A DNA stretch of 64,000 nucleotides, taken from contig OX344754.2 of the NCBI GenBank assembly GCA_947034885.2, positions 25,665,369-25,729,368 of the forward strand, given 5' to 3'. The position numbers and the translations under genes are program-made. Below, piece after piece: positions 1 to 64,000 of this stretch (its first letter is position 1; every line of letters begins with the position of its first letter). This stretch comes from Thuidium tamariscinum (lineage: Eukaryota > Streptophyta > Bryopsida > Hypnales > Thuidiaceae). Below the pieces are notes generated by a model. That model did not search any database. It was given only the letters and a program-made list of their open reading frames with translations, and had not been told where the DNA came from.

Positions 1-3000
1 ACGGTGCTAGGAGCAGCAAGCTTGCCGCGACAGTATTACTGATGAACTTGTGCAGTGTGCACGGCGTTACCAACCAGTGTGCCAATGAACTTTTTAGCAT
101 ATTGCATTCTCATCTCCTACCTGAAACCAATTCCTTGCCAAGAACGTACCATGCAGCCAAATCTCTTACTGGAAAGTTGGGTTTGACATATAATACCATC
201 CATGCTTGTGAGCACGGTTGTGTCCTTTTTCGTGGACCCCATGAGGATGCCCTATGCTGCCCTAAGTGTGGTGGTCGAAGGTATAGAGACGAGGAGCGGA
301 AGTGCTTCCCACTAAAAGTGCTTCGTCACTTTCCAATCATTCCACGACTCCAGCGGTTGTTCATGAGTCCTAGTATCTCAAAATTGATGGTATGGCATGC
401 ACAGAATCGAAGCAACCGCGAAGGTGGAGATGGCCTAGTCAGACACCCGTGCGACTCCAAAGCGTGGCAACATTTCGAGGAGAATGTGGATCCTTCTTTT
501 GCAGGAGATGCCCGTAATGTTCACTTTGCGTTGGCAGCAGACGGAGTCAATCCTTACAAGCAGAACCGGTCCTCATAGTCCACTTGGCCTGTAGTATTGT
601 TGAATTACAACTTGCCTCCATGGTTGAGCACGAAGAAGTTCTTTATTATGTTGGCTCTCTTGATTCCGGGGAGAGAATCAGTGACATCTGATGTTTTTGA
701 CGTGTATCTTGAACCCCTCGTGGAGGAGTTGTTGGAGTTGTGGACGGGGGTTGCAGCCCATGATGTGTCGAAAGATGTAGGCTCCAGGTCTTTCCAATTG
801 CGAGCCATGTTGTTGTGGACAATCCACGACTTCCCCGGTTATGGCATTGTAGGAGGTTTCGCCCATCAAGGATATGCAGCGTGTCCATGGTGTGGTGAGG
901 ACTTACGTGCTGAGCATTCTACGGAGTTGGGTAAGCAAACATACGGTGGAACCCGACGTTGGCTCCCTGAAGATCATCCTCTCCGGTCTGAGAACATGAA
1001 GAAGCACTTCGACGGAAAGATGGAAAACCGACCTAAACCACGCACAGTGACAGTGGAGGAGCAGATAAGGCATGCACTGGAGTGTGAGGCATGGAAGGCA
1101 GCTGGAAATAGAGATGGTTCTGCAGGGTACCCTTCCAAAATATATGGCCTAAAACGTCTGAGCATTCTTTTTCGCTTGCCGTATTGGAAGGTGAGTGACT
1201 GGTCTCAGATATGGTTCTGGAAAATGACTTTTGAATGACTATAATGTGACTTACAAGCCATTCTGAAGTGTCCACTAAGTTATAATGTAGATGGAGTTTG
1301 TCCAAAGTCATCACATACGACTTTTTCATTACTAGTATATGACTTACTGTCTTTGGATCCAGATATACTAACCCTGGAGGTGGTGTTTTACTTGTCAGGC
1401 ATTACTCATTCGGTACACACTGGATCTAATGCACTGCGAACTGAACCTGGCTAAGAACTTCCTCAAAACGATAACAGGTAAGAAGGATACTGTGAAAGTG
1501 AGAAGGGATTTGTAGAGGCGGAACGTGAGGCCACACTTGTGGTTGACCCCACATCCACGGAGAGCAGGGAAGATGGTGAAGCCTCGTGCATCGTATGTCT
1601 TGATAGCTGATGAGTTCGAGAAGTTTGTCAAGTGCATTGAGGCATTAAAAACACCCAGTGGATATTCATCTGACCTTAGCAAGTGCATGCGCAAGAAGAA
1701 TTTTGGAGGCTTGAAGTCCCACGACTATCATGTGCTAATGCAACAAGTCATGCCTCTCGCTCTTCGTGGGCTGATGCAACCTGGACCTCGTATGGCTGTC
1801 ATGAGAATGTGCAAGGTCTTCCGCCGCCTTTGCACAAAGGTGTATAACCCCGCTGACTTTTCCTCTCTTGAAGCAGATGTGGCTGAGAGCATGGCATTGT
1901 TGGAGATTGAATTCCCGCCATCCTTTTTTGATATCATGACGCATCTTCCCTACCACCTTGCAAAGGAGTTGGACTTGTGTGGCCCTGTTAGTGCAAGGTG
2001 GATGTATCCAGTGGAAAGGTACATGAAGGTCTTGAAGAATCATGTCCGTAACATGGCCCGACCCGAGGCTTGTATGGCAGAGGGCTACTTGAAAGACGAG
2101 TGCATTGGATTCATTACAGAGTACCTCCATAGATTTGAGGCCACTGAGAGACGCGTATGGGATGAAGATGAAGAGTATGGGGATGCAGAGGAAGTATTGC
2201 AAGGGGCAGGCCGGCCATATGTCATGAGTCCAGAATTGAGAGACATAGCCCACCAATACGTGCTCTCCAATGCATCTGCAATGCAAAACTTGGTTGCGTA
2301 AGTTCTGTCTTTACGCATTTGTGTTTTTAGAAGCCTTTGAAAAGAATATGAAAACTAGACACCTCTTCACTGTCTTTCTGGATCTTGTACTCCACGACGT
2401 CTTTGCAGTAGTTCAGAAGACACCATGAAGTCATTTTTGAGTTGTGCCTAGAAAGAGTAACTTGTAAATGACTTATTTGTCACTAGGGGAAGTAACATGA
2501 GAGTGACAATGCTGTAACGACTGCCTGCATTTTGCTACAAATCCAAAGACAAGGACTCTCTTCAGTGAATGTTTTGCAAAAATTACTCCACACATTCCTG
2601 AGAAGCTTATGGAATTTGTACTTTCAGGCAATGGACGACAGAAAGTGAAGCGAATCCAAATATTCCGACATTAGCAAATTGGATTCAGAAGATTGTCACG
2701 AATTCCGAGTTGGATTTGGGTAAGGCGGAGGACATGGACCTGTTCCTATTGAGCAAGAAGCCAGCTCAAAGAGCCACTCGCTATGCACGCATAATTGCTT
2801 TTGGTAACCATTTCAGAGTGGAAGATGACAGTACCATACACTTAGTGAGTTACAACAGCGGTGTAGCTTCTATTTTTCAACAACGTACGGGAGTAGCTGA
2901 GGAATCAAATGTCAACTACGTGGGAGTCTTGAAGGACATACTAGAGTTGGATTACGGTGCACTCACGACTAAGATCATTTTATTGCGATGCGAGTGGGTG

Positions 3001-3357
3001 AAAAGCCAAGACAATCGAGGTAATCAAACTTATACCAAAGACGAGTCGGGATTCCTCGTGGTAAACTTCCGTCACAAATTGTCTCGCATGGCAGACCCGT
3101 TCATCTTTCCAAGTCAGGCCACCCAAGTATTTTTCTCAGATGTCATAGGTAGACCAGGATGGAAAGTGGTGTTACACAAACAAGCTAGAGCAAGACGTGA
3201 GGTTGTAGAGACGGCGGATGCATTCATTAGTACAACAGTAGAGACTGAAGGACTAAGAGCTCCACAGAGGATGCCAAGTCCTCCACCGATAGCTAACCTA
3301 GTAGGAGCCATAGAGTTATCTGAAGAAGATAACTTATTAGCACATGAAGGCTACTAA
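1..3357 (+). pseudogene. CACTA (En/Spm, TNP2-type) transposase, family I, broken
   Basis: Three exons are visible: up to 1190, 1399-2297 and 2628-3357. Introns are GT-AG (donors 1191 and 2298, acceptors ending 1398 and 2627) and the phases join correctly. Exon 1 gives the TNP2 transposase domain, with the zinc-knuckle-like CCPKCGGRRY and the conserved YNLPPWLSTKKFF and DFPGYGIVGGF blocks. Exon 2 gives the DUF4218 region (LKSHDYHVLMQQ, FFDIMTHLPYHLAKEL, RWMYPVERYMK). Exon 3 gives DUF4216 (HFRVEDDS, CEWVKSQD, QVFFSDVIGRPGWKVVL). The frame is open to the window edge, so the start is missing. In-frame TAG codons at 576-578 and 1513-1515 break it; each lies inside a conserved block where the family II copy reads through. 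It would act in the nucleus on CACTA ends, but cannot make a full protein as it stands. Confidence 0.93.
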
Positions 3358-4360
3358 TGCAGTCTGAGTTAAGCAGTCAGAAATTGAGATTCCAATGCAT
3401 TGTATTTCATGAATGAGGAATTCATTTCCTCCTCCGATGCAATCTACCCATGCACAACATTTCAAACGAATTGGAAAGGTAGGCCCTAATTCTATTTGCA
3501 CAACATCGGAATCGTAATTGAAGTCATTTTTCAATAACGTTGTAGTCATATTATAGTCTCACTGTAGTCTCTTTCAGTCATAGTTTAGTTCCAAAGAAGC
3601 CACCATTCAGTCGCGACATGTAAGTGTCGGCCACTTCTGAAGTAGTAACCATGTGAATAGACCTATAAGTATATAACTGTGCACAAGACCTTTCAGTCTT
3701 TACCTCCACCACATATTCTAGTTGCAGAGAACATACTAGTGCCATCTGCCCACCTCTGTCATGACCATACTGTCATGTATTTGCAATTCAGGTTTCCGTA
3801 AGACGCTTAGCATGTGGAAAAGTCCAATCCTATGTACATAAAGGTATACAACATAGTTTGGAAGGCACGTTAGACGAGCTTGAAGCTGCCAAATCCCTTA
3901 AGCGGTCGAAACCCATACTTGCAATGCTCATATGTGTTCTAATCACATCATAATTTCATAAAGAAAAATTCAGTCGCATTTTAGTAGCCCTGCAGTCAAT
4001 ATCTTCCACGTCAGCGTATAGTCCTGCCCGTTCCCTGCCCGCAAAATGCAGACCAAGCAAATTTTTCATGTCCAGTCAATTCTCAGTAATTTTGAAGTAC
4101 CTCCAAGTCATACTTAATGACTAATGACTACTAGTGAATGACTGGATTATCCACGCAGGATGTACTAACAGAAAAACGTAGACTGCTGTTCTACATCCGT
4201 CAAGTCCTAAATCGCAAGTCGCAGGGACGACTAAAAAATAACTGGGACACTGCCTGAACCACAAGGCTGGTGCAATTACAGAGGTAGTAGTCACGATACA
4301 GTCAAACCGGACATTGAGTCATTTCCTTGCAGTCATTTATACCCCTGATTTTTTGTAGTG
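3358..4360. repeat. Right subterminal arm of the family I CACTA element
   Basis: This is non-coding and dense in short direct and inverted copies of AGTCAT/ATGACT and TGTAGTC, most clearly from 3500 to 4360. CACTA subterminal arms typically hold such repeats as transposase binding sites. The same words fill the arms of the 28-kb element (10385-12069 and 36483-38619). Confidence 0.75.
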
Positions 4361-5017
4361 ATAGTGGAGGATTTCCAGCCCACTCAATACATCATTGTGG
4401 TTATACAGGTGGAACAGGTAGGCGCTGATAGTACTAGTCTTCTCCCGTCCCACATGATCAACTAGCCGATTGACTACATACTGGAGGACTAAGCTCCAGT
4501 TGACTATCCGCTTCTCAAAACACCCGAAAATGGTGTTCGCTACCGTCACCGTGACTCAGTTAGGCTTTTCCGGATAGAGGATGGGAATCAGGAATTCCAA
4601 CATCCGTCTATGCCGGTCGTTTGAACAATCCGGAACCGCATATCCGTCCTTGGGGTGGGGCGGATTCCGGAATCTGCTAGCACCGAACTTATCCGTCCGA
4701 GGAGCCATACCTAATCCGGTCCTATCAAACCCGTATACTTCCGCCCAGACATCCGGCGTCCAGGCAGGCGGTCTACCCCTCACTGTAAGCTGGTACTGAT
4801 TCGGAACCCTCGAGAGGATTTCCTGCACCATCTCATCACTCCTTACAGTCCACGGCCGCCGGATCAATCCGTGACACCCTAGAAAAACTAAGTCGTCCTC
4901 TAATTCCTTCCGATGCTGCGGATCGGAAGGGATATGTGGCGAGATCGCCTTGGCAGTGACCACCGCATACTTCGCCATTTCTTCACTCGAGTCGGAACTT
5001 GTCGATGCGGTCGGCAC
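4361..5017 (-). pseudogene. Unrecognised reading frame cut by the family I element
   Basis: Read on the minus strand from 5017, this gives 153 residues, including the blocks FLGCHGLIRRPWTV, PAWTPDVWAEVYGFD and LEFLIPILYPEKP. A TGA follows at 4556-4558, and the same frame then continues with TVANTIFGCFEKRIVNW and YLFHLYNHND. It runs into the CACTA terminus at 4360, so its 3' part should lie left of the other end of that element, outside the window. I do not recognise the family with confidence. The style suggests a multi-copy, element-borne plant gene. It is disabled by one nonsense codon and by the insertion. Confidence 0.55.
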
Positions 5018-7715
5018 CGACCCTAAACTAAACCCGGAACCGATCTCTAATGCTCACCACTCTTTCTCTCTCTATACGCGCTCCAAAACCTGCACACAAG
5101 CGTACCTCGATTTGCCAAATCGAAAAAGGAGAAATGAAGGTAAGTCATCACTATACTTGCTCTATTCCTTTCGGGAAACTCGATTTGGCCACGCTTCAAT
5201 TCATTGGTATGCTATGGAAGAATTAGTGCTTATCTTAGGGCGAAAAGTTGGCCAAGTCTAACATTGATGCTGTGCCAGATGTGTATAAGAACGCGAAATC
5301 AGTGCCTTAATTTTGGCCTAGTTTTACAGGGATCATCTTCCCATATTCATCTATCGTATGTAGTACCTGATGTCAAGTGTTTGCAGCTAAGTATGTTTTC
5401 TCTGGTTATTCCGAAAACATTCTTAGTGAATGGTCTTTGAGCCCAATTCCCTTTCTTCACCTGGTCTCATAATTTGGTGTCATCCTTCTCATAGCGAGAA
5501 ATGAATACAAATGTGTCACGCAGTTCACCTAAATTAGACTTCGCTTTCGTATGAGTCAGGGAGCATTGTAACACATAAGGAAGGGGGCATACGGAGGGAA
5601 GAGGGCTTCAGTAATTGAATATTAGAGAGTCGATGGGTATGGTAGGTCGGATTTGAATGAGAGTACGCAGTCCCCATTTGCTGACGTGTTCATTGTGGAG
5701 CACTTATGTGTCTCTTTCCTCTTCTACAGTTTCAACAGAACATGTGCATATAGAATAGCTTTGTTCATAATGTTTGAAGTGTCATTCATAGATAAATCGC
5801 CGCAATCAGGATTTAGGAAGAGTTTGTGGAAGCTTACTTGTTCAAAAAGTAGCACCTTGTCACTTTCACACCTGAAGGTCTGCATTTTCTGCATCATTAA
5901 ATCAAATCCATTTCGCTAAGATAGTTAAGGGTTTTTTCTTTGTAGTGTGTTCTGTGCATATGTTAGACCGATTAAGTGATGTTGTTTATTGATGGTTTTG
6001 AGTTCAAAGGTAATTGAGCAATGACATCACTAAAGGGTAGCAACCGTCAGATATTTCTTCTGTCAATTCAGTATGCGTAGAGAGTGCTATTGAAGTTGCA
6101 CAAGTTTGAAGTTCGGAGAGCCTATTCAGCTATACTATAGTACTTTGTACATTGACCTTATTCTCTGGCGACGGGTAATTCTGAGTACTATTCATAGAGA
6201 ATTGTTTTGGGGTACTAGACATGCACCTGGTGTATCATCTAATATTTTTTGACGTCGTTCAGTATTTGTTCTGAGGTTTGGGGCAACACTGCTCTTTCAC
6301 TTTGAATACAAAGTAACTTACCTCTATATGTGATTCATGTAGGTATTACTAAGTGACTTCAGAACCAAGGGTGGACGTATCAAGCTGTCGTGAATGCAAA
6401 GGTATTCCATTGTGAGTATTACTGAGAACTTTCATTTCCAGATTCCAATAATAAAATGGACATGAACCTAGTCATCAGTATAAGACAACAAAAAATTTAG
6501 TAATCTTAAATTAAAATAGAGGCATGAGTTTCTGTGAATGAGCAATGCAAAGTAAAAGTATCTGTATAGCTGCATATCTTGACTAGGAACTTGTTATGGA
6601 TTACATTATCTTGAATAACATACATACATTTGAAAGAGGTTGTTAGTGGTACTCGCTTGCAGAACTTTCGTGTAATCCTAAGAAGCCTTCACTGTGCTTC
6701 ATTCTATGACGATGGGGATTCAAGAATTCAAGGAACCTCAGCCAAAGACTGAAATTCAGGAAATCGGTAGTGTTGATAAATTCGGGACTAGAGATCATGT
6801 GCAGAAATCTAGTGAATCTTGCCATGGAATTTGTAGATTCCCACATTCCCGTTGCGCACTTGATCAGTACAGTCGGGTGATTAAAAAAGATGTTAGAGGT
6901 CACGGCGTCAACAGAAAGTGTAGTGGAAAGGTTGAGATGAAGAAGAAACTGGTAGAGATGTTGTGCAACTCTTACGTTATCCTGCAAAAGGCAAATTCAC
7001 TAAAAGCTACGTCTGAACTCCTGTTGGAAGAGGAGTGGAGTGACGATCTCTTTACTCCAAGTAGCAGCTAGAGGAAAATAAGCTTTCCTTTGTAACACTG
7101 TGAAGATTCTGAATACAAGGGCATATTTTATAATTGCTCAACTTGTCCATTGGATGTACAACAAACCTACATGTGCCTATCTTCTTTATCTCAATTTCTG
7201 TTGGAATTCAAACTTCTAATGTGAAGTTCTTGCAATGTACATGGTGTTCAGATAACTCCTTTGTATACTAGAAGACAAACTTCTGAAGTAAGGGTTACTC
7301 ATTGGGCTTCACGAACATGAGGTACGTTTGCTTAGAATATGGTAGTTTGAATTATGAAATCAAACTACCGTTCTATTTTTTTTTTAATTCTTAAATCAGT
7401 TGCTTTATGCCATGCAGTATAGGAACACTGTAGCAATTGTTTCAACAAAAGAGGGATAGTGATTGAATTTGTAATTGAGGGCAAATTAGTATTTAGTATG
7501 CATGAACCTTTGAAGACCATTTGTGTCGAGTGATTTAACTTGAAGAGAAAAAGTATTCGAGGAAATTGTTGGTAGTCATTATGTATTTTGAGATCATTCT
7601 CGTAGAATATGCTGACCGTGAAATTCATGAAATATGATATGTATGATTAAGTTAGCTCTAAATCTCTGATAACATTGTTTACAATGTCAAAATCATGAAA
7701 AAAGTTGTGATGCAG
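5018..7715. other. Region upstream of the family II transposase, no recognised gene
   Basis: I see no recognisable gene here. The left terminus of the family II element should lie in or near this stretch, but I found no counterpart to its right-end sequence CACTAGTAGAAAAACTGTG. The left end may be lost or diverged, so the element's true start is unknown. An open frame at 6694-7071 is listed separately. Confidence 0.5.
6694..7071 (+). CDS. Hypothetical 125-residue reading frame
   Basis: This is an open frame of 125 residues, rich in Lys, Glu and Ser, ending in an acidic stretch (LLLEEEWSDDLFTPSSS). It lies about 650 bp upstream of the family II transposase exons, where CACTA elements often carry a second gene. 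I recognise no domain, and no splice sites force it to be an exon. It could be a chance frame. Confidence 0.2.
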   Translation: MLHSMTMGIQEFKEPQPKTEIQEIGSVDKFGTRDHVQKSSESCHGICRFPHSRCALDQYSRVIKKDVRGHGVNRKCSGKVEMKKKLVEMLCNSYVILQKANSLKATSELLLEEEWSDDLFTPSSS

Positions 7716-9905
7716 GACGCGTCGAAGACTTTCTACAGCTTATCACATGGAGAGGTCTATAGCAAATAGACTGGGAATACCAGAATATCCGTATGCATGC
7801 ACTCGTTGCAAAGGTGCTCACGTTAAAAAAGTGGGGATAGTTGCACGACACCACATGACTTACGGACGCGATCCATTCTTGACTTATCCAGTGATGGTTA
7901 GTTATTGGGACCTGCTTACCTACTTACATCTTCTCTCTGAATTTGTGTGTGCTTACTTTACTACTGCAGGTCCGTAGTATCTTATAACTTTGAAGTTGTA
8001 ATATTTTACCTTCTAAAGTATGGAATGCGGTAGAAAGTGCATTTATAATACCTGATGACATACTTGGTAGGAGGTTGTTTTAATTCATAAGGATCTCATT
8101 TCTGCAGCAATGATATGTTTCAGATTGTGGATGGCAAAAATGTTCGGGGTCCAACTCAACATGCTGACAGCGAAGAGGAACAGGAGCAGCAAGAAGGCTT
8201 ACAAGGGGAACCATATCGGCACAGAAACAAAGGTGTAGAAGCAGACCGGGAATTCAAAGAAGACAATACGGGGGATGGGTTTGTGTGGCCAGAAAGAACC
8301 TTTGTGGATGTAGAGAATATGGCTCGAGAGGCGTTTACCAGAGTGGATGGCATTCATGAAGATATTATGAATGAAGATGGCAACCCAACAGGTAATGGAT
8401 ATGATATGGACATGGAGGAAAATGATTCTGATGAAGTGAATCTAGAGAGCTTGTTACGAGAATCAACAACAAGAGTGTTTGATGGAAGTACAGTGAACCG
8501 TCTCCAGTGTAGCATCGTTCTCTTCTCCTTATGCAGCCTTTACTCAGTACCACATACATTTGTGGATGCATTGCTAACGTGGATAGTGGAGGATTTGTTG
8601 CTGACATCAAATTGCTTCCCCAAAACATCTTATGAGGTCAGAAGCATGTTGATGAAGCTGGGGTTGAAGCATAGACAAGTTCATTGCTGTCCTGAGGGTC
8701 ATATTCTATATGAAGGGGAGAATGAGGACCTAGAGCAATGTCCAACATGCAATCACCCACGGTATTTTGATGGTTCAAACAAAGTACCTCAACGAGTTGT
8801 GCGCTACTTTGATATCATCAAACATTTGCTGAGGATGTTTAAAAGCCCAGAGATAGCGAAGCACATGACTTGGTATCATACCCACAAATCCAGGGATTCG
8901 AAAATGAGGTTTGTGGCAGATAGTGAACAATGGAAGGCATTCGATCGTAAGGCCTTATTTGTTATATTGAGACAAAGTGTAGTCTCAATTTTATCTTAGA
9001 GTCAAAGACAAATGGTCATAACTTTTTAATTTTGAGTCTATTTGATAATTTGAGACTTTAATATAATAATACATGTAAAAATCTTTAATTGTCCAAAGGT
9101 TGCAATCTCATCTTATCGTTGACTCGATGATAAATGACTAAAATTTTCTTAGGGTGAAGTCTCAAAATGTGTAAATTGTCTCATTTTAATGAATAAGGCC
9201 TTTCGTGCGTATCCTGATTTTGCTCAAGTGTTAACGAACTTGCGGCTTGGTCTTGTAGGAGATGGCATCATTCCTTTCAAGAATAATGCATTGAAGCACT
9301 CAACATGGGTTCTATTGATAACAATTTACAATCTTCCACCATGGTTGTTGACGAAGAAGTTCTTCATATCCCTTGCCATATTAATCCCTGGTCCGAAATC
9401 ACCAACAGCAAAAAACATTGATGTATTTCTTGCTCCTTTAGTTAGGGACTTACTAAAGCTATGGGAGGGTGTACCAGCTATGAATATGTCTAAGCCAGTA
9501 GGACACAGAGCATTCACCTTGGGAGCAATGTTAATGTGGATTGTCAATGACTTCCCAGCGTATGGATTATTATCAGGACAATGTGTTCATGGATACAAAG
9601 GATGTCCATTGTGTGGTCCAGAGACTTTTTCAGAGCATGCAGCACTTCTTGGGAAGATGATCTACCAAGGCAGCAGACGATATTTGCCTGTAGATCATAG
9701 ATTTCGGAGGGCGAGGACGTCATTTAACAATTTGCAGGAGTGGCGTTTGCCTCCCGAAAGACCAAGAGGAGAAGAAATTCTTCAATGGGGTACTCAGAGA
9801 TCAGAGTTTCTTAGAAATGGAGGGGTACAGAATTCTGATGCTGATCCAGTGAAGCTGCATGGCGTCAAACGACGAAGTATTTTTTTTTATCTTCCATACT
9901 GGAAG
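7716..9905 (+). pseudogene. CACTA transposase, family II, 5' exons, interrupted by a MITE
   Basis: A first exon ends at 7896 (donor GTTAGT). It encodes YACTRCKGAHVKKVG and YGRDPFLTYPV, resembling the zinc-binding N-terminal region of plant CACTA transposases. The next exon runs 8124-9905, in phase after the acceptor TATGTTTCAG. It has an acidic lead (DMDMEENDSDEVNLESLL) and the TNP2 domain (CCPEGHILYEGENEDLEQC, YNLPPWLLTKKFF, DFPAYGLLSGQCVHGYKGC). A 237-bp element at 8957-9193 splits the exon and adds a stop at 8997-8999. The frame is the same on both sides, so without the insert and one 9-bp duplicate the frame is continuous. The gene continues at 39697. Confidence 0.9.
8957..9193. mobile_element. 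MITE in a transposase exon with a 9-bp target duplication
   Basis: The insert is flanked by TAAGGCCTT at 8948-8956 and again at 9194-9202. Its ends are imperfect inverted repeats: TTTGTTATATTGAGACAA on the left, and TTCATTAAAATGAGACAA read inward from the right, 13 of 18 matching. It is AT-rich and has no coding capacity. A 9-bp duplication is typical of Mutator-like elements, though the palindromic core AAGGCCTT also allows an 8-bp (hAT-like) reading. Insert plus one duplicate is 246 bp, a multiple of three. Confidence 0.85.
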
Positions 9906-10384
9906 GTAAGTTTTTGAATTATCATATGCTATACTGAACTTCTGTGTTGCATGTGGAAACTAGAAAGTAATGAACTGAATTTAAATTCTCAAGTTCGATT
10001 GATTTCGTATAAATAATTAGTAGAACCGAACATGATGGTCACTTCCTAATAAAGCTTTCCTACTGGTTTATACAGTTGTACATTAAGTAGGAATCTGAAG
10101 CATTAATGGTACTAAGAACTTTAGCATGGCCATTCAGTCTGTAATTTTTCTCCATAAATCAAGGCATCCGTTTCTGAAAAAGGAAGTTTACATATGCATT
10201 CCCAACCTTGACTGTGCGTACTATTTTATGAAGAACTGTCTTCATTCTTTGATTTAAATGTCTATGTGGTAGCATGGATGTGTGGGTTTATATTTTGAAT
10301 GTTCAGAATGTACATTTACACGTGATTAGATAATACTGCGTCATTATAATCTGAGAACGTGTTCATCAGTTGACCATGTCCACG

Positions 10385-12069
10385 CACTACAAAAAAGGAG
10401 GGGTATAAATGACTGCGATCTATGACTCAAAACCAGTCATTCCGAACAAAAATGACTGCGTCGCGACTCGAGGCTCTGGAGTCATTGTGGACAAGTCATT
10501 CTTTAAATGACTACAATCTTATTATCACCATCCATTTTAGACTTGGATGGAAAATGGATGAGGGGGTCTACATGGACGATGAGGTGGACAAGCAAATTTT
10601 TAGAAAAGATTGGGCAGCTGCCCATTTTTAAAGAAATTTTGCTAACATAGATGTCTATGTCATCCAATTATGCAGTCATTTTGCAGTCGTGATATAGTCC
10701 AAGCATTGTTGACGTGGACATCCACGTCAAAGTCACATATAAGTCATTGTGAAGTCATTATGTAGTCATTTTGCAGTTGTGATATTGTATGTAGGTTGCT
10801 GACGTCAGAGTCATGTGTAAGTCATTATGAAGTCATCATGCAGTCATTTTGTAGTTATAATATAGTCCAAGTACTGCTAACATGGACAGCCACGTCAGAG
10901 TCACATGTAAGTCACTATGAAGTCATTTTATAGTCATTTAGAAGTTGTGATGAATTTTAAGATGGACTGCCACTTAGCAAGTCATTTCATAGTCATTTTT
11001 GAGTAATGTAGAGTTAGGGTTTAAATTACTCTTTAAGGATGTTGAAAGTTATTTTTTATTTGTAGCAATGTGTGTAAGAAAAATGTATTAACAATTATAT
11101 GAGCAATAGTCATTCTACAATCATATATGAATGTACTCAAAATTTCACAATTATACACCGTACACAATAAATATACAATACACAATGCACCATATACAAT
11201 ATACCATATGCCAAACACAATTCACCAAATGCCACACACCATACACCATACACCAAGGCTTATTTATTGCCACTTAGTGTGTGAGTATGAATAGAAGAAA
11301 TGACAAGCCTTTCATAGAAGTAGGATAGTAGTTGGCAAGACAAAACTTGTGGGATATATAGAAAACGCAGAAATTGTATTACAAATAATATTTCAAACCT
11401 CATTGAAGCATAGTACATTAACTTTTTTCAAAAAAATTTGAACTAATGAAAGTTGAAAGATCATTTTCATTTTCATCTCCAAAAATCCATTTCAGATTTT
11501 GAGCTTCAAATCAAAAGTTATAGACAAATTTGCTAAACAATTTGGAAAGGGTTTAGGGTTAAGGCTCTAGAGTAGTAATAGAGTAGGTATGTAGTAGTAG
11601 AGTAGTTGTGCATTAGTCCAAATCAAACTTCTAAGTAGTCGTTTGGCAGTCATAGGAAGTTGTTTGGTAGTCACACAAAGTCATTCTATAGTAGAATCAG
11701 AGTGGTGATGTTGTCATTTGCATTAAGGGAAAATGGGACTTAACAATTGCTCTTGATTTCTTCTTAAATACTTTAGTGTATGTTTATTGAAACCCCTAAA
11801 GTGTTCAAAACTAGTGCAACAACAATAGCACACATTTTTAGAAGTATTGGTGGCATGTCAATAGGAATTAAGCAAATCATACAATTGGACTTTAAGGAAG
11901 AAGATATTATACAACATCAAAGACAAAGGCCACTAACAATGCATCATTTCAAGAAAAAAAAGAAAAAAGAAAAATATTCTATTAAGAAAATTATTTTATA
12001 AAGAAATGAAAAAGATAAACCTCAAGGGGGGGAGGCACTCTATGTATTTATATTGTGAGCCAAAGCTCT
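10385..12069. repeat. Left arm of the 28-kb family I element
   Basis: This is non-coding. From 10660 to 11000 there are about three diverged tandem units of roughly 110 bp, built around AAGTCATTATGAAGTCAT, TTTGCAGT(C/T)GTGATA and GACGTGGACA-like words. Isolated AGTCAT-type words recur near 11620-11720. Between them (11100-11580) the DNA is AT-rich, with a run of ACACCATA-like microrepeats at 11160-11260. The 10422-10631 open frame is made of these repeats and is not a gene. Confidence 0.75.
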
Positions 12070-12479
12070 CACTAGAAGAAAGACTTGTTTTTTGTGACAA
12101 GCCCTGAGACGTGGGTGGATGTGAATCGCAACATCAGGCATGTAAACTATGAATGTCTAGGAAAATCCGTCAAAAAAGACAAGGGAAAAACACAACAGAA
12201 TTAGGAAAAACATGTTGCGTTTAGTGAGGAACATCACAGAAATCACAACAATTTTGAGGGTAAAAAGGGGTAAAAAAAGCGCCACGTCAGCGCCATGTCA
12301 TCACCAAGTTATTTTTTTTTATTTTTTATTTTTTTCCTGACCAGACCGACGTTGATGTGGCAAATGAGATTGTTTCAGTTCACTTCAGTTGAACATTGCA
12401 GTTCATGTTGAACTCAACGTCCTGGAAAACAAAGAGACGTGGTCTGTGACATTCACAGCAACACTAAAGCTATCAATAT

Positions 12480-14100
12480 CAACAGATTTTCAGTGTTTAA
12501 GATGACAAATTCCATGATGAAGTAACGAGGCGCTATGTTTGATTGCATGTTTTTAGAGGCCTGCTGAGTGTTTGGTGCGTTCATACTTAATTATGTTTTG
12601 AAGATTAATAAGACAACATTTGCAACAGTGCCACTGATTCTGCACAAACTAGTATGGAGTTTTATGTGTGCTACAGAACATAGCAGTAGAGTGGAGAATT
12701 TTTTGCACATTCTTCTTAACATGGTCACAAAGAGAATATGGAACTCGCCATGTACAGTTTGACAATAGGGTACATGTGTTGCACGATGAGTAGCGCATTA
12801 GAGTAATGTTTTGAATAATTAGTTGATCCTATAAGTGCATTCTGGAAGATGTGAGTGTCAACAACCACAAAAATAGATTGACCTTGTCATTCAATATTTT
12901 CCTAGTGCTATTGTACATTGCTGAACACGTGTAATGAGGACTTGAACATTAAAAAAACCATTTGCTTTTCCTTAGGTCATGTTCTTGAAAATCATCGATA
13001 CCTCATAGACATGTGCTATACGTTTTTTTCCCCGCATGTTATTGCATAGTCATTGACATCCTCAAGCATATTATAATGAACAAGGCATTGATGAGATTAT
13101 ACATTGAATTTCCCATGTTATTTCATCATTATTGACATCCTCAAGTGTATCATAATAAACAAGGCATAGATGAGATTATACATTGAATAACACGTTGGCC
13201 AACTTCTTCATAAACATTCTATTACATCACAACACTTGTGCACTAGCATATTTTAACATCTGTGCGCTTTGCATAGTATGCTATGAAGCATTTGTTTCTA
13301 TATTTCATGCTACGAGCATGTACATACTACTATACACACAACATATGCTAATTCTGCACTGTAGCACATATGTTTCTGAGGTAGAAAGGCTAGCATGGAA
13401 ATTAATTATCCATCATGTACTAACGTCTTTTATAATAGGTATCTCTTCAATTGAGCTATATTGGTTTTACAGTCAGGTGACCTAATAATGCTACTCACAA
13501 TCACATTTAAAAAATGACGGCAAAGTTTGGTAGCCTACATCGTACACATGTTATATGAACAGGGATGCAAAGCATGCACTAACTTATGTGAGCTCTGGTA
13601 CTAAGGTACCAATTGTGTGGAAACAAAGCTCCAAACTATGAAACTCTACGACTTGAAATTCGTTCAAAATGTATAGAAATCTTCATTCTTCAAGAGATGA
13701 ATATGTTGCTCATTGCTCACAGTACCTGTGCAATGCTGGAATATGCTACTCATTGCTCACAATACCTGTGCAATGTTGTTCTTGGTGAATCAATTGGACA
13801 TCGAACATGCTTGACAACCATTGCACCTCCTCCTAGCCTATATCACACTTCATGAAATATCTAAGTGGTTCGAAATGATGCAGTAACTCTGCACTGAGCA
13901 ATTGTGTATTCCACTATAGAAGCTATTAATTTGATGCTCATCAAAAAGTTTGTACCTTCAACAGTGCACTTCGAACTTAGTTGTCATGAGGTGCTTCACA
14001 GACAATTGTGGACTTGCAGTCAATTGGAAGCAGTCACACATTATATTACATACTAGTACTTCAATAGCCACATCCACGTTCTATGCATGAGAAAGCTCCC
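12480..14100. other. Gene-free stretch with local tandem duplications
   Basis: No gene is recognised. An approximately 84-bp unit ending in AGATTATACATTGAAT is present twice in tandem near 13035-13190. A shorter duplication containing TCATTGCTCACA and ACCTGTGCAATG lies at 13705-13780. The rest is AT-rich unique-looking sequence. Confidence 0.5.
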
Positions 14101-14239
14101 GCACAATGAGGTAGATATGTTAGCTATCAACTCGTCTCAAAAGAGAACCTGCAAATGGATACCAACACCTATATTATCCACACTTGTTTACTCTTTAAAC
14201 ATCAAATTTCAATAGGAGATGAGGTACATACCAAAAGTG

Positions 14240-17200
14240 ATTCTTCACTACTAGAAAAGTCACCCCGAATGAACTGAACTATGTTGATTAGGACATCTTG
14301 ATTCGGACACTTTTAACACAATTGTGTTAAAAGTGTCCGAATCAAGATGTCCTAATCAACATAGTTCAGTTCATTCGGGGTGACTTTTCTAGTAGTGCTT
14401 GCACCAAGATGCGTAAGGATATGTAGGGCTCCACAGACCATGCAATATTCGGGCGACCACTCTGCCAATGAAACTCGCATTCTGGTGGGATTTTGAGAGG
14501 ACCTGCTCAGTAGTGGAGCGTATCAACATCAGTTCTTTGAATAGGTTTAGCAATTCCATAAATATTACACACAGAAAAATAATAATTGATACTACAGCCA
14601 CAAACTTCCAAAAATCATAACAGCTTTGGTGAAAGATTCAGTAGTAACCATACCTTGATATCTGCCCTCAAGAAAGAGCTGCAACATCGTAATATCCGTA
14701 CCACTAGTGCTTTGTAAGAGTTGTACAGAGCTTCATAATCCTAGGAAAGTGCTGTAGGGCAGAGAAGATAATTGTTAAATAAGAAACCAAGGTAGAGAGG
14801 ACCTGAAATAGGGACTCTACCTTGTGGACTCCACAACGCTAGGTGCAGCTGGGGTTGTCGGTTTATCTTCACATCTGTTGAAGTATGTACTGATACTACT
14901 TTGCAGAGATAGTTGCTGGGCAGTACACTCAGAATTACTGCTCGTCTCTTCGCCACGACGAGACGCAGCAGCTGCTGCTGCAGTATACATTGCATCAAGC
15001 TTGGCCACCTGATAGAAGGTACATCCAGTAGGGGTGCAAAAACTGGACAAACTAAACTGGTCCAGCTTTCAAATCAACAACGGCCTGAAATCCCAGATGC
15101 TGAAAATAACTGATAAAATACAAAGAACTGCAGGCCCTCATAACATGACACAAAGAAGACAGAAATAACATGATCTTGTCCGAGAACAATCAAATGAGAA
15201 CCAAATAACTTCAGAATCCAATAAAATGGGTGAAATCTATGTAAGGAGAGAGGAGTCACCTTAGGACGATTGCCGCCACCAGAGCACTATGTTTTGCAAG
15301 AAAAGCGGCTTTAGTCTGAGACATGAGACCCCCCAACTCAGCAAAGGTCTACCTTAAGAATACAAAGTGAATAATTGCATAATTCTGAAAGAGTTAAAAG
15401 ACTAAACAAACACAAACACTCACTTTGTAGAACGTTAAGTTCATGTTGCTTTTAACTTGGAATGCACATGCACGTACTGCACCTTTCCGACTTCCATGAA
15501 CGACAAAATTGTAGCCCTGACCTGCACATCCAAGATTTCAGATACGATCAAGGCAAAGATCACTGCTTCAGGAAAGATTAACTCACTCTAAAGTTGGGAC
15601 AGCATGTTTGAAGCTATATCTTTACCTCTTCTTTGAGATCCAATTCAATAGCTGTTTGTTCAACATTGATTGAGGTCATAGACTTTGATGTATCTGGTGG
15701 ACTCTGAAACACTCGACAAAGAAACTTGTTCACAGCGAAGGTGTCCGCACCGTCGCTGCAGAATAGCCGAAATGTCAGCTGAAGTAAAGGTTTGAAAATG
15801 ATGAGCAACGGCAAGGCTACCATAGCCTTCGAGATAGATCAAGCCTCATCTAACCAATTTGACATACAAACACCAGTCGTATTTAGATTGTAGAGTTATC
15901 TCTTTCATATTTAAGAGAGGAAATATACCAAATGATATACCAAAAGTCTATGCCACCTAGTTGCCATACCTGTGTGCAAGACTGCGGAGTTTCAAATAGT
16001 CTGTATCGTCCAGAAAAACGTGGCAGAAGGCAGGTTTGCCATCACGACCTGCACGTCACGTTTCCTGCATAGTATTCAACGTCATAAACTTATATCTCCC
16101 CATGAAGAAAAGAGCGTTATTTGTAAGAGAATTGCAACCGCAGGGATGAACTAGGCTGCCTGTACATAATGCTCCAGACTTCTAGGCATGTTGTAGTGAC
16201 TTACCTGCAGAATGGGAAGTTCAAAACTAGAACTCAGTTGGTTTCAAAGTTCTAGGTTAAATATAATTATCCCCTTCAACAATGCCTGTGCCCACTGATC
16301 ATCTGCTGCTCTTCAACGTCCAGTAAAAAAATTACAACCTAACTATCCCAAAGCAAGGATCAGATTATTGCAACAATACAATGTCGAGGAGACCACAGTT
16401 GCATGAGAAAGCCTTCAGCGGAAGTTCAAAATGTTAAATTACCGAACCAATGTTCCTCTTATCCAAGCCCATTCCAAAAGCAACAGTGGCAACAACCTGC
16501 ACATCAGAACAACAGACCTCATAAAACGGAAGTTCGTGGAAGTTCTTAATAAACGTACATGCAAGTCTTCTTATCCCTGCTCAATAATGTCGAGAATGAA
16601 GTCCCAAGAACGAGAATATCCAGATTCGAAGAAAAGCAAAGGGTCAGGAAGAACTAACTTACCACACGCAGTTTGTTACTGCAGAAGAGTTGGTAAACAC
16701 GAGTTCGTTCAGAGGACGGTCTACCAATATGATAGCTCTGCAGGAACAATTAAAAATGTGATTGAAAATTAGAAGAAGCACTAATAATGCCTTCACCAGT
16801 AGCATTGGCTAACCATGGGAACGCTATACTTCACTCTTGACACAAAGACAACATGCTTGGGACGGCAGGCAAACCTTAGCAGCAATCGTTTTCTCCTCCA
16901 AATATCTGCTTATATCATCAGCTTCAGCCTGCATGAACAGGTACCTCATTAAGGGACAAGAGGAATGACCCAGTCTAAGAATCAAAAAATATGAAATTCA
17001 AGTCGTACATGGACATGTGAACCTCTTAATACCTGATATGTGCAGTAGATGATGATGCTTTGGACTTCTGAAAACGGACTAGACCGAAGCAGTGCAAGTA
17101 GATCCCTCCGCCTGTGAAGAGGAACAGATCATCAGATGCAGCAATTCAATTCCGAAAATCTTTCTGGATTCGCACTATCATACAGCTTGCATCAGAAAAA

Positions 17201-19330
17201 TGATTTTAATATAACTTGCCGATGTGAAGGTCGCGAGACAGATAGATGAAGATTTTGGCGAACAGCAGATGCTTGCGCAATTCCTGATGAAGGAATAGAA
17301 AGGGCTTTGATGATGGAACACTCTGTCTCTTTGGTAGCTGTTGCCGTCAAGGCTAGAACGCACGGGACAAGCAAACGCTTCTTCAGTATGTTGCCAAGAC
17401 TGTTATATGAAGGTCGAAAGTTGTGTGACCTGGAGAGATGAAACAAGGGTCAGCTCACATTGAAAGCAGACATAGTGAAGGACAAAAGCAGGTGAGTCAG
17501 TCTATGACTAGTGATAACACAACTTCTAAGGAGCGTGAGGCTCATAATCACTAACTGTGCACACAACTGGATTCGGAAGGCAAATGTTTCACCATTCGGA
17601 AAGGCAGTGAGCCTCATCCACCACTGCCAGATAGATTTCAGGGAGAGAGTCCAGAGCAGACAGAAAACTACCGCTGAACAAACGCTCTGGCGATATGAAT
17701 AGCACCTTCAATGCAAGAAAACAAAGGAATACTGTTAATACACGCTAATCAGTATTCAATGGTTTTGGTGAGCTTCATGCTTGGCACAAATTCACAGACA
17801 GAGGTTGTGACAGCCCTTCCCATAAGGGCTAGCCCAAAAACTCCTATACACTGTCATTGTGTGACATAGATGAGAGACTAATACAAACTCCAGTAAATGC
17901 AGGCAAGAGATTCAAACTCACACTAGCATTCCAAGAATCATGACAATGTACATGGTGCAGTTGGTCATAAAGATAGCCATAAAACGAACCTTAATTTGAC
18001 AAGAAAGAAGTCGACTCATTACTTCAGTGCTCTCACTAGTGCTTTGCAATCAGATTGAACACCTGATCAGTATCCCCACAATTGCTTGGTATTCAGCGAA
18101 ACAATGTTCAAAGCAATGCATATTCAAATCAAGAATTCTTGATCCTTCAGCGGTTTTAGCCATACAATAAAAAAGCCCATACCTGAGAACTATTGATAAG
18201 ACCTCCAGGCAACAACGGAGGAAGGTGTTGCAGCTGGTCCGCCATGAACGCCACCAATGGACTAATCACCAAAGTGAGTCCCGGTAGAACATACGCTGGG
18301 AGCTGCTTACCAAAAGACGTATTTACAGTGAGGTAGACGATACTAGAACCAAGAGAGACTTTCTCACATCTCACCAACCGCTACTCATCTATTCAGACAG
18401 CCGACCTTCAATTGACTTAGCTAATGTGTACGGCCAATGATCTTTCAACAGAAACGGGGTTGTCAACTGGCACTTGCACTGGTCTAGAACCTCCTTCGAA
18501 ATTGCATAAGAAATTCATTCACAAAAACAAATGTTTGATCTACACAGATTTCAGTCTTGTACGCATACTGATCTCTCCACGGCGCTACATCGATCTCCCA
18601 ATAACCACTCTCCTGAGAACATTAAAATGCTTGCCTTACATAGTATCCTCTCCCTCAAGCGCAAGAGATGAGATGATGAGGCTCCGAGAGTTTCGGGTTT
18701 CAGATCCGACAAGGCGAGAAGAGCACGAACCTGATAGGTGAGAGACTTCCCTGCCCCAGTGGGAAGCACCAGCAAAGTGGACTCCATCGCCAGCACACGT
18801 TGAATAGCAACCAACTGCCCACTGCGAAAAGCCTTGTACCCAAACACAGGCTCCAAGACTGTCAACAAATTCGCTTCGCAGGGGTCACCAAGAGCGGCCT
18901 CCTTCAAATTCTTTAGCTCCTCCGGAGAGATAGACAGCGCAGGGGAGAAGTCCTCCACAGGGGAAGTGTCCTTCGTGTTCTCCACACTGACGACACGCTT
19001 GTCATACCAACCTTCGTCAACCCACAACGAAGTGGACTTCGGACCTTCGGGATCCATGCCCGCTTGATTCTACTTCACCGATTTCCGCTTGCTGGGCCCA
19101 ACGCTTGTGTCCACATTGCTGTCACCTTCCGCCATAGCCATATGAACCTCGCCATCCTCCAGCGTTGTTTTCTTATACTTTTGGACTGATTTCCGACGAC
19201 AATATTTTCGTGATAGCTTGCCCTCGCTATCACGAGCAAGTTCGTGAAGAAAGAAAAAGGCTTTAGAAACCCCACGTGAACGCAGAACAGGCTACAAAGA
19301 CGAGCCACACAAGAATCATTATCTATAAAA
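14240..19330 (-). pseudogene. RECQ5: RECQ5-type DNA helicase, captured and disabled
   Basis: About fifteen short exons on the minus strand follow the order of plant RecQ-like 5 helicase. Motif 0/I is FGYKAFRSGQ and LPTGAGKSLTYQ (exon ending 18731). LPGLTLVISPLVAFMADQL lies in 18183-18302. VLFISPERLF and VVDEAHCLSEW (motif II) lie in 17593-17705, and SHNFRPSY and LALTATAT in 17216-17429. Motif IV SIIIYCTYQ is near 17040, ATVAFGMGLDK near 16470, NMPRSLEHYVQ near 16170 and RAGRDG near 16050. The C-terminal region includes AVNKFLCRVF, VAKLDAMYTAAAAAA and ARILHGLWSPTYPYASW (14403-14560). RecQ5 unwinds DNA in the nucleus. Damage: TAG at 19070-19072, TGA at 16056-16058 inside motif VI, a probable frameshift near 15449 and the palindromic MITE at 14246. 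Only part of the N-terminal region (LARDSEGKLSRKYCRRK, near 19200-19250) is present. Confidence 0.9.
14246..14397. mobile_element. Perfect palindromic (fold-back) MITE, CACTA-type ends
   Basis: The 152-bp insert is a perfect inverted repeat: two 76-bp arms with no mismatch and no spacer, centred at 14321/14322 on CACAATTGTG. Its ends read CACTACTAGAAAAGTCACC. It is flanked by CTT on both sides (14243-14245 and 14398-14400), the 3-bp duplication expected for CACTA transposition. It lies inside a RECQ5 exon: on the minus strand the codons for SWCK run straight into its CAC TAC TAG, and the coding match resumes beyond it as NHFW followed by a donor. The lack of any mismatch between the arms suggests recent origin. 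Confidence 0.93.
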
Positions 19331-19419
19331 TACTTGATCTTACAACACTGACTCTGTGCTTGCAATTTTCAAGTCTCACAGAAGTCCCAGGCAAGATTAA
19401 ATTCCTACAGAAGTATGAC

Positions 19420-20452
19420 CTTAATGAAGTCCGCAGGTAATCCTGCTAGATCACTTTCAGTGAAGTAGAGGCGACGATTCTCTTCATTCATATTCTGCTG
19501 AAATTCGATGCACAGCTCGCCAATGGTGGTCTTCAAAAACTCGACCTTCCTCCTAATGTCTGCAGATAAGTTCAAACCCAATCTCTCGTAATCTCTGACC
19601 TACAGCAAAGGAGATGCATAAGATCGGATCCACTAGTGAGGAGTAAAGATCGTATATAATGTAAAGTTTTCAATCACAATACAAGGAAGAGGTTCCATTC
19701 ACACTTCGCACAAATCAAAGTTCACATGTACGGTCAATGGAGCCTCAAATGTACTGTATGGCTGATGGAGCCTCTACTTTATGTTGTTGTTCTTGGAAAA
19801 CCTTACGCACAACTAATTCCAAACCGAACGGGTTATGAAGAACATGATATTAGGGAACTGACCTCGTCTCTTGTACTGACTCATGTTGAATTCGTACACA
19901 GTGAGCAAAAAAATCGATCTCAACAGATTGTTTCTAGTACCCAAAGGTATCTCTCTACAGCTCCATAGTGACCTCCAAAGAATCACAGTCCTGAGTATGT
20001 TAAATTGCTTATAGTGACGTAGATAGTATACTCTACTATAAAACGTAGTAGCCACCCTAATTACGGGAAAACGTGAAAGGAAGGGACTCACCAAATGGTC
20101 CACAAATTGCTGGGCTTGAGGGCTCAAAGGATCGGCCTTCTCAGCGAAGGCCTTCACAACACGGTATACATCTTCGCGCAAGACATCCCACTACACGGCT
20201 TCACGTGCGTCCAATAAAACACATCAAGAGTTTCATACAGCACATAAGACACATTAGACTGCAAACTAACATTGAAATACATAACTACCTGCACTTTACA
20301 TTGTAGGCATCAATTCTCTTCTCCGCTTTAGAACTGGCATCTCGAACTTCCTTCGAAGTCGACACCAGGGCAGGAAATACACAACTTTGAACCAAAGCAA
20401 ACTCCTCTGACTCTAGAATTGCCAATGGTGCAATCACATTCTCATAGTTCAC
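19420..20452 (-). pseudogene. Thimet oligopeptidase (M3 family) fragment, three exons
   Basis: Three minus-strand exons match the N-terminal part of plant thimet oligopeptidase. 20289-20452 gives NYENVIAPLAILESEEFALV and QSCVFPALVSTSKEVRDAS. The exon ending at 20092 gives REDVYRVVKAFAEKADPLS. 19420-19599 gives RDYERLGLNLSADIRRKVEF and FTESDLAGLPADFIK. Donors are GTAGTT, GTGAGT and GTCATA. The second exon's acceptor is doubtful: the visible TAG does not join in phase. The zinc-binding HEXXH exons that form the catalytic centre of this cytosolic or organellar peptidase are absent, as is the true N-terminus, so it cannot encode a working enzyme. It follows the JmjC fragment and precedes RECQ5 on the same strand. 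Confidence 0.88.
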
Positions 20453-20479
20453 CTGTAGAAATGCCTCATAATCTCGCAA

Positions 20480-22577
20480 GATTCTCAGGAAAGTTGCAAA
20501 GCATCTGTTCAGTGTACGGATAAAGTCTATGAGAGGTTTCTGGTGAATATAGTCGTACATACTTCCGACCTACCACCTGGAGGACCACAAGGATGCAATC
20601 AACTAATTTGTTCACAAGTGCAGATGAAGGTAAACATAAAAAGAAGACTTCTTTCTAAAGCAGGTTCTCAAATTACTCTCATGCGACCAAAATTTTAAAC
20701 AGCTCCCAGATGCGTGCCACGTGCTGACTTAATTTGAAAAGCAAGAGTGTCCAGTGCATTCAATTCATACTTGTGCTAGAAGATTGTGGTGGGGGTCATG
20801 ATGTAAAGGAGTTATCGTTCCAGCAGGGCCCAACCAGGCGTTTATGGATTGAAGGTCACCACCTCCGACAGAACAATAGTCTGGGATAACTATGTCTGCT
20901 TGCAGCTCTGGAATCTGGGTTGATAAACCAGATAACTTCTTACAATCGCAACAACAAATTGCACCAGCAATCCACCCTGCTACCAAACATCTAATCCAAA
21001 ACACCATGATTACATCATATAAGAGTTTACAAAAACAATGTCACACGAAAGAGGAGACCAGACATAATATCTCTTGCACACTTCATACCTGCTCAAAAAG
21101 TGGGTGCTGGGCAAGATACGGCCGACTGGTGGCTTGAGCATCAGAATGACCGAGAGATCTCTCTAAAAATTGGGAAAGAGTCATCAGCTCCTGCTTCCAA
21201 TCTGAAGCAAGATAGTGTTCTCCCACCTGCCCTGATTGCCACAAGTTCAAATTACTAAGCCCAGAGGGAAATACCACAAATTATAGACTGCTTACTCCAA
21301 AACTATCAATCAAAGGGAACACACGGTCTTTCATCGGCCATGATTTCTGAAGAAGTCACCGAAGGCCCAAAAAAATCCATCAAGCAGGACGCCGATTATT
21401 TAAAAGGGGAAGAGAGCATAGAGAGAAAGACTTTGGCGTAATCAAATTCATCTTGTTCCGTCATCCGGTGAGATCCCCCACAAAAAATTGCGTCTAGTAA
21501 ATAGATCGTGAAGACATGAGGAGGGAGAAAATAGTCAGAACTTACCTCTACCGGAACGGTGCGATGCCCAGCGATCTTTTGAAGATAGGTGATGTCATTC
21601 CACTTTCTCATAGCAGGCCAGTGATTCATCGAATTTGAGATTACTACTGGTACTCCAGGCAGAAAAGAATCACGAAGAAAACTTTCCAGTGAAGGGCAGC
21701 TTCTTTTATCTACCAAAATGCCCCGCAAAGAGCCTGCCGGTAGAGCATTCAGCTCCTGACATTATCAGAACGTTTTCCTATCAGTGTCTTACACCTCTCA
21801 CTACGACAGGTCATCAAGAATGCTAACGAAATGTGAAAATTCACGAACAGTGCCAGAAATTCTTACTATTCCAGATAAATGATAAACAGAGATATGATGA
21901 TATGAAAGAGAAAATTGTGCCTTCCACATATTCGGAATACACATACGCGGTTTCACACGAGGCACGACTAGGAATATGATAGCATTCAAATTTGACAGTC
22001 AATAGCATTAAAATGCTCCAACAACAAATTTGAAGCCTCCTAATTGAGATAGGAACTAGCTCCGCCCCTGGTCTAACTTCATCCTAAATACAAGAAAGCA
22101 AACCACATTAAAACGCCATCAAGAAAGTGCACAACATGGGTAAAATAAAAGAAGTTTAGCACTTGCCTACACCTCATGTAGCACTTGCCCTTCTTTCTTC
22201 TTTCGCAGAAGCACATCCGGCGATGCTACTTGCTGATGACTCCCTTGATTAGCACCATTTAACGTGCCAAGGCCCTTGGCTGTGCCTATCGCCGGCCCAA
22301 TGCTGCTGAGGTAAGTGTCAATTTCCTTATGAAATCGTGGGTCCCCATGATCACTCCAAGATCCAGAACTTTCAGAGACTCTACAGGCCGGTTGGCTCGG
22401 TGATGGCACGACGCCAAGGACAAGCAGGAGAGAGAAAAGGCATCACGCCAAACAAAAGATACACTTTGCCAGGGCCCTGCGTGTAACTCCTCCCACGCTA
22501 ACTCATATGCAGCTTCTGCAGCTTCCTCGTCACACGCCAGGCCTTCTTTGCAAGGCCAGCAACCCTTCATTGCGTAC
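20480..22577 (-). pseudogene. JMJ30: JMJ30/KDM8-type JmjC protein, captured fragment
   Basis: Five minus-strand exons are visible: 22173-22577, 21546-21755, 21089-21230, 20771-20914 and 20576 to about 20480. They match plant JMJ30 in order: AAYELAWEELHAGPW, ESFLRDSFLPGVPVVIS and MNHWPAMRKWNDITYL, GEHYLASDWKQEL and [27 protein letters not shown] and [14 protein letters not shown], then VVGRKYVRLY and LYPYTEQMLCN. The iron-binding H-x-D of this nuclear 2-oxoglutarate oxygenase is present in HHD. The C-terminal WWHYV part with the third ligand is missing. Exon 1 changes frame near 22330: LDLGVIMGTHDF continues in another frame as HKEIDTYLSSIG. The start exon is also missing. The last exon runs into the oligopeptidase fragment within tens of bases. 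Confidence 0.9.
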
Positions 22578-22579
22578 CT

Positions 22580-23740
22580 GTGAAGAAAAATGACAACAAA
22601 ACAAACCAGCCCTCAATCTCAATGCTCAAAGTATGCAGCCATGTAGTCATCCTAAAATACCTGAATGAATTCTGAAATGAGCATAAAATCAATGGACATG
22701 GGATATGCAACTACGATAAAGCCCACTCAACCTGGACAGTGATTCCCACACCAGCACTCTTCACCTAAGAGGGACACTCTCTTACACAATTCAAAGCATT
22801 GCTAACCTTACATTACAAGATGAGAATCATTCAAAATATCATTAGTTTGTTTACTAAATCTACAAAACCATTGGAACTTTACATTGTGAATTCCTTAATT
22901 CATCAACATGATTTTGTGACAAATATCTTCATTATTTTTTAGTCATTGCAGTTCAAAGTAATAGATCCTGTAGAGGAAATAGTCTGTTTAATTTCAATTT
23001 GATTTTTTGACAAGCAATAGACACATTTCATAGATTTACATATTAATAATTTTCTGAATAATTACTACATGTTAATTAAAAAGGATTAGTTTTACTTTGT
23101 GACTCGAATGGTTTTGAACTAGTCCCTGCACACTTCCACGAACAGGGATAGAACAGTGCATGTTCGATACCTGAACCGGGTGTACACAATACAGAATCGA
23201 CTCCCTCTTCAAAGACAATGACACTGCTAAATTGAAGCCCCGGATCATAGGTGATAATATAATCCCTTTCACTACAAGATTCCAAAACCACTCCAAAATC
23301 GTATGCTCTGCAGCAAAACCTCACACACTAAACGACTAAACCTCGACTCTACCTTCTGATACACTTCACATAACCAGGAAGAACAATGCACGTTTGACAC
23401 CGAATTGACAACCTCTTTAAAACCTCCGAATCATACAAACAAATCCCTCCCACTCTAAACCCCTCCAAACTTCGAAATCCTCTCTTTTGCAACCTCGCGC
23501 ACCATCCTTAAAATCCTTTCGATTTCAAACCTCCACAACTAATCTCAAGCACAAAACAAAAGCTCCCCACAACATCCAAACGGGATCAAGAAAATTAAGA
23601 ACAATGCAACAGAAAGAAAATTCACGCTTAGGTCAATTTCCACGCACACCTAGTGAAGAAACGCCACAACCTCCGACCCCCACCTTATGATGCAATGCAG
23701 TGGTAAACAAGAGAACTAGTCAGCAGTTGCTCAAATGGGC
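22580..23740. other. Unassigned stretch between JmjC and nicastrin-like pieces
   Basis: No gene is recognised. On the minus strand, 23076-23324 has a protein-like frame (QFSSVIVFEEGVDSVLCTPG) that I cannot place. The sequence at 23341-23520 looks like a diverged second copy of it. It could be another captured exon or a chance frame. Confidence 0.35.
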
Positions 23741-23743
23741 AAC

Positions 23744-23971
23744 AATCTATTCAATACGGTGCTATTTGTGAATCGTTTCGATGATGATAAAAACGTGGTT
23801 GGGGTGCTAGTCGCAAATGGAAGCAGCGAGGGTTTCGAGATTGGGGAATCCGATGGCGTACAATTTGCCGCAGGCGGAATTCGCGCCGTATGAGAATCGG
23901 TCTTGGATTTGGAATACTGTTGGATCGGGGATGATGCAGCGTCGATTCAATTTTCCTGTGTTCCTTCTTTC
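23744..23971 (+). pseudogene. Probable nicastrin exon fragment
   Basis: On the plus strand one frame reads LFVNRFDDDKNVVGVLVANG. After a change of frame near 23850 another reads MAYNLPQAEFAPYENRSW and IWNTVGSGMMQRRFNFPVF then LLSP, followed by the donor GTGAGTGATG at 23972. The order (GVLV, then PQAEFAPY, then a W-x-W-N-like block, then NFPVFLL) is that of nicastrin, the large glycoprotein subunit of gamma-secretase. The recognition is from memory of the family pattern. Only one exon is visible, it carries a frameshift, and it is on the opposite strand to the other captured genes. Confidence 0.5.
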
Positions 23972-23974
23972 TCC

Positions 23975-26648
23975 GGTGAGTGATGCTCCGGTTTGCTTGA
24001 ATCCCTCTCTCATGCATGGTTTGGTCTTTTCATGGGACCAATCAGCAAGCTAGACTAACTGCAACTTCATGGAGTTTGAAGAGTCACAAAATCCATGCTA
24101 ACATCTCCGTATTAAATTTCAGAGCATTCTCACGACCAAAGCAGCTAGAAACTAGATGATACTGGAAAAACTTGGAGAATATAGGAACGCGCGCAGGCAG
24201 TATAGGGTTTTTCGACGAGAGACGAATACGATAAGCAGGAAAAACCACCTGTGAATCTGCTGCCTACAATCTCCAAATGCAGAGTATGAGATGATTGTCA
24301 TGCTCTACACCTTGGGGCTCAGCTGCTACTCAAAGAGAATCACGGCGCTTACAAGTCAGTGATAGTCTACATCACCGAAAAACGTCACGCTTCTAGCAGA
24401 AATTATTCCCACTGGAAAACAATCAATTGTAGGTCACAGCGACTCACCTCGAGATTTGATTGGACAGAGGAATCCCAAATTTGCAATTCCCCAAGATCAA
24501 AACCTGTTCCACACATTTCAATCGACTTTCTCAGTACTACAAAATCGAAACAGCAAGAAATACTGTTTCGAGCAGAGCATGTGCGATCCTCCCTCTCACC
24601 CTGAAACCGTTCAAATTCCAAATTGAATCCCAACTAAACCTCTCAAACCCAATGACAGAAATTTCAACACTCCACTACTCACTCCTCTCCAACTTCACCA
24701 CTTCCAAAAATCTAGACCAAATCCGAAGAACCACTGCCTCTAGAAATAGCCCCCGCCAGAACCAAAGTCCATCACGATTTACGCGTGGGAGAAATTGTAC
24801 AAAGCAAATTTACAAGGTACGTCTAAATGGAATCTGACACAAGGGAATTCAAAGACGTACGAGTGAACCTCAATGAGGAATGTTGGCAAAGGTGAAACCG
24901 CAGTTGCGATGGCGCTTGTGCCTGGGTGATGAGTACGAGGAGAAGATGGCGACTGAGGGACAAGAAGTGCAAGTGGAATGGCAATGAATCTGGGAAGGGA
25001 AGGATTAACAAGCGTGGAGCTCGATGGAGTGTCCGTCGCGTGCAAGTTCTTGCTAAGTTACGCTTACCCTTTGGTACTCTTTTAAAGCCAACCTGCAAAC
25101 TTCACTACCTCATTTCCTTTCCTCCTTCCTCTCACTCTCTCACAACATGCAGGTCAGAGGCTCGCTTTTCAAGTAAGACAGCTACACCAAGTTAGGGTTC
25201 CCACTTCCTCAGGGTAGCTTAGCTTCTATGGTAGCAAACGATGATGCATAGCTTCCAGCCTCCACAGCCAACAAATTGTACCTCGACAGATTTGGCGCTT
25301 CTACCCTAATGCATCTCTCGCGTCACTCCATCCGTACATTTCCTCGCATTGAGTTCAAATGTTGAATCCCAAATTGGGGCACACTACTACTTTTTGTTGC
25401 CTGCAAAACAATGGAACAATTTCAGCACATCACCAGAATCTGTGAAACATACCAAGCTATCCACCGTATCTAAACATGCTGCTAGCACATCACAAATCCG
25501 ATGGAACAAAATGAAGACGAAAAAGATTACAATACACTATGACACACCGTTCAAGTAGTTCAATACCTGAGTCAGAGCTACATCAAGTTCCTTGACTGGT
25601 TCCACAAGCTTGCCTTGGTTCTTCGCTGATATTGACTACATAACAGCTCACGCTGCTTCTCAGCATGGATCACCATTTAAAGATTTACAGTAGAAACACC
25701 AAAGAGAGGAAAGCTGTAAAACAAAGGAGAATAGGATTCTTTCCTCAGAGCTTAACATAAATAAGGAGAGAGGAGCTGCATTGCACGGAAGACAAAGTGG
25801 CTTCTGTCATCTTCACATTGCTACATGGCGCAACAGAAACTGTCGCACAAAGCGACTACATTGTTGGAATCAGCACTGCCTTCTCTCCCCCTCCTGGACA
25901 AATCCACCTTTGCAAAAGTAACGCCAACCCTATTAACTTCTCAAATTTTGGAGACTCTCCGGAGAGAAAAATTCAAACGTGCCGAATTTGGATCAGAGGT
26001 GAGGGATTAGGGTTCTTGAAATAAAGTGCCGATTTCTTGTCAATTCGCTGCGAGATTTTGTGCAATCCCTGTGACAAACGTCGCTGTGACGTGCAAAACC
26101 TACGCATCGAAGAATTGGTCGGGGAATAAGCTTACAAGAACAAAACAAAACAAAGCGCCAACTCTACCGGTAAGAGGGACTCACAGGCTTGCACTCCATT
26201 GCTACAAAGATTACAAAGCGAACTGACCTCAATTGGAGATCAAATCCGATGAAACTTAGCTCCACCAGAGCAGTGCAGCGGGAAGCCAGCGAGTGAGCGC
26301 AATGTACCCGGAGTCCAGGAAGGCGGAATTGCGCCGCAGAGAATATTGAATCCCATCGTAGACGAAGACTGAAGTGTGCATTAGCTCCCGTCTAGCCTGA
26401 AAGCTATCCACGCAGGTATCGGTTCAGCCAGGCACGCTGCATGGAGGGACATCTACTCCTTCGACGCCATTGACATAAGTCACATAAGCTTAACATTTCT
26501 GAGGCTCCTAGATAACTGGGACGGATTTGACCACCAAGGCAAGGCACATTTACCCTTAAAGTCTCAATCCTTTTCTGATTTTTTTTCACATTTTTGCTAG
26601 TATCTTTCTAAAACAATATTATTTACTGGAATTTCATGAAATTGGTCA
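23975..26648. other. Mostly unassigned; one possible first exon
   Basis: I recognise no family here. The plus-strand frame at 25825-26000 starts with an ATG and reads MAQQKLSHKATTLLESALPS, and later SQILETLRREKFKRAEFGSE, before a possible donor GTGAGGG. It looks more protein-like than its neighbours and could be the first exon of another captured gene. GC content is higher than in the AT-rich DNA to the right, which also suggests host-derived sequence. Confidence 0.35.
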
Positions 26649-27594
26649 TTAACCCTAAACATCCGGATGCATCTCCAAATTGACTACTTGGGAAAAATCA
26701 TTATAAAGTACTGTGTAGAAGAATATTTTGCACTTGATATACAAATAAGAGTTGTAGATTTTGAGTTTCAAATTCCATCTATACAATTCGATTCACCATT
26801 GCTATGACCAATGTTTTTCAATAAATTTTGAAAGGAAAAAATTATTCTAAATTCGATTACAAGCAAAATATTATCATTTTTGGAGTAAAACTTGTTAGAA
26901 TGGATTTGAAATGAGGTTTTCTTTACATGGTGATCTTTTGAATTGTTTGTGGTCTTTACATCTATGACCTCATTTTTGCAAATCCAATTTTAAACTAAAA
27001 TCAATGCAATTTTTGACTGGACAAACTTCCACATTTGCAGTTGGCACTTGCTTTGCTACACATTAAATATATTATTTTCATCAATTTTTCATTAGAATTT
27101 GAAATACCTTGAAATTCATAGAATGTGAAAGTGAAATGAAATGTGAAGCCAAAAAAACCTTAACATTCATAATATCAATTACCTCTATAATATCACATTT
27201 AATACTATGTGATATCACAAAATTGAAATGGTCATTATAACTATGTAATATCACAAAATGTAGAAATGCAATATTACAAAGGACCTTGTGATTTTCACAG
27301 TACGATAAATTCTAGTTATACCAAATCCTACTATGAGATAGAATAAAAACTTGATGGAGTACATCCACAAATAAGATGACTTTCATCCATCCAATTATGA
27401 TAAAGGAAACTTATTTTTATTTTGTTCATTGTCTAGAAATTGAATGCTGATGCACTCCAAGGTTAAAGAAGGTTGTGTTATCAGGATTCAAGTATTACAT
27501 TCCAGGATGAATGAGAAGTTTGTGGGACTCTACAACATTTTGAAGCCTTTTGTTCATTGTCCAGAATATGAACATCGAAGAGCTTTAGGGTTAA
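26649..27594. mobile_element. TTAA-flanked element (piggyBac-like ends)
   Basis: The left edge reads TTAACCCTAAACATCCGGA. The right edge read inward is TTAACCCTAAAGCTCTTCG. The shared ends CCCTAAA with TTAA on both sides are typical of piggyBac-like elements and their MITEs. No transposase frame is present; the interior is AT-rich. The shared ends are short, so the pairing is moderate evidence. Confidence 0.5.
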
Positions 27595-27669
27595 TAATTT
27601 GCTACGGTTAAAGTCAAAATAAATTTTAAATTTTAAATTCATAATTGTTTTGAAATTTAATAATTTTCA

Positions 27670-28060
27670 TGTTGTTTTGCTACAACTCCAATCGAATTAT
27701 TTGGTCCTACTCATTATCAATGGGATCAAGGATTTTTCAACGAGAAATAGATCAAAGAATTCATTCTAGTAAAAATGAAAATCTTAGTTTATCTAAAGCT
27801 TGGTCTCAAATTCCAAAAAAATTAGCTTTTCATGATTATATTAGTAATAATCCAACTAGAGGTGGGTTATTTAGACCAGGTGCTACGGATAATGGAGATG
27901 GAGTAGTTGTTGGATGACTATGCCATACTATTTTTAAAGATATAGAATGACATTCCAATTATTAGTTGCCATATGTGTATTTTTTTTGAAACTTTTCTAG
28001 TAGTTTTGGTAGATTAAAAAGGAATTGTTAGAGTTGATATTCCATTTAGCCATAGGTTGG
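27670..28060 (+). pseudogene. psbB: Chloroplast psbB (CP47) fragment in nuclear DNA
   Basis: The conceptual translation reads [20 protein letters not shown], then after a 1-base shift in a T-run [28 protein letters not shown] and [19 protein letters not shown]. Further on come TIFKD and, in shifted frames, FFETFLVVLVD and GIVRVDIPF. This is the large lumenal loop of the photosystem II antenna protein CP47. Two TGA codons (where CP47 has Trp and Gly), several substitutions and indels show an old nuclear copy of plastid DNA. It lies between two TTAA-flanked elements inside the family III CACTA element. Confidence 0.88.
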
Positions 28061-28302
28061 AACCCCACAAAACAAAGCCCATGCACTTCTTCTTGCCCAT
28101 ACAACCCTCTTTGTAGAGAGCTTCAAAGTTTACTAAAGTTTGAAGTAAACATCCAAGTTCATCTAGATCTTGAAGATTTCAGTACATCAAAACCCTAACA
28201 ATTCAATGCATCACTATATACCCAATTCATATATAATTAAAATATATTTGAAATATACCTCAAGTATTTCAAGTATGTGATAGCTTCCATTTCAATACCC
28301 TA

Positions 28303-29155
28303 TTAACCCTTAACGTCTTGATCCATTGTGAAATGGTCAAACTTCATATTTGAGCACAACATTGACATCTAAATTGTGTTTAAAGAACAATCTTATATTT
28401 TAATCACATGAAACTATAAATTGTATATCAATACAAGAAATTTCAATTAGTTTTGTGAAAAATTGCAATTGTTATCATTTTTGTTGCAAAAAATGAATAT
28501 AAATAAGTAAAAATAGAAAAAATAGTCTAGATTATTTGAAATTTTTTCAAGAGGTATAAGTAGCCATGGAAACTAGTGTGAAAATTTTTCAATCGGTTAT
28601 TTTATTTCTTACAACCAAAACAAGCACAACAAAGACCTTGAAGTCAAATTCAACTATCAAACCAAATTTATCCTCTTTTTTATTGACATATAAAATTTGA
28701 TATTGGAAAAATGCATTTTCTATTTATGCTGATTTTTTCAATTATCTTGATGTAAAAATCAAATTTTAATGATTTTTTAAAGCTAAAGGTGGAAATAAAA
28801 TGATATCAATTAGGATATATATTACAATAGTCTGCATTTTTTGCCATAAATGAGAGATAGAATGGGAATCATAATTTTCAATAGTTCAAATTTAAAATAC
28901 ATTCTTAATAAATTAAAAATAAATTAAAAACACACAATACTGTGATATTTGGATTTGAACACATTGAGCTTTCAATTGCAATAATTTTTCTGATTTTTGA
29001 CATTTTTCAAAATTTCAAAATTGAATAAAAAGAAAACTTGGCAAGCTTCATTTTCTTAGTTTACATCAAATTCCAAACATTCTTAGTTTGAAAGTTACAA
29101 TTGAGGTTGACCAAGGTGCATCCAAAAAGTGGATGCATGTGCATTTAAGGGTTAA
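28303..29155. mobile_element. TTAA-flanked element (piggyBac-like ends)
   Basis: The left edge is TTAACCCTTAACGTCTTG and the right edge read inward is TTAACCCTTAAATGCACATG. The ends share CCCTTAA plus the TTAA target. The AT-rich interior has no coding frame. Confidence 0.5.
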
Positions 29156-29459
29156 AGCATGTGGTTACAATAGAAATATGTTAGTGATCTCCTTGGGTTT
29201 TATTGTTTTTTAGGTGATTCTCAAGGGCCCACACGTCTCGTTTATTCTTATTGAAGACTTATGTAGTCCTAAGAAGTGGCACTCTCTCTTATATTTTGCA
29301 TACACCTACAGTAATGACTTATTTAAAAGGGGACTATTTACCTTGCAAAATTCATGAAAAGACATAGTATTTTTTAAATTAAAGATAAATTTTGGTGATT
29401 AATTAATTACATCGTATTGGTAATTATAATTTTTTTGGTGGGCATTTTAATATATAATA

Positions 29460-30190
29460 TGTTACTTATCCCCGAAAAACCATTTTCCTTTGAGGAACAA
29501 ATGGAATTTTGGGCAGGTACCCACAAGTTCAAATTTTATCCTGATTTCCTTTTTTAAAATTTGAAGATAGAAATGTTTATTGTCTTCATGGGAATATAAT
29601 TTTTTCAATTGATGCTTAGGAATAAAAGTTATATTCAAAATCACTCAAAATAAGGGAAATCAGGCAACAAAATAAATTTTGAAAATTTGAGTTTAAAGAA
29701 AAATAACTTGTAGGATTCAATTTCAAATGCAATTTTTAATATTTAAAAAAAAATTGCCAAATGGTTTATTTTTTTCCTAGAACAATTCCACCATTAGAAT
29801 TAGTGCATTCTATTTCCACCTTCAAGATATTATTTAACTTTTCCTTCCATTTCATACCTACTTCTACATAATACTTTTTTAAAGAATAAAAATTAAGCTT
29901 TTCTGTATAGTTTTTTCCCCTAGAGTCTGAACTCAATTATACATTTCAAAGATTTAAAGCTCAAAACTCTATAGTGAAAAAAAATAAAGTTAAGAAGGCT
30001 TAAAGTCAAAAAAATTAAACCTTACAATGTGCTAAAAAACCGGTTTTTTCTACTTTAACAAAAAAAATCTTACAGTCTATGTTGTTCAAAATTTTGAAAT
30101 TTATTCCACATGCTCTCATACTAAAAATACTATGGTTAGATTTGTAGAAAAAACAGTTTTCAAATTTTTTTACCCTTTGCTATAGAAATA
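29460..30190. mobile_element. Decayed copy of the 0.93-kb TTAA family
   Basis: Blocks here match the better preserved element at 60111-61043 in the same order: a 'cattt-tcctttgagga' start, GGGCAGGTACCCA, TTCAATTGATGC-AGGA, and near the end ATTCCACATG and ACGGTTAGATT-like words (here TATGGTTAGATT). The ends are degraded, so the limits are approximate. Confidence 0.5.
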
Positions 30191-30199
30191 GAATTTTTT

Positions 30200-32440
30200 T
30201 TAATTTTTTAACAAAAAAATAAGGCCTTGGTTCTCTAGGGATTATACCTCATTATTTTCCTATAGACCCCAATCTTTTCAAGATTACACCCCATTTTTTT
30301 TCCCTTAGATACAAAATTTTAAAGTATTTTTTGCATATACCATATGTACCTTGCAATGAAGTACTCCATTTAGAATATGGGAAAATTTTTATGACAAATC
30401 ACCCCATTCATGAATACATTTAAAGCTTCATATGGTAATCTATAACCCTTTTTTTAGTTACTCACATTTGTATATACTATTTTATATGTACTCTTTACAT
30501 AATTTATTGTATTATGTCTAACTCTATAGTCTATATAATCATGCATGTTTCACAATTTTAAAGCACCCTATAATAAATATAATTTTTTACAAATTTTACG
30601 TGCAATGAATATATTAGACCCTATATTTTATTACACATTGTTCCTATGTTTTTCAACAATGCTTCCCCCCGCCCCCCCAAGTTGTAAATTGTCAAATCTA
30701 AGAGAAGGAAGAAATATAAAATGTTATAATTTTAGTGAGGTAAATTTCATCAATTGTGAGACTAAAATATATTGCAAGTCTTAATTTTTTGTAGAAAAAA
30801 TCTATTCCACCCTCATTACAAAGAAAGTGTGTCTTAGTCTTGTAAAGATATATCCAATTGTAACAAAGAAAAAGAAATGAATGTTGGTATTTTCTAAAGG
30901 AAAAGCCAAACTTCAATAATGAAAAGATTATTTGGATCTCCTCATTCTTCTAACAGAAAAGGTCAATTGTCCTAGGAATTGCCTTAAAAAAGAAAAAAAT
31001 GTGGGTGTTACTGTAATCACTTGAAGAAATTAATTACTTTATGTATTGAAATTTTGAAAAAGGCATACATGATTTTAATCTTATAAACTAAAGTTATTTC
31101 ATATAAAAAAAGGTAGGTGTTACTAATACTCAAATGTAATTAATAATAATAAAAACATGGATGTTTAGATTTGTAAAGAGACAATATTAAACTTCAAATA
31201 GTGAAAAGAATATGAATTGTGTGCTTATTCATTTGAAGAGAATTTCTATTGTAACAAACAAAGAAATTGAAATCTTCCAATCTTATATTGAAAAAAAATA
31301 CTTACCTTCGATTTTAAAAAATATGGGTGTTCTTATTATTGCAAGAAATATATGCAATTGTAACATATAGTGCAAAAAATACAAATTGTGTTGTTATTCG
31401 TTTTTAGTCCTTGTATACAATTGTAGTAAAAAAAAATGAGAAAATGGGATTTTCTAATCTTGTAATAAGAGAAATACTCAACTACAATAATATAAAGAAT
31501 ATAAGTGTCCTAGATTCCCTAATGACAATATTTAATTGAAATAATGTCATGAATAAATTAAAAAAATTCTTATTTTACCAAAAACTATTGGAATTGGAAT
31601 TATAAGGAAAAAATGTTTTTATCAAGTAAAGAATATGCTCAACAAAAGGAAAGAGAAAAAATATGGATGTTTACAACACATGAAAGCCTTTGTTGATGGT
31701 CATTTTATAGTCATGCTTACATCAAAGAAGACATCTCCATTAGCTTGCCTAAGGTTTGCTTATCGTTTTTGATGTTATGAATTGCACAGTGATTAACATT
31801 TGCTTTGATGTTATGATTGCAAACAGTAAATAACAATTTTGCTAACAGTGATGTCTTTAAAAACATCTTTATGTTTAGTATGATGTTTAAATAAGCATCC
31901 AAAGTTGTAACATAGGTCTGTCATGATCGCTGATGTGGCATGCCACGTCAGCATACTATGTCCACATCACGTAATTTCCATATCAGATGCCATGTCACCT
32001 AATTTCCACACCATCTACTCGTTTTCATCTTTTTTATCGTGGTCAGTCATTTTACCTCTGACCAAACTAGAATTTTGTTAATTGCTTTAATTAAGTTTGA
32101 CCAACAATGATGATGTGGCTATGAATGTTTTTTTGGATGATTTTAAAAACATTTTTATGTTGACAACCATGTTTTAAACTACATCATTGTTTTGGATAAC
32201 ACCAATTTGTTGTGACAAGAATTTAGCATGCTTTTTATAACATTTAATTAAATCTTCCAATTTTTGTAGCCTTCATTCACTGGACATCCCAATGTTCTAT
32301 AAAACATATAAAGTTTTTTTAAACATGTTACGTTTTTGGCCTGACACCAAAAAAAACATGGGTTTCTTATAGTGAGGCTTGCAACCAGCCATGTTTGCGA
32401 CAGAGCCAATGAGGGAGACCATTGTAGAAGGCGGCGTGTA
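30200..32440. other. AT-rich gene-free stretch with an orphan CACTA-type end at 32374
   Basis: This is low-complexity, strongly AT-rich DNA without genes. At 32374 a sequence read leftward on the minus strand starts CACTATAAGAAACCCATG then eight T. It resembles the family III left end in 20 of 24 positions. It is flanked by AGG, and I found no left partner preceded by AGG. The 31900-32000 stretch carries short inverted words around GCCACGTCAGC. Confidence 0.5.
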
Positions 32441-32715
32441 AGGTCGGTACACCCAAAAGCGCCATGTTCCTAAAAGCGCCATCTATAGTGCACATACATT
32501 TCCGAAATCAGTCATGTTCACAGACTATAGATGGCGCTTTCAGAAAACAGACTTTGACTGTTAATAACTTTTGCATACAGTATCTAAATCCTACGTTCTT
32601 TGGTGCGTTGGAACATGCTTTCACTTTGCCAACAAGACTACATAAAAATTTGAACTCATTAATCGTAGGAAGTAGGCTCAGTATGAATAAGTGGCGCTTT
32701 TGGGTGTACCTACCT
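32441..32715. mobile_element. MITE with 24-bp inverted ends and TA duplication
   Basis: The left end reads AGGTCGGTACACCCAAAAGC then GCCA. The right end read inward is AGGTAGGTACACCCAAAAGC then GCCA: one mismatch in 24. TA flanks both sides (32439-32440 and 32716-32717), as in Tc1/mariner-type (Stowaway-like) elements. Inside, a second inverted repeat, AAAGCGCCATCTATAGT against ACTATAGATGGCGCTTT, lies near 32475-32545. Confidence 0.85.
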
Positions 32716-33516
32716 TACATAAGAGTCACTGGAGATGTGGGTGAGCAAGAACATAGTCCAATGCATGACTAGTTGGATGTACGCACTCACATACTTTAGT
32801 GCAAGTGCACAAATTATGTTATCAATGTGCAAAGATCTTAATTGCATCGAAGTTTGCAATGTAAAATACATTGAGCATCTGTGGCTTCAAGTTTTAGTAG
32901 GTTGAAGTAAACATACAAGAACTATTACAGTGTCACTGAAAGGAAAATTGATGTTCTTTCTAGCAAAATTTTCTGTGTTTTCGTTATAAAATTAAACCGG
33001 ATGTCAAAGGCTTGATTTGTACACATTTCAGCAAAGTTTTGGTCCACTGTGTCAAGGAGGGTGAGTGTCTTCATGAAGGTACCATGTAAAAGTAGAACAA
33101 CAACCATGTCATAAAATATTATTTTTATCTCATAAACCACAAATTTACCTCGTAAGGTACCATATAGGAAGAACCATGCACACTAAATAAAATTTAATTT
33201 GTTAAATTTTAATTATTTAAACTTTAACAATTTAAATTGAAATATAAATAATTCAAAATCCCAAGACTGATTCTATTTTTTTATTGAAGGGGATGAATGT
33301 TACAACACCCTATAGTGCAAAGTGTTTTAATAGCAAAGGAAAGGAATCTTTGAACATTACTAACTTTGGTGCTTCAATGGAAGAAAAGAGAAGCTCTTAA
33401 TACAAGTGGGGTGCTAGGAGGTTGAATAAACTGTATGAGATATGATTTTTGAATGAGTACAAGCTGAACCACTTACAATTTAATCAAAAACTTGAGAACA
33501 TACAAAAAGTAAAAGA

Positions 33517-34240
33517 TTAACCCTTAAAGGACGGACCTATTACCACTGGTTTCAGGACTCACTTTCAGTCATCCAGTTTGTTGCCATCTTCAAACCAGAT
33601 GTGTATGAAAAATTTTAATTTTATTTTTTAAAGACGAAACTACATGTACTCTGTAATTCAAAAAAAATTCAGATTTTTTTGAGGAAAATTGTATTTTCTG
33701 GAATTTTTTGAAGAAAAATTGAAGAAAAACTCATATCAAATAGAAAATAATCTCAAAAAAGCTGAAAATTTCACCATGTGTGAATATTACAATGACAAAC
33801 ATCATGGTGTAAATGTATTTTCCGTGTACATCTATAATTAAAATGCAGTGGACATTAAAAATACAGCCAAAGTTCAAATTGCAATAAAATATTCAATTTT
33901 ACGAATTTTGCCAAAATTCAAATTGGAGAAGAAACTAGAGTAGAGAACCTCTATTTCATTAGTTGGCTTCAAATTCAAAAAATGTCGTTTTCAAGGACAA
34001 ATTTTAGATTTACTCAATTTCTCAAAATACATTAAAATGGCAAATTTTGCCATCCGTTTTCTCTCAACTATATGAAAACAAACATTAGTTAGACTAAAAA
34101 CTCAGTTGGATACACTTTGTAACTCAACATGAAAGGTCATTTGAAAAAAGTGGATGAAAAAACTACTGTTTGGTTCTTCTTTTGACCTTGGACTGTCATC
34201 CAAACACCTCAAAATGGTGTTGGCGGCAGTCCAAGGTTAA
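33517..34240. mobile_element. TTAA-flanked element, weak inverted ends
   Basis: The left edge is TTAACCCTTAAAGGACGGA and the right edge read inward is TTAACCTTGGACTGCCGCC. TTAA flanks both sides, and both ends have CC-T and GGAC words, but the inverted repeat is poor. Non-coding. Confidence 0.4.
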
Positions 34241-36479
34241 ACCTCATTCAGTCATAGTAGAGTGATATTAGAAAAAAAAACATATGTACTATAAGAAGGT
34301 GGTTAAGTTATTCAAATTATATCACTAAAAAAGCATTTACAACATACATTCATTGAATAAAAATAATGAAATAGTGTGAATAAAAAAGTGTGAATAAATC
34401 ACATATGTAATAAAGAGTATATAGGTATTACCATAATTTGAAGTCAAAAGTCTAGTTTTAACTCAAATTATTATGTTGCTATTCCTTTTGAAGAAAAAAA
34501 CAAGCTTCAAGCTAGTTGCTAAGACTTCAATTTATGGTGTTAATTAGGCATATACCCTGAATATGATTATATTTTCACAATTTCAATTTCAATTTCAATT
34601 AGTGTTTGCGATAAAAAAACAATTCCACAACAAGCTTAAAATTAAATTAAACCTGGTAGACTGTACTGACAATCCCAAGAATTTTCGAAAATCAATTGCT
34701 TTAAACTCAGACACGGTGTTCCAAGTACATGTGAAGTCTCCATTTACTCAAGTTAATTATACAGGTGTGGGAAAAATTATTCAGATTCTTCAGTTGTACG
34801 TTATAAATTTTTTTCTTGATAATTCAACCTATAGGATTACAGCCTTCATGAAATGCTATTTGAAAATGCAATTCTATTTGAAGTTAGAATTTATTTTCTA
34901 GAACAACCTTGAGTATTTGAGAATATAATCAAACACAATGTGGAGTGCCCAATGTATGCCTTGAAATTGGGCCAAAAAAAAGTTTTGGCCCCTTTTAGGA
35001 GTCTACACAATTTCCTGAAATTGAAACTTTCAGTACAATAAAGTAGTTCACAATGAAAGGCTTGGAAAGCTCATGTTCATCAAATAATTGAGAGTTCATG
35101 AAAGATTCAGAAATGGCAGAATAATGAACTATTTTGGATTCAAAACGTAGACGTATAATCAAATGAGGTATATAACATAAATATTTACCAATATGAGTTG
35201 GAAATTCAAAGAACTTCAAAGTTCTAATTCTAATCGAATAGAAAACTGTATTGGGAAAACATGGCAGTAGAAATAGAAAAAGGATTTTCCAAAAAATCGA
35301 ATTGTATAGACTGCATTGAATCAAAGTTTCAACATTCATTCCATTGTTTTAATCACAAATGGAAGTATATACAAATTCGATAAATGCTTTGATGGAATTT
35401 TCAGTTTCAATCGTCATAATTCAATTTGATTGGAATTCAAATCAAAAACAAATTCAAATTGTATTTGATACAAATTTAATTCAAATTGTAGATCAAAATC
35501 AGAACATTTCAAGAAATTCCAAATGATTTCTAAACATATTGGAAAGTTAATTTGCTTTTTTAGATTTCAATTGATTCAAATCAATTTCAATTTATTCCTA
35601 TTTACTTATCAACTTCCAAGACTTTAAAAAAAAGATTGAAGTTCTAAATTTGAATAGGATCTTCGAATATTTTGAAAAGGTTTTGAAAGATTTATGAAAA
35701 ATTCAAAAAGGTTTTAGAGGGATTCCAAACATTCAAAAATATTCCGAAAACATTATAAACGATTTCAAAACTCCTTCAGAAATTACTTTAATCTTGTTTG
35801 TAGTTATTATCATTTTCTGATAGTACATTTAAAATAAATAGAAGAAATCAATGTTTTATAGCTTTCAATTAGACAATGTTCATAACTGAAATCATATTCA
35901 CTCTCTTTTTAACCTTGCTAATTTGAAGAGGAGCCACGAATTTTCAAATACTCTGAATAACTGAATAGCTAAATGCGGCTTGGTTTGTTTTAACTTCAAA
36001 GTGTAGGAAGGATTAGAACGTGTTGCCACCAGTTTGAAGGCACTTACAGTTCAGAATGCTATGGTTTAGAAATGAAAACCAAATTTGGGAACATCAGCTT
36101 CATTCATCCATGGAAGTTCTGTATGCCCGAAATCAAAGTAACTGCCCCACCAATAACTTCTGCACCCTTGGGCAGCATTTTACCTCCTAGTATAGTAACT
36201 GCACAGAACTTACCTTGCTTGATAATAAAATCCCAGACCCCTTGTACACTTCCTTGTTCTCTAGGATGTCCAATAAAATTGAGTTTGCTAAATCAAATGT
36301 TACTTGCAGCATGGATGTGAGTCTCGGCATGACCATGTCAAAACTCTGATTTCGTAGCGTTCATTTCAACATCACATTCAATGAGCACCGATTGGCATAA
36401 ATTTTCTCTTCATACATATGTTCGCAAAAACTTGTTCGTTCATCTGTGACATCCAAAAAATCAAGGGCTCCTACTAGTG
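34241..36479. other. AT-rich right part of the family III element, no gene
   Basis: I see no gene. At 35400-35480 there are repeated AATTCAAATTG words, and at 35620-35780 a TTCAAAAAG/ATTCCAAAC-rich stretch. Composition becomes more balanced from 36000 to the terminus at 36479, as in the outermost part of the left end. Confidence 0.5.
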
Positions 36480-36482
36480 TCT

Positions 36483-38619
36483 ATAAAGATTTTGGACCCC
36501 TCATTTCTTAAATATTGATGCCATGGTTATGAAATTGTATTTTCTATAACTGTTTGAATTAAAACACACATCATAATGACTCATTTCAATTCATTTTTCA
36601 ATCTATCTTAAAAGTCATATTATATATTATTTGAAGTGAAATTTTTGACAATAGAAATCTATAGTCATTATCAATCAAAGATCAAAATTATTGGTTGAAT
36701 TTTTATAGTTTATTAAAAAATTAATAAGGGGTCAAAAATCACTTGCATATGATATACAAAATTTCTATAGAGTGATCCTCCTAAGAAATAAACTAGGACT
36801 AAAAAATTGAAAAGAATAAAAGATAACCCTAGGTACAGAATTCTTGTATTATACATAAGGGGCATTGGCAATAAAACAACTTAGATTCTCAAAAGATGGA
36901 TTTTGTAAATATATCAAATTATACAAAGACTTTGAAAAATAAAAAATTATTAAAAATTAAGTATAGAAAATTTTAGGTTGTGTTCAATTTAAAAAAAAAT
37001 CACAATATATATGAAGAATTGAAACATTTATGCATAGTTTTAAAATTTTCATATATTTAATTTCTTCTAATTAAAATTAACTAATTTTTTAAATGTAAAA
37101 TATTGGATATCTTGTTCTATAATATGTGTATTAAAAAAATTCATATAATTAATTTTTTTAATGCTATTATTGTCTTCGAAGAATATTAGTTTCATATATG
37201 TAATTACAATTTTGGATTCTTTGTTAAAAGGGCTTCAAGAATTTTCTACATTTAAACAAATTATGTTCCTTAAGATTAGACTAAAATGTATTATAAATAA
37301 TTCTAGTTAGGGCCATATAATATGGGAGTTGCTTATCCGGTAAGATAATTTATTAGCTTTAAAAGGATATTAGCGTATGAGTGTTGAAAAATCCCAAAGG
37401 GTCATTGCAAGAATCATTGTACTTTTTTAGTGCATTTTAGCATTAAGCACATTTTAAAAGTATTTAAGTCAATTTAAAGTCACGTAGTAGTCATGTGTAG
37501 TTGCATTGCACTAACACAAGGGCGACTAAAGTCCATATCAACAAATTGTCTTATCCATCTTTTCTACATAAAAATCTTGACTAAGCTATAAAAGGAATAT
37601 TTAAGTCATTTTGGAATCACGTAGCAATGATGTGCAATTGCATTATAGTCACACAAGAATGACTAAAGTTCACATTAGCAAATTGTCCTATCCATCTTTA
37701 TATAAAAAATCTTCACTTAGCTTTACAAAGGACACTTGAGTCATTTGGAAGTCACGTAGAAGAAATGTGCAGTCGCATTGTAGTCACACAAAAATGACTA
37801 AAATCCACGTCATCAAATTGCCCTATCCATTTTTTATATAGAAAATATTCACTTAGCTTTAAAAGGGACACTTAAGTCATTTTGGAGTCACGTAGTAGTA
37901 ATGTGCAGTCACATTGTAGTTGTACAAAAATGACTCAAGTCCATGTCATCAAATTGACCTATCCATTTTTTATATAGAAAATATTCACTTAGCTTTAAAA
38001 GGGACACTTAAGTCATTTTGGAGTCACGTAGTAGTAATGTGCAGTCACATTGTAGTTGTACAAAAATGACTCAAGTCCATGTCATCAAATTGACCTATCC
38101 ATTTTTTATATAGAAAATCTTTACTTGGCTTTAAAAGAGACACTTAAGTCATTTTTGAGTCATACAATAGTGATGTGCAGTTGCATTATAGTCACGCAAG
38201 AATGACTAAAGCCCATGTCAAGAAACTGCCCTGCCCGTCCTTTGTATAAAAAAAATCTGAATTTGGCTTTTTGGAGTCATTTAAGTCATTTTGAAGTCGC
38301 TTAAGTCATTTTGGAGTCGTGCAATAGTGATGCGCAGTCACAGTTAATAACACCAAGTAGTTGTTAATGACTTTAGCATCCATATTAGATACCCCCTATT
38401 CCCCCTTGTATTGTCAATGTCATTTTTCAATGAATAGTTGTAGTGAATGTTGCACTTCATCATTACTTCATCTGCGAGTCGTGCAAAATGACAGAAAAAT
38501 GACTTTAACCATTGGACAGTGCAAATTTGGTGCAATTATAGAATCTGCAGTCATTTTCTAGTAAAACCGGACAAGCAGTCATTCTTTGGAGTCATTTTTA
38601 CCCCTCTTTTTTTGTAGTG
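36483..38619. repeat. Right arm of the 28-kb family I element with tandem repeats
   Basis: From about 37440 to 38280 there are about seven tandem units of roughly 120 bp. Each has CTTAGCTTTAAAAGGGACAC, TAAGTCATTTTGGAGTCACG, an ATGTGCAGTC block, and a CCTATCCATTTTTTATATAG block. Two neighbouring units near 37855-38100 are nearly identical, so the array expanded recently. The last 350 bp hold AGTCATT words up to the terminus. 36483-37400 is AT-rich and gene-free. Confidence 0.8.
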
Positions 38620-38622
38620 ACG

Positions 38623-39696
38623 GTAAATGACTTGTAAGCAGAATTGTTCATGTAGTTGAAAATGAAATTGTTCACATGGCTTGGGTGAAGAGCAGTTAGA
38701 TCTTCTTGAAGCGATGTTCTGTGTAATCTACAACAGGGTACAAACATGTAGAGTAATTCATGATTCTATCATATGTGTGATGGAAATAAAAAAGAAGAAG
38801 TTGCTGAAACCCAATCGTCAACATTGTACCGTGGGAGCAAAATGACCCCATTCTCCATGAAATGTAATGCAGTGGAAGTCTTCCTTAATATTTTCATATA
38901 ATTATGTAGTGAATATTAGTAAGGTATTTCTCAAATGTCATGTGTGATGTAAAGAAGTTGGAGTCATTAAACCTGAAATACACGCCACAGAGGTTGAGGA
39001 AAAGTCAGAAATATTCAGAGCAAAAATTTATTTTCAGAAGAATCTGGCCTAATGACCTTGAATTGTGACCTATGTCCTTCCTCATTATTTTTCCTTTCCT
39101 GTCATTTCTACTTATAGGAGAACTTCCAATTTTTGTGAAGCAAGGTTCTGTAGGGAGTTTGTTTTGTTCGTTTTATCTTGAATTAAAAAACCCTTTTTCC
39201 AAGCCTGTGATAAAATTGAATGAATTGTAGGAAATGAATTATCCATTGGAACATTGTGGCATTTTGCCTCTGAGAAGTGTATGTATCACATCCTTTTCAT
39301 GTTGTGAAATGAAAGTGGACTTTTACCCTGCTGAAATTGGGCTAATCTTAAGAACATCAATTTCAGTGTAGGTGTTCTGTGCATTATCAAACCTAATTAA
39401 TCCATAAGGCAGGAGTGACAATAAGATGAGCACCATTTGTTAGTGCAAGGTCAGATAGTTTGGTAACCATTGCAAGGTGATGTGCTTCCAAGTAATACAA
39501 ACAGGAATATGGATGTGTGGAAGAGGTCGTTACAAACTGAGTATGAAGTGGAGTTAGGGTAGTGAGGCCGTAGGCTGGGTTTTTGTTTTTGTTTTTTCTA
39601 GGTTGCATGTAGGGGTCAGTGCTCCCATTTCATGTTCTTCTGCATGTGGAGCACTTGAAAACATTTCTTCTAATGTATTTTCTGTTGTGTTTCTAG
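38623..39696. other. Rest of the family II transposase intron
   Basis: Once the 28-kb element is set aside, this is the 3' part of the intron whose 5' part is 9906-10384. It ends in a pyrimidine-rich tract and TTTCTAG at 39690-39696. It holds no gene. Confidence 0.7.
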
Positions 39697-42600
39697 GACC
39701 TTCTTGTTCGTCACACCCTGGATGTGATGCATTGCGAAAAAAATATATCAGAAAATTTCTTGAAGACCACTTTTGGTGACAAAGATAGCGTTGCTGTCAG
39801 AGCAGACATGCAAGTACGAGGTATCCGACCACACCTGCATTTGCAAGCCATTGGTCCTAACCGTGATAGATTCCACATGCCTCATGCATCATATGTGCTT
39901 ACAAGCACAGATAAGGCAAAAGTGTTGCGTGTGTTGAAGAATTTGAAAACACCAACGCATTACGTATCAGCCTTGTATAAAAAAATAAGTAAAGGTAAAT
40001 TGAGTGGCTTAAAGTCTCATGACTTTCATGTTCTCTTACAGCAAGTCTTACCTCTGTGTTATCAAAAAGTGTCGAACAAGGCCCTCACAAGTACAATTGT
40101 ACGACTCAGCAGAGTGTTCAGGAAGTTGTGTGCAAAAGTAGTGAACCATGATGATAAAGAAGAATTGATGGGGGATTCAGGAGAGACCATGTGCTTGTTG
40201 GAAAGAGAGATGCCCCCAGCATTTTTTGACATCATGTCTCATTTGCCACATCATTTAGTTGAGGAGTTATTTTTGTGTGGACCTATCCATACACGGTGGA
40301 TGTACCCGTATGAGCGGTACTTCAAGACATTAAAAGGATATGTGAGAAACTTAGCTAAACCGGAAGGGAGCATTGCAGAGGGTTACTAAACTGAACAAGC
40401 ACTGGGGTTCATCACAGAATACATGTCTGACTACAACATGACCACACGAAGAGTGTGGGATGACAAAGAGGAACCCACAATGGTGGATGAGATATTGGAG
40501 GGAAAGGGGAAGCAAAAGTTGCTATCAGAAGCTGAGCAACATGCAATGCATGAATTTGTTTTGGACAACAGCTCTCACATAGAGCCATATCGTGAGTAAG
40601 TTTCATTTCCTTGCACATGTCTAGTGATTATTGTTAAGTGAAGTTGGTACCTTTCATTTATTTTGAAATAAATGCCTCACACAGTAGAAATCTCTATCTC
40701 AAAAAGTATGTTTCTTTTATTGATTTTCTGTATGATTTGGAAAAGTGAGTATAGGGGGGGGGGAATGAGAGAATATGAGCAGACAGAGCAGTTCTAGAGG
40801 TGGAATGATTTAGCAAGGAGTTTTCAGTGTACATGGAATTCCAAAGAGTTTTCTCTGTATGTACTTAATTTATTTGAGCACATCTATCAAATTTAAATTA
40901 AAAAAAAAATGAAGCTGGCCTTCCTTTTAAATGGGGCAGAATGAAATGTTTAGGTAGTGATGAGAGGAGAGCTTTGCAGAGCCAATTTTGGCCCCATGAC
41001 GTAGTTCAATCATGAAGTATGTAATGAATGTGTCCTCAAATATTGAGTGTGCTTTGAAACAGGTTAAAACCCCATTGTATTTGATGTGTTTGAATAGGAG
41101 TGTGTTATTAAAGTCTACTGTCATATGTAGTTTCATAGGTCTTGTTTAAAATAAGTGTGAGAGAATCTCGCATAAACAGGAAATAAAAATTCATGGAACT
41201 GAAATTCTGTTGCAGTTTCCGAGAAATGTTTCTGCATTTGGAAAATGTTCCATTGATTTCTGAAATCAGTGAGTAAGAAATGGTGCAGGATACAAGCACA
41301 CTTAAAGTTTCAGAGAATACAAGGATAGGAACATGATATAGAAAGTAGTAGTAGAGTAAGATTCATTTGGAAAAGGTTTGTCTAAAATTAGGTAGAATTA
41401 GGATAGGTGGAGTTGTAAGGGCAGAAAGAATGAAGGTAATATGGAGCAGATGGTGAGGAAAGAGAGATGTCCTAAGCCGTCTGCATAGAAGGTCATGAAA
41501 ATGAAGATATATAATTTAGAACGAAAGAAATGACAGTAAAGAAATATAGGAGAGTGAGAGGAGGAAGAGGTAAGGAACATCTTGTGTGAACTTGATGACA
41601 AAACAATCTTTAAAGTTTATGATTTTCTATAGTTGACATCAATTGTTGTAGATCACCTTCATTTTGTACCAAAATTATGTTTCAGGCAATGGAAAGGGAA
41701 GGTAATTGTGAATATGCAGTGCATGTGATAAATTGACAGCAGTGGAGGATGCTGATTGACTAGACTGAAAGTTCTGGAAGTGCACTAAGTCTTATTGATG
41801 TGCAACAATATAGTTATGTAGGTTCAAAAGTGTGAATTTTGACATATGTAGTTATGGAAAACAATGCAGGAGATATCAAACCATTTGTCAAGAGAGAACA
41901 CAGGAGCAAGAGCAGTTTCGAAGGAGGCATCCGCACAGGAATGGTAGAAGAGGAGCACCCTATCCAGAAGGAATGGAAGAAATTCCTCCTTTTGCCTAGT
42001 GGCTTAAAGAAGATGTTCAAAATGCAGTGGAGGAAGGAGTAGAGCTTCTTGAAGACGTGCATGACTCAAGTAACTTACCAAGCCTTAGAGCTCGGAGTTT
42101 TAAAAGCATGTACTCATATGGATATCACTTTCGAGTGAAGAGTGCTGAGGAAGGTAGTAGAACTACATGTGATTCAGGAGTAGCTGCAATATTCCGACAG
42201 CCTTGTCTCTCAGGGAGAAGAGACCAGAATGTTGTGAATGCAGATCTGGAGTATATTGGCCAGATTGTGGAGATAGTGGAGTTAGACTATCAAAGACACT
42301 GCACAGTTATTTTAGTCTGTGAATGGGTGAAGGCCAATTATATAGGCAGAAATGCAACAGTGAAAAAAGATGAGTGGGGATTCACAATGGCCAATTTCAG
42401 AGCTCTTGTCCCATTTGGATATGAATCCTATGCGTTCCCAATTAATTGTCATCAAGTTTTTTTTTCCGATGATGAAGATGAGCTAGGCTGAAAAGTGGTA
42501 CTACAAACTGAAGTTAGGGGACAGAGAACTGATATTGAAAGAGAAGAGGAGGATGAGCCAACAATGTTTGCCATGGAAAGAAATTCAGATTTTGAGGGCC

Positions 42601-42755
42601 TGCAAGTGCCAATAGAAATAAGGGAGACTCATGCAAATCCAGAAACAGGTGGACGCCAAATTCAGGTGAACGAAGTTCTGAATGAAGTGGGGGATGAGGA
42701 TGGATCATTACTGGATAGAGATTTTGGGGAGTCATCCTCATCAGAGGAAGACTGA
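39697..42755 (+). pseudogene. CACTA transposase, family II, 3' exons (DUF4218, DUF4216), broken
   Basis: The exon at 39697-40595 gives the DUF4218 region: HTLDVMHCEKNISENFLKT, GLKSHDFHVLLQQVLPL, FFDIMSHLPHHLVEELFLCG and RWMYPYERYFKTLKG. It is 899 bp, exactly the length of the matching family I exon, with the same phases. The last exon starts at 41686 and gives DUF4216 (YGYHFRVKSAEEGSRTTCDS, VCEWVKANYIG, NCHQVFFSDDEDELG). Nonsense codons are TAA at 40387-40389, TAG at 41997-41999 and TGA at 42489-42491; the last replaces the Trp of the GWKVVL motif kept in family I. The acidic C-terminus ends at 42755. It continues the gene begun at 7716, 30 kb upstream. Confidence 0.92.
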
Positions 42756-44771
42756 TTTATTTTAATGATGGAGCCATCAGGTAAGACTTCATTATATTGA
42801 AGCTAATGATTTTTTTATAGGTCCACATATTTGTATTATTATTAATAAAGATACTAGGGCATGCACATTTTTTATAAATGTTTCCCAAGCAGTTGTAGTA
42901 ATGAAATGAGTGAAGATGTGTGCAGCTGGGAGTCTGTGCTGCATGCACAAAATTGTGATTGCTGAGAATGTTCAGTGCATACGGCAGAGAATTTAGCATT
43001 CTTGAAAGTCTAAAGTAATGAAGTTTTGGGATTTTGGTGCATTCTAACAACAGTGATGCAGGTAGCAGTGTGAAGTAAGTTATATGATGTGATGAGTGAT
43101 GTGAATGAATCCATGAGATGGAAGTTTAGAAAAAGGCATACTGCGAAGCTTAGAGTAATAATGTACATAGAATGTGCTCAACTTTTTGCTGGTTGTGACG
43201 GAAACGAAACTTATTCGTTCATGAAGGACTGAGAATTATGATGCGGATTGTGTACCTCACGCTTACATGTAGATGCATTATTGAAATTTTTGTGAATTAA
43301 ACGTGTGGAGTTTATTTCTTTTAATCCATTGGAATTTGTGCTTGTGAGATGTATGCAGTTCATGCTCATAGGAAGAACAGGAAGCAGCAGTATAGCAGCA
43401 ATTGAGGAAATTTTCATGCATATGTTATGTATATGTGATATTGAATGAAGTATGGAAATAGTGGGTTGCCTTCATTTTTGTAAGTGGACCTTCTATTACA
43501 GCATTCTGTCCTATTGAGTTCTGTTGGAATTCTTCAGGTGTGTACAATGACATTCTCAGTGATTGAGAAATTGAGTACTAAAAAAACGTATTTGGACTGT
43601 GAATTCCAATGTTACATGAAAGACATTTACAATGTCATTTATGTGTTATGTTTTCTTGAATAAATTAGTACATGTGTCATTTAAGATTGTAAGGCAGAAG
43701 CACTGGGATGATGAGGTATAAGAAGAGCATTTTAATGGTTAAAGTAGTGAATAAGTTCTTCCTAGAAACGAGGTAATTTTTGAAGTAGTAGGGATAAATA
43801 TATTATATTACCTCTCCTCATTTTGTATTTATGTCATTGGTTTGTGGGTACCATTAGAGGGATGCCCTGTTGCTGTTTATTTTCTTTAAGTTAAGTAGAC
43901 CAGAAATTGAAAATAGAAAATAGTATGGCAGGACTTCAATTGCAGAGTGTAATATGTGAAATTCTACAGAAATATTCAATTTATTATGATTCAAGTGCTA
44001 TATTAATTATGTTTTGTCTTGTAGGTTGAAATTTGGATGAGACAAGTCTGTATGACGACATGGAGAACTAGAGAGGGTTATGCCAATATGTGTGTGGGAG
44101 AAGTATTATTATGGGAATAAGAAGTTAGGGAATGGTTAGAGTAAGGTGTTGGAAAAGAAATGTGTATTGAGATGAACATGGAGGGAGATGATGTAGTCCA
44201 TGTTTAGACCAACATTAGTTTATTACTGTATTGCATTCATAGTTGTGTATGTAAACTTTTCAAAAATTCTAATGTGTCTGTTTTTTCTAATCGAATATTG
44301 CATTTCGTGTTCTATGTAGTACTGCACTTTTTTTTTGGGTTCTGAAGACTTGTACTCAGCTTCTTTGTATGTATATGTAAGAAAGGATCAGAGTAGTCTC
44401 AATTGCTTCGGAAGGTCCAGTGTAGAAATTTTTTAATGAACTGGACTGTGAAGGTCTTAATTGAACTGAATTACTGCAATGCTATGGAATGGGAAATGAT
44501 GTCATAGAAGAGTAAGGTTAAATGAAGAGAAAAATTTGTTCAAATACGAAAACCAAGGACTGAACCTACCGTCATCAGTGCACAAAAATTTTATCCCCAA
44601 TTCTGTGATGTTGAACAGAATGTACGGTACCCGAATCAACAAAAATAAAGTAGACACTTTAACTGATTTGACAAGTAGTTGTTAAGTCTGTCAAAAGTAG
44701 ACAGTACAGTGCCCAAGTTAACAAAAAAGTGTTACCATTTTGTTAATCTGGTCACAGTTTTTCTACTAGTG
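42756..44771. other. 3' part of the family II CACTA element, non-coding
   Basis: No gene is recognised. The last 200 bp carry the words GTAGACA, AGTTAACAAAAA and GTACAGTGCCC near the terminus, a subterminal repeat set different from family I. The terminus is at 44771. Confidence 0.6.
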
Positions 44772-45013
44772 AATGTCTCTTTTAGCTTCAAATCCTTCAA
44801 TGATCTCTTTCAAAGTTATATTTGGTGATTTAGTTTTAGATCATTTGAGACTACCAAATGACATTTTGTTTGTATTTTTTGAAATAATTATACATATTTG
44901 AGCTCAAAATGTGATATAGAAATCACTAGTTATATATTCTTGACATATTTTGAAAATCAATTTTTTTAGATAGCTATTATATATTTTAAAATCTTTTTGT
45001 AATACATGACATC

Positions 45014-45751
45014 AATCCCTAAAAGCCCATTGTCCCCTTGGAGGACAATTTGGAGTTGGGGCACATTCCAATGACCTCTATTCTAAGTGAAATTTTAAAA
45101 AACTTTCTCATAAAAAAATAGAATTGATTAGCTATGTGGCAATATAATTTTTATTTCAATTGATGCCCAGGAACAAAAGTTATACCACAAAAAGCCAAAA
45201 TTTCAACTCGACGGGCATAAAAATAAATTTACAAAAAATTGAAATTAAAATTAAGTTTTATTTAATCTCATAGTTCATATTTTTGTCTACATGTGTAGCT
45301 TTGATTCCTTCCATTTGGATTAGTTATGTAAAAGTTATGAACAATCTTGTTTTGGGGGCAATTTTAGCATCTTCTTGAAAAAGTAACTTAATATACGATT
45401 CATTTCTGAATGCAATTTTCACAATTTAAAAACAAAATTGCTTAACAAGGTTAAAATTACTTGCCAAAAAAAATCTCATTGTAGAAATTATAGTGTTTTG
45501 ATCCTATCATAGAGCTATTCTTTCAATCTTGGATCTACCTCTTCATAGTAATTTCTTAAGGAATGAAAATCAAGCATTTAAAAAAAATAAAATTATTACT
45601 AGACTTTCAACTCAGTTCTTCAATACAAAGAATTTTGAATTCAAAGTTTGTAATGCAAAAAAATTTAACAAATGGCGGTTAAAGTTATCTAAAATTGCAA
45701 AACAATGTTAAAAAAAACTCTTTTTTTCTCTGATTTTTTCTAGCTTTGAAT
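45014..45751. mobile_element. TTAA-family element cut by the hAT element
   Basis: The start CCCTAAAAGCCCATTGTCCC matches the first bases of the 60111-61043 element (CCCCTAAATGCCCAAAGTCC), and the match continues in order (GGGGACAATT-like block, TCAATTGATGCCCAGGA, ACAAATGGC). It stops at 45751, at the site equivalent to AACTTCAAATG in the intact copy, where the hAT terminus begins. Its remaining part should lie beyond the far end of that hAT element. Confidence 0.6.
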
Positions 45752-46120
45752 CAGGGTTGTTCTGTTAGACATATTTTTGGGTTTGGGCGTCGTGTTAGAC
45801 GTCCGATGTCGCGTGTCGTATAAGACAACCTGTCGCTACCCCGTCCCGTCCCGTCGCGCAAGGGTAAATTTTTTTACCGCGAAGTAAGAAGTTTTTGCCT
45901 ACGTGGCAGGCTGTCCACGCTGACGTGGAAAGCGAGGTAGGGCGACTACGGGTGGGGCGACCGCGTCTCTGGTAAGGGCGACCGCGCATCCGATTTTCAA
46001 GGCGACTGTGGGTAGGCGACCGCGGGTGCAGAGGCGACCGTGGGTACAGGGATCAGGCGTGACCGCGGGTTAAAAATCCAGGGCGACTGCGGCTCTTTTG
46101 CGACCGCGGGTGCAAGGGAA

Positions 46121-46310
46121 GGGCGACTTCGGGTATAGGGCGACCTCGGGTACAAGAGAAGGGCGACTTCGGGTATAGGGCGACCTCGGGTACAAGAGAA
46201 GGGCGACTTCGGGTATAGGGCGACCTCGGGTACAAGAGAAGGGCGACTTCGGGTATAGGGCGACCTCGGGTACAAGAGAAGGGCGACTTCTGGTACAGGG
46301 CGACCGCGCC
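46121..46310. repeat. 40-bp minisatellite in the hAT arm
   Basis: Four identical units start at 46121, 46161, 46201 and 46241, each GGGCGACTTCGGGTATAGGG followed by CGACCTCGGGTACAAGAGAA. A partial fifth unit follows. The wider region 45920-46330 is full of GGCGACCGCGGG words. The Arg/Pro-rich open frames crossing it on the minus strand are products of the repeat. Confidence 0.92.
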
Positions 46311-46994
46311 TCTGTCTTTGATGGTGACCACAGGTGTTTTTTACCCCTAAATGCTCAAGGCCTTTGGGGGAGTTTCTAGGAATTTATTCTAAAGTGAAGA
46401 AAAAAATAACTTTATGATGACCTTTAAGAAAGAAAATTTAAAATGTAACCATTCTAATTCAAACTAGACATGTCAGAGATCATTTAGGAAAACAAAACAT
46501 GACTATATCACTTATAGATTGAAAGATTATAATGTTTAATCACTATAGTGTTGAAATTGCCAAAGAGATTTGAAGTCATTCAACCCTCCGTTTACAAGTC
46601 TAATCTAAAAAGTTTATGATTAAAAAAACCGGGATGAAAGGGCTTTACAAGTATAACCCTGGTCAATTTATGGCTTCTCAAAATGTACTCTACAATCTTT
46701 TTCCTATATAACGTACAATTCCAATAGACTTTAATTTTGTTTGAAGCATATACCGAGCTTGCCTTATAGAATGGTTTTAAAATATAACTACCATTTTCAA
46801 AGTTTATTTATAGCATTGTAACCTTTTAAACTGCAATCCCTTGATTATTACTACAGGTCTACACTTCATTGTAGTTTTCATTTTAAATAACAACAATATA
46901 TTATACATTTTGAATTTTTTCTTGTAGGGGTGTGAAGGTGTGACTCTAAAGGACCTTTGTATTTGTGGTGCATTTCATTGAATTGACACAATCA

Positions 46995-47900
46995 TTAACC
47001 CGTAAAGCCCTGAATTGCATTTCTAGGCATCTCACTACCTATTGAATTTGATTTTCTTTCCTTTGAAATTTTGACACAACATGTGCTCGCAATTTAGGGG
47101 AAAAGGACCAACAATATAATCCCTTTTGACTACACGATCAAAAAGTTAGGACATGACGTGTTGTTTCCTTTAAAATTGTGCGTAGCCCGGGCAACAAAAA
47201 AAAAATTCTTTAGAAATTGCGACATTAAGAAATAAAAATTTGAAATATCTTTATTAGATTTTTATCTATGTGTAAACCTTCGAATCATTCCATTTCAATA
47301 AATGAGTCAAAAGTTATGAGGAATTTTAGTTTGGGGTAGTCAATGGGTACTTATAGAATCTCTACTCTACCAAAAAAGTTTGAAATTCTTTATTTCATTC
47401 AATTTTTTATATTTTTGAAAAAATAGTGAAACATTGGATGAAGATTGTTTTTTACAATACTTTAACCAAAGTAATTGGCATTTGTCATTTTTATAAATAA
47501 TTTGTTGACAACTTAGTATTTTCAAGCATTTTCTATTTTTTTGTTGGTTTCTAACTTAATGTTTTTTCTCCCATATGTTGAACAATTCCAAATGATTAGA
47601 AATTTGTAGAATGTAGAGCATACATCCCACTTTGATTCTAATATGAGTTTAAAGAATAACCATCAATTTTGAGTGTTTTTTATACTAATGTCACCTTATG
47701 AAGGGCAATTGGCCAATTGCCGGAAAAAAAAGGGGTTTTGCTAGTACACATGTTAATATCTTGCAATGTACACGGTGAAGATTTTCTCCACATCTTCTGA
47801 AACCATCCCACAAGAATATCTCACCATTTCATATGTGACAACAAAAATTTCAAAAACATTGCACTTGTATTACAAAACGCAATTTTGGACCAATTTGGGT
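46995..47900. mobile_element. Diverged TTAA-family copy
   Basis: It starts TTAACCCGTAAAGCCCTGA. Blocks near 47750-47830 (TTAATATCTTGCAATGTACA, TCCACATCTTCTGAAACC) follow the layout of the right half of the 60111 element. The right terminus is not preserved. Confidence 0.4.
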
Positions 47901-48286
47901 AGAAATATACTTAGTTAAAAATCTTGTGAGGTTAACCAACTAAACCAAAGGCTAGAAAATAATAAAATAACCCCAAAGTTAATATGTCGAAATACGATGA
48001 AAATGCTTAGTAAGGTGCTACAACATATCAATATGTAAGGTACTAAACTACTAGGCTATAAACTTCCGCTAGAAATATTTTCAAAAAAATATTTTTGGAA
48101 GATATAGTGGGACTAATTTACCTTCCAAACAATTGGACTAATATCTAGTTACAAACAAAAATCTGAATCGTTCTGCACTTCGTCAGCATCAGGGTCCGTA
48201 TCTTCGCGCGATGCGTAACCAGCATCTGTGTCGCTATCGTGGCTTGAGCTGTCATTCTCGTCCTCTTCTCTTGCTATTGGTTCTGG

Positions 48287-49882
48287 TCATATTTCTCTTT
48301 CCACCTCTGAGGTCAAATTCCGCACAAATATGTCTTGACCACCAGGAATCGCAGTCTGGACTAGTCGTTTTGTGGGACGCGTTGCATCAATAATTCCATC
48401 AACTACAGATTCAGGACCTGCTTGAACCGCTATTGATTGGCTTGATTGCTGGACCGCTTGCATGGAGCACCCTGCCCCAAGCCTACAAGGTTCCACAACT
48501 TGATTTGCACGCTTCGGATGTCTGAGTGTCCTTTCATCTACTCTTCTAATGCGCCTTTTTTTACTTTTGTTTCTATTGTTGCTGTTGCGTAGTCGTTCTT
48601 CCAACGATATTTCTCTTGGCTCAAACATTGGGGTTGGTTGGGTGGCTTGTGGAGCGGACTCGGGGACTTCTTCATTGATGCTGGATAGTGGACCTCCATC
48701 CAAAGGCGCCCTTGTCGATGAACTAGGGGCCGATCTTCTAACTCTACCTTGGCTTGTATCTTCACCTCTGGGCGCACAGCCCCTTATAGAAGGAGTTGTG
48801 ACTGACCTTCTGACTGTAGTCTACCCTGTATGTCCACCTCGAGTCAAGAAAACATTCCGGCTACGGTTGAGGATGGTATTCAGTGGCGCATCTGAATCAT
48901 ACTCAACTGCCTCCGTTGTTTGTATGGTCGGTGAATTCATTGCTACCGAAATAGGAGTTACTTCTTCTACAACCTCTTCAATGTGATCCACCTCTTCTTC
49001 TGCTTCAATTGCCGCATTGATTGGTGCAATGTTTCCAATATTCATTGCTTTGCTTGAAGGAATACGTGTTGGTACTGGAGATGTTGGTACTGGAGATGTT
49101 TCTTGAACATCTGAGGCAGGCATTTGATTATCTGCTTGTTCGTTGTTGTCAGAAGGTGTTCTTGCCGCAGTTTGTGGTGAAACTGTGCCCCAATTTCCGA
49201 CCCACGCATCATCAGGGTTCCGCTCTGGAGAACAAAAAAGTTCTTCCTCAGCAACACCTTCCGCATCATTGCCACTTGCAAATGTGTTTCCATATCGATA
49301 TGGCGGTGGACTTGGTGGAGGTGGAACCATATTTGCCCATTCATTGTGATCGTGCAAGAGATCTTCTTCTTCTCTTCGGACTAAATTATCTTCAATAAAA
49401 TCAAAATAACCCTCGTCCTCCGATCCTGAAGGCATAGGCTCGTCCCTCTCTTCATCAGTGTCTCCATCCACGAGGACCCTTTCATAAAATTGAGCAGCAT
49501 TGTACCCACGCTTTTGACGTTCGAAGTGGCAGTTAGCATAAATGTACACCAAATCTTGAGCCTTCTTTGTGGTCAAACGATTTCGCGTTTTACTGTACAC
49601 GAATGAATACATGTTCCAGTTTCGTTCACATGAAGATGCTGAACAAGTCAACCCTAGAATTCTCTTTGCAATCTTCGGAAGAGCATCGCCGCCTACATGA
49701 TTCCACCATTGATGGGGTTCTAAATTGGTCTCTGTGATGTCGAGAAACTCTTCTCGGGGATCAAATGGCCTTGTCTTCTCTTCAAATTGGACAAGCTCTT
49801 GCATTGCCACGACCACTGAAACTCCTAATGATGGAGCTAGTTTTCGTATGACTCGATTCAAAGCTGCTTTGGCCGCCCCATC
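48287..49882 (-). pseudogene. hAT transposase, C-terminal half, broken
   Basis: On the minus strand from 49882, the frame gives the hAT C-terminal dimerisation domain: LPKIAKRILGLTCSASSCER, NWNMYSFVYSKTRNRL and KKAQDLVYIYANCHF. A long acidic, Pro/Ser-rich tail with SPVPTSPVPT follows. A TAG at 48821-48823 interrupts the frame, which stays open again to 48287 with a basic segment (NRNKSKKRRIRR). The first codons of the open frame (49903-49883) are LTR sequence, because an LTR has inserted upstream; the catalytic N-terminal half is outside the window. It is disabled by the insertion and probably by the TAG, unless that TAG is simply the normal end. Confidence 0.88.
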
Positions 49883-51275
49883 TGTGAGTCCCCGATTCGT
49901 CACCAGGAACTCACGGGTTCTTTTTTCGCAATTCCTACATAAACTAAGGCGTATTTGGGCTTATAAAACCCACAAAAGGGCATTAAATCGGTATTGGCAT
50001 TACACATACCAATGTGCCATTTAGTCATTAGGTGGGATTTAGGATAGTTTGCATCCAAAACGCCCTTGTCGTAGCCAATTAGACACCAAATTGATAGAGA
50101 CATGCAAGATTAGGGTAAGAAGCCTAAAAAGGCCCTGCCTAGGCTAGGAAGTCCTCATAGGGGTATCTAGGAGGAATCCCCCACTCCCCATAGCATCGAA
50201 GAGAATACAGACAAAATACTAACCTTGAAATGTAGGTACCGGGTAATTTCCTAATTCTAGGAGCACGCAGTGGGGATGCAGATTTGCATCTGAGGGGGGG
50301 GGATCCCATCGGTGGTCCTCTCTAAAGTTTGGGAATTTTTCGACATTGGTTGGATATTTTCCCAGACGGTCAACCGCGGTGGACTTTGGGTGGGAATTCG
50401 AAAGAATATCCCAAAGTGCGGTAAAATCCCACTAAAAATCCGGCGAGGCGGTCTCACACCAACGGAGCGCTTCCCTAAGTTTCAAGACAAAATGATAGTC
50501 AGAAGATCCCGAATCGGCGACATTCCTCCCCAACTGACAAATTAAATGACGAAGGCGGCGGTTGACCGGCGTACGGGGCCATACGACATCGGAACGGAGC
50601 CTATCTTGGGTCTATTCCTACCCCCTTGCACCTACTTGGAAGATTGGAAAAGGTTTGGGGTCCAAAATTGCTAAACTCCAAAAGTTGGGAATTTACCCCA
50701 ACTTGGATCCCAGCTTACACTAAGATTCTTCGAGAATTTGGACATAGTTTAAGGGATAAGGGATTCCTCTTAGGCTAATTATGGCCTTCCGGAGCCAATG
50801 ACGCAATCCGTTTGCCATTTGAAGCTAAACTCCAAAAGTTAGCCTTTTGGGGACAGCACATGGAGAAGAAATGGGGGTTTTAGGCCCCCCAATGCATTTT
50901 TGGGGAGTTTGGGCCCCAGTAGTCGTGGGGAACGCGTAGGGAACGTGTGGGGAACTTCGGGCACATGTGGGAGCAAGTACCACCTCAAAAAGTTAGTGGA
51001 GGTGGCTCATGTGCTTTGGTGTAAGTAATTTCAAATTAAGTAGGTGGGAACACATGGGAACTTCTCCCATGTGAGAACTTGTAGATTTTGGGGAAGGTAA
51101 ATTAGACGGTTTGCAAGTTCTTGTAAGGTTAGGTAAGATTTGAATTTCTTAATTCAAATTGTGTAGATTTTAGGTGGATAATTAGATTTGGGATGGGTAA
51201 ACATGTACGGACCTCCTAATTTCCCTCATCTAGTTATTCTTAGTAGATTAAGGGGGGGTGTTGCTCCCTTTTGGG

Positions 51276-51284
51276 TATAAAAGG
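51276..51284 (+). promoter_or_regulatory. LTR TATA box, copy A
   Basis: TATAAAAGG is followed about 15 bp later by CTCTCATTCTCTCTCTCTCT, a pyrimidine-rich tract suited to transcription initiation. The same arrangement is present in copies B and C. Confidence 0.65.
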
Positions 51285-51413
51285 GGCGGCATTCTCCTCT
51301 CATTCTCTCTCTCTCTCAACTCCTACCCATTTAAGGGAGGAGGACTATTGGGCCCGGGTTATGCCGGATTTCCTTTGGCTTTTGATGCCAAAGAAGCCTT
51401 TGATAGTTTTGGG

Positions 51414-51855
51414 GGGTGCACTTAAGGTAACAAGAGCCACTATTCTCGTAACTAGTGCTTTTTTCCATGGAATCTTCATTATAACAACTAGAAATATTCA
51501 AAAGAATGAAAAAAATAATATGTCAATGTTTTATATATATAGACATGTTATGTGTCAAAATATGAATGCATTCTAATTAAAAATAGGACATCAAAAGGAC
51601 TTACAAAGGTACTGTAACCAGTCCTTTGTACTCCTTAGTGGTGTGCTTTATTTGATGAATAACAAACCTTTTCATTGAAATTTTTGAACTTTTGAATAGA
51701 ATTTGCCATCAATATTTCTATTGAATATATTTTGAATTATTTTCAATGCAATTGGAGACATTTTTGAATGAAATATTCTACAAAATATTCCAAAAAGGAC
51801 TCAGAAAAGGACCCAAAGCACGTCGTCCGTGGCTCATGTTACCTTAAGTGCACCC
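51414..51855. mobile_element. 442-bp TIR element inside LTR copy A
   Basis: The left end is GGGTGCACTTAAGGTAACA then AGAGCCAC. The right end read inward is the same with one mismatch over 27 bp. It is absent at the matching place in copies B and C, where the LTR continues, so it is an insertion specific to copy A. The interior is AT-rich and non-coding. The target duplication is unclear. Confidence 0.82.
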
Positions 51856-52576
51856 TAGGGTTGTTGCACCCTTGGCTCTTGTGGTTTTTACTTGAGGACT
51901 TGAGACCCCCCCAAGTCTTGTGGGAACTTTTGTTAATTGATGGTGGTCCACCTTTTGTATTGTGAAAGAAGTGAAAGTTGTTGTGGGAGAGACTAGTGAA
52001 GAACCGAGGGGTGACTTGGGAGGTGACTTAGAGAGTATGCTTGCAATTTGTACCTACCTCCTCCCCCTCTCTTCTTGTGCATAAGGCTAATCTAGTCCCA
52101 TGAGGGACGGCGGAGCCTTGACCTTCCTCTAAACACTTAGCATTTGTGAATAGGAAGTCCCTCTTTTCTCCCCCTTCTCTTGTCCACGGGAATAGATTGG
52201 TCCCATGAGGGACGGCGGAGCTATGGCCCCCCCAAGTCTCTAGGCAATTAGAAGTCTTAGTCAAGTGTCAAAAATACATTCTCACAGCGTGTGGGCGCTT
52301 CATTCCCACCCTTGGAATTAAGCGATCACAACCAGGCTCTTAACAATTCTACTACCTACGGGTGTCTAAGCATCAATCCATTGTGCCTTCCAAGCAATGG
52401 ATCTTTTTTACTATTCTAACTACGGTTTGTTTCGTTCTCTTGTCCTACTTTGCTTATGGTATTTCCTATCCCATCTCTACGTCTTTGTACTTGTCTAGTC
52501 TACCTCTACGTGTTGGTATTCTTTTAGTCTATACTATATCTTCTTATTTGCTTGGTTTTAATCTACTCTACGTATA

Positions 52577-52860
52577 TTAATTGAGTACCTCTACTCTACG
52601 TATTGGTATGGTTCTATTTCTACTTTACGTATTTTAATTGAGTACCTCTACTCTATGTATCGGTATGGTTCTACTTCTACTTTACGTATTTTAATTGAGT
52701 ACCTCTACTCTACGTATTGGTATGGTTCTACTTCTACTCTACATATTTTAATTGGGTATCTCTACTCTACGTATTGGTATGGTTCTACTTCTACTTTATG
52801 TATTTTAATTGAGTACCTCTACTCTACGTTTATGTATTTGCCTTGGTTCCTTCTACTCTA
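52577..52860. repeat. 57-bp minisatellite inside LTR copy B
   Basis: About five units start at 52577, 52634, 52691, 52748 and 52805. Each contains TTAATTGAGTACCTCTACTC and TACGTATTGGTATGGTTCTA. Because 57 is a multiple of three, one frame stays open through the array as a Tyr/Ser/Thr-rich repeat; it does not look like a real gene. Confidence 0.9.
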
Positions 52861-53230
52861 CTTCTCCATATTTTATCCTATGTTTGGTATTCGTTCAGCT
52901 CATTTCTATTCTAGTTGTGGTTATCTCCCTATTTGTATTTGCTAATTATCGGACCTTAACCCTACTCGGGATGTAGGCTTTTCCACTAACCAATCTCCTA
53001 TTGCATTAATTAATCCAAATCAAAGGTAGGGTTAGATGCCCACCTCCGTTCCGTGGATCCGGTCCTCTTCACTCCACGCTACGTCCATCATCGCCATGTC
53101 TTGGACCCGGCTCTTTTTATTATCCCTTTCCGGGTGCTTTTTACAATCAAGTCTTTTTTGCGATAGCTCCTAGTTCCACTAATTTCTAGTCTATACCCTT
53201 AACTACCTAGTTTCTATATTTCCCCCTAAG

Positions 53231-53395
53231 CTATCTAATTTCTATATTTTCCCCTAAACTATCTACTTTCTATATTTTCCCCTAAGCTATCTACTTTCTA
53301 TATTTTCCCCTAAACTATCTACTTTCTATATTTTCCCCTAAGCTATCTACTTTCTATATTTTCCCCTAAGCTGTCTACTTTTTCTATATTTTTCC
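53231..53395. repeat. 28-bp minisatellite inside LTR copy B
   Basis: About six units of CTATCTACTTTCTATATTTT plus CCCCTAAG occur in tandem from 53231. A C-rich and GC-rich stretch (53400-53640) follows, with repeated CTGGCTCTGG(A/T)CT words. Confidence 0.88.
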
Positions 53396-54569
53396 CCAAC
53401 TACTGCGGCCGTTCCCCCCTTTGCTGCGGCCCTTCTCCCCCTGCTGTGGCCCTTCCCCCCTTGATACCCGCCCCCCCCAAATACCCAGACCCCCCCGATA
53501 CCCGGCCCCCTCCGATACCCACGCGGGGCGGCTCTGCGGGGCTCGGCTCTGCGGGGCTGGCCTGAACTGGGGCTGGCTCTGGTCTGGGGCTGGCTCTGGA
53601 CTCGGGCTGGCTCTGGACTCGGGCTGGACCCTTGTTTTTTACTCCTCATACAATACTAATTGGTTGAGTGGGTACTAATTGTTCCTAGTTTAGGTGAGGA
53701 CTTGCTTACTAAGTTGTTGGAAGCTAAACGTTGGGTTAGTTTCCAATGTGTTGGAAACTAAACGTTGTTGCTATTGTGGAGGGATTTGCATTTGACACCC
53801 CACTAAGACTTAGGGGGTTCAAAGCTTCGCCGTGAGGATGTATTTTTGACACTTGACTAAGACTTTTAGTGGCCTAGACACTTAGGAGGGCCATAGCTCC
53901 GCCGTCCCTATGGGACCTAATTAAATACCGTGACTAAGAGAAGAGCGAGAAGAGAGTACTTTAATTGCTTGACCCTTAAGGGGGTTCAAAGCTTCGCCGT
54001 CCCTATGGGACCTATTTAAATACCGTGACTAAGAGAAGAGGGAGAAGATAGTAGTTTTAGTTGCTTGACCCTTAGGGGGTTCAAAGCTTCGCTGTCCATA
54101 TGAGACCTAATTAAATACTGTGACTAAGAGAAGAGGGAGAAGAGAGTAGTTTTAGTTGCTTGACCCTTAGGGGGTCAAAGCTTCGCCGTCCCTATGGGAC
54201 CTAATTAAATACCGTGACTAAGGGAAGAGGGAGAAGAGAAGGTTTACAAAGTGCAAGCATACGTTCAAAGTCACCTCCCAAGTTACCCCTCGGTTCCTCA
54301 CTAGTCTCTCCCACAACAACTTTCAATAGTAACACAACATAATGAGTGAACCAAGTGTAGATTGCAATAAGTTTCAACAACTTGGAGGGGTCTCAAGTCC
54401 CCAAGTGCACACAATACTTACCAAAGGGGTGTAAAAACCCCAAAAGACCATCAAAGGCTCCCTTGGCATCAAAAGCTAAAGGAAATCCGGCATAACCCGG
54501 GCCCAATAGTCCTCCTCCCTTAAATGGGTAGGAGTTGAGAGAGAGAGAGAATGAGAGGAGAATGCCGCC

Positions 54570-54578
54570 CCTTTTATA
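54570..54578 (-). promoter_or_regulatory. LTR TATA box, copy B
   Basis: Minus-strand TATAAAAGG with the same CT-rich tract downstream (plus strand GAGAGAGAGAGAATGAGAGG at 54537-54556). Confidence 0.6.
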
Positions 54579-55971
54579 CCCAAAAGGGAGCAACACCCCC
54601 CCTTAATCTACTAAGAATAACTAGATGAGGGAAATTAGGAGGTCCGTACATGTTTACCCTTCCCAAATCTAATTATCCACCTAAAATCTACACAATTTGA
54701 ATTAAGAAATTCAAATCTTACCTAACCTTACAAGAACTTGCAAAACCGTCAAATTTACCTTCCCCAAAATCTACAAGTTCTCACATGGGAGAAGTTCCCA
54801 TGTGTTCCCACCTACTTAATTTGAAATTACTTACACCAAAGCACATGAGCCACCTCCACTAACTTTTTGAGGTGGTACTTGCTCCCACATGTGCCCAAAG
54901 TTCCCCACACGTTCCCTACGCGTTCCCCACGGCTACTGGGGCCCAAACTCCCCAAAAATGCATTGGGGGGCCTAAAACCCCCATTTCTTCTCCATGTGCT
55001 GTCCCCAAAAGGCTAACTTTTGGAGTTTAGCTTCAAATGGCAAACGGATTGCGCCATTGGCTTCGGAAGGCCATAATTAGTCTCAGAGGAATCCCCTACC
55101 CCTTAATCTATGTCCAAATTCTCGAGGAATCTTAGCGTAAGCTGGGATCCAAGTTGGGGTAAATTCCCAACTTTTGGAGTTTAGCAATTTTGGACCCCAA
55201 ACCTTTTCCAATCTTCCAAGTAGGTGGAAGGAGGTAGGAATAGACCCAAAATAGGCTCCGTTCTGATGTCGTATGGCCCCCGTACGCCGGTCAACCGCCG
55301 CCTTCGTCATTTAATTTGTCAGTTGGGGAGGAATGTCGCCGATTCGGGATCTTCTGACTATCGTTTCGTCTTGAAATTTGCGGAAGCGCTCCGTTGGTGT
55401 GAGACCGCCTTGCCGGATTTTTAATGGGATTTTACTGCACTTTGGGATATTCTTTCGAATTCCCACCCAAAGTCCACCGCGGTTGACCGTCTGGGAAAAT
55501 ATCCAACCAATGTCGGAAAATTCCCAAACTTTAGAGGGGACCACCCATGGGATCCCCCCACTTGGATGCAAATCTGCATCCCCACTGCGTGCTCCTAGAA
55601 TTAGGAAATTGCCGGTACCTGCATTTCAAGGTTAGTATTTTATCCGTATTCTCTTCGATGCTATGGGGAGTGGGGGATTCCTCCTAGATCCCCCCATGAG
55701 GACTTCCTAGCCTAGACAGGGCCTTCTTAGGCTTCTTACCCTAATTCTGCACATCTCCATCAATTTGGCGTCTATTTAGCTAAGATCGGGCCCGTTTTGG
55801 ATGCAAACTATCCTAAATCCCACCTAATGACCAAATGGCACATTGGTATGTGTAATGCCAATACCGGTTTAATGCCCTTTTGTAGGTGTTATGAGCCTAA
55901 ATATGCCTTAGTTTACGTATAAATTCGAAAAAAGAACCCGTGAGTCTTTGGTGACGAATCGGGGACTCACA

Positions 55972-56255
55972 CGGCGAAGCTTTGAACCCCCTAAGTCTTA
56001 GCGGGGTATCAAATGCAAGTCCCTGCACAATAGCAACAACGTTATGTTTCCAACACCTTGGAAATTAACCCAACATTTAGCTTCCAACAACTTAGTAAGC
56101 AAGTCCTCACATAGTTTAAGAGCAACTAGTGCCCACCCAACCACTTAGAATACACTTTAGCATTACATTAGGTGTCAAAAGCCAGGGTCCAGCACAAGTC
56201 CAGAGCCAGCCCAAGTCCAGAGCCAGCCCAGTCCAGAGCCAGCCCTAGACCAGAG
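55972..56255 (+). mobile_element. Long LTR, copy A, continuation
   Basis: This resumes copy A after solo LTR B, with GGCGAAGCTTTGAACCCCCT, CAAGTCCCTGCACAATAGCA and AGCTTCCAACAACTTAGTAA. It ends in a short tandem array of CCAGAGCCAGCCCAAGT-like units, where copy C begins (flank CAGAG). The rest of copy A must lie beyond copy C. Confidence 0.78.
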
Positions 56256-57648
56256 TGTGAGTCCCCGATTCGTCACTAGGGACTCACGGGTTCTTTTTTC
56301 GAATTTATACATAAACTAAGGCGTATTTAGGCTCATAACACCCACAAAAGGGCATTAAACCGGTATTGGCATTACACATACCAATGTGCCATTTGGTCAT
56401 TAGGTGGGATTTATGATAGTTTACATCCAAAACGGGCCCGGTCTTAGCTAAATAGACGCCAAATTGATGGATATGTGCAGAATTAGGGTAAGAAGCCTAA
56501 GAAGGCCCTGTCTAGGCTAGGAAGCCCTCATAGGGGTATCTAGGAGGAATCCCCCACTCCCCATAGCATCGAAGAGAATACGGATAAAATACTAACCTTG
56601 AAATGCAGGTACCGGCAATTTCCTAATTCTAGGAGCACGCAGTGGGGATGCAGATTTGCATCCAAGTGGGGGGATCCCATGGGTGGTCCCCTCTAAAGTT
56701 TGGGAATTTTCCAACATTGTTTGGACATTTTCCCAGACGGTCAACCGCGGTGGACTTTGGGTGGGAATTCGAAAGAATATCCCAAAGTGCAGTAAAATCC
56801 CACTAAAAATCCGGCAAGGCGGTCTCACACCAACGGAGCGCTTCCCCAAGATTCAAGACGAAACGATAGTCAGAAGATCCCGAATCGGCGACATTCCTCC
56901 CCAACTGACAAATTAAATGACGAAAGCGGCGGTTGACCAGCGTACGGGGGCCATACGACATCGGAACGGAGCCTATCTTGGGTCTATTCCTACCCCCTTG
57001 CACCTATTTGGAAGATTGGAAAAGGTTTGGGGTCCAAAATTGCTAAACTCCAAAAGTTGGGAATTTACCCCAACTTGGATCCCAGCTTACGCTAAGATTC
57101 CTCGAGAATTTGGACATAGTTTCAGGGATAAGGGATTCCTCTTAGGCTAATTATGGCCTTCCGAAGCCAATGGCGCAATCCGTTTGCCATTTGGAGCTAA
57201 ACTCCAAAAGTTAGCCTTTTGGGGACAGCACATGGAGAAGAAATGGGGGTTTTAGGCCCCCCAATGCATTTTTGGGGAGTTTGGGCCCCAGTAGCCGTGG
57301 GGAACGCGTAGGGAACGTGTGGGGAACTTCGGGCACATGTGGGAGCAAGTACCACCTCAAAAAGTTAGTGGAGGTGGCTCATGTACTTTGGTGTAAGTAA
57401 TTTCAAATTAAGTAGGTGGGAACACATGGGAACTTCTCCCATGTGAGAACTTGTAGATTTTGGGGAAGGTAAATTTGACGGTTTTGCAAGTTCTTGTGAG
57501 GTTAGGTAAGATTTGAATTTCTTAATTCAAATTGTGTAGATTTTAGGTGGATAATTAGATTTGGGAAGGGTAAACATGTACGGACCTCCTAATTTCCCTC
57601 ATCTAGTTATTCTTAGTAGATTAAGGGGGGGTGTTGCTCCCTTTTGAG

Positions 57649-57657
57649 TATAAAAGG
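57649..57657 (+). promoter_or_regulatory. LTR TATA box, copy C
   Basis: TATAAAAGG with a CTCTCATTCTCTCTCTC tract downstream, matching copies A and B. Confidence 0.6.
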
Positions 57658-58104
57658 GGCGGCATTCTCCTCTCATTCTCTCTCTCTCAACTCCTACCCA
57701 TTTAAGGGAGGAGGACTATTGGGCCCGGGTTATGCCGGATTTCCTTTAGCTTTTGATGCCAAGGGAGCCTTTGATGGTCTTTTTGGGTTTTTACACCTTT
57801 GGTAAGTATTGTGTGCACTTGGGGACTTGAGACCCCTCTAAGTTGTTGAAACTTATTGCAATCTACACTTGGTTTACTCATTGTGTTGTGTTACTATTGA
57901 AAGGTGTTGTGGGAGAGACTAGTGAGGAACCGAGGGTTGACTTGGGAGGTGACTTAGAGAGTATGCTTGCAATTTGTGCCTACCTCCTCCCCCCTTCTTC
58001 TTATGTGTAAAGCTAAGCTAGTCCCATGAGGGACGACGGAGCGTTGACCCTCCTCTAAATACTTAGCCTTGATACATAGGAAGACACTCTCTTCTCCCTC
58101 TTCC

Positions 58105-58340
58105 CTTAGTCACGGTATTTAATTAGGTCCCATAGGGACGGCGAAGCTTTGAACCCCCTAAGGGTCAAAGCAATTAGACACTCTCTTCTCCCTCTTCTCT
58201 TAGTCACGGTATTTAATTAGGTCCCATAGGGATGGCGAAGCTTTGAACCCCCTAAGGGTCAAAGCAATTAGACACTCTCTTCTCCCTCTTCTCTTAGTCA
58301 CGGTATTTAATTAGGTCCCATAGGGACGGCGAAGCTATGG
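58105..58340. repeat. 94-bp tandem repeat inside LTR copy C
   Basis: CTTAGTCACGGTATTTAATT starts at 58105, 58199 and 58293, each followed by AGGTCCCATAGGGA(C/T)GGCGA. The same array is present with a different unit number in copy B (about 53920-54240), so it varies in length between copies. Confidence 0.8.
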
Positions 58341-58621
58341 CCCTCCCAAGTCTCTAGGCCATTAAAAGTCTTAGTCAAGTGTCAAAAATACATCCTCACG
58401 GCGAAGCTTTGGACCCCTTAAGTCTTAACGAGGTGTCAAATGCAAGTCCCTTCACAATAGCAACAACGTTTAGTTTCCAACACCTTGGAAATTAACCCAA
58501 CGTTTAGCTTCCAACAACTTAGTAAGTAAGTCCTCACCTAAACTAGGAGCAATTAGTGCCCACTCAACCAATTAGCATTGTATGAGGAGTCAAAAACCAG
58601 GGTCCAGCCCAAGTCCAGAGC

Positions 58622-58910
58622 AGGGCTGTGTGGACGTCCGGGCGTCGGTGTCTGCGTCCGGACATCCAGCGTCCGGCACCTCGCGGACGTCCTGTGACAT
58701 TTGAATTTCCGAATTTAGTGCGCCCGGTAAAATACAGAGGCGGACGGCCGCCCCGGCAACCGGCGTCGGAGGTCCCGTCCGACCTCCCGTCCGACCCGAC
58801 CGCGGCGTTGGAGGTCCCGTCCGACCGCCCGTCCGCCCCGACCGCCGGCGTTCGCTACGAAAGCAATCCCGTCCGCTCCGACCGACCGCGTCTGCCACGC
58901 GTCCGTGATT
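58622..58910. repeat. GC-rich CGTCCG-repeat arm
   Basis: This is a dense array of (G)CGTCCG, GACCTCCCGTCCG and GGTCCCGTCCGAC words in otherwise AT-rich surroundings. A similar GGCGGACG-rich stretch occurs at 63230-63440 in the opposite sense. Arg-rich open frames on both strands here are repeat artefacts. Confidence 0.7.
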
Positions 58911-60110
58911 CTAACTTTCAATATAGCCATTTTGGTATTTAACTTAAAATAAGAAAATGAAGCTTGAAAACTTTTCTTTTTATTTGAACTTAAAATTTTG
59001 AAAAATTCCAAGAATTGAAAAATTTATTGCAATTGCAAGTTCTACGTGTTGAAATCCGTCAAATACAATACATTGTCTTTTTCATTCATATTTATTCGTT
59101 TTAAGATCAATCCTTAATTTCAATTGCAATATTCAGTTTTCCATTTAACATTCAAAATTTCAAACTATTCCAATATATAGTATAATTGATATAATTTTCT
59201 TAACTTTTTACTTTAAAATTATTACAATAATATGTAGTTTTCATCAAGCAATTTGTAGAAAAATAGAATATGTAGAAAGTAGAATTTTACAATAGAATTT
59301 TTCTTGATAATGTATAAAATCAAAAATTTAATTTTCTTTAATAGCCAAATTTGACTTTGAGGTCTTTGTTATTGTAGTTTTTGGTTCAAAATTTTTTAAA
59401 GGCAAATTGAGAATTATATATAGTGATCTCCATTTATACTTGTACCTTTGGAAGAAATTGAAAGTATTTCGGATTTTTTCTGCTAGTTTTCCTATATTTA
59501 TTTTTAATTTTGTAAAAAAATGATAACGATTAGAATTTTTCTCAAAATCAATTGCTTCCATTTTTGGTTCAATTGATAATCAACTATTGTTTCAATCAAA
59601 TTTTTGTTTCAATTGATTTGGTTATTTTTGTTTCAATTAAAAATCGGCACAAAATCAATTGAAACCAAAATATAAATTTTATATCGATAAAATTCATAGT
59701 TTCTATTCCATTTGGTCAAATATCATCCTTAAGCTAAAATAAGCATATCTTATTTTGTTCAAACATCAATCTTATATTTTTATTACTTGAAACTATGAAT
59801 TTTATATCACTATGAGGAAATTCAAATGATTTTGAGCGAAATTTTAGTCATCTTTTTAGTTGCAAATATTAATTGGTGGGGAAATTCACAATAAAATTTT
59901 GGAACAATGTACCCTATTACTTGAACAAGTTAACAAAAAGATCAACAAGTTGGTTTTCTTAAAAAAAATTTAATCATGAAGATTTTGATTTTTGACATTC
60001 CTTTTGGGACAAGTTTTTAGTATTTTGAAGTGCATTTCGGGCACCAGTCCTTTTGGGGTTAATGGCATTTTCGAATTTTGAATCATGATCTGTCCATGTC
60101 ATGATTTTAT
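58911..60110. other. AT-rich gene-free stretch
   Basis: I see no gene or clear element. It is rich in TTTCAATTGAT and AAAATCAATTG words. Confidence 0.5.
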
Positions 60111-61043
60111 TTAACCCCTAAATGCCCAAAGTCCCCTCGGGGGACACTTGGGATTTCGGGCAGGCTCGTGTGACCTGAAATTTTGACATAATTTTTTGAA
60201 ACTTTTTTTGAAGATAGAAAATCACATCAGCTTTCTAAAAATATAATTTTTTTTTCAGTCGGTGCTCGGGAGCAGAAGTTTTGCCATCTTAAGTCAAAAA
60301 AGTAGTTCGGCGGGCAGAAAAAAAAAAACACAAAAAAATGAATTTTTTTTTTTTTCAATTTTTTTTTCTGAAAGATTATGTTTTTGTCTACATTTGAAGC
60401 TTTGATTCATCCTATTTGGACTAATAATGAAAAAGTTATGGACAATCTTGTTTTTTGGGCAATTTAAGCATCTTCTTCAAAAAACAACTTATAGAATTCA
60501 TTTTTGAATGCAATTTTCAATTTTTTTCAATTTTTTTTTTTTGAAAAGGTTAAATTTGTTTTCAAGAACAATCCCACCATTGGGATTATGATTTTTTTAT
60601 TCCATCTAAAGGCTATTAACAATTTAGTATTTTGTTCAACTTTGGACCTACTTCTACTTAACAATTTTTTTATATGTGCAAATGAAGTTTTGACATTCTG
60701 AAATTTTTTTCTACAACTCTCAACTCAAATGTTCAAGATAAAAAATTTTAACCTTATGGTGTGTAGTGCAAAGAAAATCCACAAATGGCCATCAAAGTCA
60801 CCTGAAATTGCAGGCCGCAGTTGAAAAAAACTTTCTTTTTCAACTTCAAATGCTAATATCTTCCAATCCGTACGGTCAAACTTCATGAAATTTTTACCAC
60901 ATGATTTGAGACAAGTGAATTACAAGATCCTACGGTTAGATTGTAAGGAAAAAGTTCTTTTAGGTTTCTTGAGTGATTGCAGCAGAAATGGCAGTTTTCA
61001 GTGGTTTCAAAGCCAGAAAATGCCTTGGGAACTTAGGGGTTAA
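60111..61043. mobile_element. TTAA-flanked element, best-preserved copy of its family
   Basis: The left edge is TTAACCCCTAAATGCCCAAA and the right edge read inward is TTAACCCCTAAGTTCCCAAG: 17 of 20 positions match, including TTAA. About 930 bp, AT-rich, no transposase. Related copies lie at 29460-30190, 45014-45751 and 46995-47900. The ends and target suggest a piggyBac-like MITE. Confidence 0.75.
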
Positions 61044-61536
61044 AATTGCCATAAATTTATCAGAGCTCCGCAAAAAGAATTTTGTCATTTGAATTTCATT
61101 TGTGAAACGTTTGTACACCTCTGAAAAATATAAAACTCTCTTGAAGTTCACCCTAACATACTCAAATTGCAAGTGAGGACGCTAATAGGTACTTCTACCT
61201 TACTTACTACTTAGACCTTATACATCATGCAAATTGTTACACAACCTTATCAAGTATCTATGTGCACAACAACATCTACCAAAAATAAATACTATTGATC
61301 TCATTCCCCCCCCATGAATACGTTTGCCTATCAAGTATCAAAGATCATAAACATTAATAGCTGGAATTTTCAAATGCTTTCAGTAATTCAAAAAATATAA
61401 TAGATTTCATTTGGGTTGCCATACATTGGTGCTCCGTATATATACTACGTATTATATATGCCGCACGTGTACATTCTCTCTATAACATAGACTACATATC
61501 ATTCTATACTTACGTATGCTACTATACTATGCCGAT

Positions 61537-63051
61537 CTATTCATACGAACGCCGAAAGTGTTCATTGGGAATAGGCCAGTTGAAAGTACTGGTCCAACGA
61601 TTGATGATGCGTGCCAAACCGCCTGCATTCTCCGGGCCGTCTTTGCAAGGGCGCTCCAAGTACGCACGAAATGAAATTGCCAAGGCTTGGTGATCAAATT
61701 TGCTCATGCTTGGCGTTTCCATGTTCAACTTGTGGTACTCCTCAAACATGCAATCCCTGTTAATTGCCATGGCTATTTTGCACACTGCATACTCCTCCGT
61801 TGCAATGGATAAACTTGGAATTACTTGCACATTTTTGTCTTTTTCGTGCAAATATGCAATCTTCGGGGTCACCCACCAACGGTTTTGCAAAGTAGCATCC
61901 ATCTCTTCTTTGGATGTGAACACGTACAATGACTTCGGTGGTTCTGTAACGTACGAAGTCATGCCCCAATCGCACACTCCAATGTACACGCGCGACTCGT
62001 CCGCGGGGAAGTGCAACATAATGTTGTCCAGTGAGATATCATTGTGCAAATATCCTACATCGTGCACCGCATGCATGATATGCAACAACGCCCATGCTAG
62101 CTCCGTACGTTTCTTCCGAAATCGTGCAAGATGATCCGCGGCAATGACATCCGCATCCGTTGGCGAGCTATATTGCAAGTGCATACGTATGTTGTCTGGA
62201 TAAGTTCTATCCAAATGCATCATCTTCCGCAAGGTCCCGCCATTCCACCAATATGCATATCCTTCATTCCTCCTTGCATGAATTGCATGAAACCGTATCA
62301 CTCCGGGATGGCCAATCCGCACCGCCATGGACTCGTTTTGGTGTTCCGCCTTCGCAAGATGAGGTAGCGTCTGCTGTACATTAGATAGCTTTGCTGCAAA
62401 CTCCCAATACTCAGGTATTTCACGGCATCCCCGAATTTGCACCCTCCGAATTGTTGCGTACCCGCCTTTGGTCACGACATCATCACAATTAATCACGGTC
62501 GCCGTGTCTGGAAGTGCTATTAGATGCTTCCTGCCTTCCGTCAATTCAACCATTCCATCATTGGTTTTCCACCAACCCATAGATCCTCGTCTGTTCCTGG
62601 CAGACGCAAATGGAGCACATCGGCCGACAAACAATTCAGCCCTTAGAATGACTTGCTGAAATGCAGCATCATGTTCACGGTGATGCTTCCCATACTTCGT
62701 TAAGATGTCCTTCGCATTCCACAACGCGTCATGCACCTTATTTTTCAAAAACGGCTCAAAGCCAGTCTTATCCATCTCACTGTGCCATTGTGGAACAGAA
62801 ACCGCATCCATAAGCCGTCACCACATGTCGTCCTTGAATTTTTTAGGACAGTCCTCATTGTAGCAAACATACTTCATTTGCAAGGACATCGTGCTCTCCG
62901 ATTTGTAGAAGTCCACGATCACTTTAATCAGCATATTATTCAATGCTTCAGAGGGCTTGTTTGCTTTTACCTCCTCTTTAGATGGACCTGCCACCTCCTC
63001 CAGTTTCCTTTTACCTGCCTTCTTTGTTCGTCCCATCATGATAAAAATCAC
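61537..63051 (-). pseudogene. Protein-kinase-like gene with one nonsense codon
   Basis: On the minus strand, an N-terminal stretch of 77 residues starts at 63051 (a second ATG at 63036 gives MGRTKKAGKRKLEE, a likely nuclear signal). It ends at TGA 62818-62820, and the same frame then continues for 424 residues from ATG 62811. Numbered from that ATG, it has kinase-fold marks: a loop-like GGYATIRRV (116-124), AAK at 139-141, HNDISLDN at 256-263 (catalytic Asp 258, Asn 263) and DWG at 281-283 in place of DFG. The ligand-binding and catalytic residues are present, so activity is possible in an intact relative. The TGA follows a Trp codon. I cannot name the family. There are no introns, it has its own TATA box, and it lies within a hAT-like element. 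Confidence 0.75.
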
Positions 63052-63222
63052 GTCAAAACTTCGAAAAAAAGCAACAAGGGGTCCCCAATAATGTCACCCT
63101 TGCTTTCCCTAGGAGGGGAACCAATGGAGACTTAAGAACTTAAGCCACCAAGCTTTCCACTCCACACTTGCAAAATGCAAGGGAGAAAACAAGAGTGAGG
63201 GCGAACGGCCCCGACCGCCCCT

Positions 63223-63228
63223 CTTATA
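63223..63228 (-). promoter_or_regulatory. TATA box of the kinase-like gene
   Basis: Minus-strand TATAAG in GGTATAAGAGGGGCGG, about 170 bp upstream of the first ATG at 63051. The GC-rich GGCGGACG block lies just upstream. Confidence 0.5.
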
Positions 63229-63454
63229 CCCTGGCGGACGCCCTCACCTGTGCGGACGACCCGACGAGGCGCTGTCCGCGCGATTGGACGGCCGCGGACG
63301 GGCGGACAGATATGCGTCCGCCTCGTCGGACGGCATCAGTCCGTCCGCCCGTCCGATCGGGCGGACGGGAAGTCCGCCGTCCGATCAATCCGACGGACGA
63401 CCATGATCGGGCGGGTGCCGTCCGCCTAATCCAACGGTCTACTTTGTAGAAGGC

Positions 63455-64000
63455 CTTCATTTGAAATTTCACGTGAAGAGGGGCCAAAAAAATATGGAGA
63501 GGTTGAAATTTCTTAGAACATTTCTGTTCTTTGACAAATTTCCATTTGGAAATTGAAATTGCCTATTTTTTGTGAGATTCCAAAAAATAGGATACATTGC
63601 AATATTTGGAGTTTTTTGCTGAGTGCCCTATTCATTTCAAATTTCATGTGAAAAGGGGCCAAAAAAAATATGGAGAGGTTGGAATGTCATAGAACATTTG
63701 TGTTCTATGACTAATTTCCATTCCACATTTGAAATTCTCTAGTTTTGATTTTATTTAAAAAAATACGCCACGTAGCCATTTCTGGGTCTACTTTGTAAAT
63801 GGCCTATTCATTTCAAATTTCACATGAAAAGGGGCCAAAAAAAATATGGAGAGGTTGGAATGTCATAGAACATTTGTGTTCTATGAGTAATTTCCATTTG
63901 GAAATTGAAATTGCCTATTTTTGTGAGATTCCAAAAAATAGGCTACATTGCGATATTTGGAGTTTTTTGCTAAGTGCCCTATTCATTTCAAATTTCATGT
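63455..64000. repeat. 176-bp satellite array entering from the right edge
   Basis: Three full units and the start of a fourth begin near 63455, 63631, 63808 and 63984. They share CATTTCAAATTTCA(T/C)GTGAA, GGGGCCAAAAAAAATATGGA, ATAGAACATTTGTGTTCTAT and TTTCCATTTGGAAATTGAAA. Units 1 and 3 resemble each other more than unit 2 (which has the ATACGCCACGTAGCCATTTC variant), hinting at a 353-bp higher-order unit. Confidence 0.9.

Follow-up and report, generated by a model that had tools for sequence, protein, structure and literature searches.

A 24.4-kb CACTA element in Thuidium tamariscinum carrying pieces of four unrelated host genes

Introduction

The closest described systems are Pack-CACTA and other Pack-TYPE elements, in which non-autonomous ends likewise enclose host gene DNA; nested gains have been shown in the same report for a Pack-PIF cluster (PMC8903248, in the sections available). 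Tgm-Express1 of soybean, likewise a CACTA element, carries parts of five unrelated genes, introns as well as exons (PMC1947982, in the available part), and the Tpn1 family of Japanese morning glory comprises CACTA elements of up to 40.6 kb with conserved ends and captured host sequences (PMC5105172, same scope). For CACTA elements of wheat 3B, one captured gene is reported in two families, from which the authors infer recent DNA exchange (PMC4290129, available sections). The term 'sequential acquisition' was not found among the papers listed by the literature search. Whether DNA transposons take up host genes by repair from ectopic templates or by the fusion of neighbouring copies is still debated, and where partial stages, donor loci and junctions are found in one genome, the order of events becomes readable and the models can be compared.

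Here we describe a CACTA element located in the window, i.e. the whole 64,000-nucleotide stretch of DNA analysed. It differs from the Pack-TYPE elements, as the available text of PMC8903248 presents them, in its size (24 kb), its kilobase-sized blocks, the genomic second copy of each block and the placement of a later block after a shortened earlier one. Tgm-Express1, by comparison, is 5.7 kb long and was described from one locus, with no series of partial stages in the accessible part of PMC1947982, and for Tpn1 the corresponding part of PMC5105172 gives no series in which one cargo chain is extended step by step. In contrast to the two families of wheat 3B (PMC4290129, as excerpted), the exchange considered here is one between two end types within a single family, and trees were used to test it. 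Each of the three features, capture of several genes, nested gain and exchange of cargo, has been published already; in the present case they come together in one family.

Results and discussion

Ends and target duplications of the inner CACTA element

Positions 12070-36479 constitute a two-ended CACTA element of 24.4 kb with a TCT target-site duplication on each flank (12067..12069 and 36480..36482). Its left arm (12070..14001, + strand) begins with CACTAGAAGAAAG and has the left end common to the C1 and C4 copies, and the remaining interior and right arm (24048..36479, + strand), which contain common repeats, terminate with CTACTAGTG. The terminal inverted repeats start with CACTA and end with TAGTG, as is characteristic of the CACTA superfamily, and are imperfect (CACTAGAAGAAAG versus CACTAGTAGGAGC); the family member at C2:12.6 starts with TACTA instead of CACTA.

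The first-pass annotation had proposed a TCT-flanked element with two CACTA ends and a search for further copies of it. Both end points indeed recur at independent insertions, and the element was found elsewhere in the genome with the same two ends. The alignment of the copy at C1:31431201-31455652 runs from 12070 to the right end of the window's element, and this copy is flanked by a different duplication, TAC; the alignment of the copy at C4:153827-175640 spans 12070 to 36479. Of the 11 distinct insertions for which both flanks were read, 10 have matching 3-bp duplications, namely TCT (window), TAC (C1), ACA (C11), AAA (C5), TAA (C2:22.2), TTA (C2:12.6), CCT (C6:26.5), TAG (C4:0.28), TTA (C6:4.9), and TGA (C7:20.3); the remaining one, the C4 copy just mentioned (C4:0.15), is flanked by 4 bp (ACCA/ACCA).

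Members of the CACTA superfamily are moved by a TNP2/TNPD-type transposase and possess short subterminal repeats that are bound by a TNPA-type protein. No TNP2/TNPD-type transposase was identified inside 12070-36479 among the 12 frames covered by a non-exhaustive scan, and heptamer repetition within 400 bp of either terminus is weak (TGTCACA and CCACGTC, three times each, counted without a control). With host gene DNA between its ends, no transposase in the 12 frames scanned and, as in some Pack-CACTA members, cargo from more than one locus (four in this case), the element conforms to the Pack-CACTA (Pack-TYPE) class.

Captured gene blocks, their second copies and junctions

Host DNA with introns, derived from four separate loci, accounts for ~9.8 of the 24.4 kb. 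The gene pieces were identified by searching PDB with single frames using phmmer, and their identities are at the family level. Three blocks lie on the - strand: a broken RecQ helicase block that retains its introns (14002..19204), a block of an M3 (thimet/neurolysin-type) peptidase gene (19215..20465), and a broken block of a JMJD5/JMJ30-type JmjC gene (20492..23680). On the opposite strand (+) is a nicastrin exon fragment (23765..24047). The best match of the RecQ frame was human RecQ4 (E 2.3e-9), with Pfam DEAD falling below the cut-off in this block; the other frames matched the M3 peptidase neurolysin/thimet (E 0.0028), JMJD5/KDM8 (E 5.8e-16; Pfam ARM_KDM8_N, 1.4e-26), and nicastrin (E 0.0014).

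Each block has a second copy in the genome. The donors, defined as the closest and longest matches lying outside paired element ends, are located at C3:17.84 Mb for RecQ (94-96% identity over 14002-19204, introns included), C2:32.82 Mb for the peptidase (94.7%), C5:6.03 Mb for JmjC (95.5%), and C3:39.00 Mb for nicastrin (98.9%). These four places are separate and distributed over three chromosomes, and at each of them the second copy extends past the captured block. The open frame is longer in the second copy than in the element for RecQ, JmjC, and nicastrin; the additional exons of the second peptidase copy were recognized by eye only. Because the introns align with the second copies, an origin of the blocks as retrocopies was rejected. 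Fragments of unrelated nuclear genes on one strand, a probable nicastrin exon on the other and copying from genomic DNA had all been put forward in the first-pass annotation and were borne out, and the absence of second copies, named there as grounds for refutation, was not observed. Its description of a nearly whole 5-kb helicase gene was too strong, as most of the first RecQ exon is missing: the donor's first open frame encodes 633 residues, of which ~416, the first Met among them, are missing from the block. The JmjC block lacks one downstream JmjC exon that is present in the donor, and a palindromic MITE of 152 bp, which neither the C1 nor the C4 copy has, is inserted in the RecQ block (14246..14397). 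The gene pieces are probably passengers without host function. Other matches in the genome include a partial one to RecQ at C11:5927732-5930775 (94-96%), one to the peptidase at C4:27.3 Mb (76-77%), and one to JmjC on C10 (77%).

Fillers of 10 bp (19205..19214) and 26 bp (20466..20491) are present at the RecQ/peptidase and peptidase/JmjC junctions, respectively, and the C1 copy shares the latter. Within the window, the 26-bp filler had no second match when up to three mismatches were allowed; when the loci were searched for an exact match of 20 bases, it turned up in the C6 and C1 copies alone. The JmjC and nicastrin blocks are separated by an 84-bp segment (23681..23764, + strand; matched as 23684-23767) that is common to three members without the four genes. 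In 23972-28250, searched for more captured genes, the best 40 of 3731 candidates, a list crowded with repeats, yielded common repeats and one 80% match (C1:32150499-32151630), and no Pfam match was obtained in the four frames scanned.

Distribution of the cargo among family members

Fifteen close two-ended members were compared, the absence of a block being judged from searches in which the best 40 candidates were scored. Within this scope, RecQ DNA was found in 12 members, the peptidase in 9, JmjC together with nicastrin in 6, and a TIC22-containing block in 3, whereas none of these genes was seen in 3, those at C7:20332668-20346120, C6:26480113-26496535 and C6:4929773-4945483. Larger and more distant members lie at C3:42.90-42.94 and C5:10.67-10.73 Mb. 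Of the close members, three contain RecQ without the peptidase (best 40 candidates scored), three contain RecQ, the peptidase, and the TIC22 block, and all four genes are present in the C1 copy and five C6 copies. A RecQ or peptidase block is shorter in members in which a later block follows it. The C11 member also contains two extra cargo stretches, for which no Pfam match above the cut-off (RMI1_C, E 0.097) and, in PDB searches of two frames, no match was obtained. Sister copies carry shorter or different cargoes, and the order of gathering is therefore partly readable.

Relationship between cargo and ends

The same cargo was found on two diverged end types (A and B), and cargo and ends therefore seem to have been exchanged between family members. 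The RecQ data unite the window, C6:24.77, and C1 (97/94) and reject the A-end group (p 0.0003), whereas the right-end data reject the former three as one clade (AU p 0.00014); cargo and ends also disagree over the left 450 bp (p 0.00016). The groups used in these tests were picked after the identity tables had been seen. An improbable explanation of the mismatch is that no exchange took place and the termini changed faster or unevenly. This reading fits the identity between the window and C1, which declines gradually over ~1-1.5 kb at each end, and the left-end test over 1000 bp, in which the same clade was not rejected (p 0.073; 0.055 without C2:12.6). However, identity over the right 600 bp is 96-98% within group A, close to that of the cargo, and 86-90% between A and B, and the trees of the right ends and of RecQ are in conflict. 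If cargo truly moves between different ends, captured gene pieces can outlast the ends that first acquired them.

Proposed mechanism and alternatives

We consider it likely that this is a non-autonomous Pack-CACTA element whose interior was derived from four unrelated genes by serial genomic copying and which moved as one. Direct support comes from the two ends, the target duplications, the independent insertions, the four second copies, and the broken copies in the element, as well as from the partial stages in sister elements and the disagreement between cargo and right-end histories. The ends would be recognized by a CACTA transposase produced elsewhere, the interior would have been assembled by serial copying from the four genes, three of them adjoining, and the whole 24-kb assembly would jump as a single element. 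Copying may have occurred when broken elements, or elements that had been excised, were repaired with ectopic sequences as templates (abortive gap repair with template switching). Such ectopic gap repair, the proposed route of capture, would account for the filler found at two junctions, for the trimming of the preceding block at its edge, and for the interior exchange between end types. A broader and more tentative reading is that the CACTA family is a serial cargo assembler: ectopic gap repair would add one piece after another at an edge that shifts as each new piece trims its predecessor, and cargo would then pass between elements with different ends, so that cargo and ends evolve as separable modules. 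The family would in that case be fed by at least seven donor places, those of RecQ, the M3 peptidase, the TIC22 block, JmjC, nicastrin, and two C11 stretches.

According to the published Pack-CACTA model, CACTA copies flanking a gene piece lose their inner ends and move as one, and clusters in maize and rice support this model (PMC8903248 and PMC13317346, in the parts available). Capture of each piece by such fusion is rather unlikely here: merely 10 and 26 bp remain at the two block-to-block junctions, and element termini were not matched inside the element in a self-comparison of the window (E 1e-10), although inner ends could have disappeared through deletion. The series of cargoes could also reflect an early long-chain element from which members later lost different parts. 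Loss does occur, since RecQ is cut at individual positions in the C5 and C2:22.2 members (18288 and 16668, respectively), and the later blocks of C4/C2:12.6 differ from those of C1/C6, which also fits this explanation. Yet the RecQ block of C11 covers an additional 254 bp of the donor that the window's block lacks, beyond the peptidase junction, and the peptidase block of C4 an additional 791 bp, beyond the JmjC junction, neither of which can be yielded by deletion from the window's present form; loss as the general explanation is thus improbable, and the series appears to run by gain. An ordinary decayed locus with these genes as neighbours, for which no support was found within the genome, is practically excluded: the dispersed second copies rule it out within this genome, and the set of blocks recurs on C1 between the same two ends with a different target duplication.

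Nesting and the C6 copies

Two further CACTA elements enclose the inner one, each nested within the next. The middle one (10385..38620; target-site duplication ACG) is its host and splits the transposase-like frames of the outer one, of which a part (8091..44771, + strand) was delimited, with the right end at 44771; the left end was not found. The five C6 copies of the inner element have their flanks and TCT in common, i.e. they represent one insertion, which rules out five independent jumps on C6. Four C6 copies arose by segmental duplication; movement of the outer element as their source was ruled out, because 44772-45400, past its end, is also shared.

Ends and members of the element family

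In the window (C6:25665369–25729368), the inner CACTA element lies at 12070–36479, starts with CACTAGAAGAAAG, ends with CTACTAGTG, and is flanked on both sides by TCT. A search of the genome (363 Mb in 19 contigs) for further copies bore out these limits, as proposed in the first-pass annotation: the likeness to copies on contigs C1 (31431201–31455652) and C4 (153827–175640) begins and ceases at the same two end points, and these copies have flanks unrelated to those of the window and different target duplications. The left end was found at at least 40 places (the best 40 of 63 candidates scored), and 30 places were listed for the right end. Left and right ends were paired by eye according to strand and distance, with the remaining ends left unpaired, giving 15 close members, which are 12.9 to 28.5 kb long, and a further 5 distant ones spanning ∼29 to 52 kb. 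Both flanks were read at 11 distinct insertions, and at 10 of these the 3-bp flanks match; the flanks of the insertion at C4:0.15 (members are denoted by contig and Mb position) are ACCA/ACCA. A ∼0.85-kb repeat inside the element (28303–29156) has at least 34 other places with 82–89% identity among the matches listed.

Captured gene blocks and their second copies

Four blocks, summing to ∼9.8 kb of the 24.4-kb element, match four other places in the genome with their introns aligned, as expected from the earlier proposal that the gene fragments were copied from genomic DNA. They are a RecQ helicase block (14002–19204; 94–96% identity to locus L035 on C3), an M3 peptidase block (19215–20465; 94.7% to L037 on C2), a JMJD5/JMJ30-type gene block (20492–23680; 95.5% to L036 on C5), and a nicastrin block (23765–24047; 98.9% to L038 on C3), with gene family names assigned from PDB and Pfam matches. 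The second copies of all four genes extend beyond the captured blocks: L035 has an open frame of 633 residues, of which the element retains approximately the last 217; L036 has one additional JmjC exon; L038 contains a 222-residue frame that includes the nicastrin piece; and L037 has additional peptidase exons, recognized by eye. The gene copies of the element are damaged. The compared part of the RecQ exon differs from the second copy by 12 residue-changing codons (one to a stop) and 7 silent ones, and the element copy of one JmjC exon with its flanks shows 23 gap columns out of 533. The RecQ block also differs from L035 by a MITE at 14246–14397 and by a 0.64-kb stretch present only at the C3 locus. 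The 14246–14397 segment is a 152-bp palindrome starting with CACTACTAGAAAA, which is present in the five C6 copies (the window included) and, among the matches listed, at seven other places with ≥96% identity.

Stepwise differences in cargo

RecQ DNA is present in 12 of the 15 close members, peptidase DNA in nine, and JmjC plus nicastrin DNA in six (C1 and five C6 copies), the absence of a block being judged from searches that scored the best 40 candidates or fewer. In three members (both C4 members and C2:12.6), RecQ and peptidase are followed by a block with a 4.3-kb match to C7:23.07 Mb. This third block in the C4 member sequence (L033) contains a TIC22 fragment at 2622–3152 on the minus strand (Tic22 domain, E 4.7e-22), of which C7:23.07 Mb is the probable donor; TIC22 and JmjC are read as alternative next steps of the series. 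In C11:0.77, RecQ is followed by two further gene stretches (380–1501 of the member sequence, L052), which match C5:8.82 (96%) with C4:1.83 (93%), and C4:8.75 Mb (99%). The RecQ match ends at window position 18288 in C5:20.0 and 16668 in C2:22.2. C7:20.33, C6:26.48, and C6:4.93 possess both ends and the 84-bp segment found in the window at 23681–23764 (matched as 23684–23767); among the matches listed (best 40 candidates or fewer), none to the four genes lies in these members.

The RecQ block reaches position 6744 of L035 in the C11 member and only 6490 in the window, and the peptidase block reaches position 199 of L037 in C4 and only 990 in the window. Because these edges reach further than those of the window, the earlier block is shorter where a later block follows. 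Filler of 10 and 26 bp is present at the two junctions between these blocks. Frames resembling a copia-type retrotransposon by eye lie inside the C4 member (L033 5391–7161, minus strand).

Histories of the ends and the cargo

The histories of the ends and the cargo disagree. The right ends (600 bp) form two groups: group A (C1, C4:0.15, C5:20.0, and C2:12.6; 96–98% identity within the group) and group B (the window and the other C6 copies, C4:0.28, C11, C2:22.2, and the three members without cargo; 91–96% across loci), with 86–90% identity between the groups. The window and C1 share 98.2–99.4% identity over 14570–24069; towards the termini the identity drops gradually, the outermost half-kilobases having 91.4 and 86.7%. 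A RecQ tree (1195 columns; C4:0.28 and C2:12.6 covered in part only) unites the window, C6:24.77, and C1 (97/94), and the RecQ data reject group A (AU p 0.0003). Conversely, the right-end data reject the grouping of the window, C6:24.77, and C1 (p 0.00014) as well as the pairing of C4:0.28 with C2:12.6 (p 2.6e-47), a pair that has the closest RecQ identity (97.9%) but is not firmly supported by the RecQ tree. For the left end, the test of the former grouping gave p 0.073 over 1000 bp (0.055 without C2:12.6) and p 0.00016 over 450 bp. The groups were chosen after the identities had been inspected, and the trees included two of the five C6 copies, the other three being near duplicates.

CACTA ends are recognized in trans by a transposase. 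The gene pieces look like passengers. Our preferred reading is that they would have been captured by repair from ectopic templates; the fusion of neighbouring elements is the alternative capture model described in PMC8903248 and PMC13317346. Other reports describe CACTA capture of multiple genes (PMC1947982), conserved CACTA ends with host DNA between them (PMC5105172), nested gains in a Pack-TYPE cluster (PMC8903248), and two CACTA families that exchanged a captured gene (PMC4290129). What is unusual here is that multi-gene capture, conserved ends, nested gains, and apparent exchange are seen together in one family, with donors and stages.

Nesting and the C6 copies

The inner element is enclosed by a middle CACTA element (10385–38620; target duplication ACG), which has tandem repeats close to each end (10667–10951 and 37464–38319). 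This in turn splits an outer CACTA element: two relatives on C1 carry both sides without the insert and cease at 44771–44772, the site of the end of the outer element. Pfam identified DUF4218 in the frame at 39697–40389. Transposase-like frames of the outer element lie in 8091–9917 and 39697–42491, all but the DUF4218 frame being recognized by eye. Further CACTA transposase-like frames were seen by eye at 579–2301 and 2602–3357 (within 579–4136), and another CTACTAGTG end lies at 4128–4136.

The tested stretches 8000–42070 and 43900–45400 are common to four C6 places (the window and 25.48, 25.31–25.34, and 25.06 Mb), which are therefore read as probable segmental duplicates; the copy at 25.48 Mb has one insertion of ∼0.9 kb. 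The fifth place (24.77 Mb) matches 10747–38620 only, stopping at the right end of the middle element, the left end of which was not found there. This suggests that the copy at 24.77 Mb arose by movement of the middle element carrying the inner one.

Elsewhere in the window, a 379-residue frame (48821–49960, minus strand) resembles by eye the C-terminal region of hAT transposases. A large inverted repeat (53610–58621) has arms of 2.4 kb with 94% identity and a partial copy at 49883–51414, and a 426-residue frame (61537–62817, minus strand) resembles by eye a protein-kinase-like gene or fragment.
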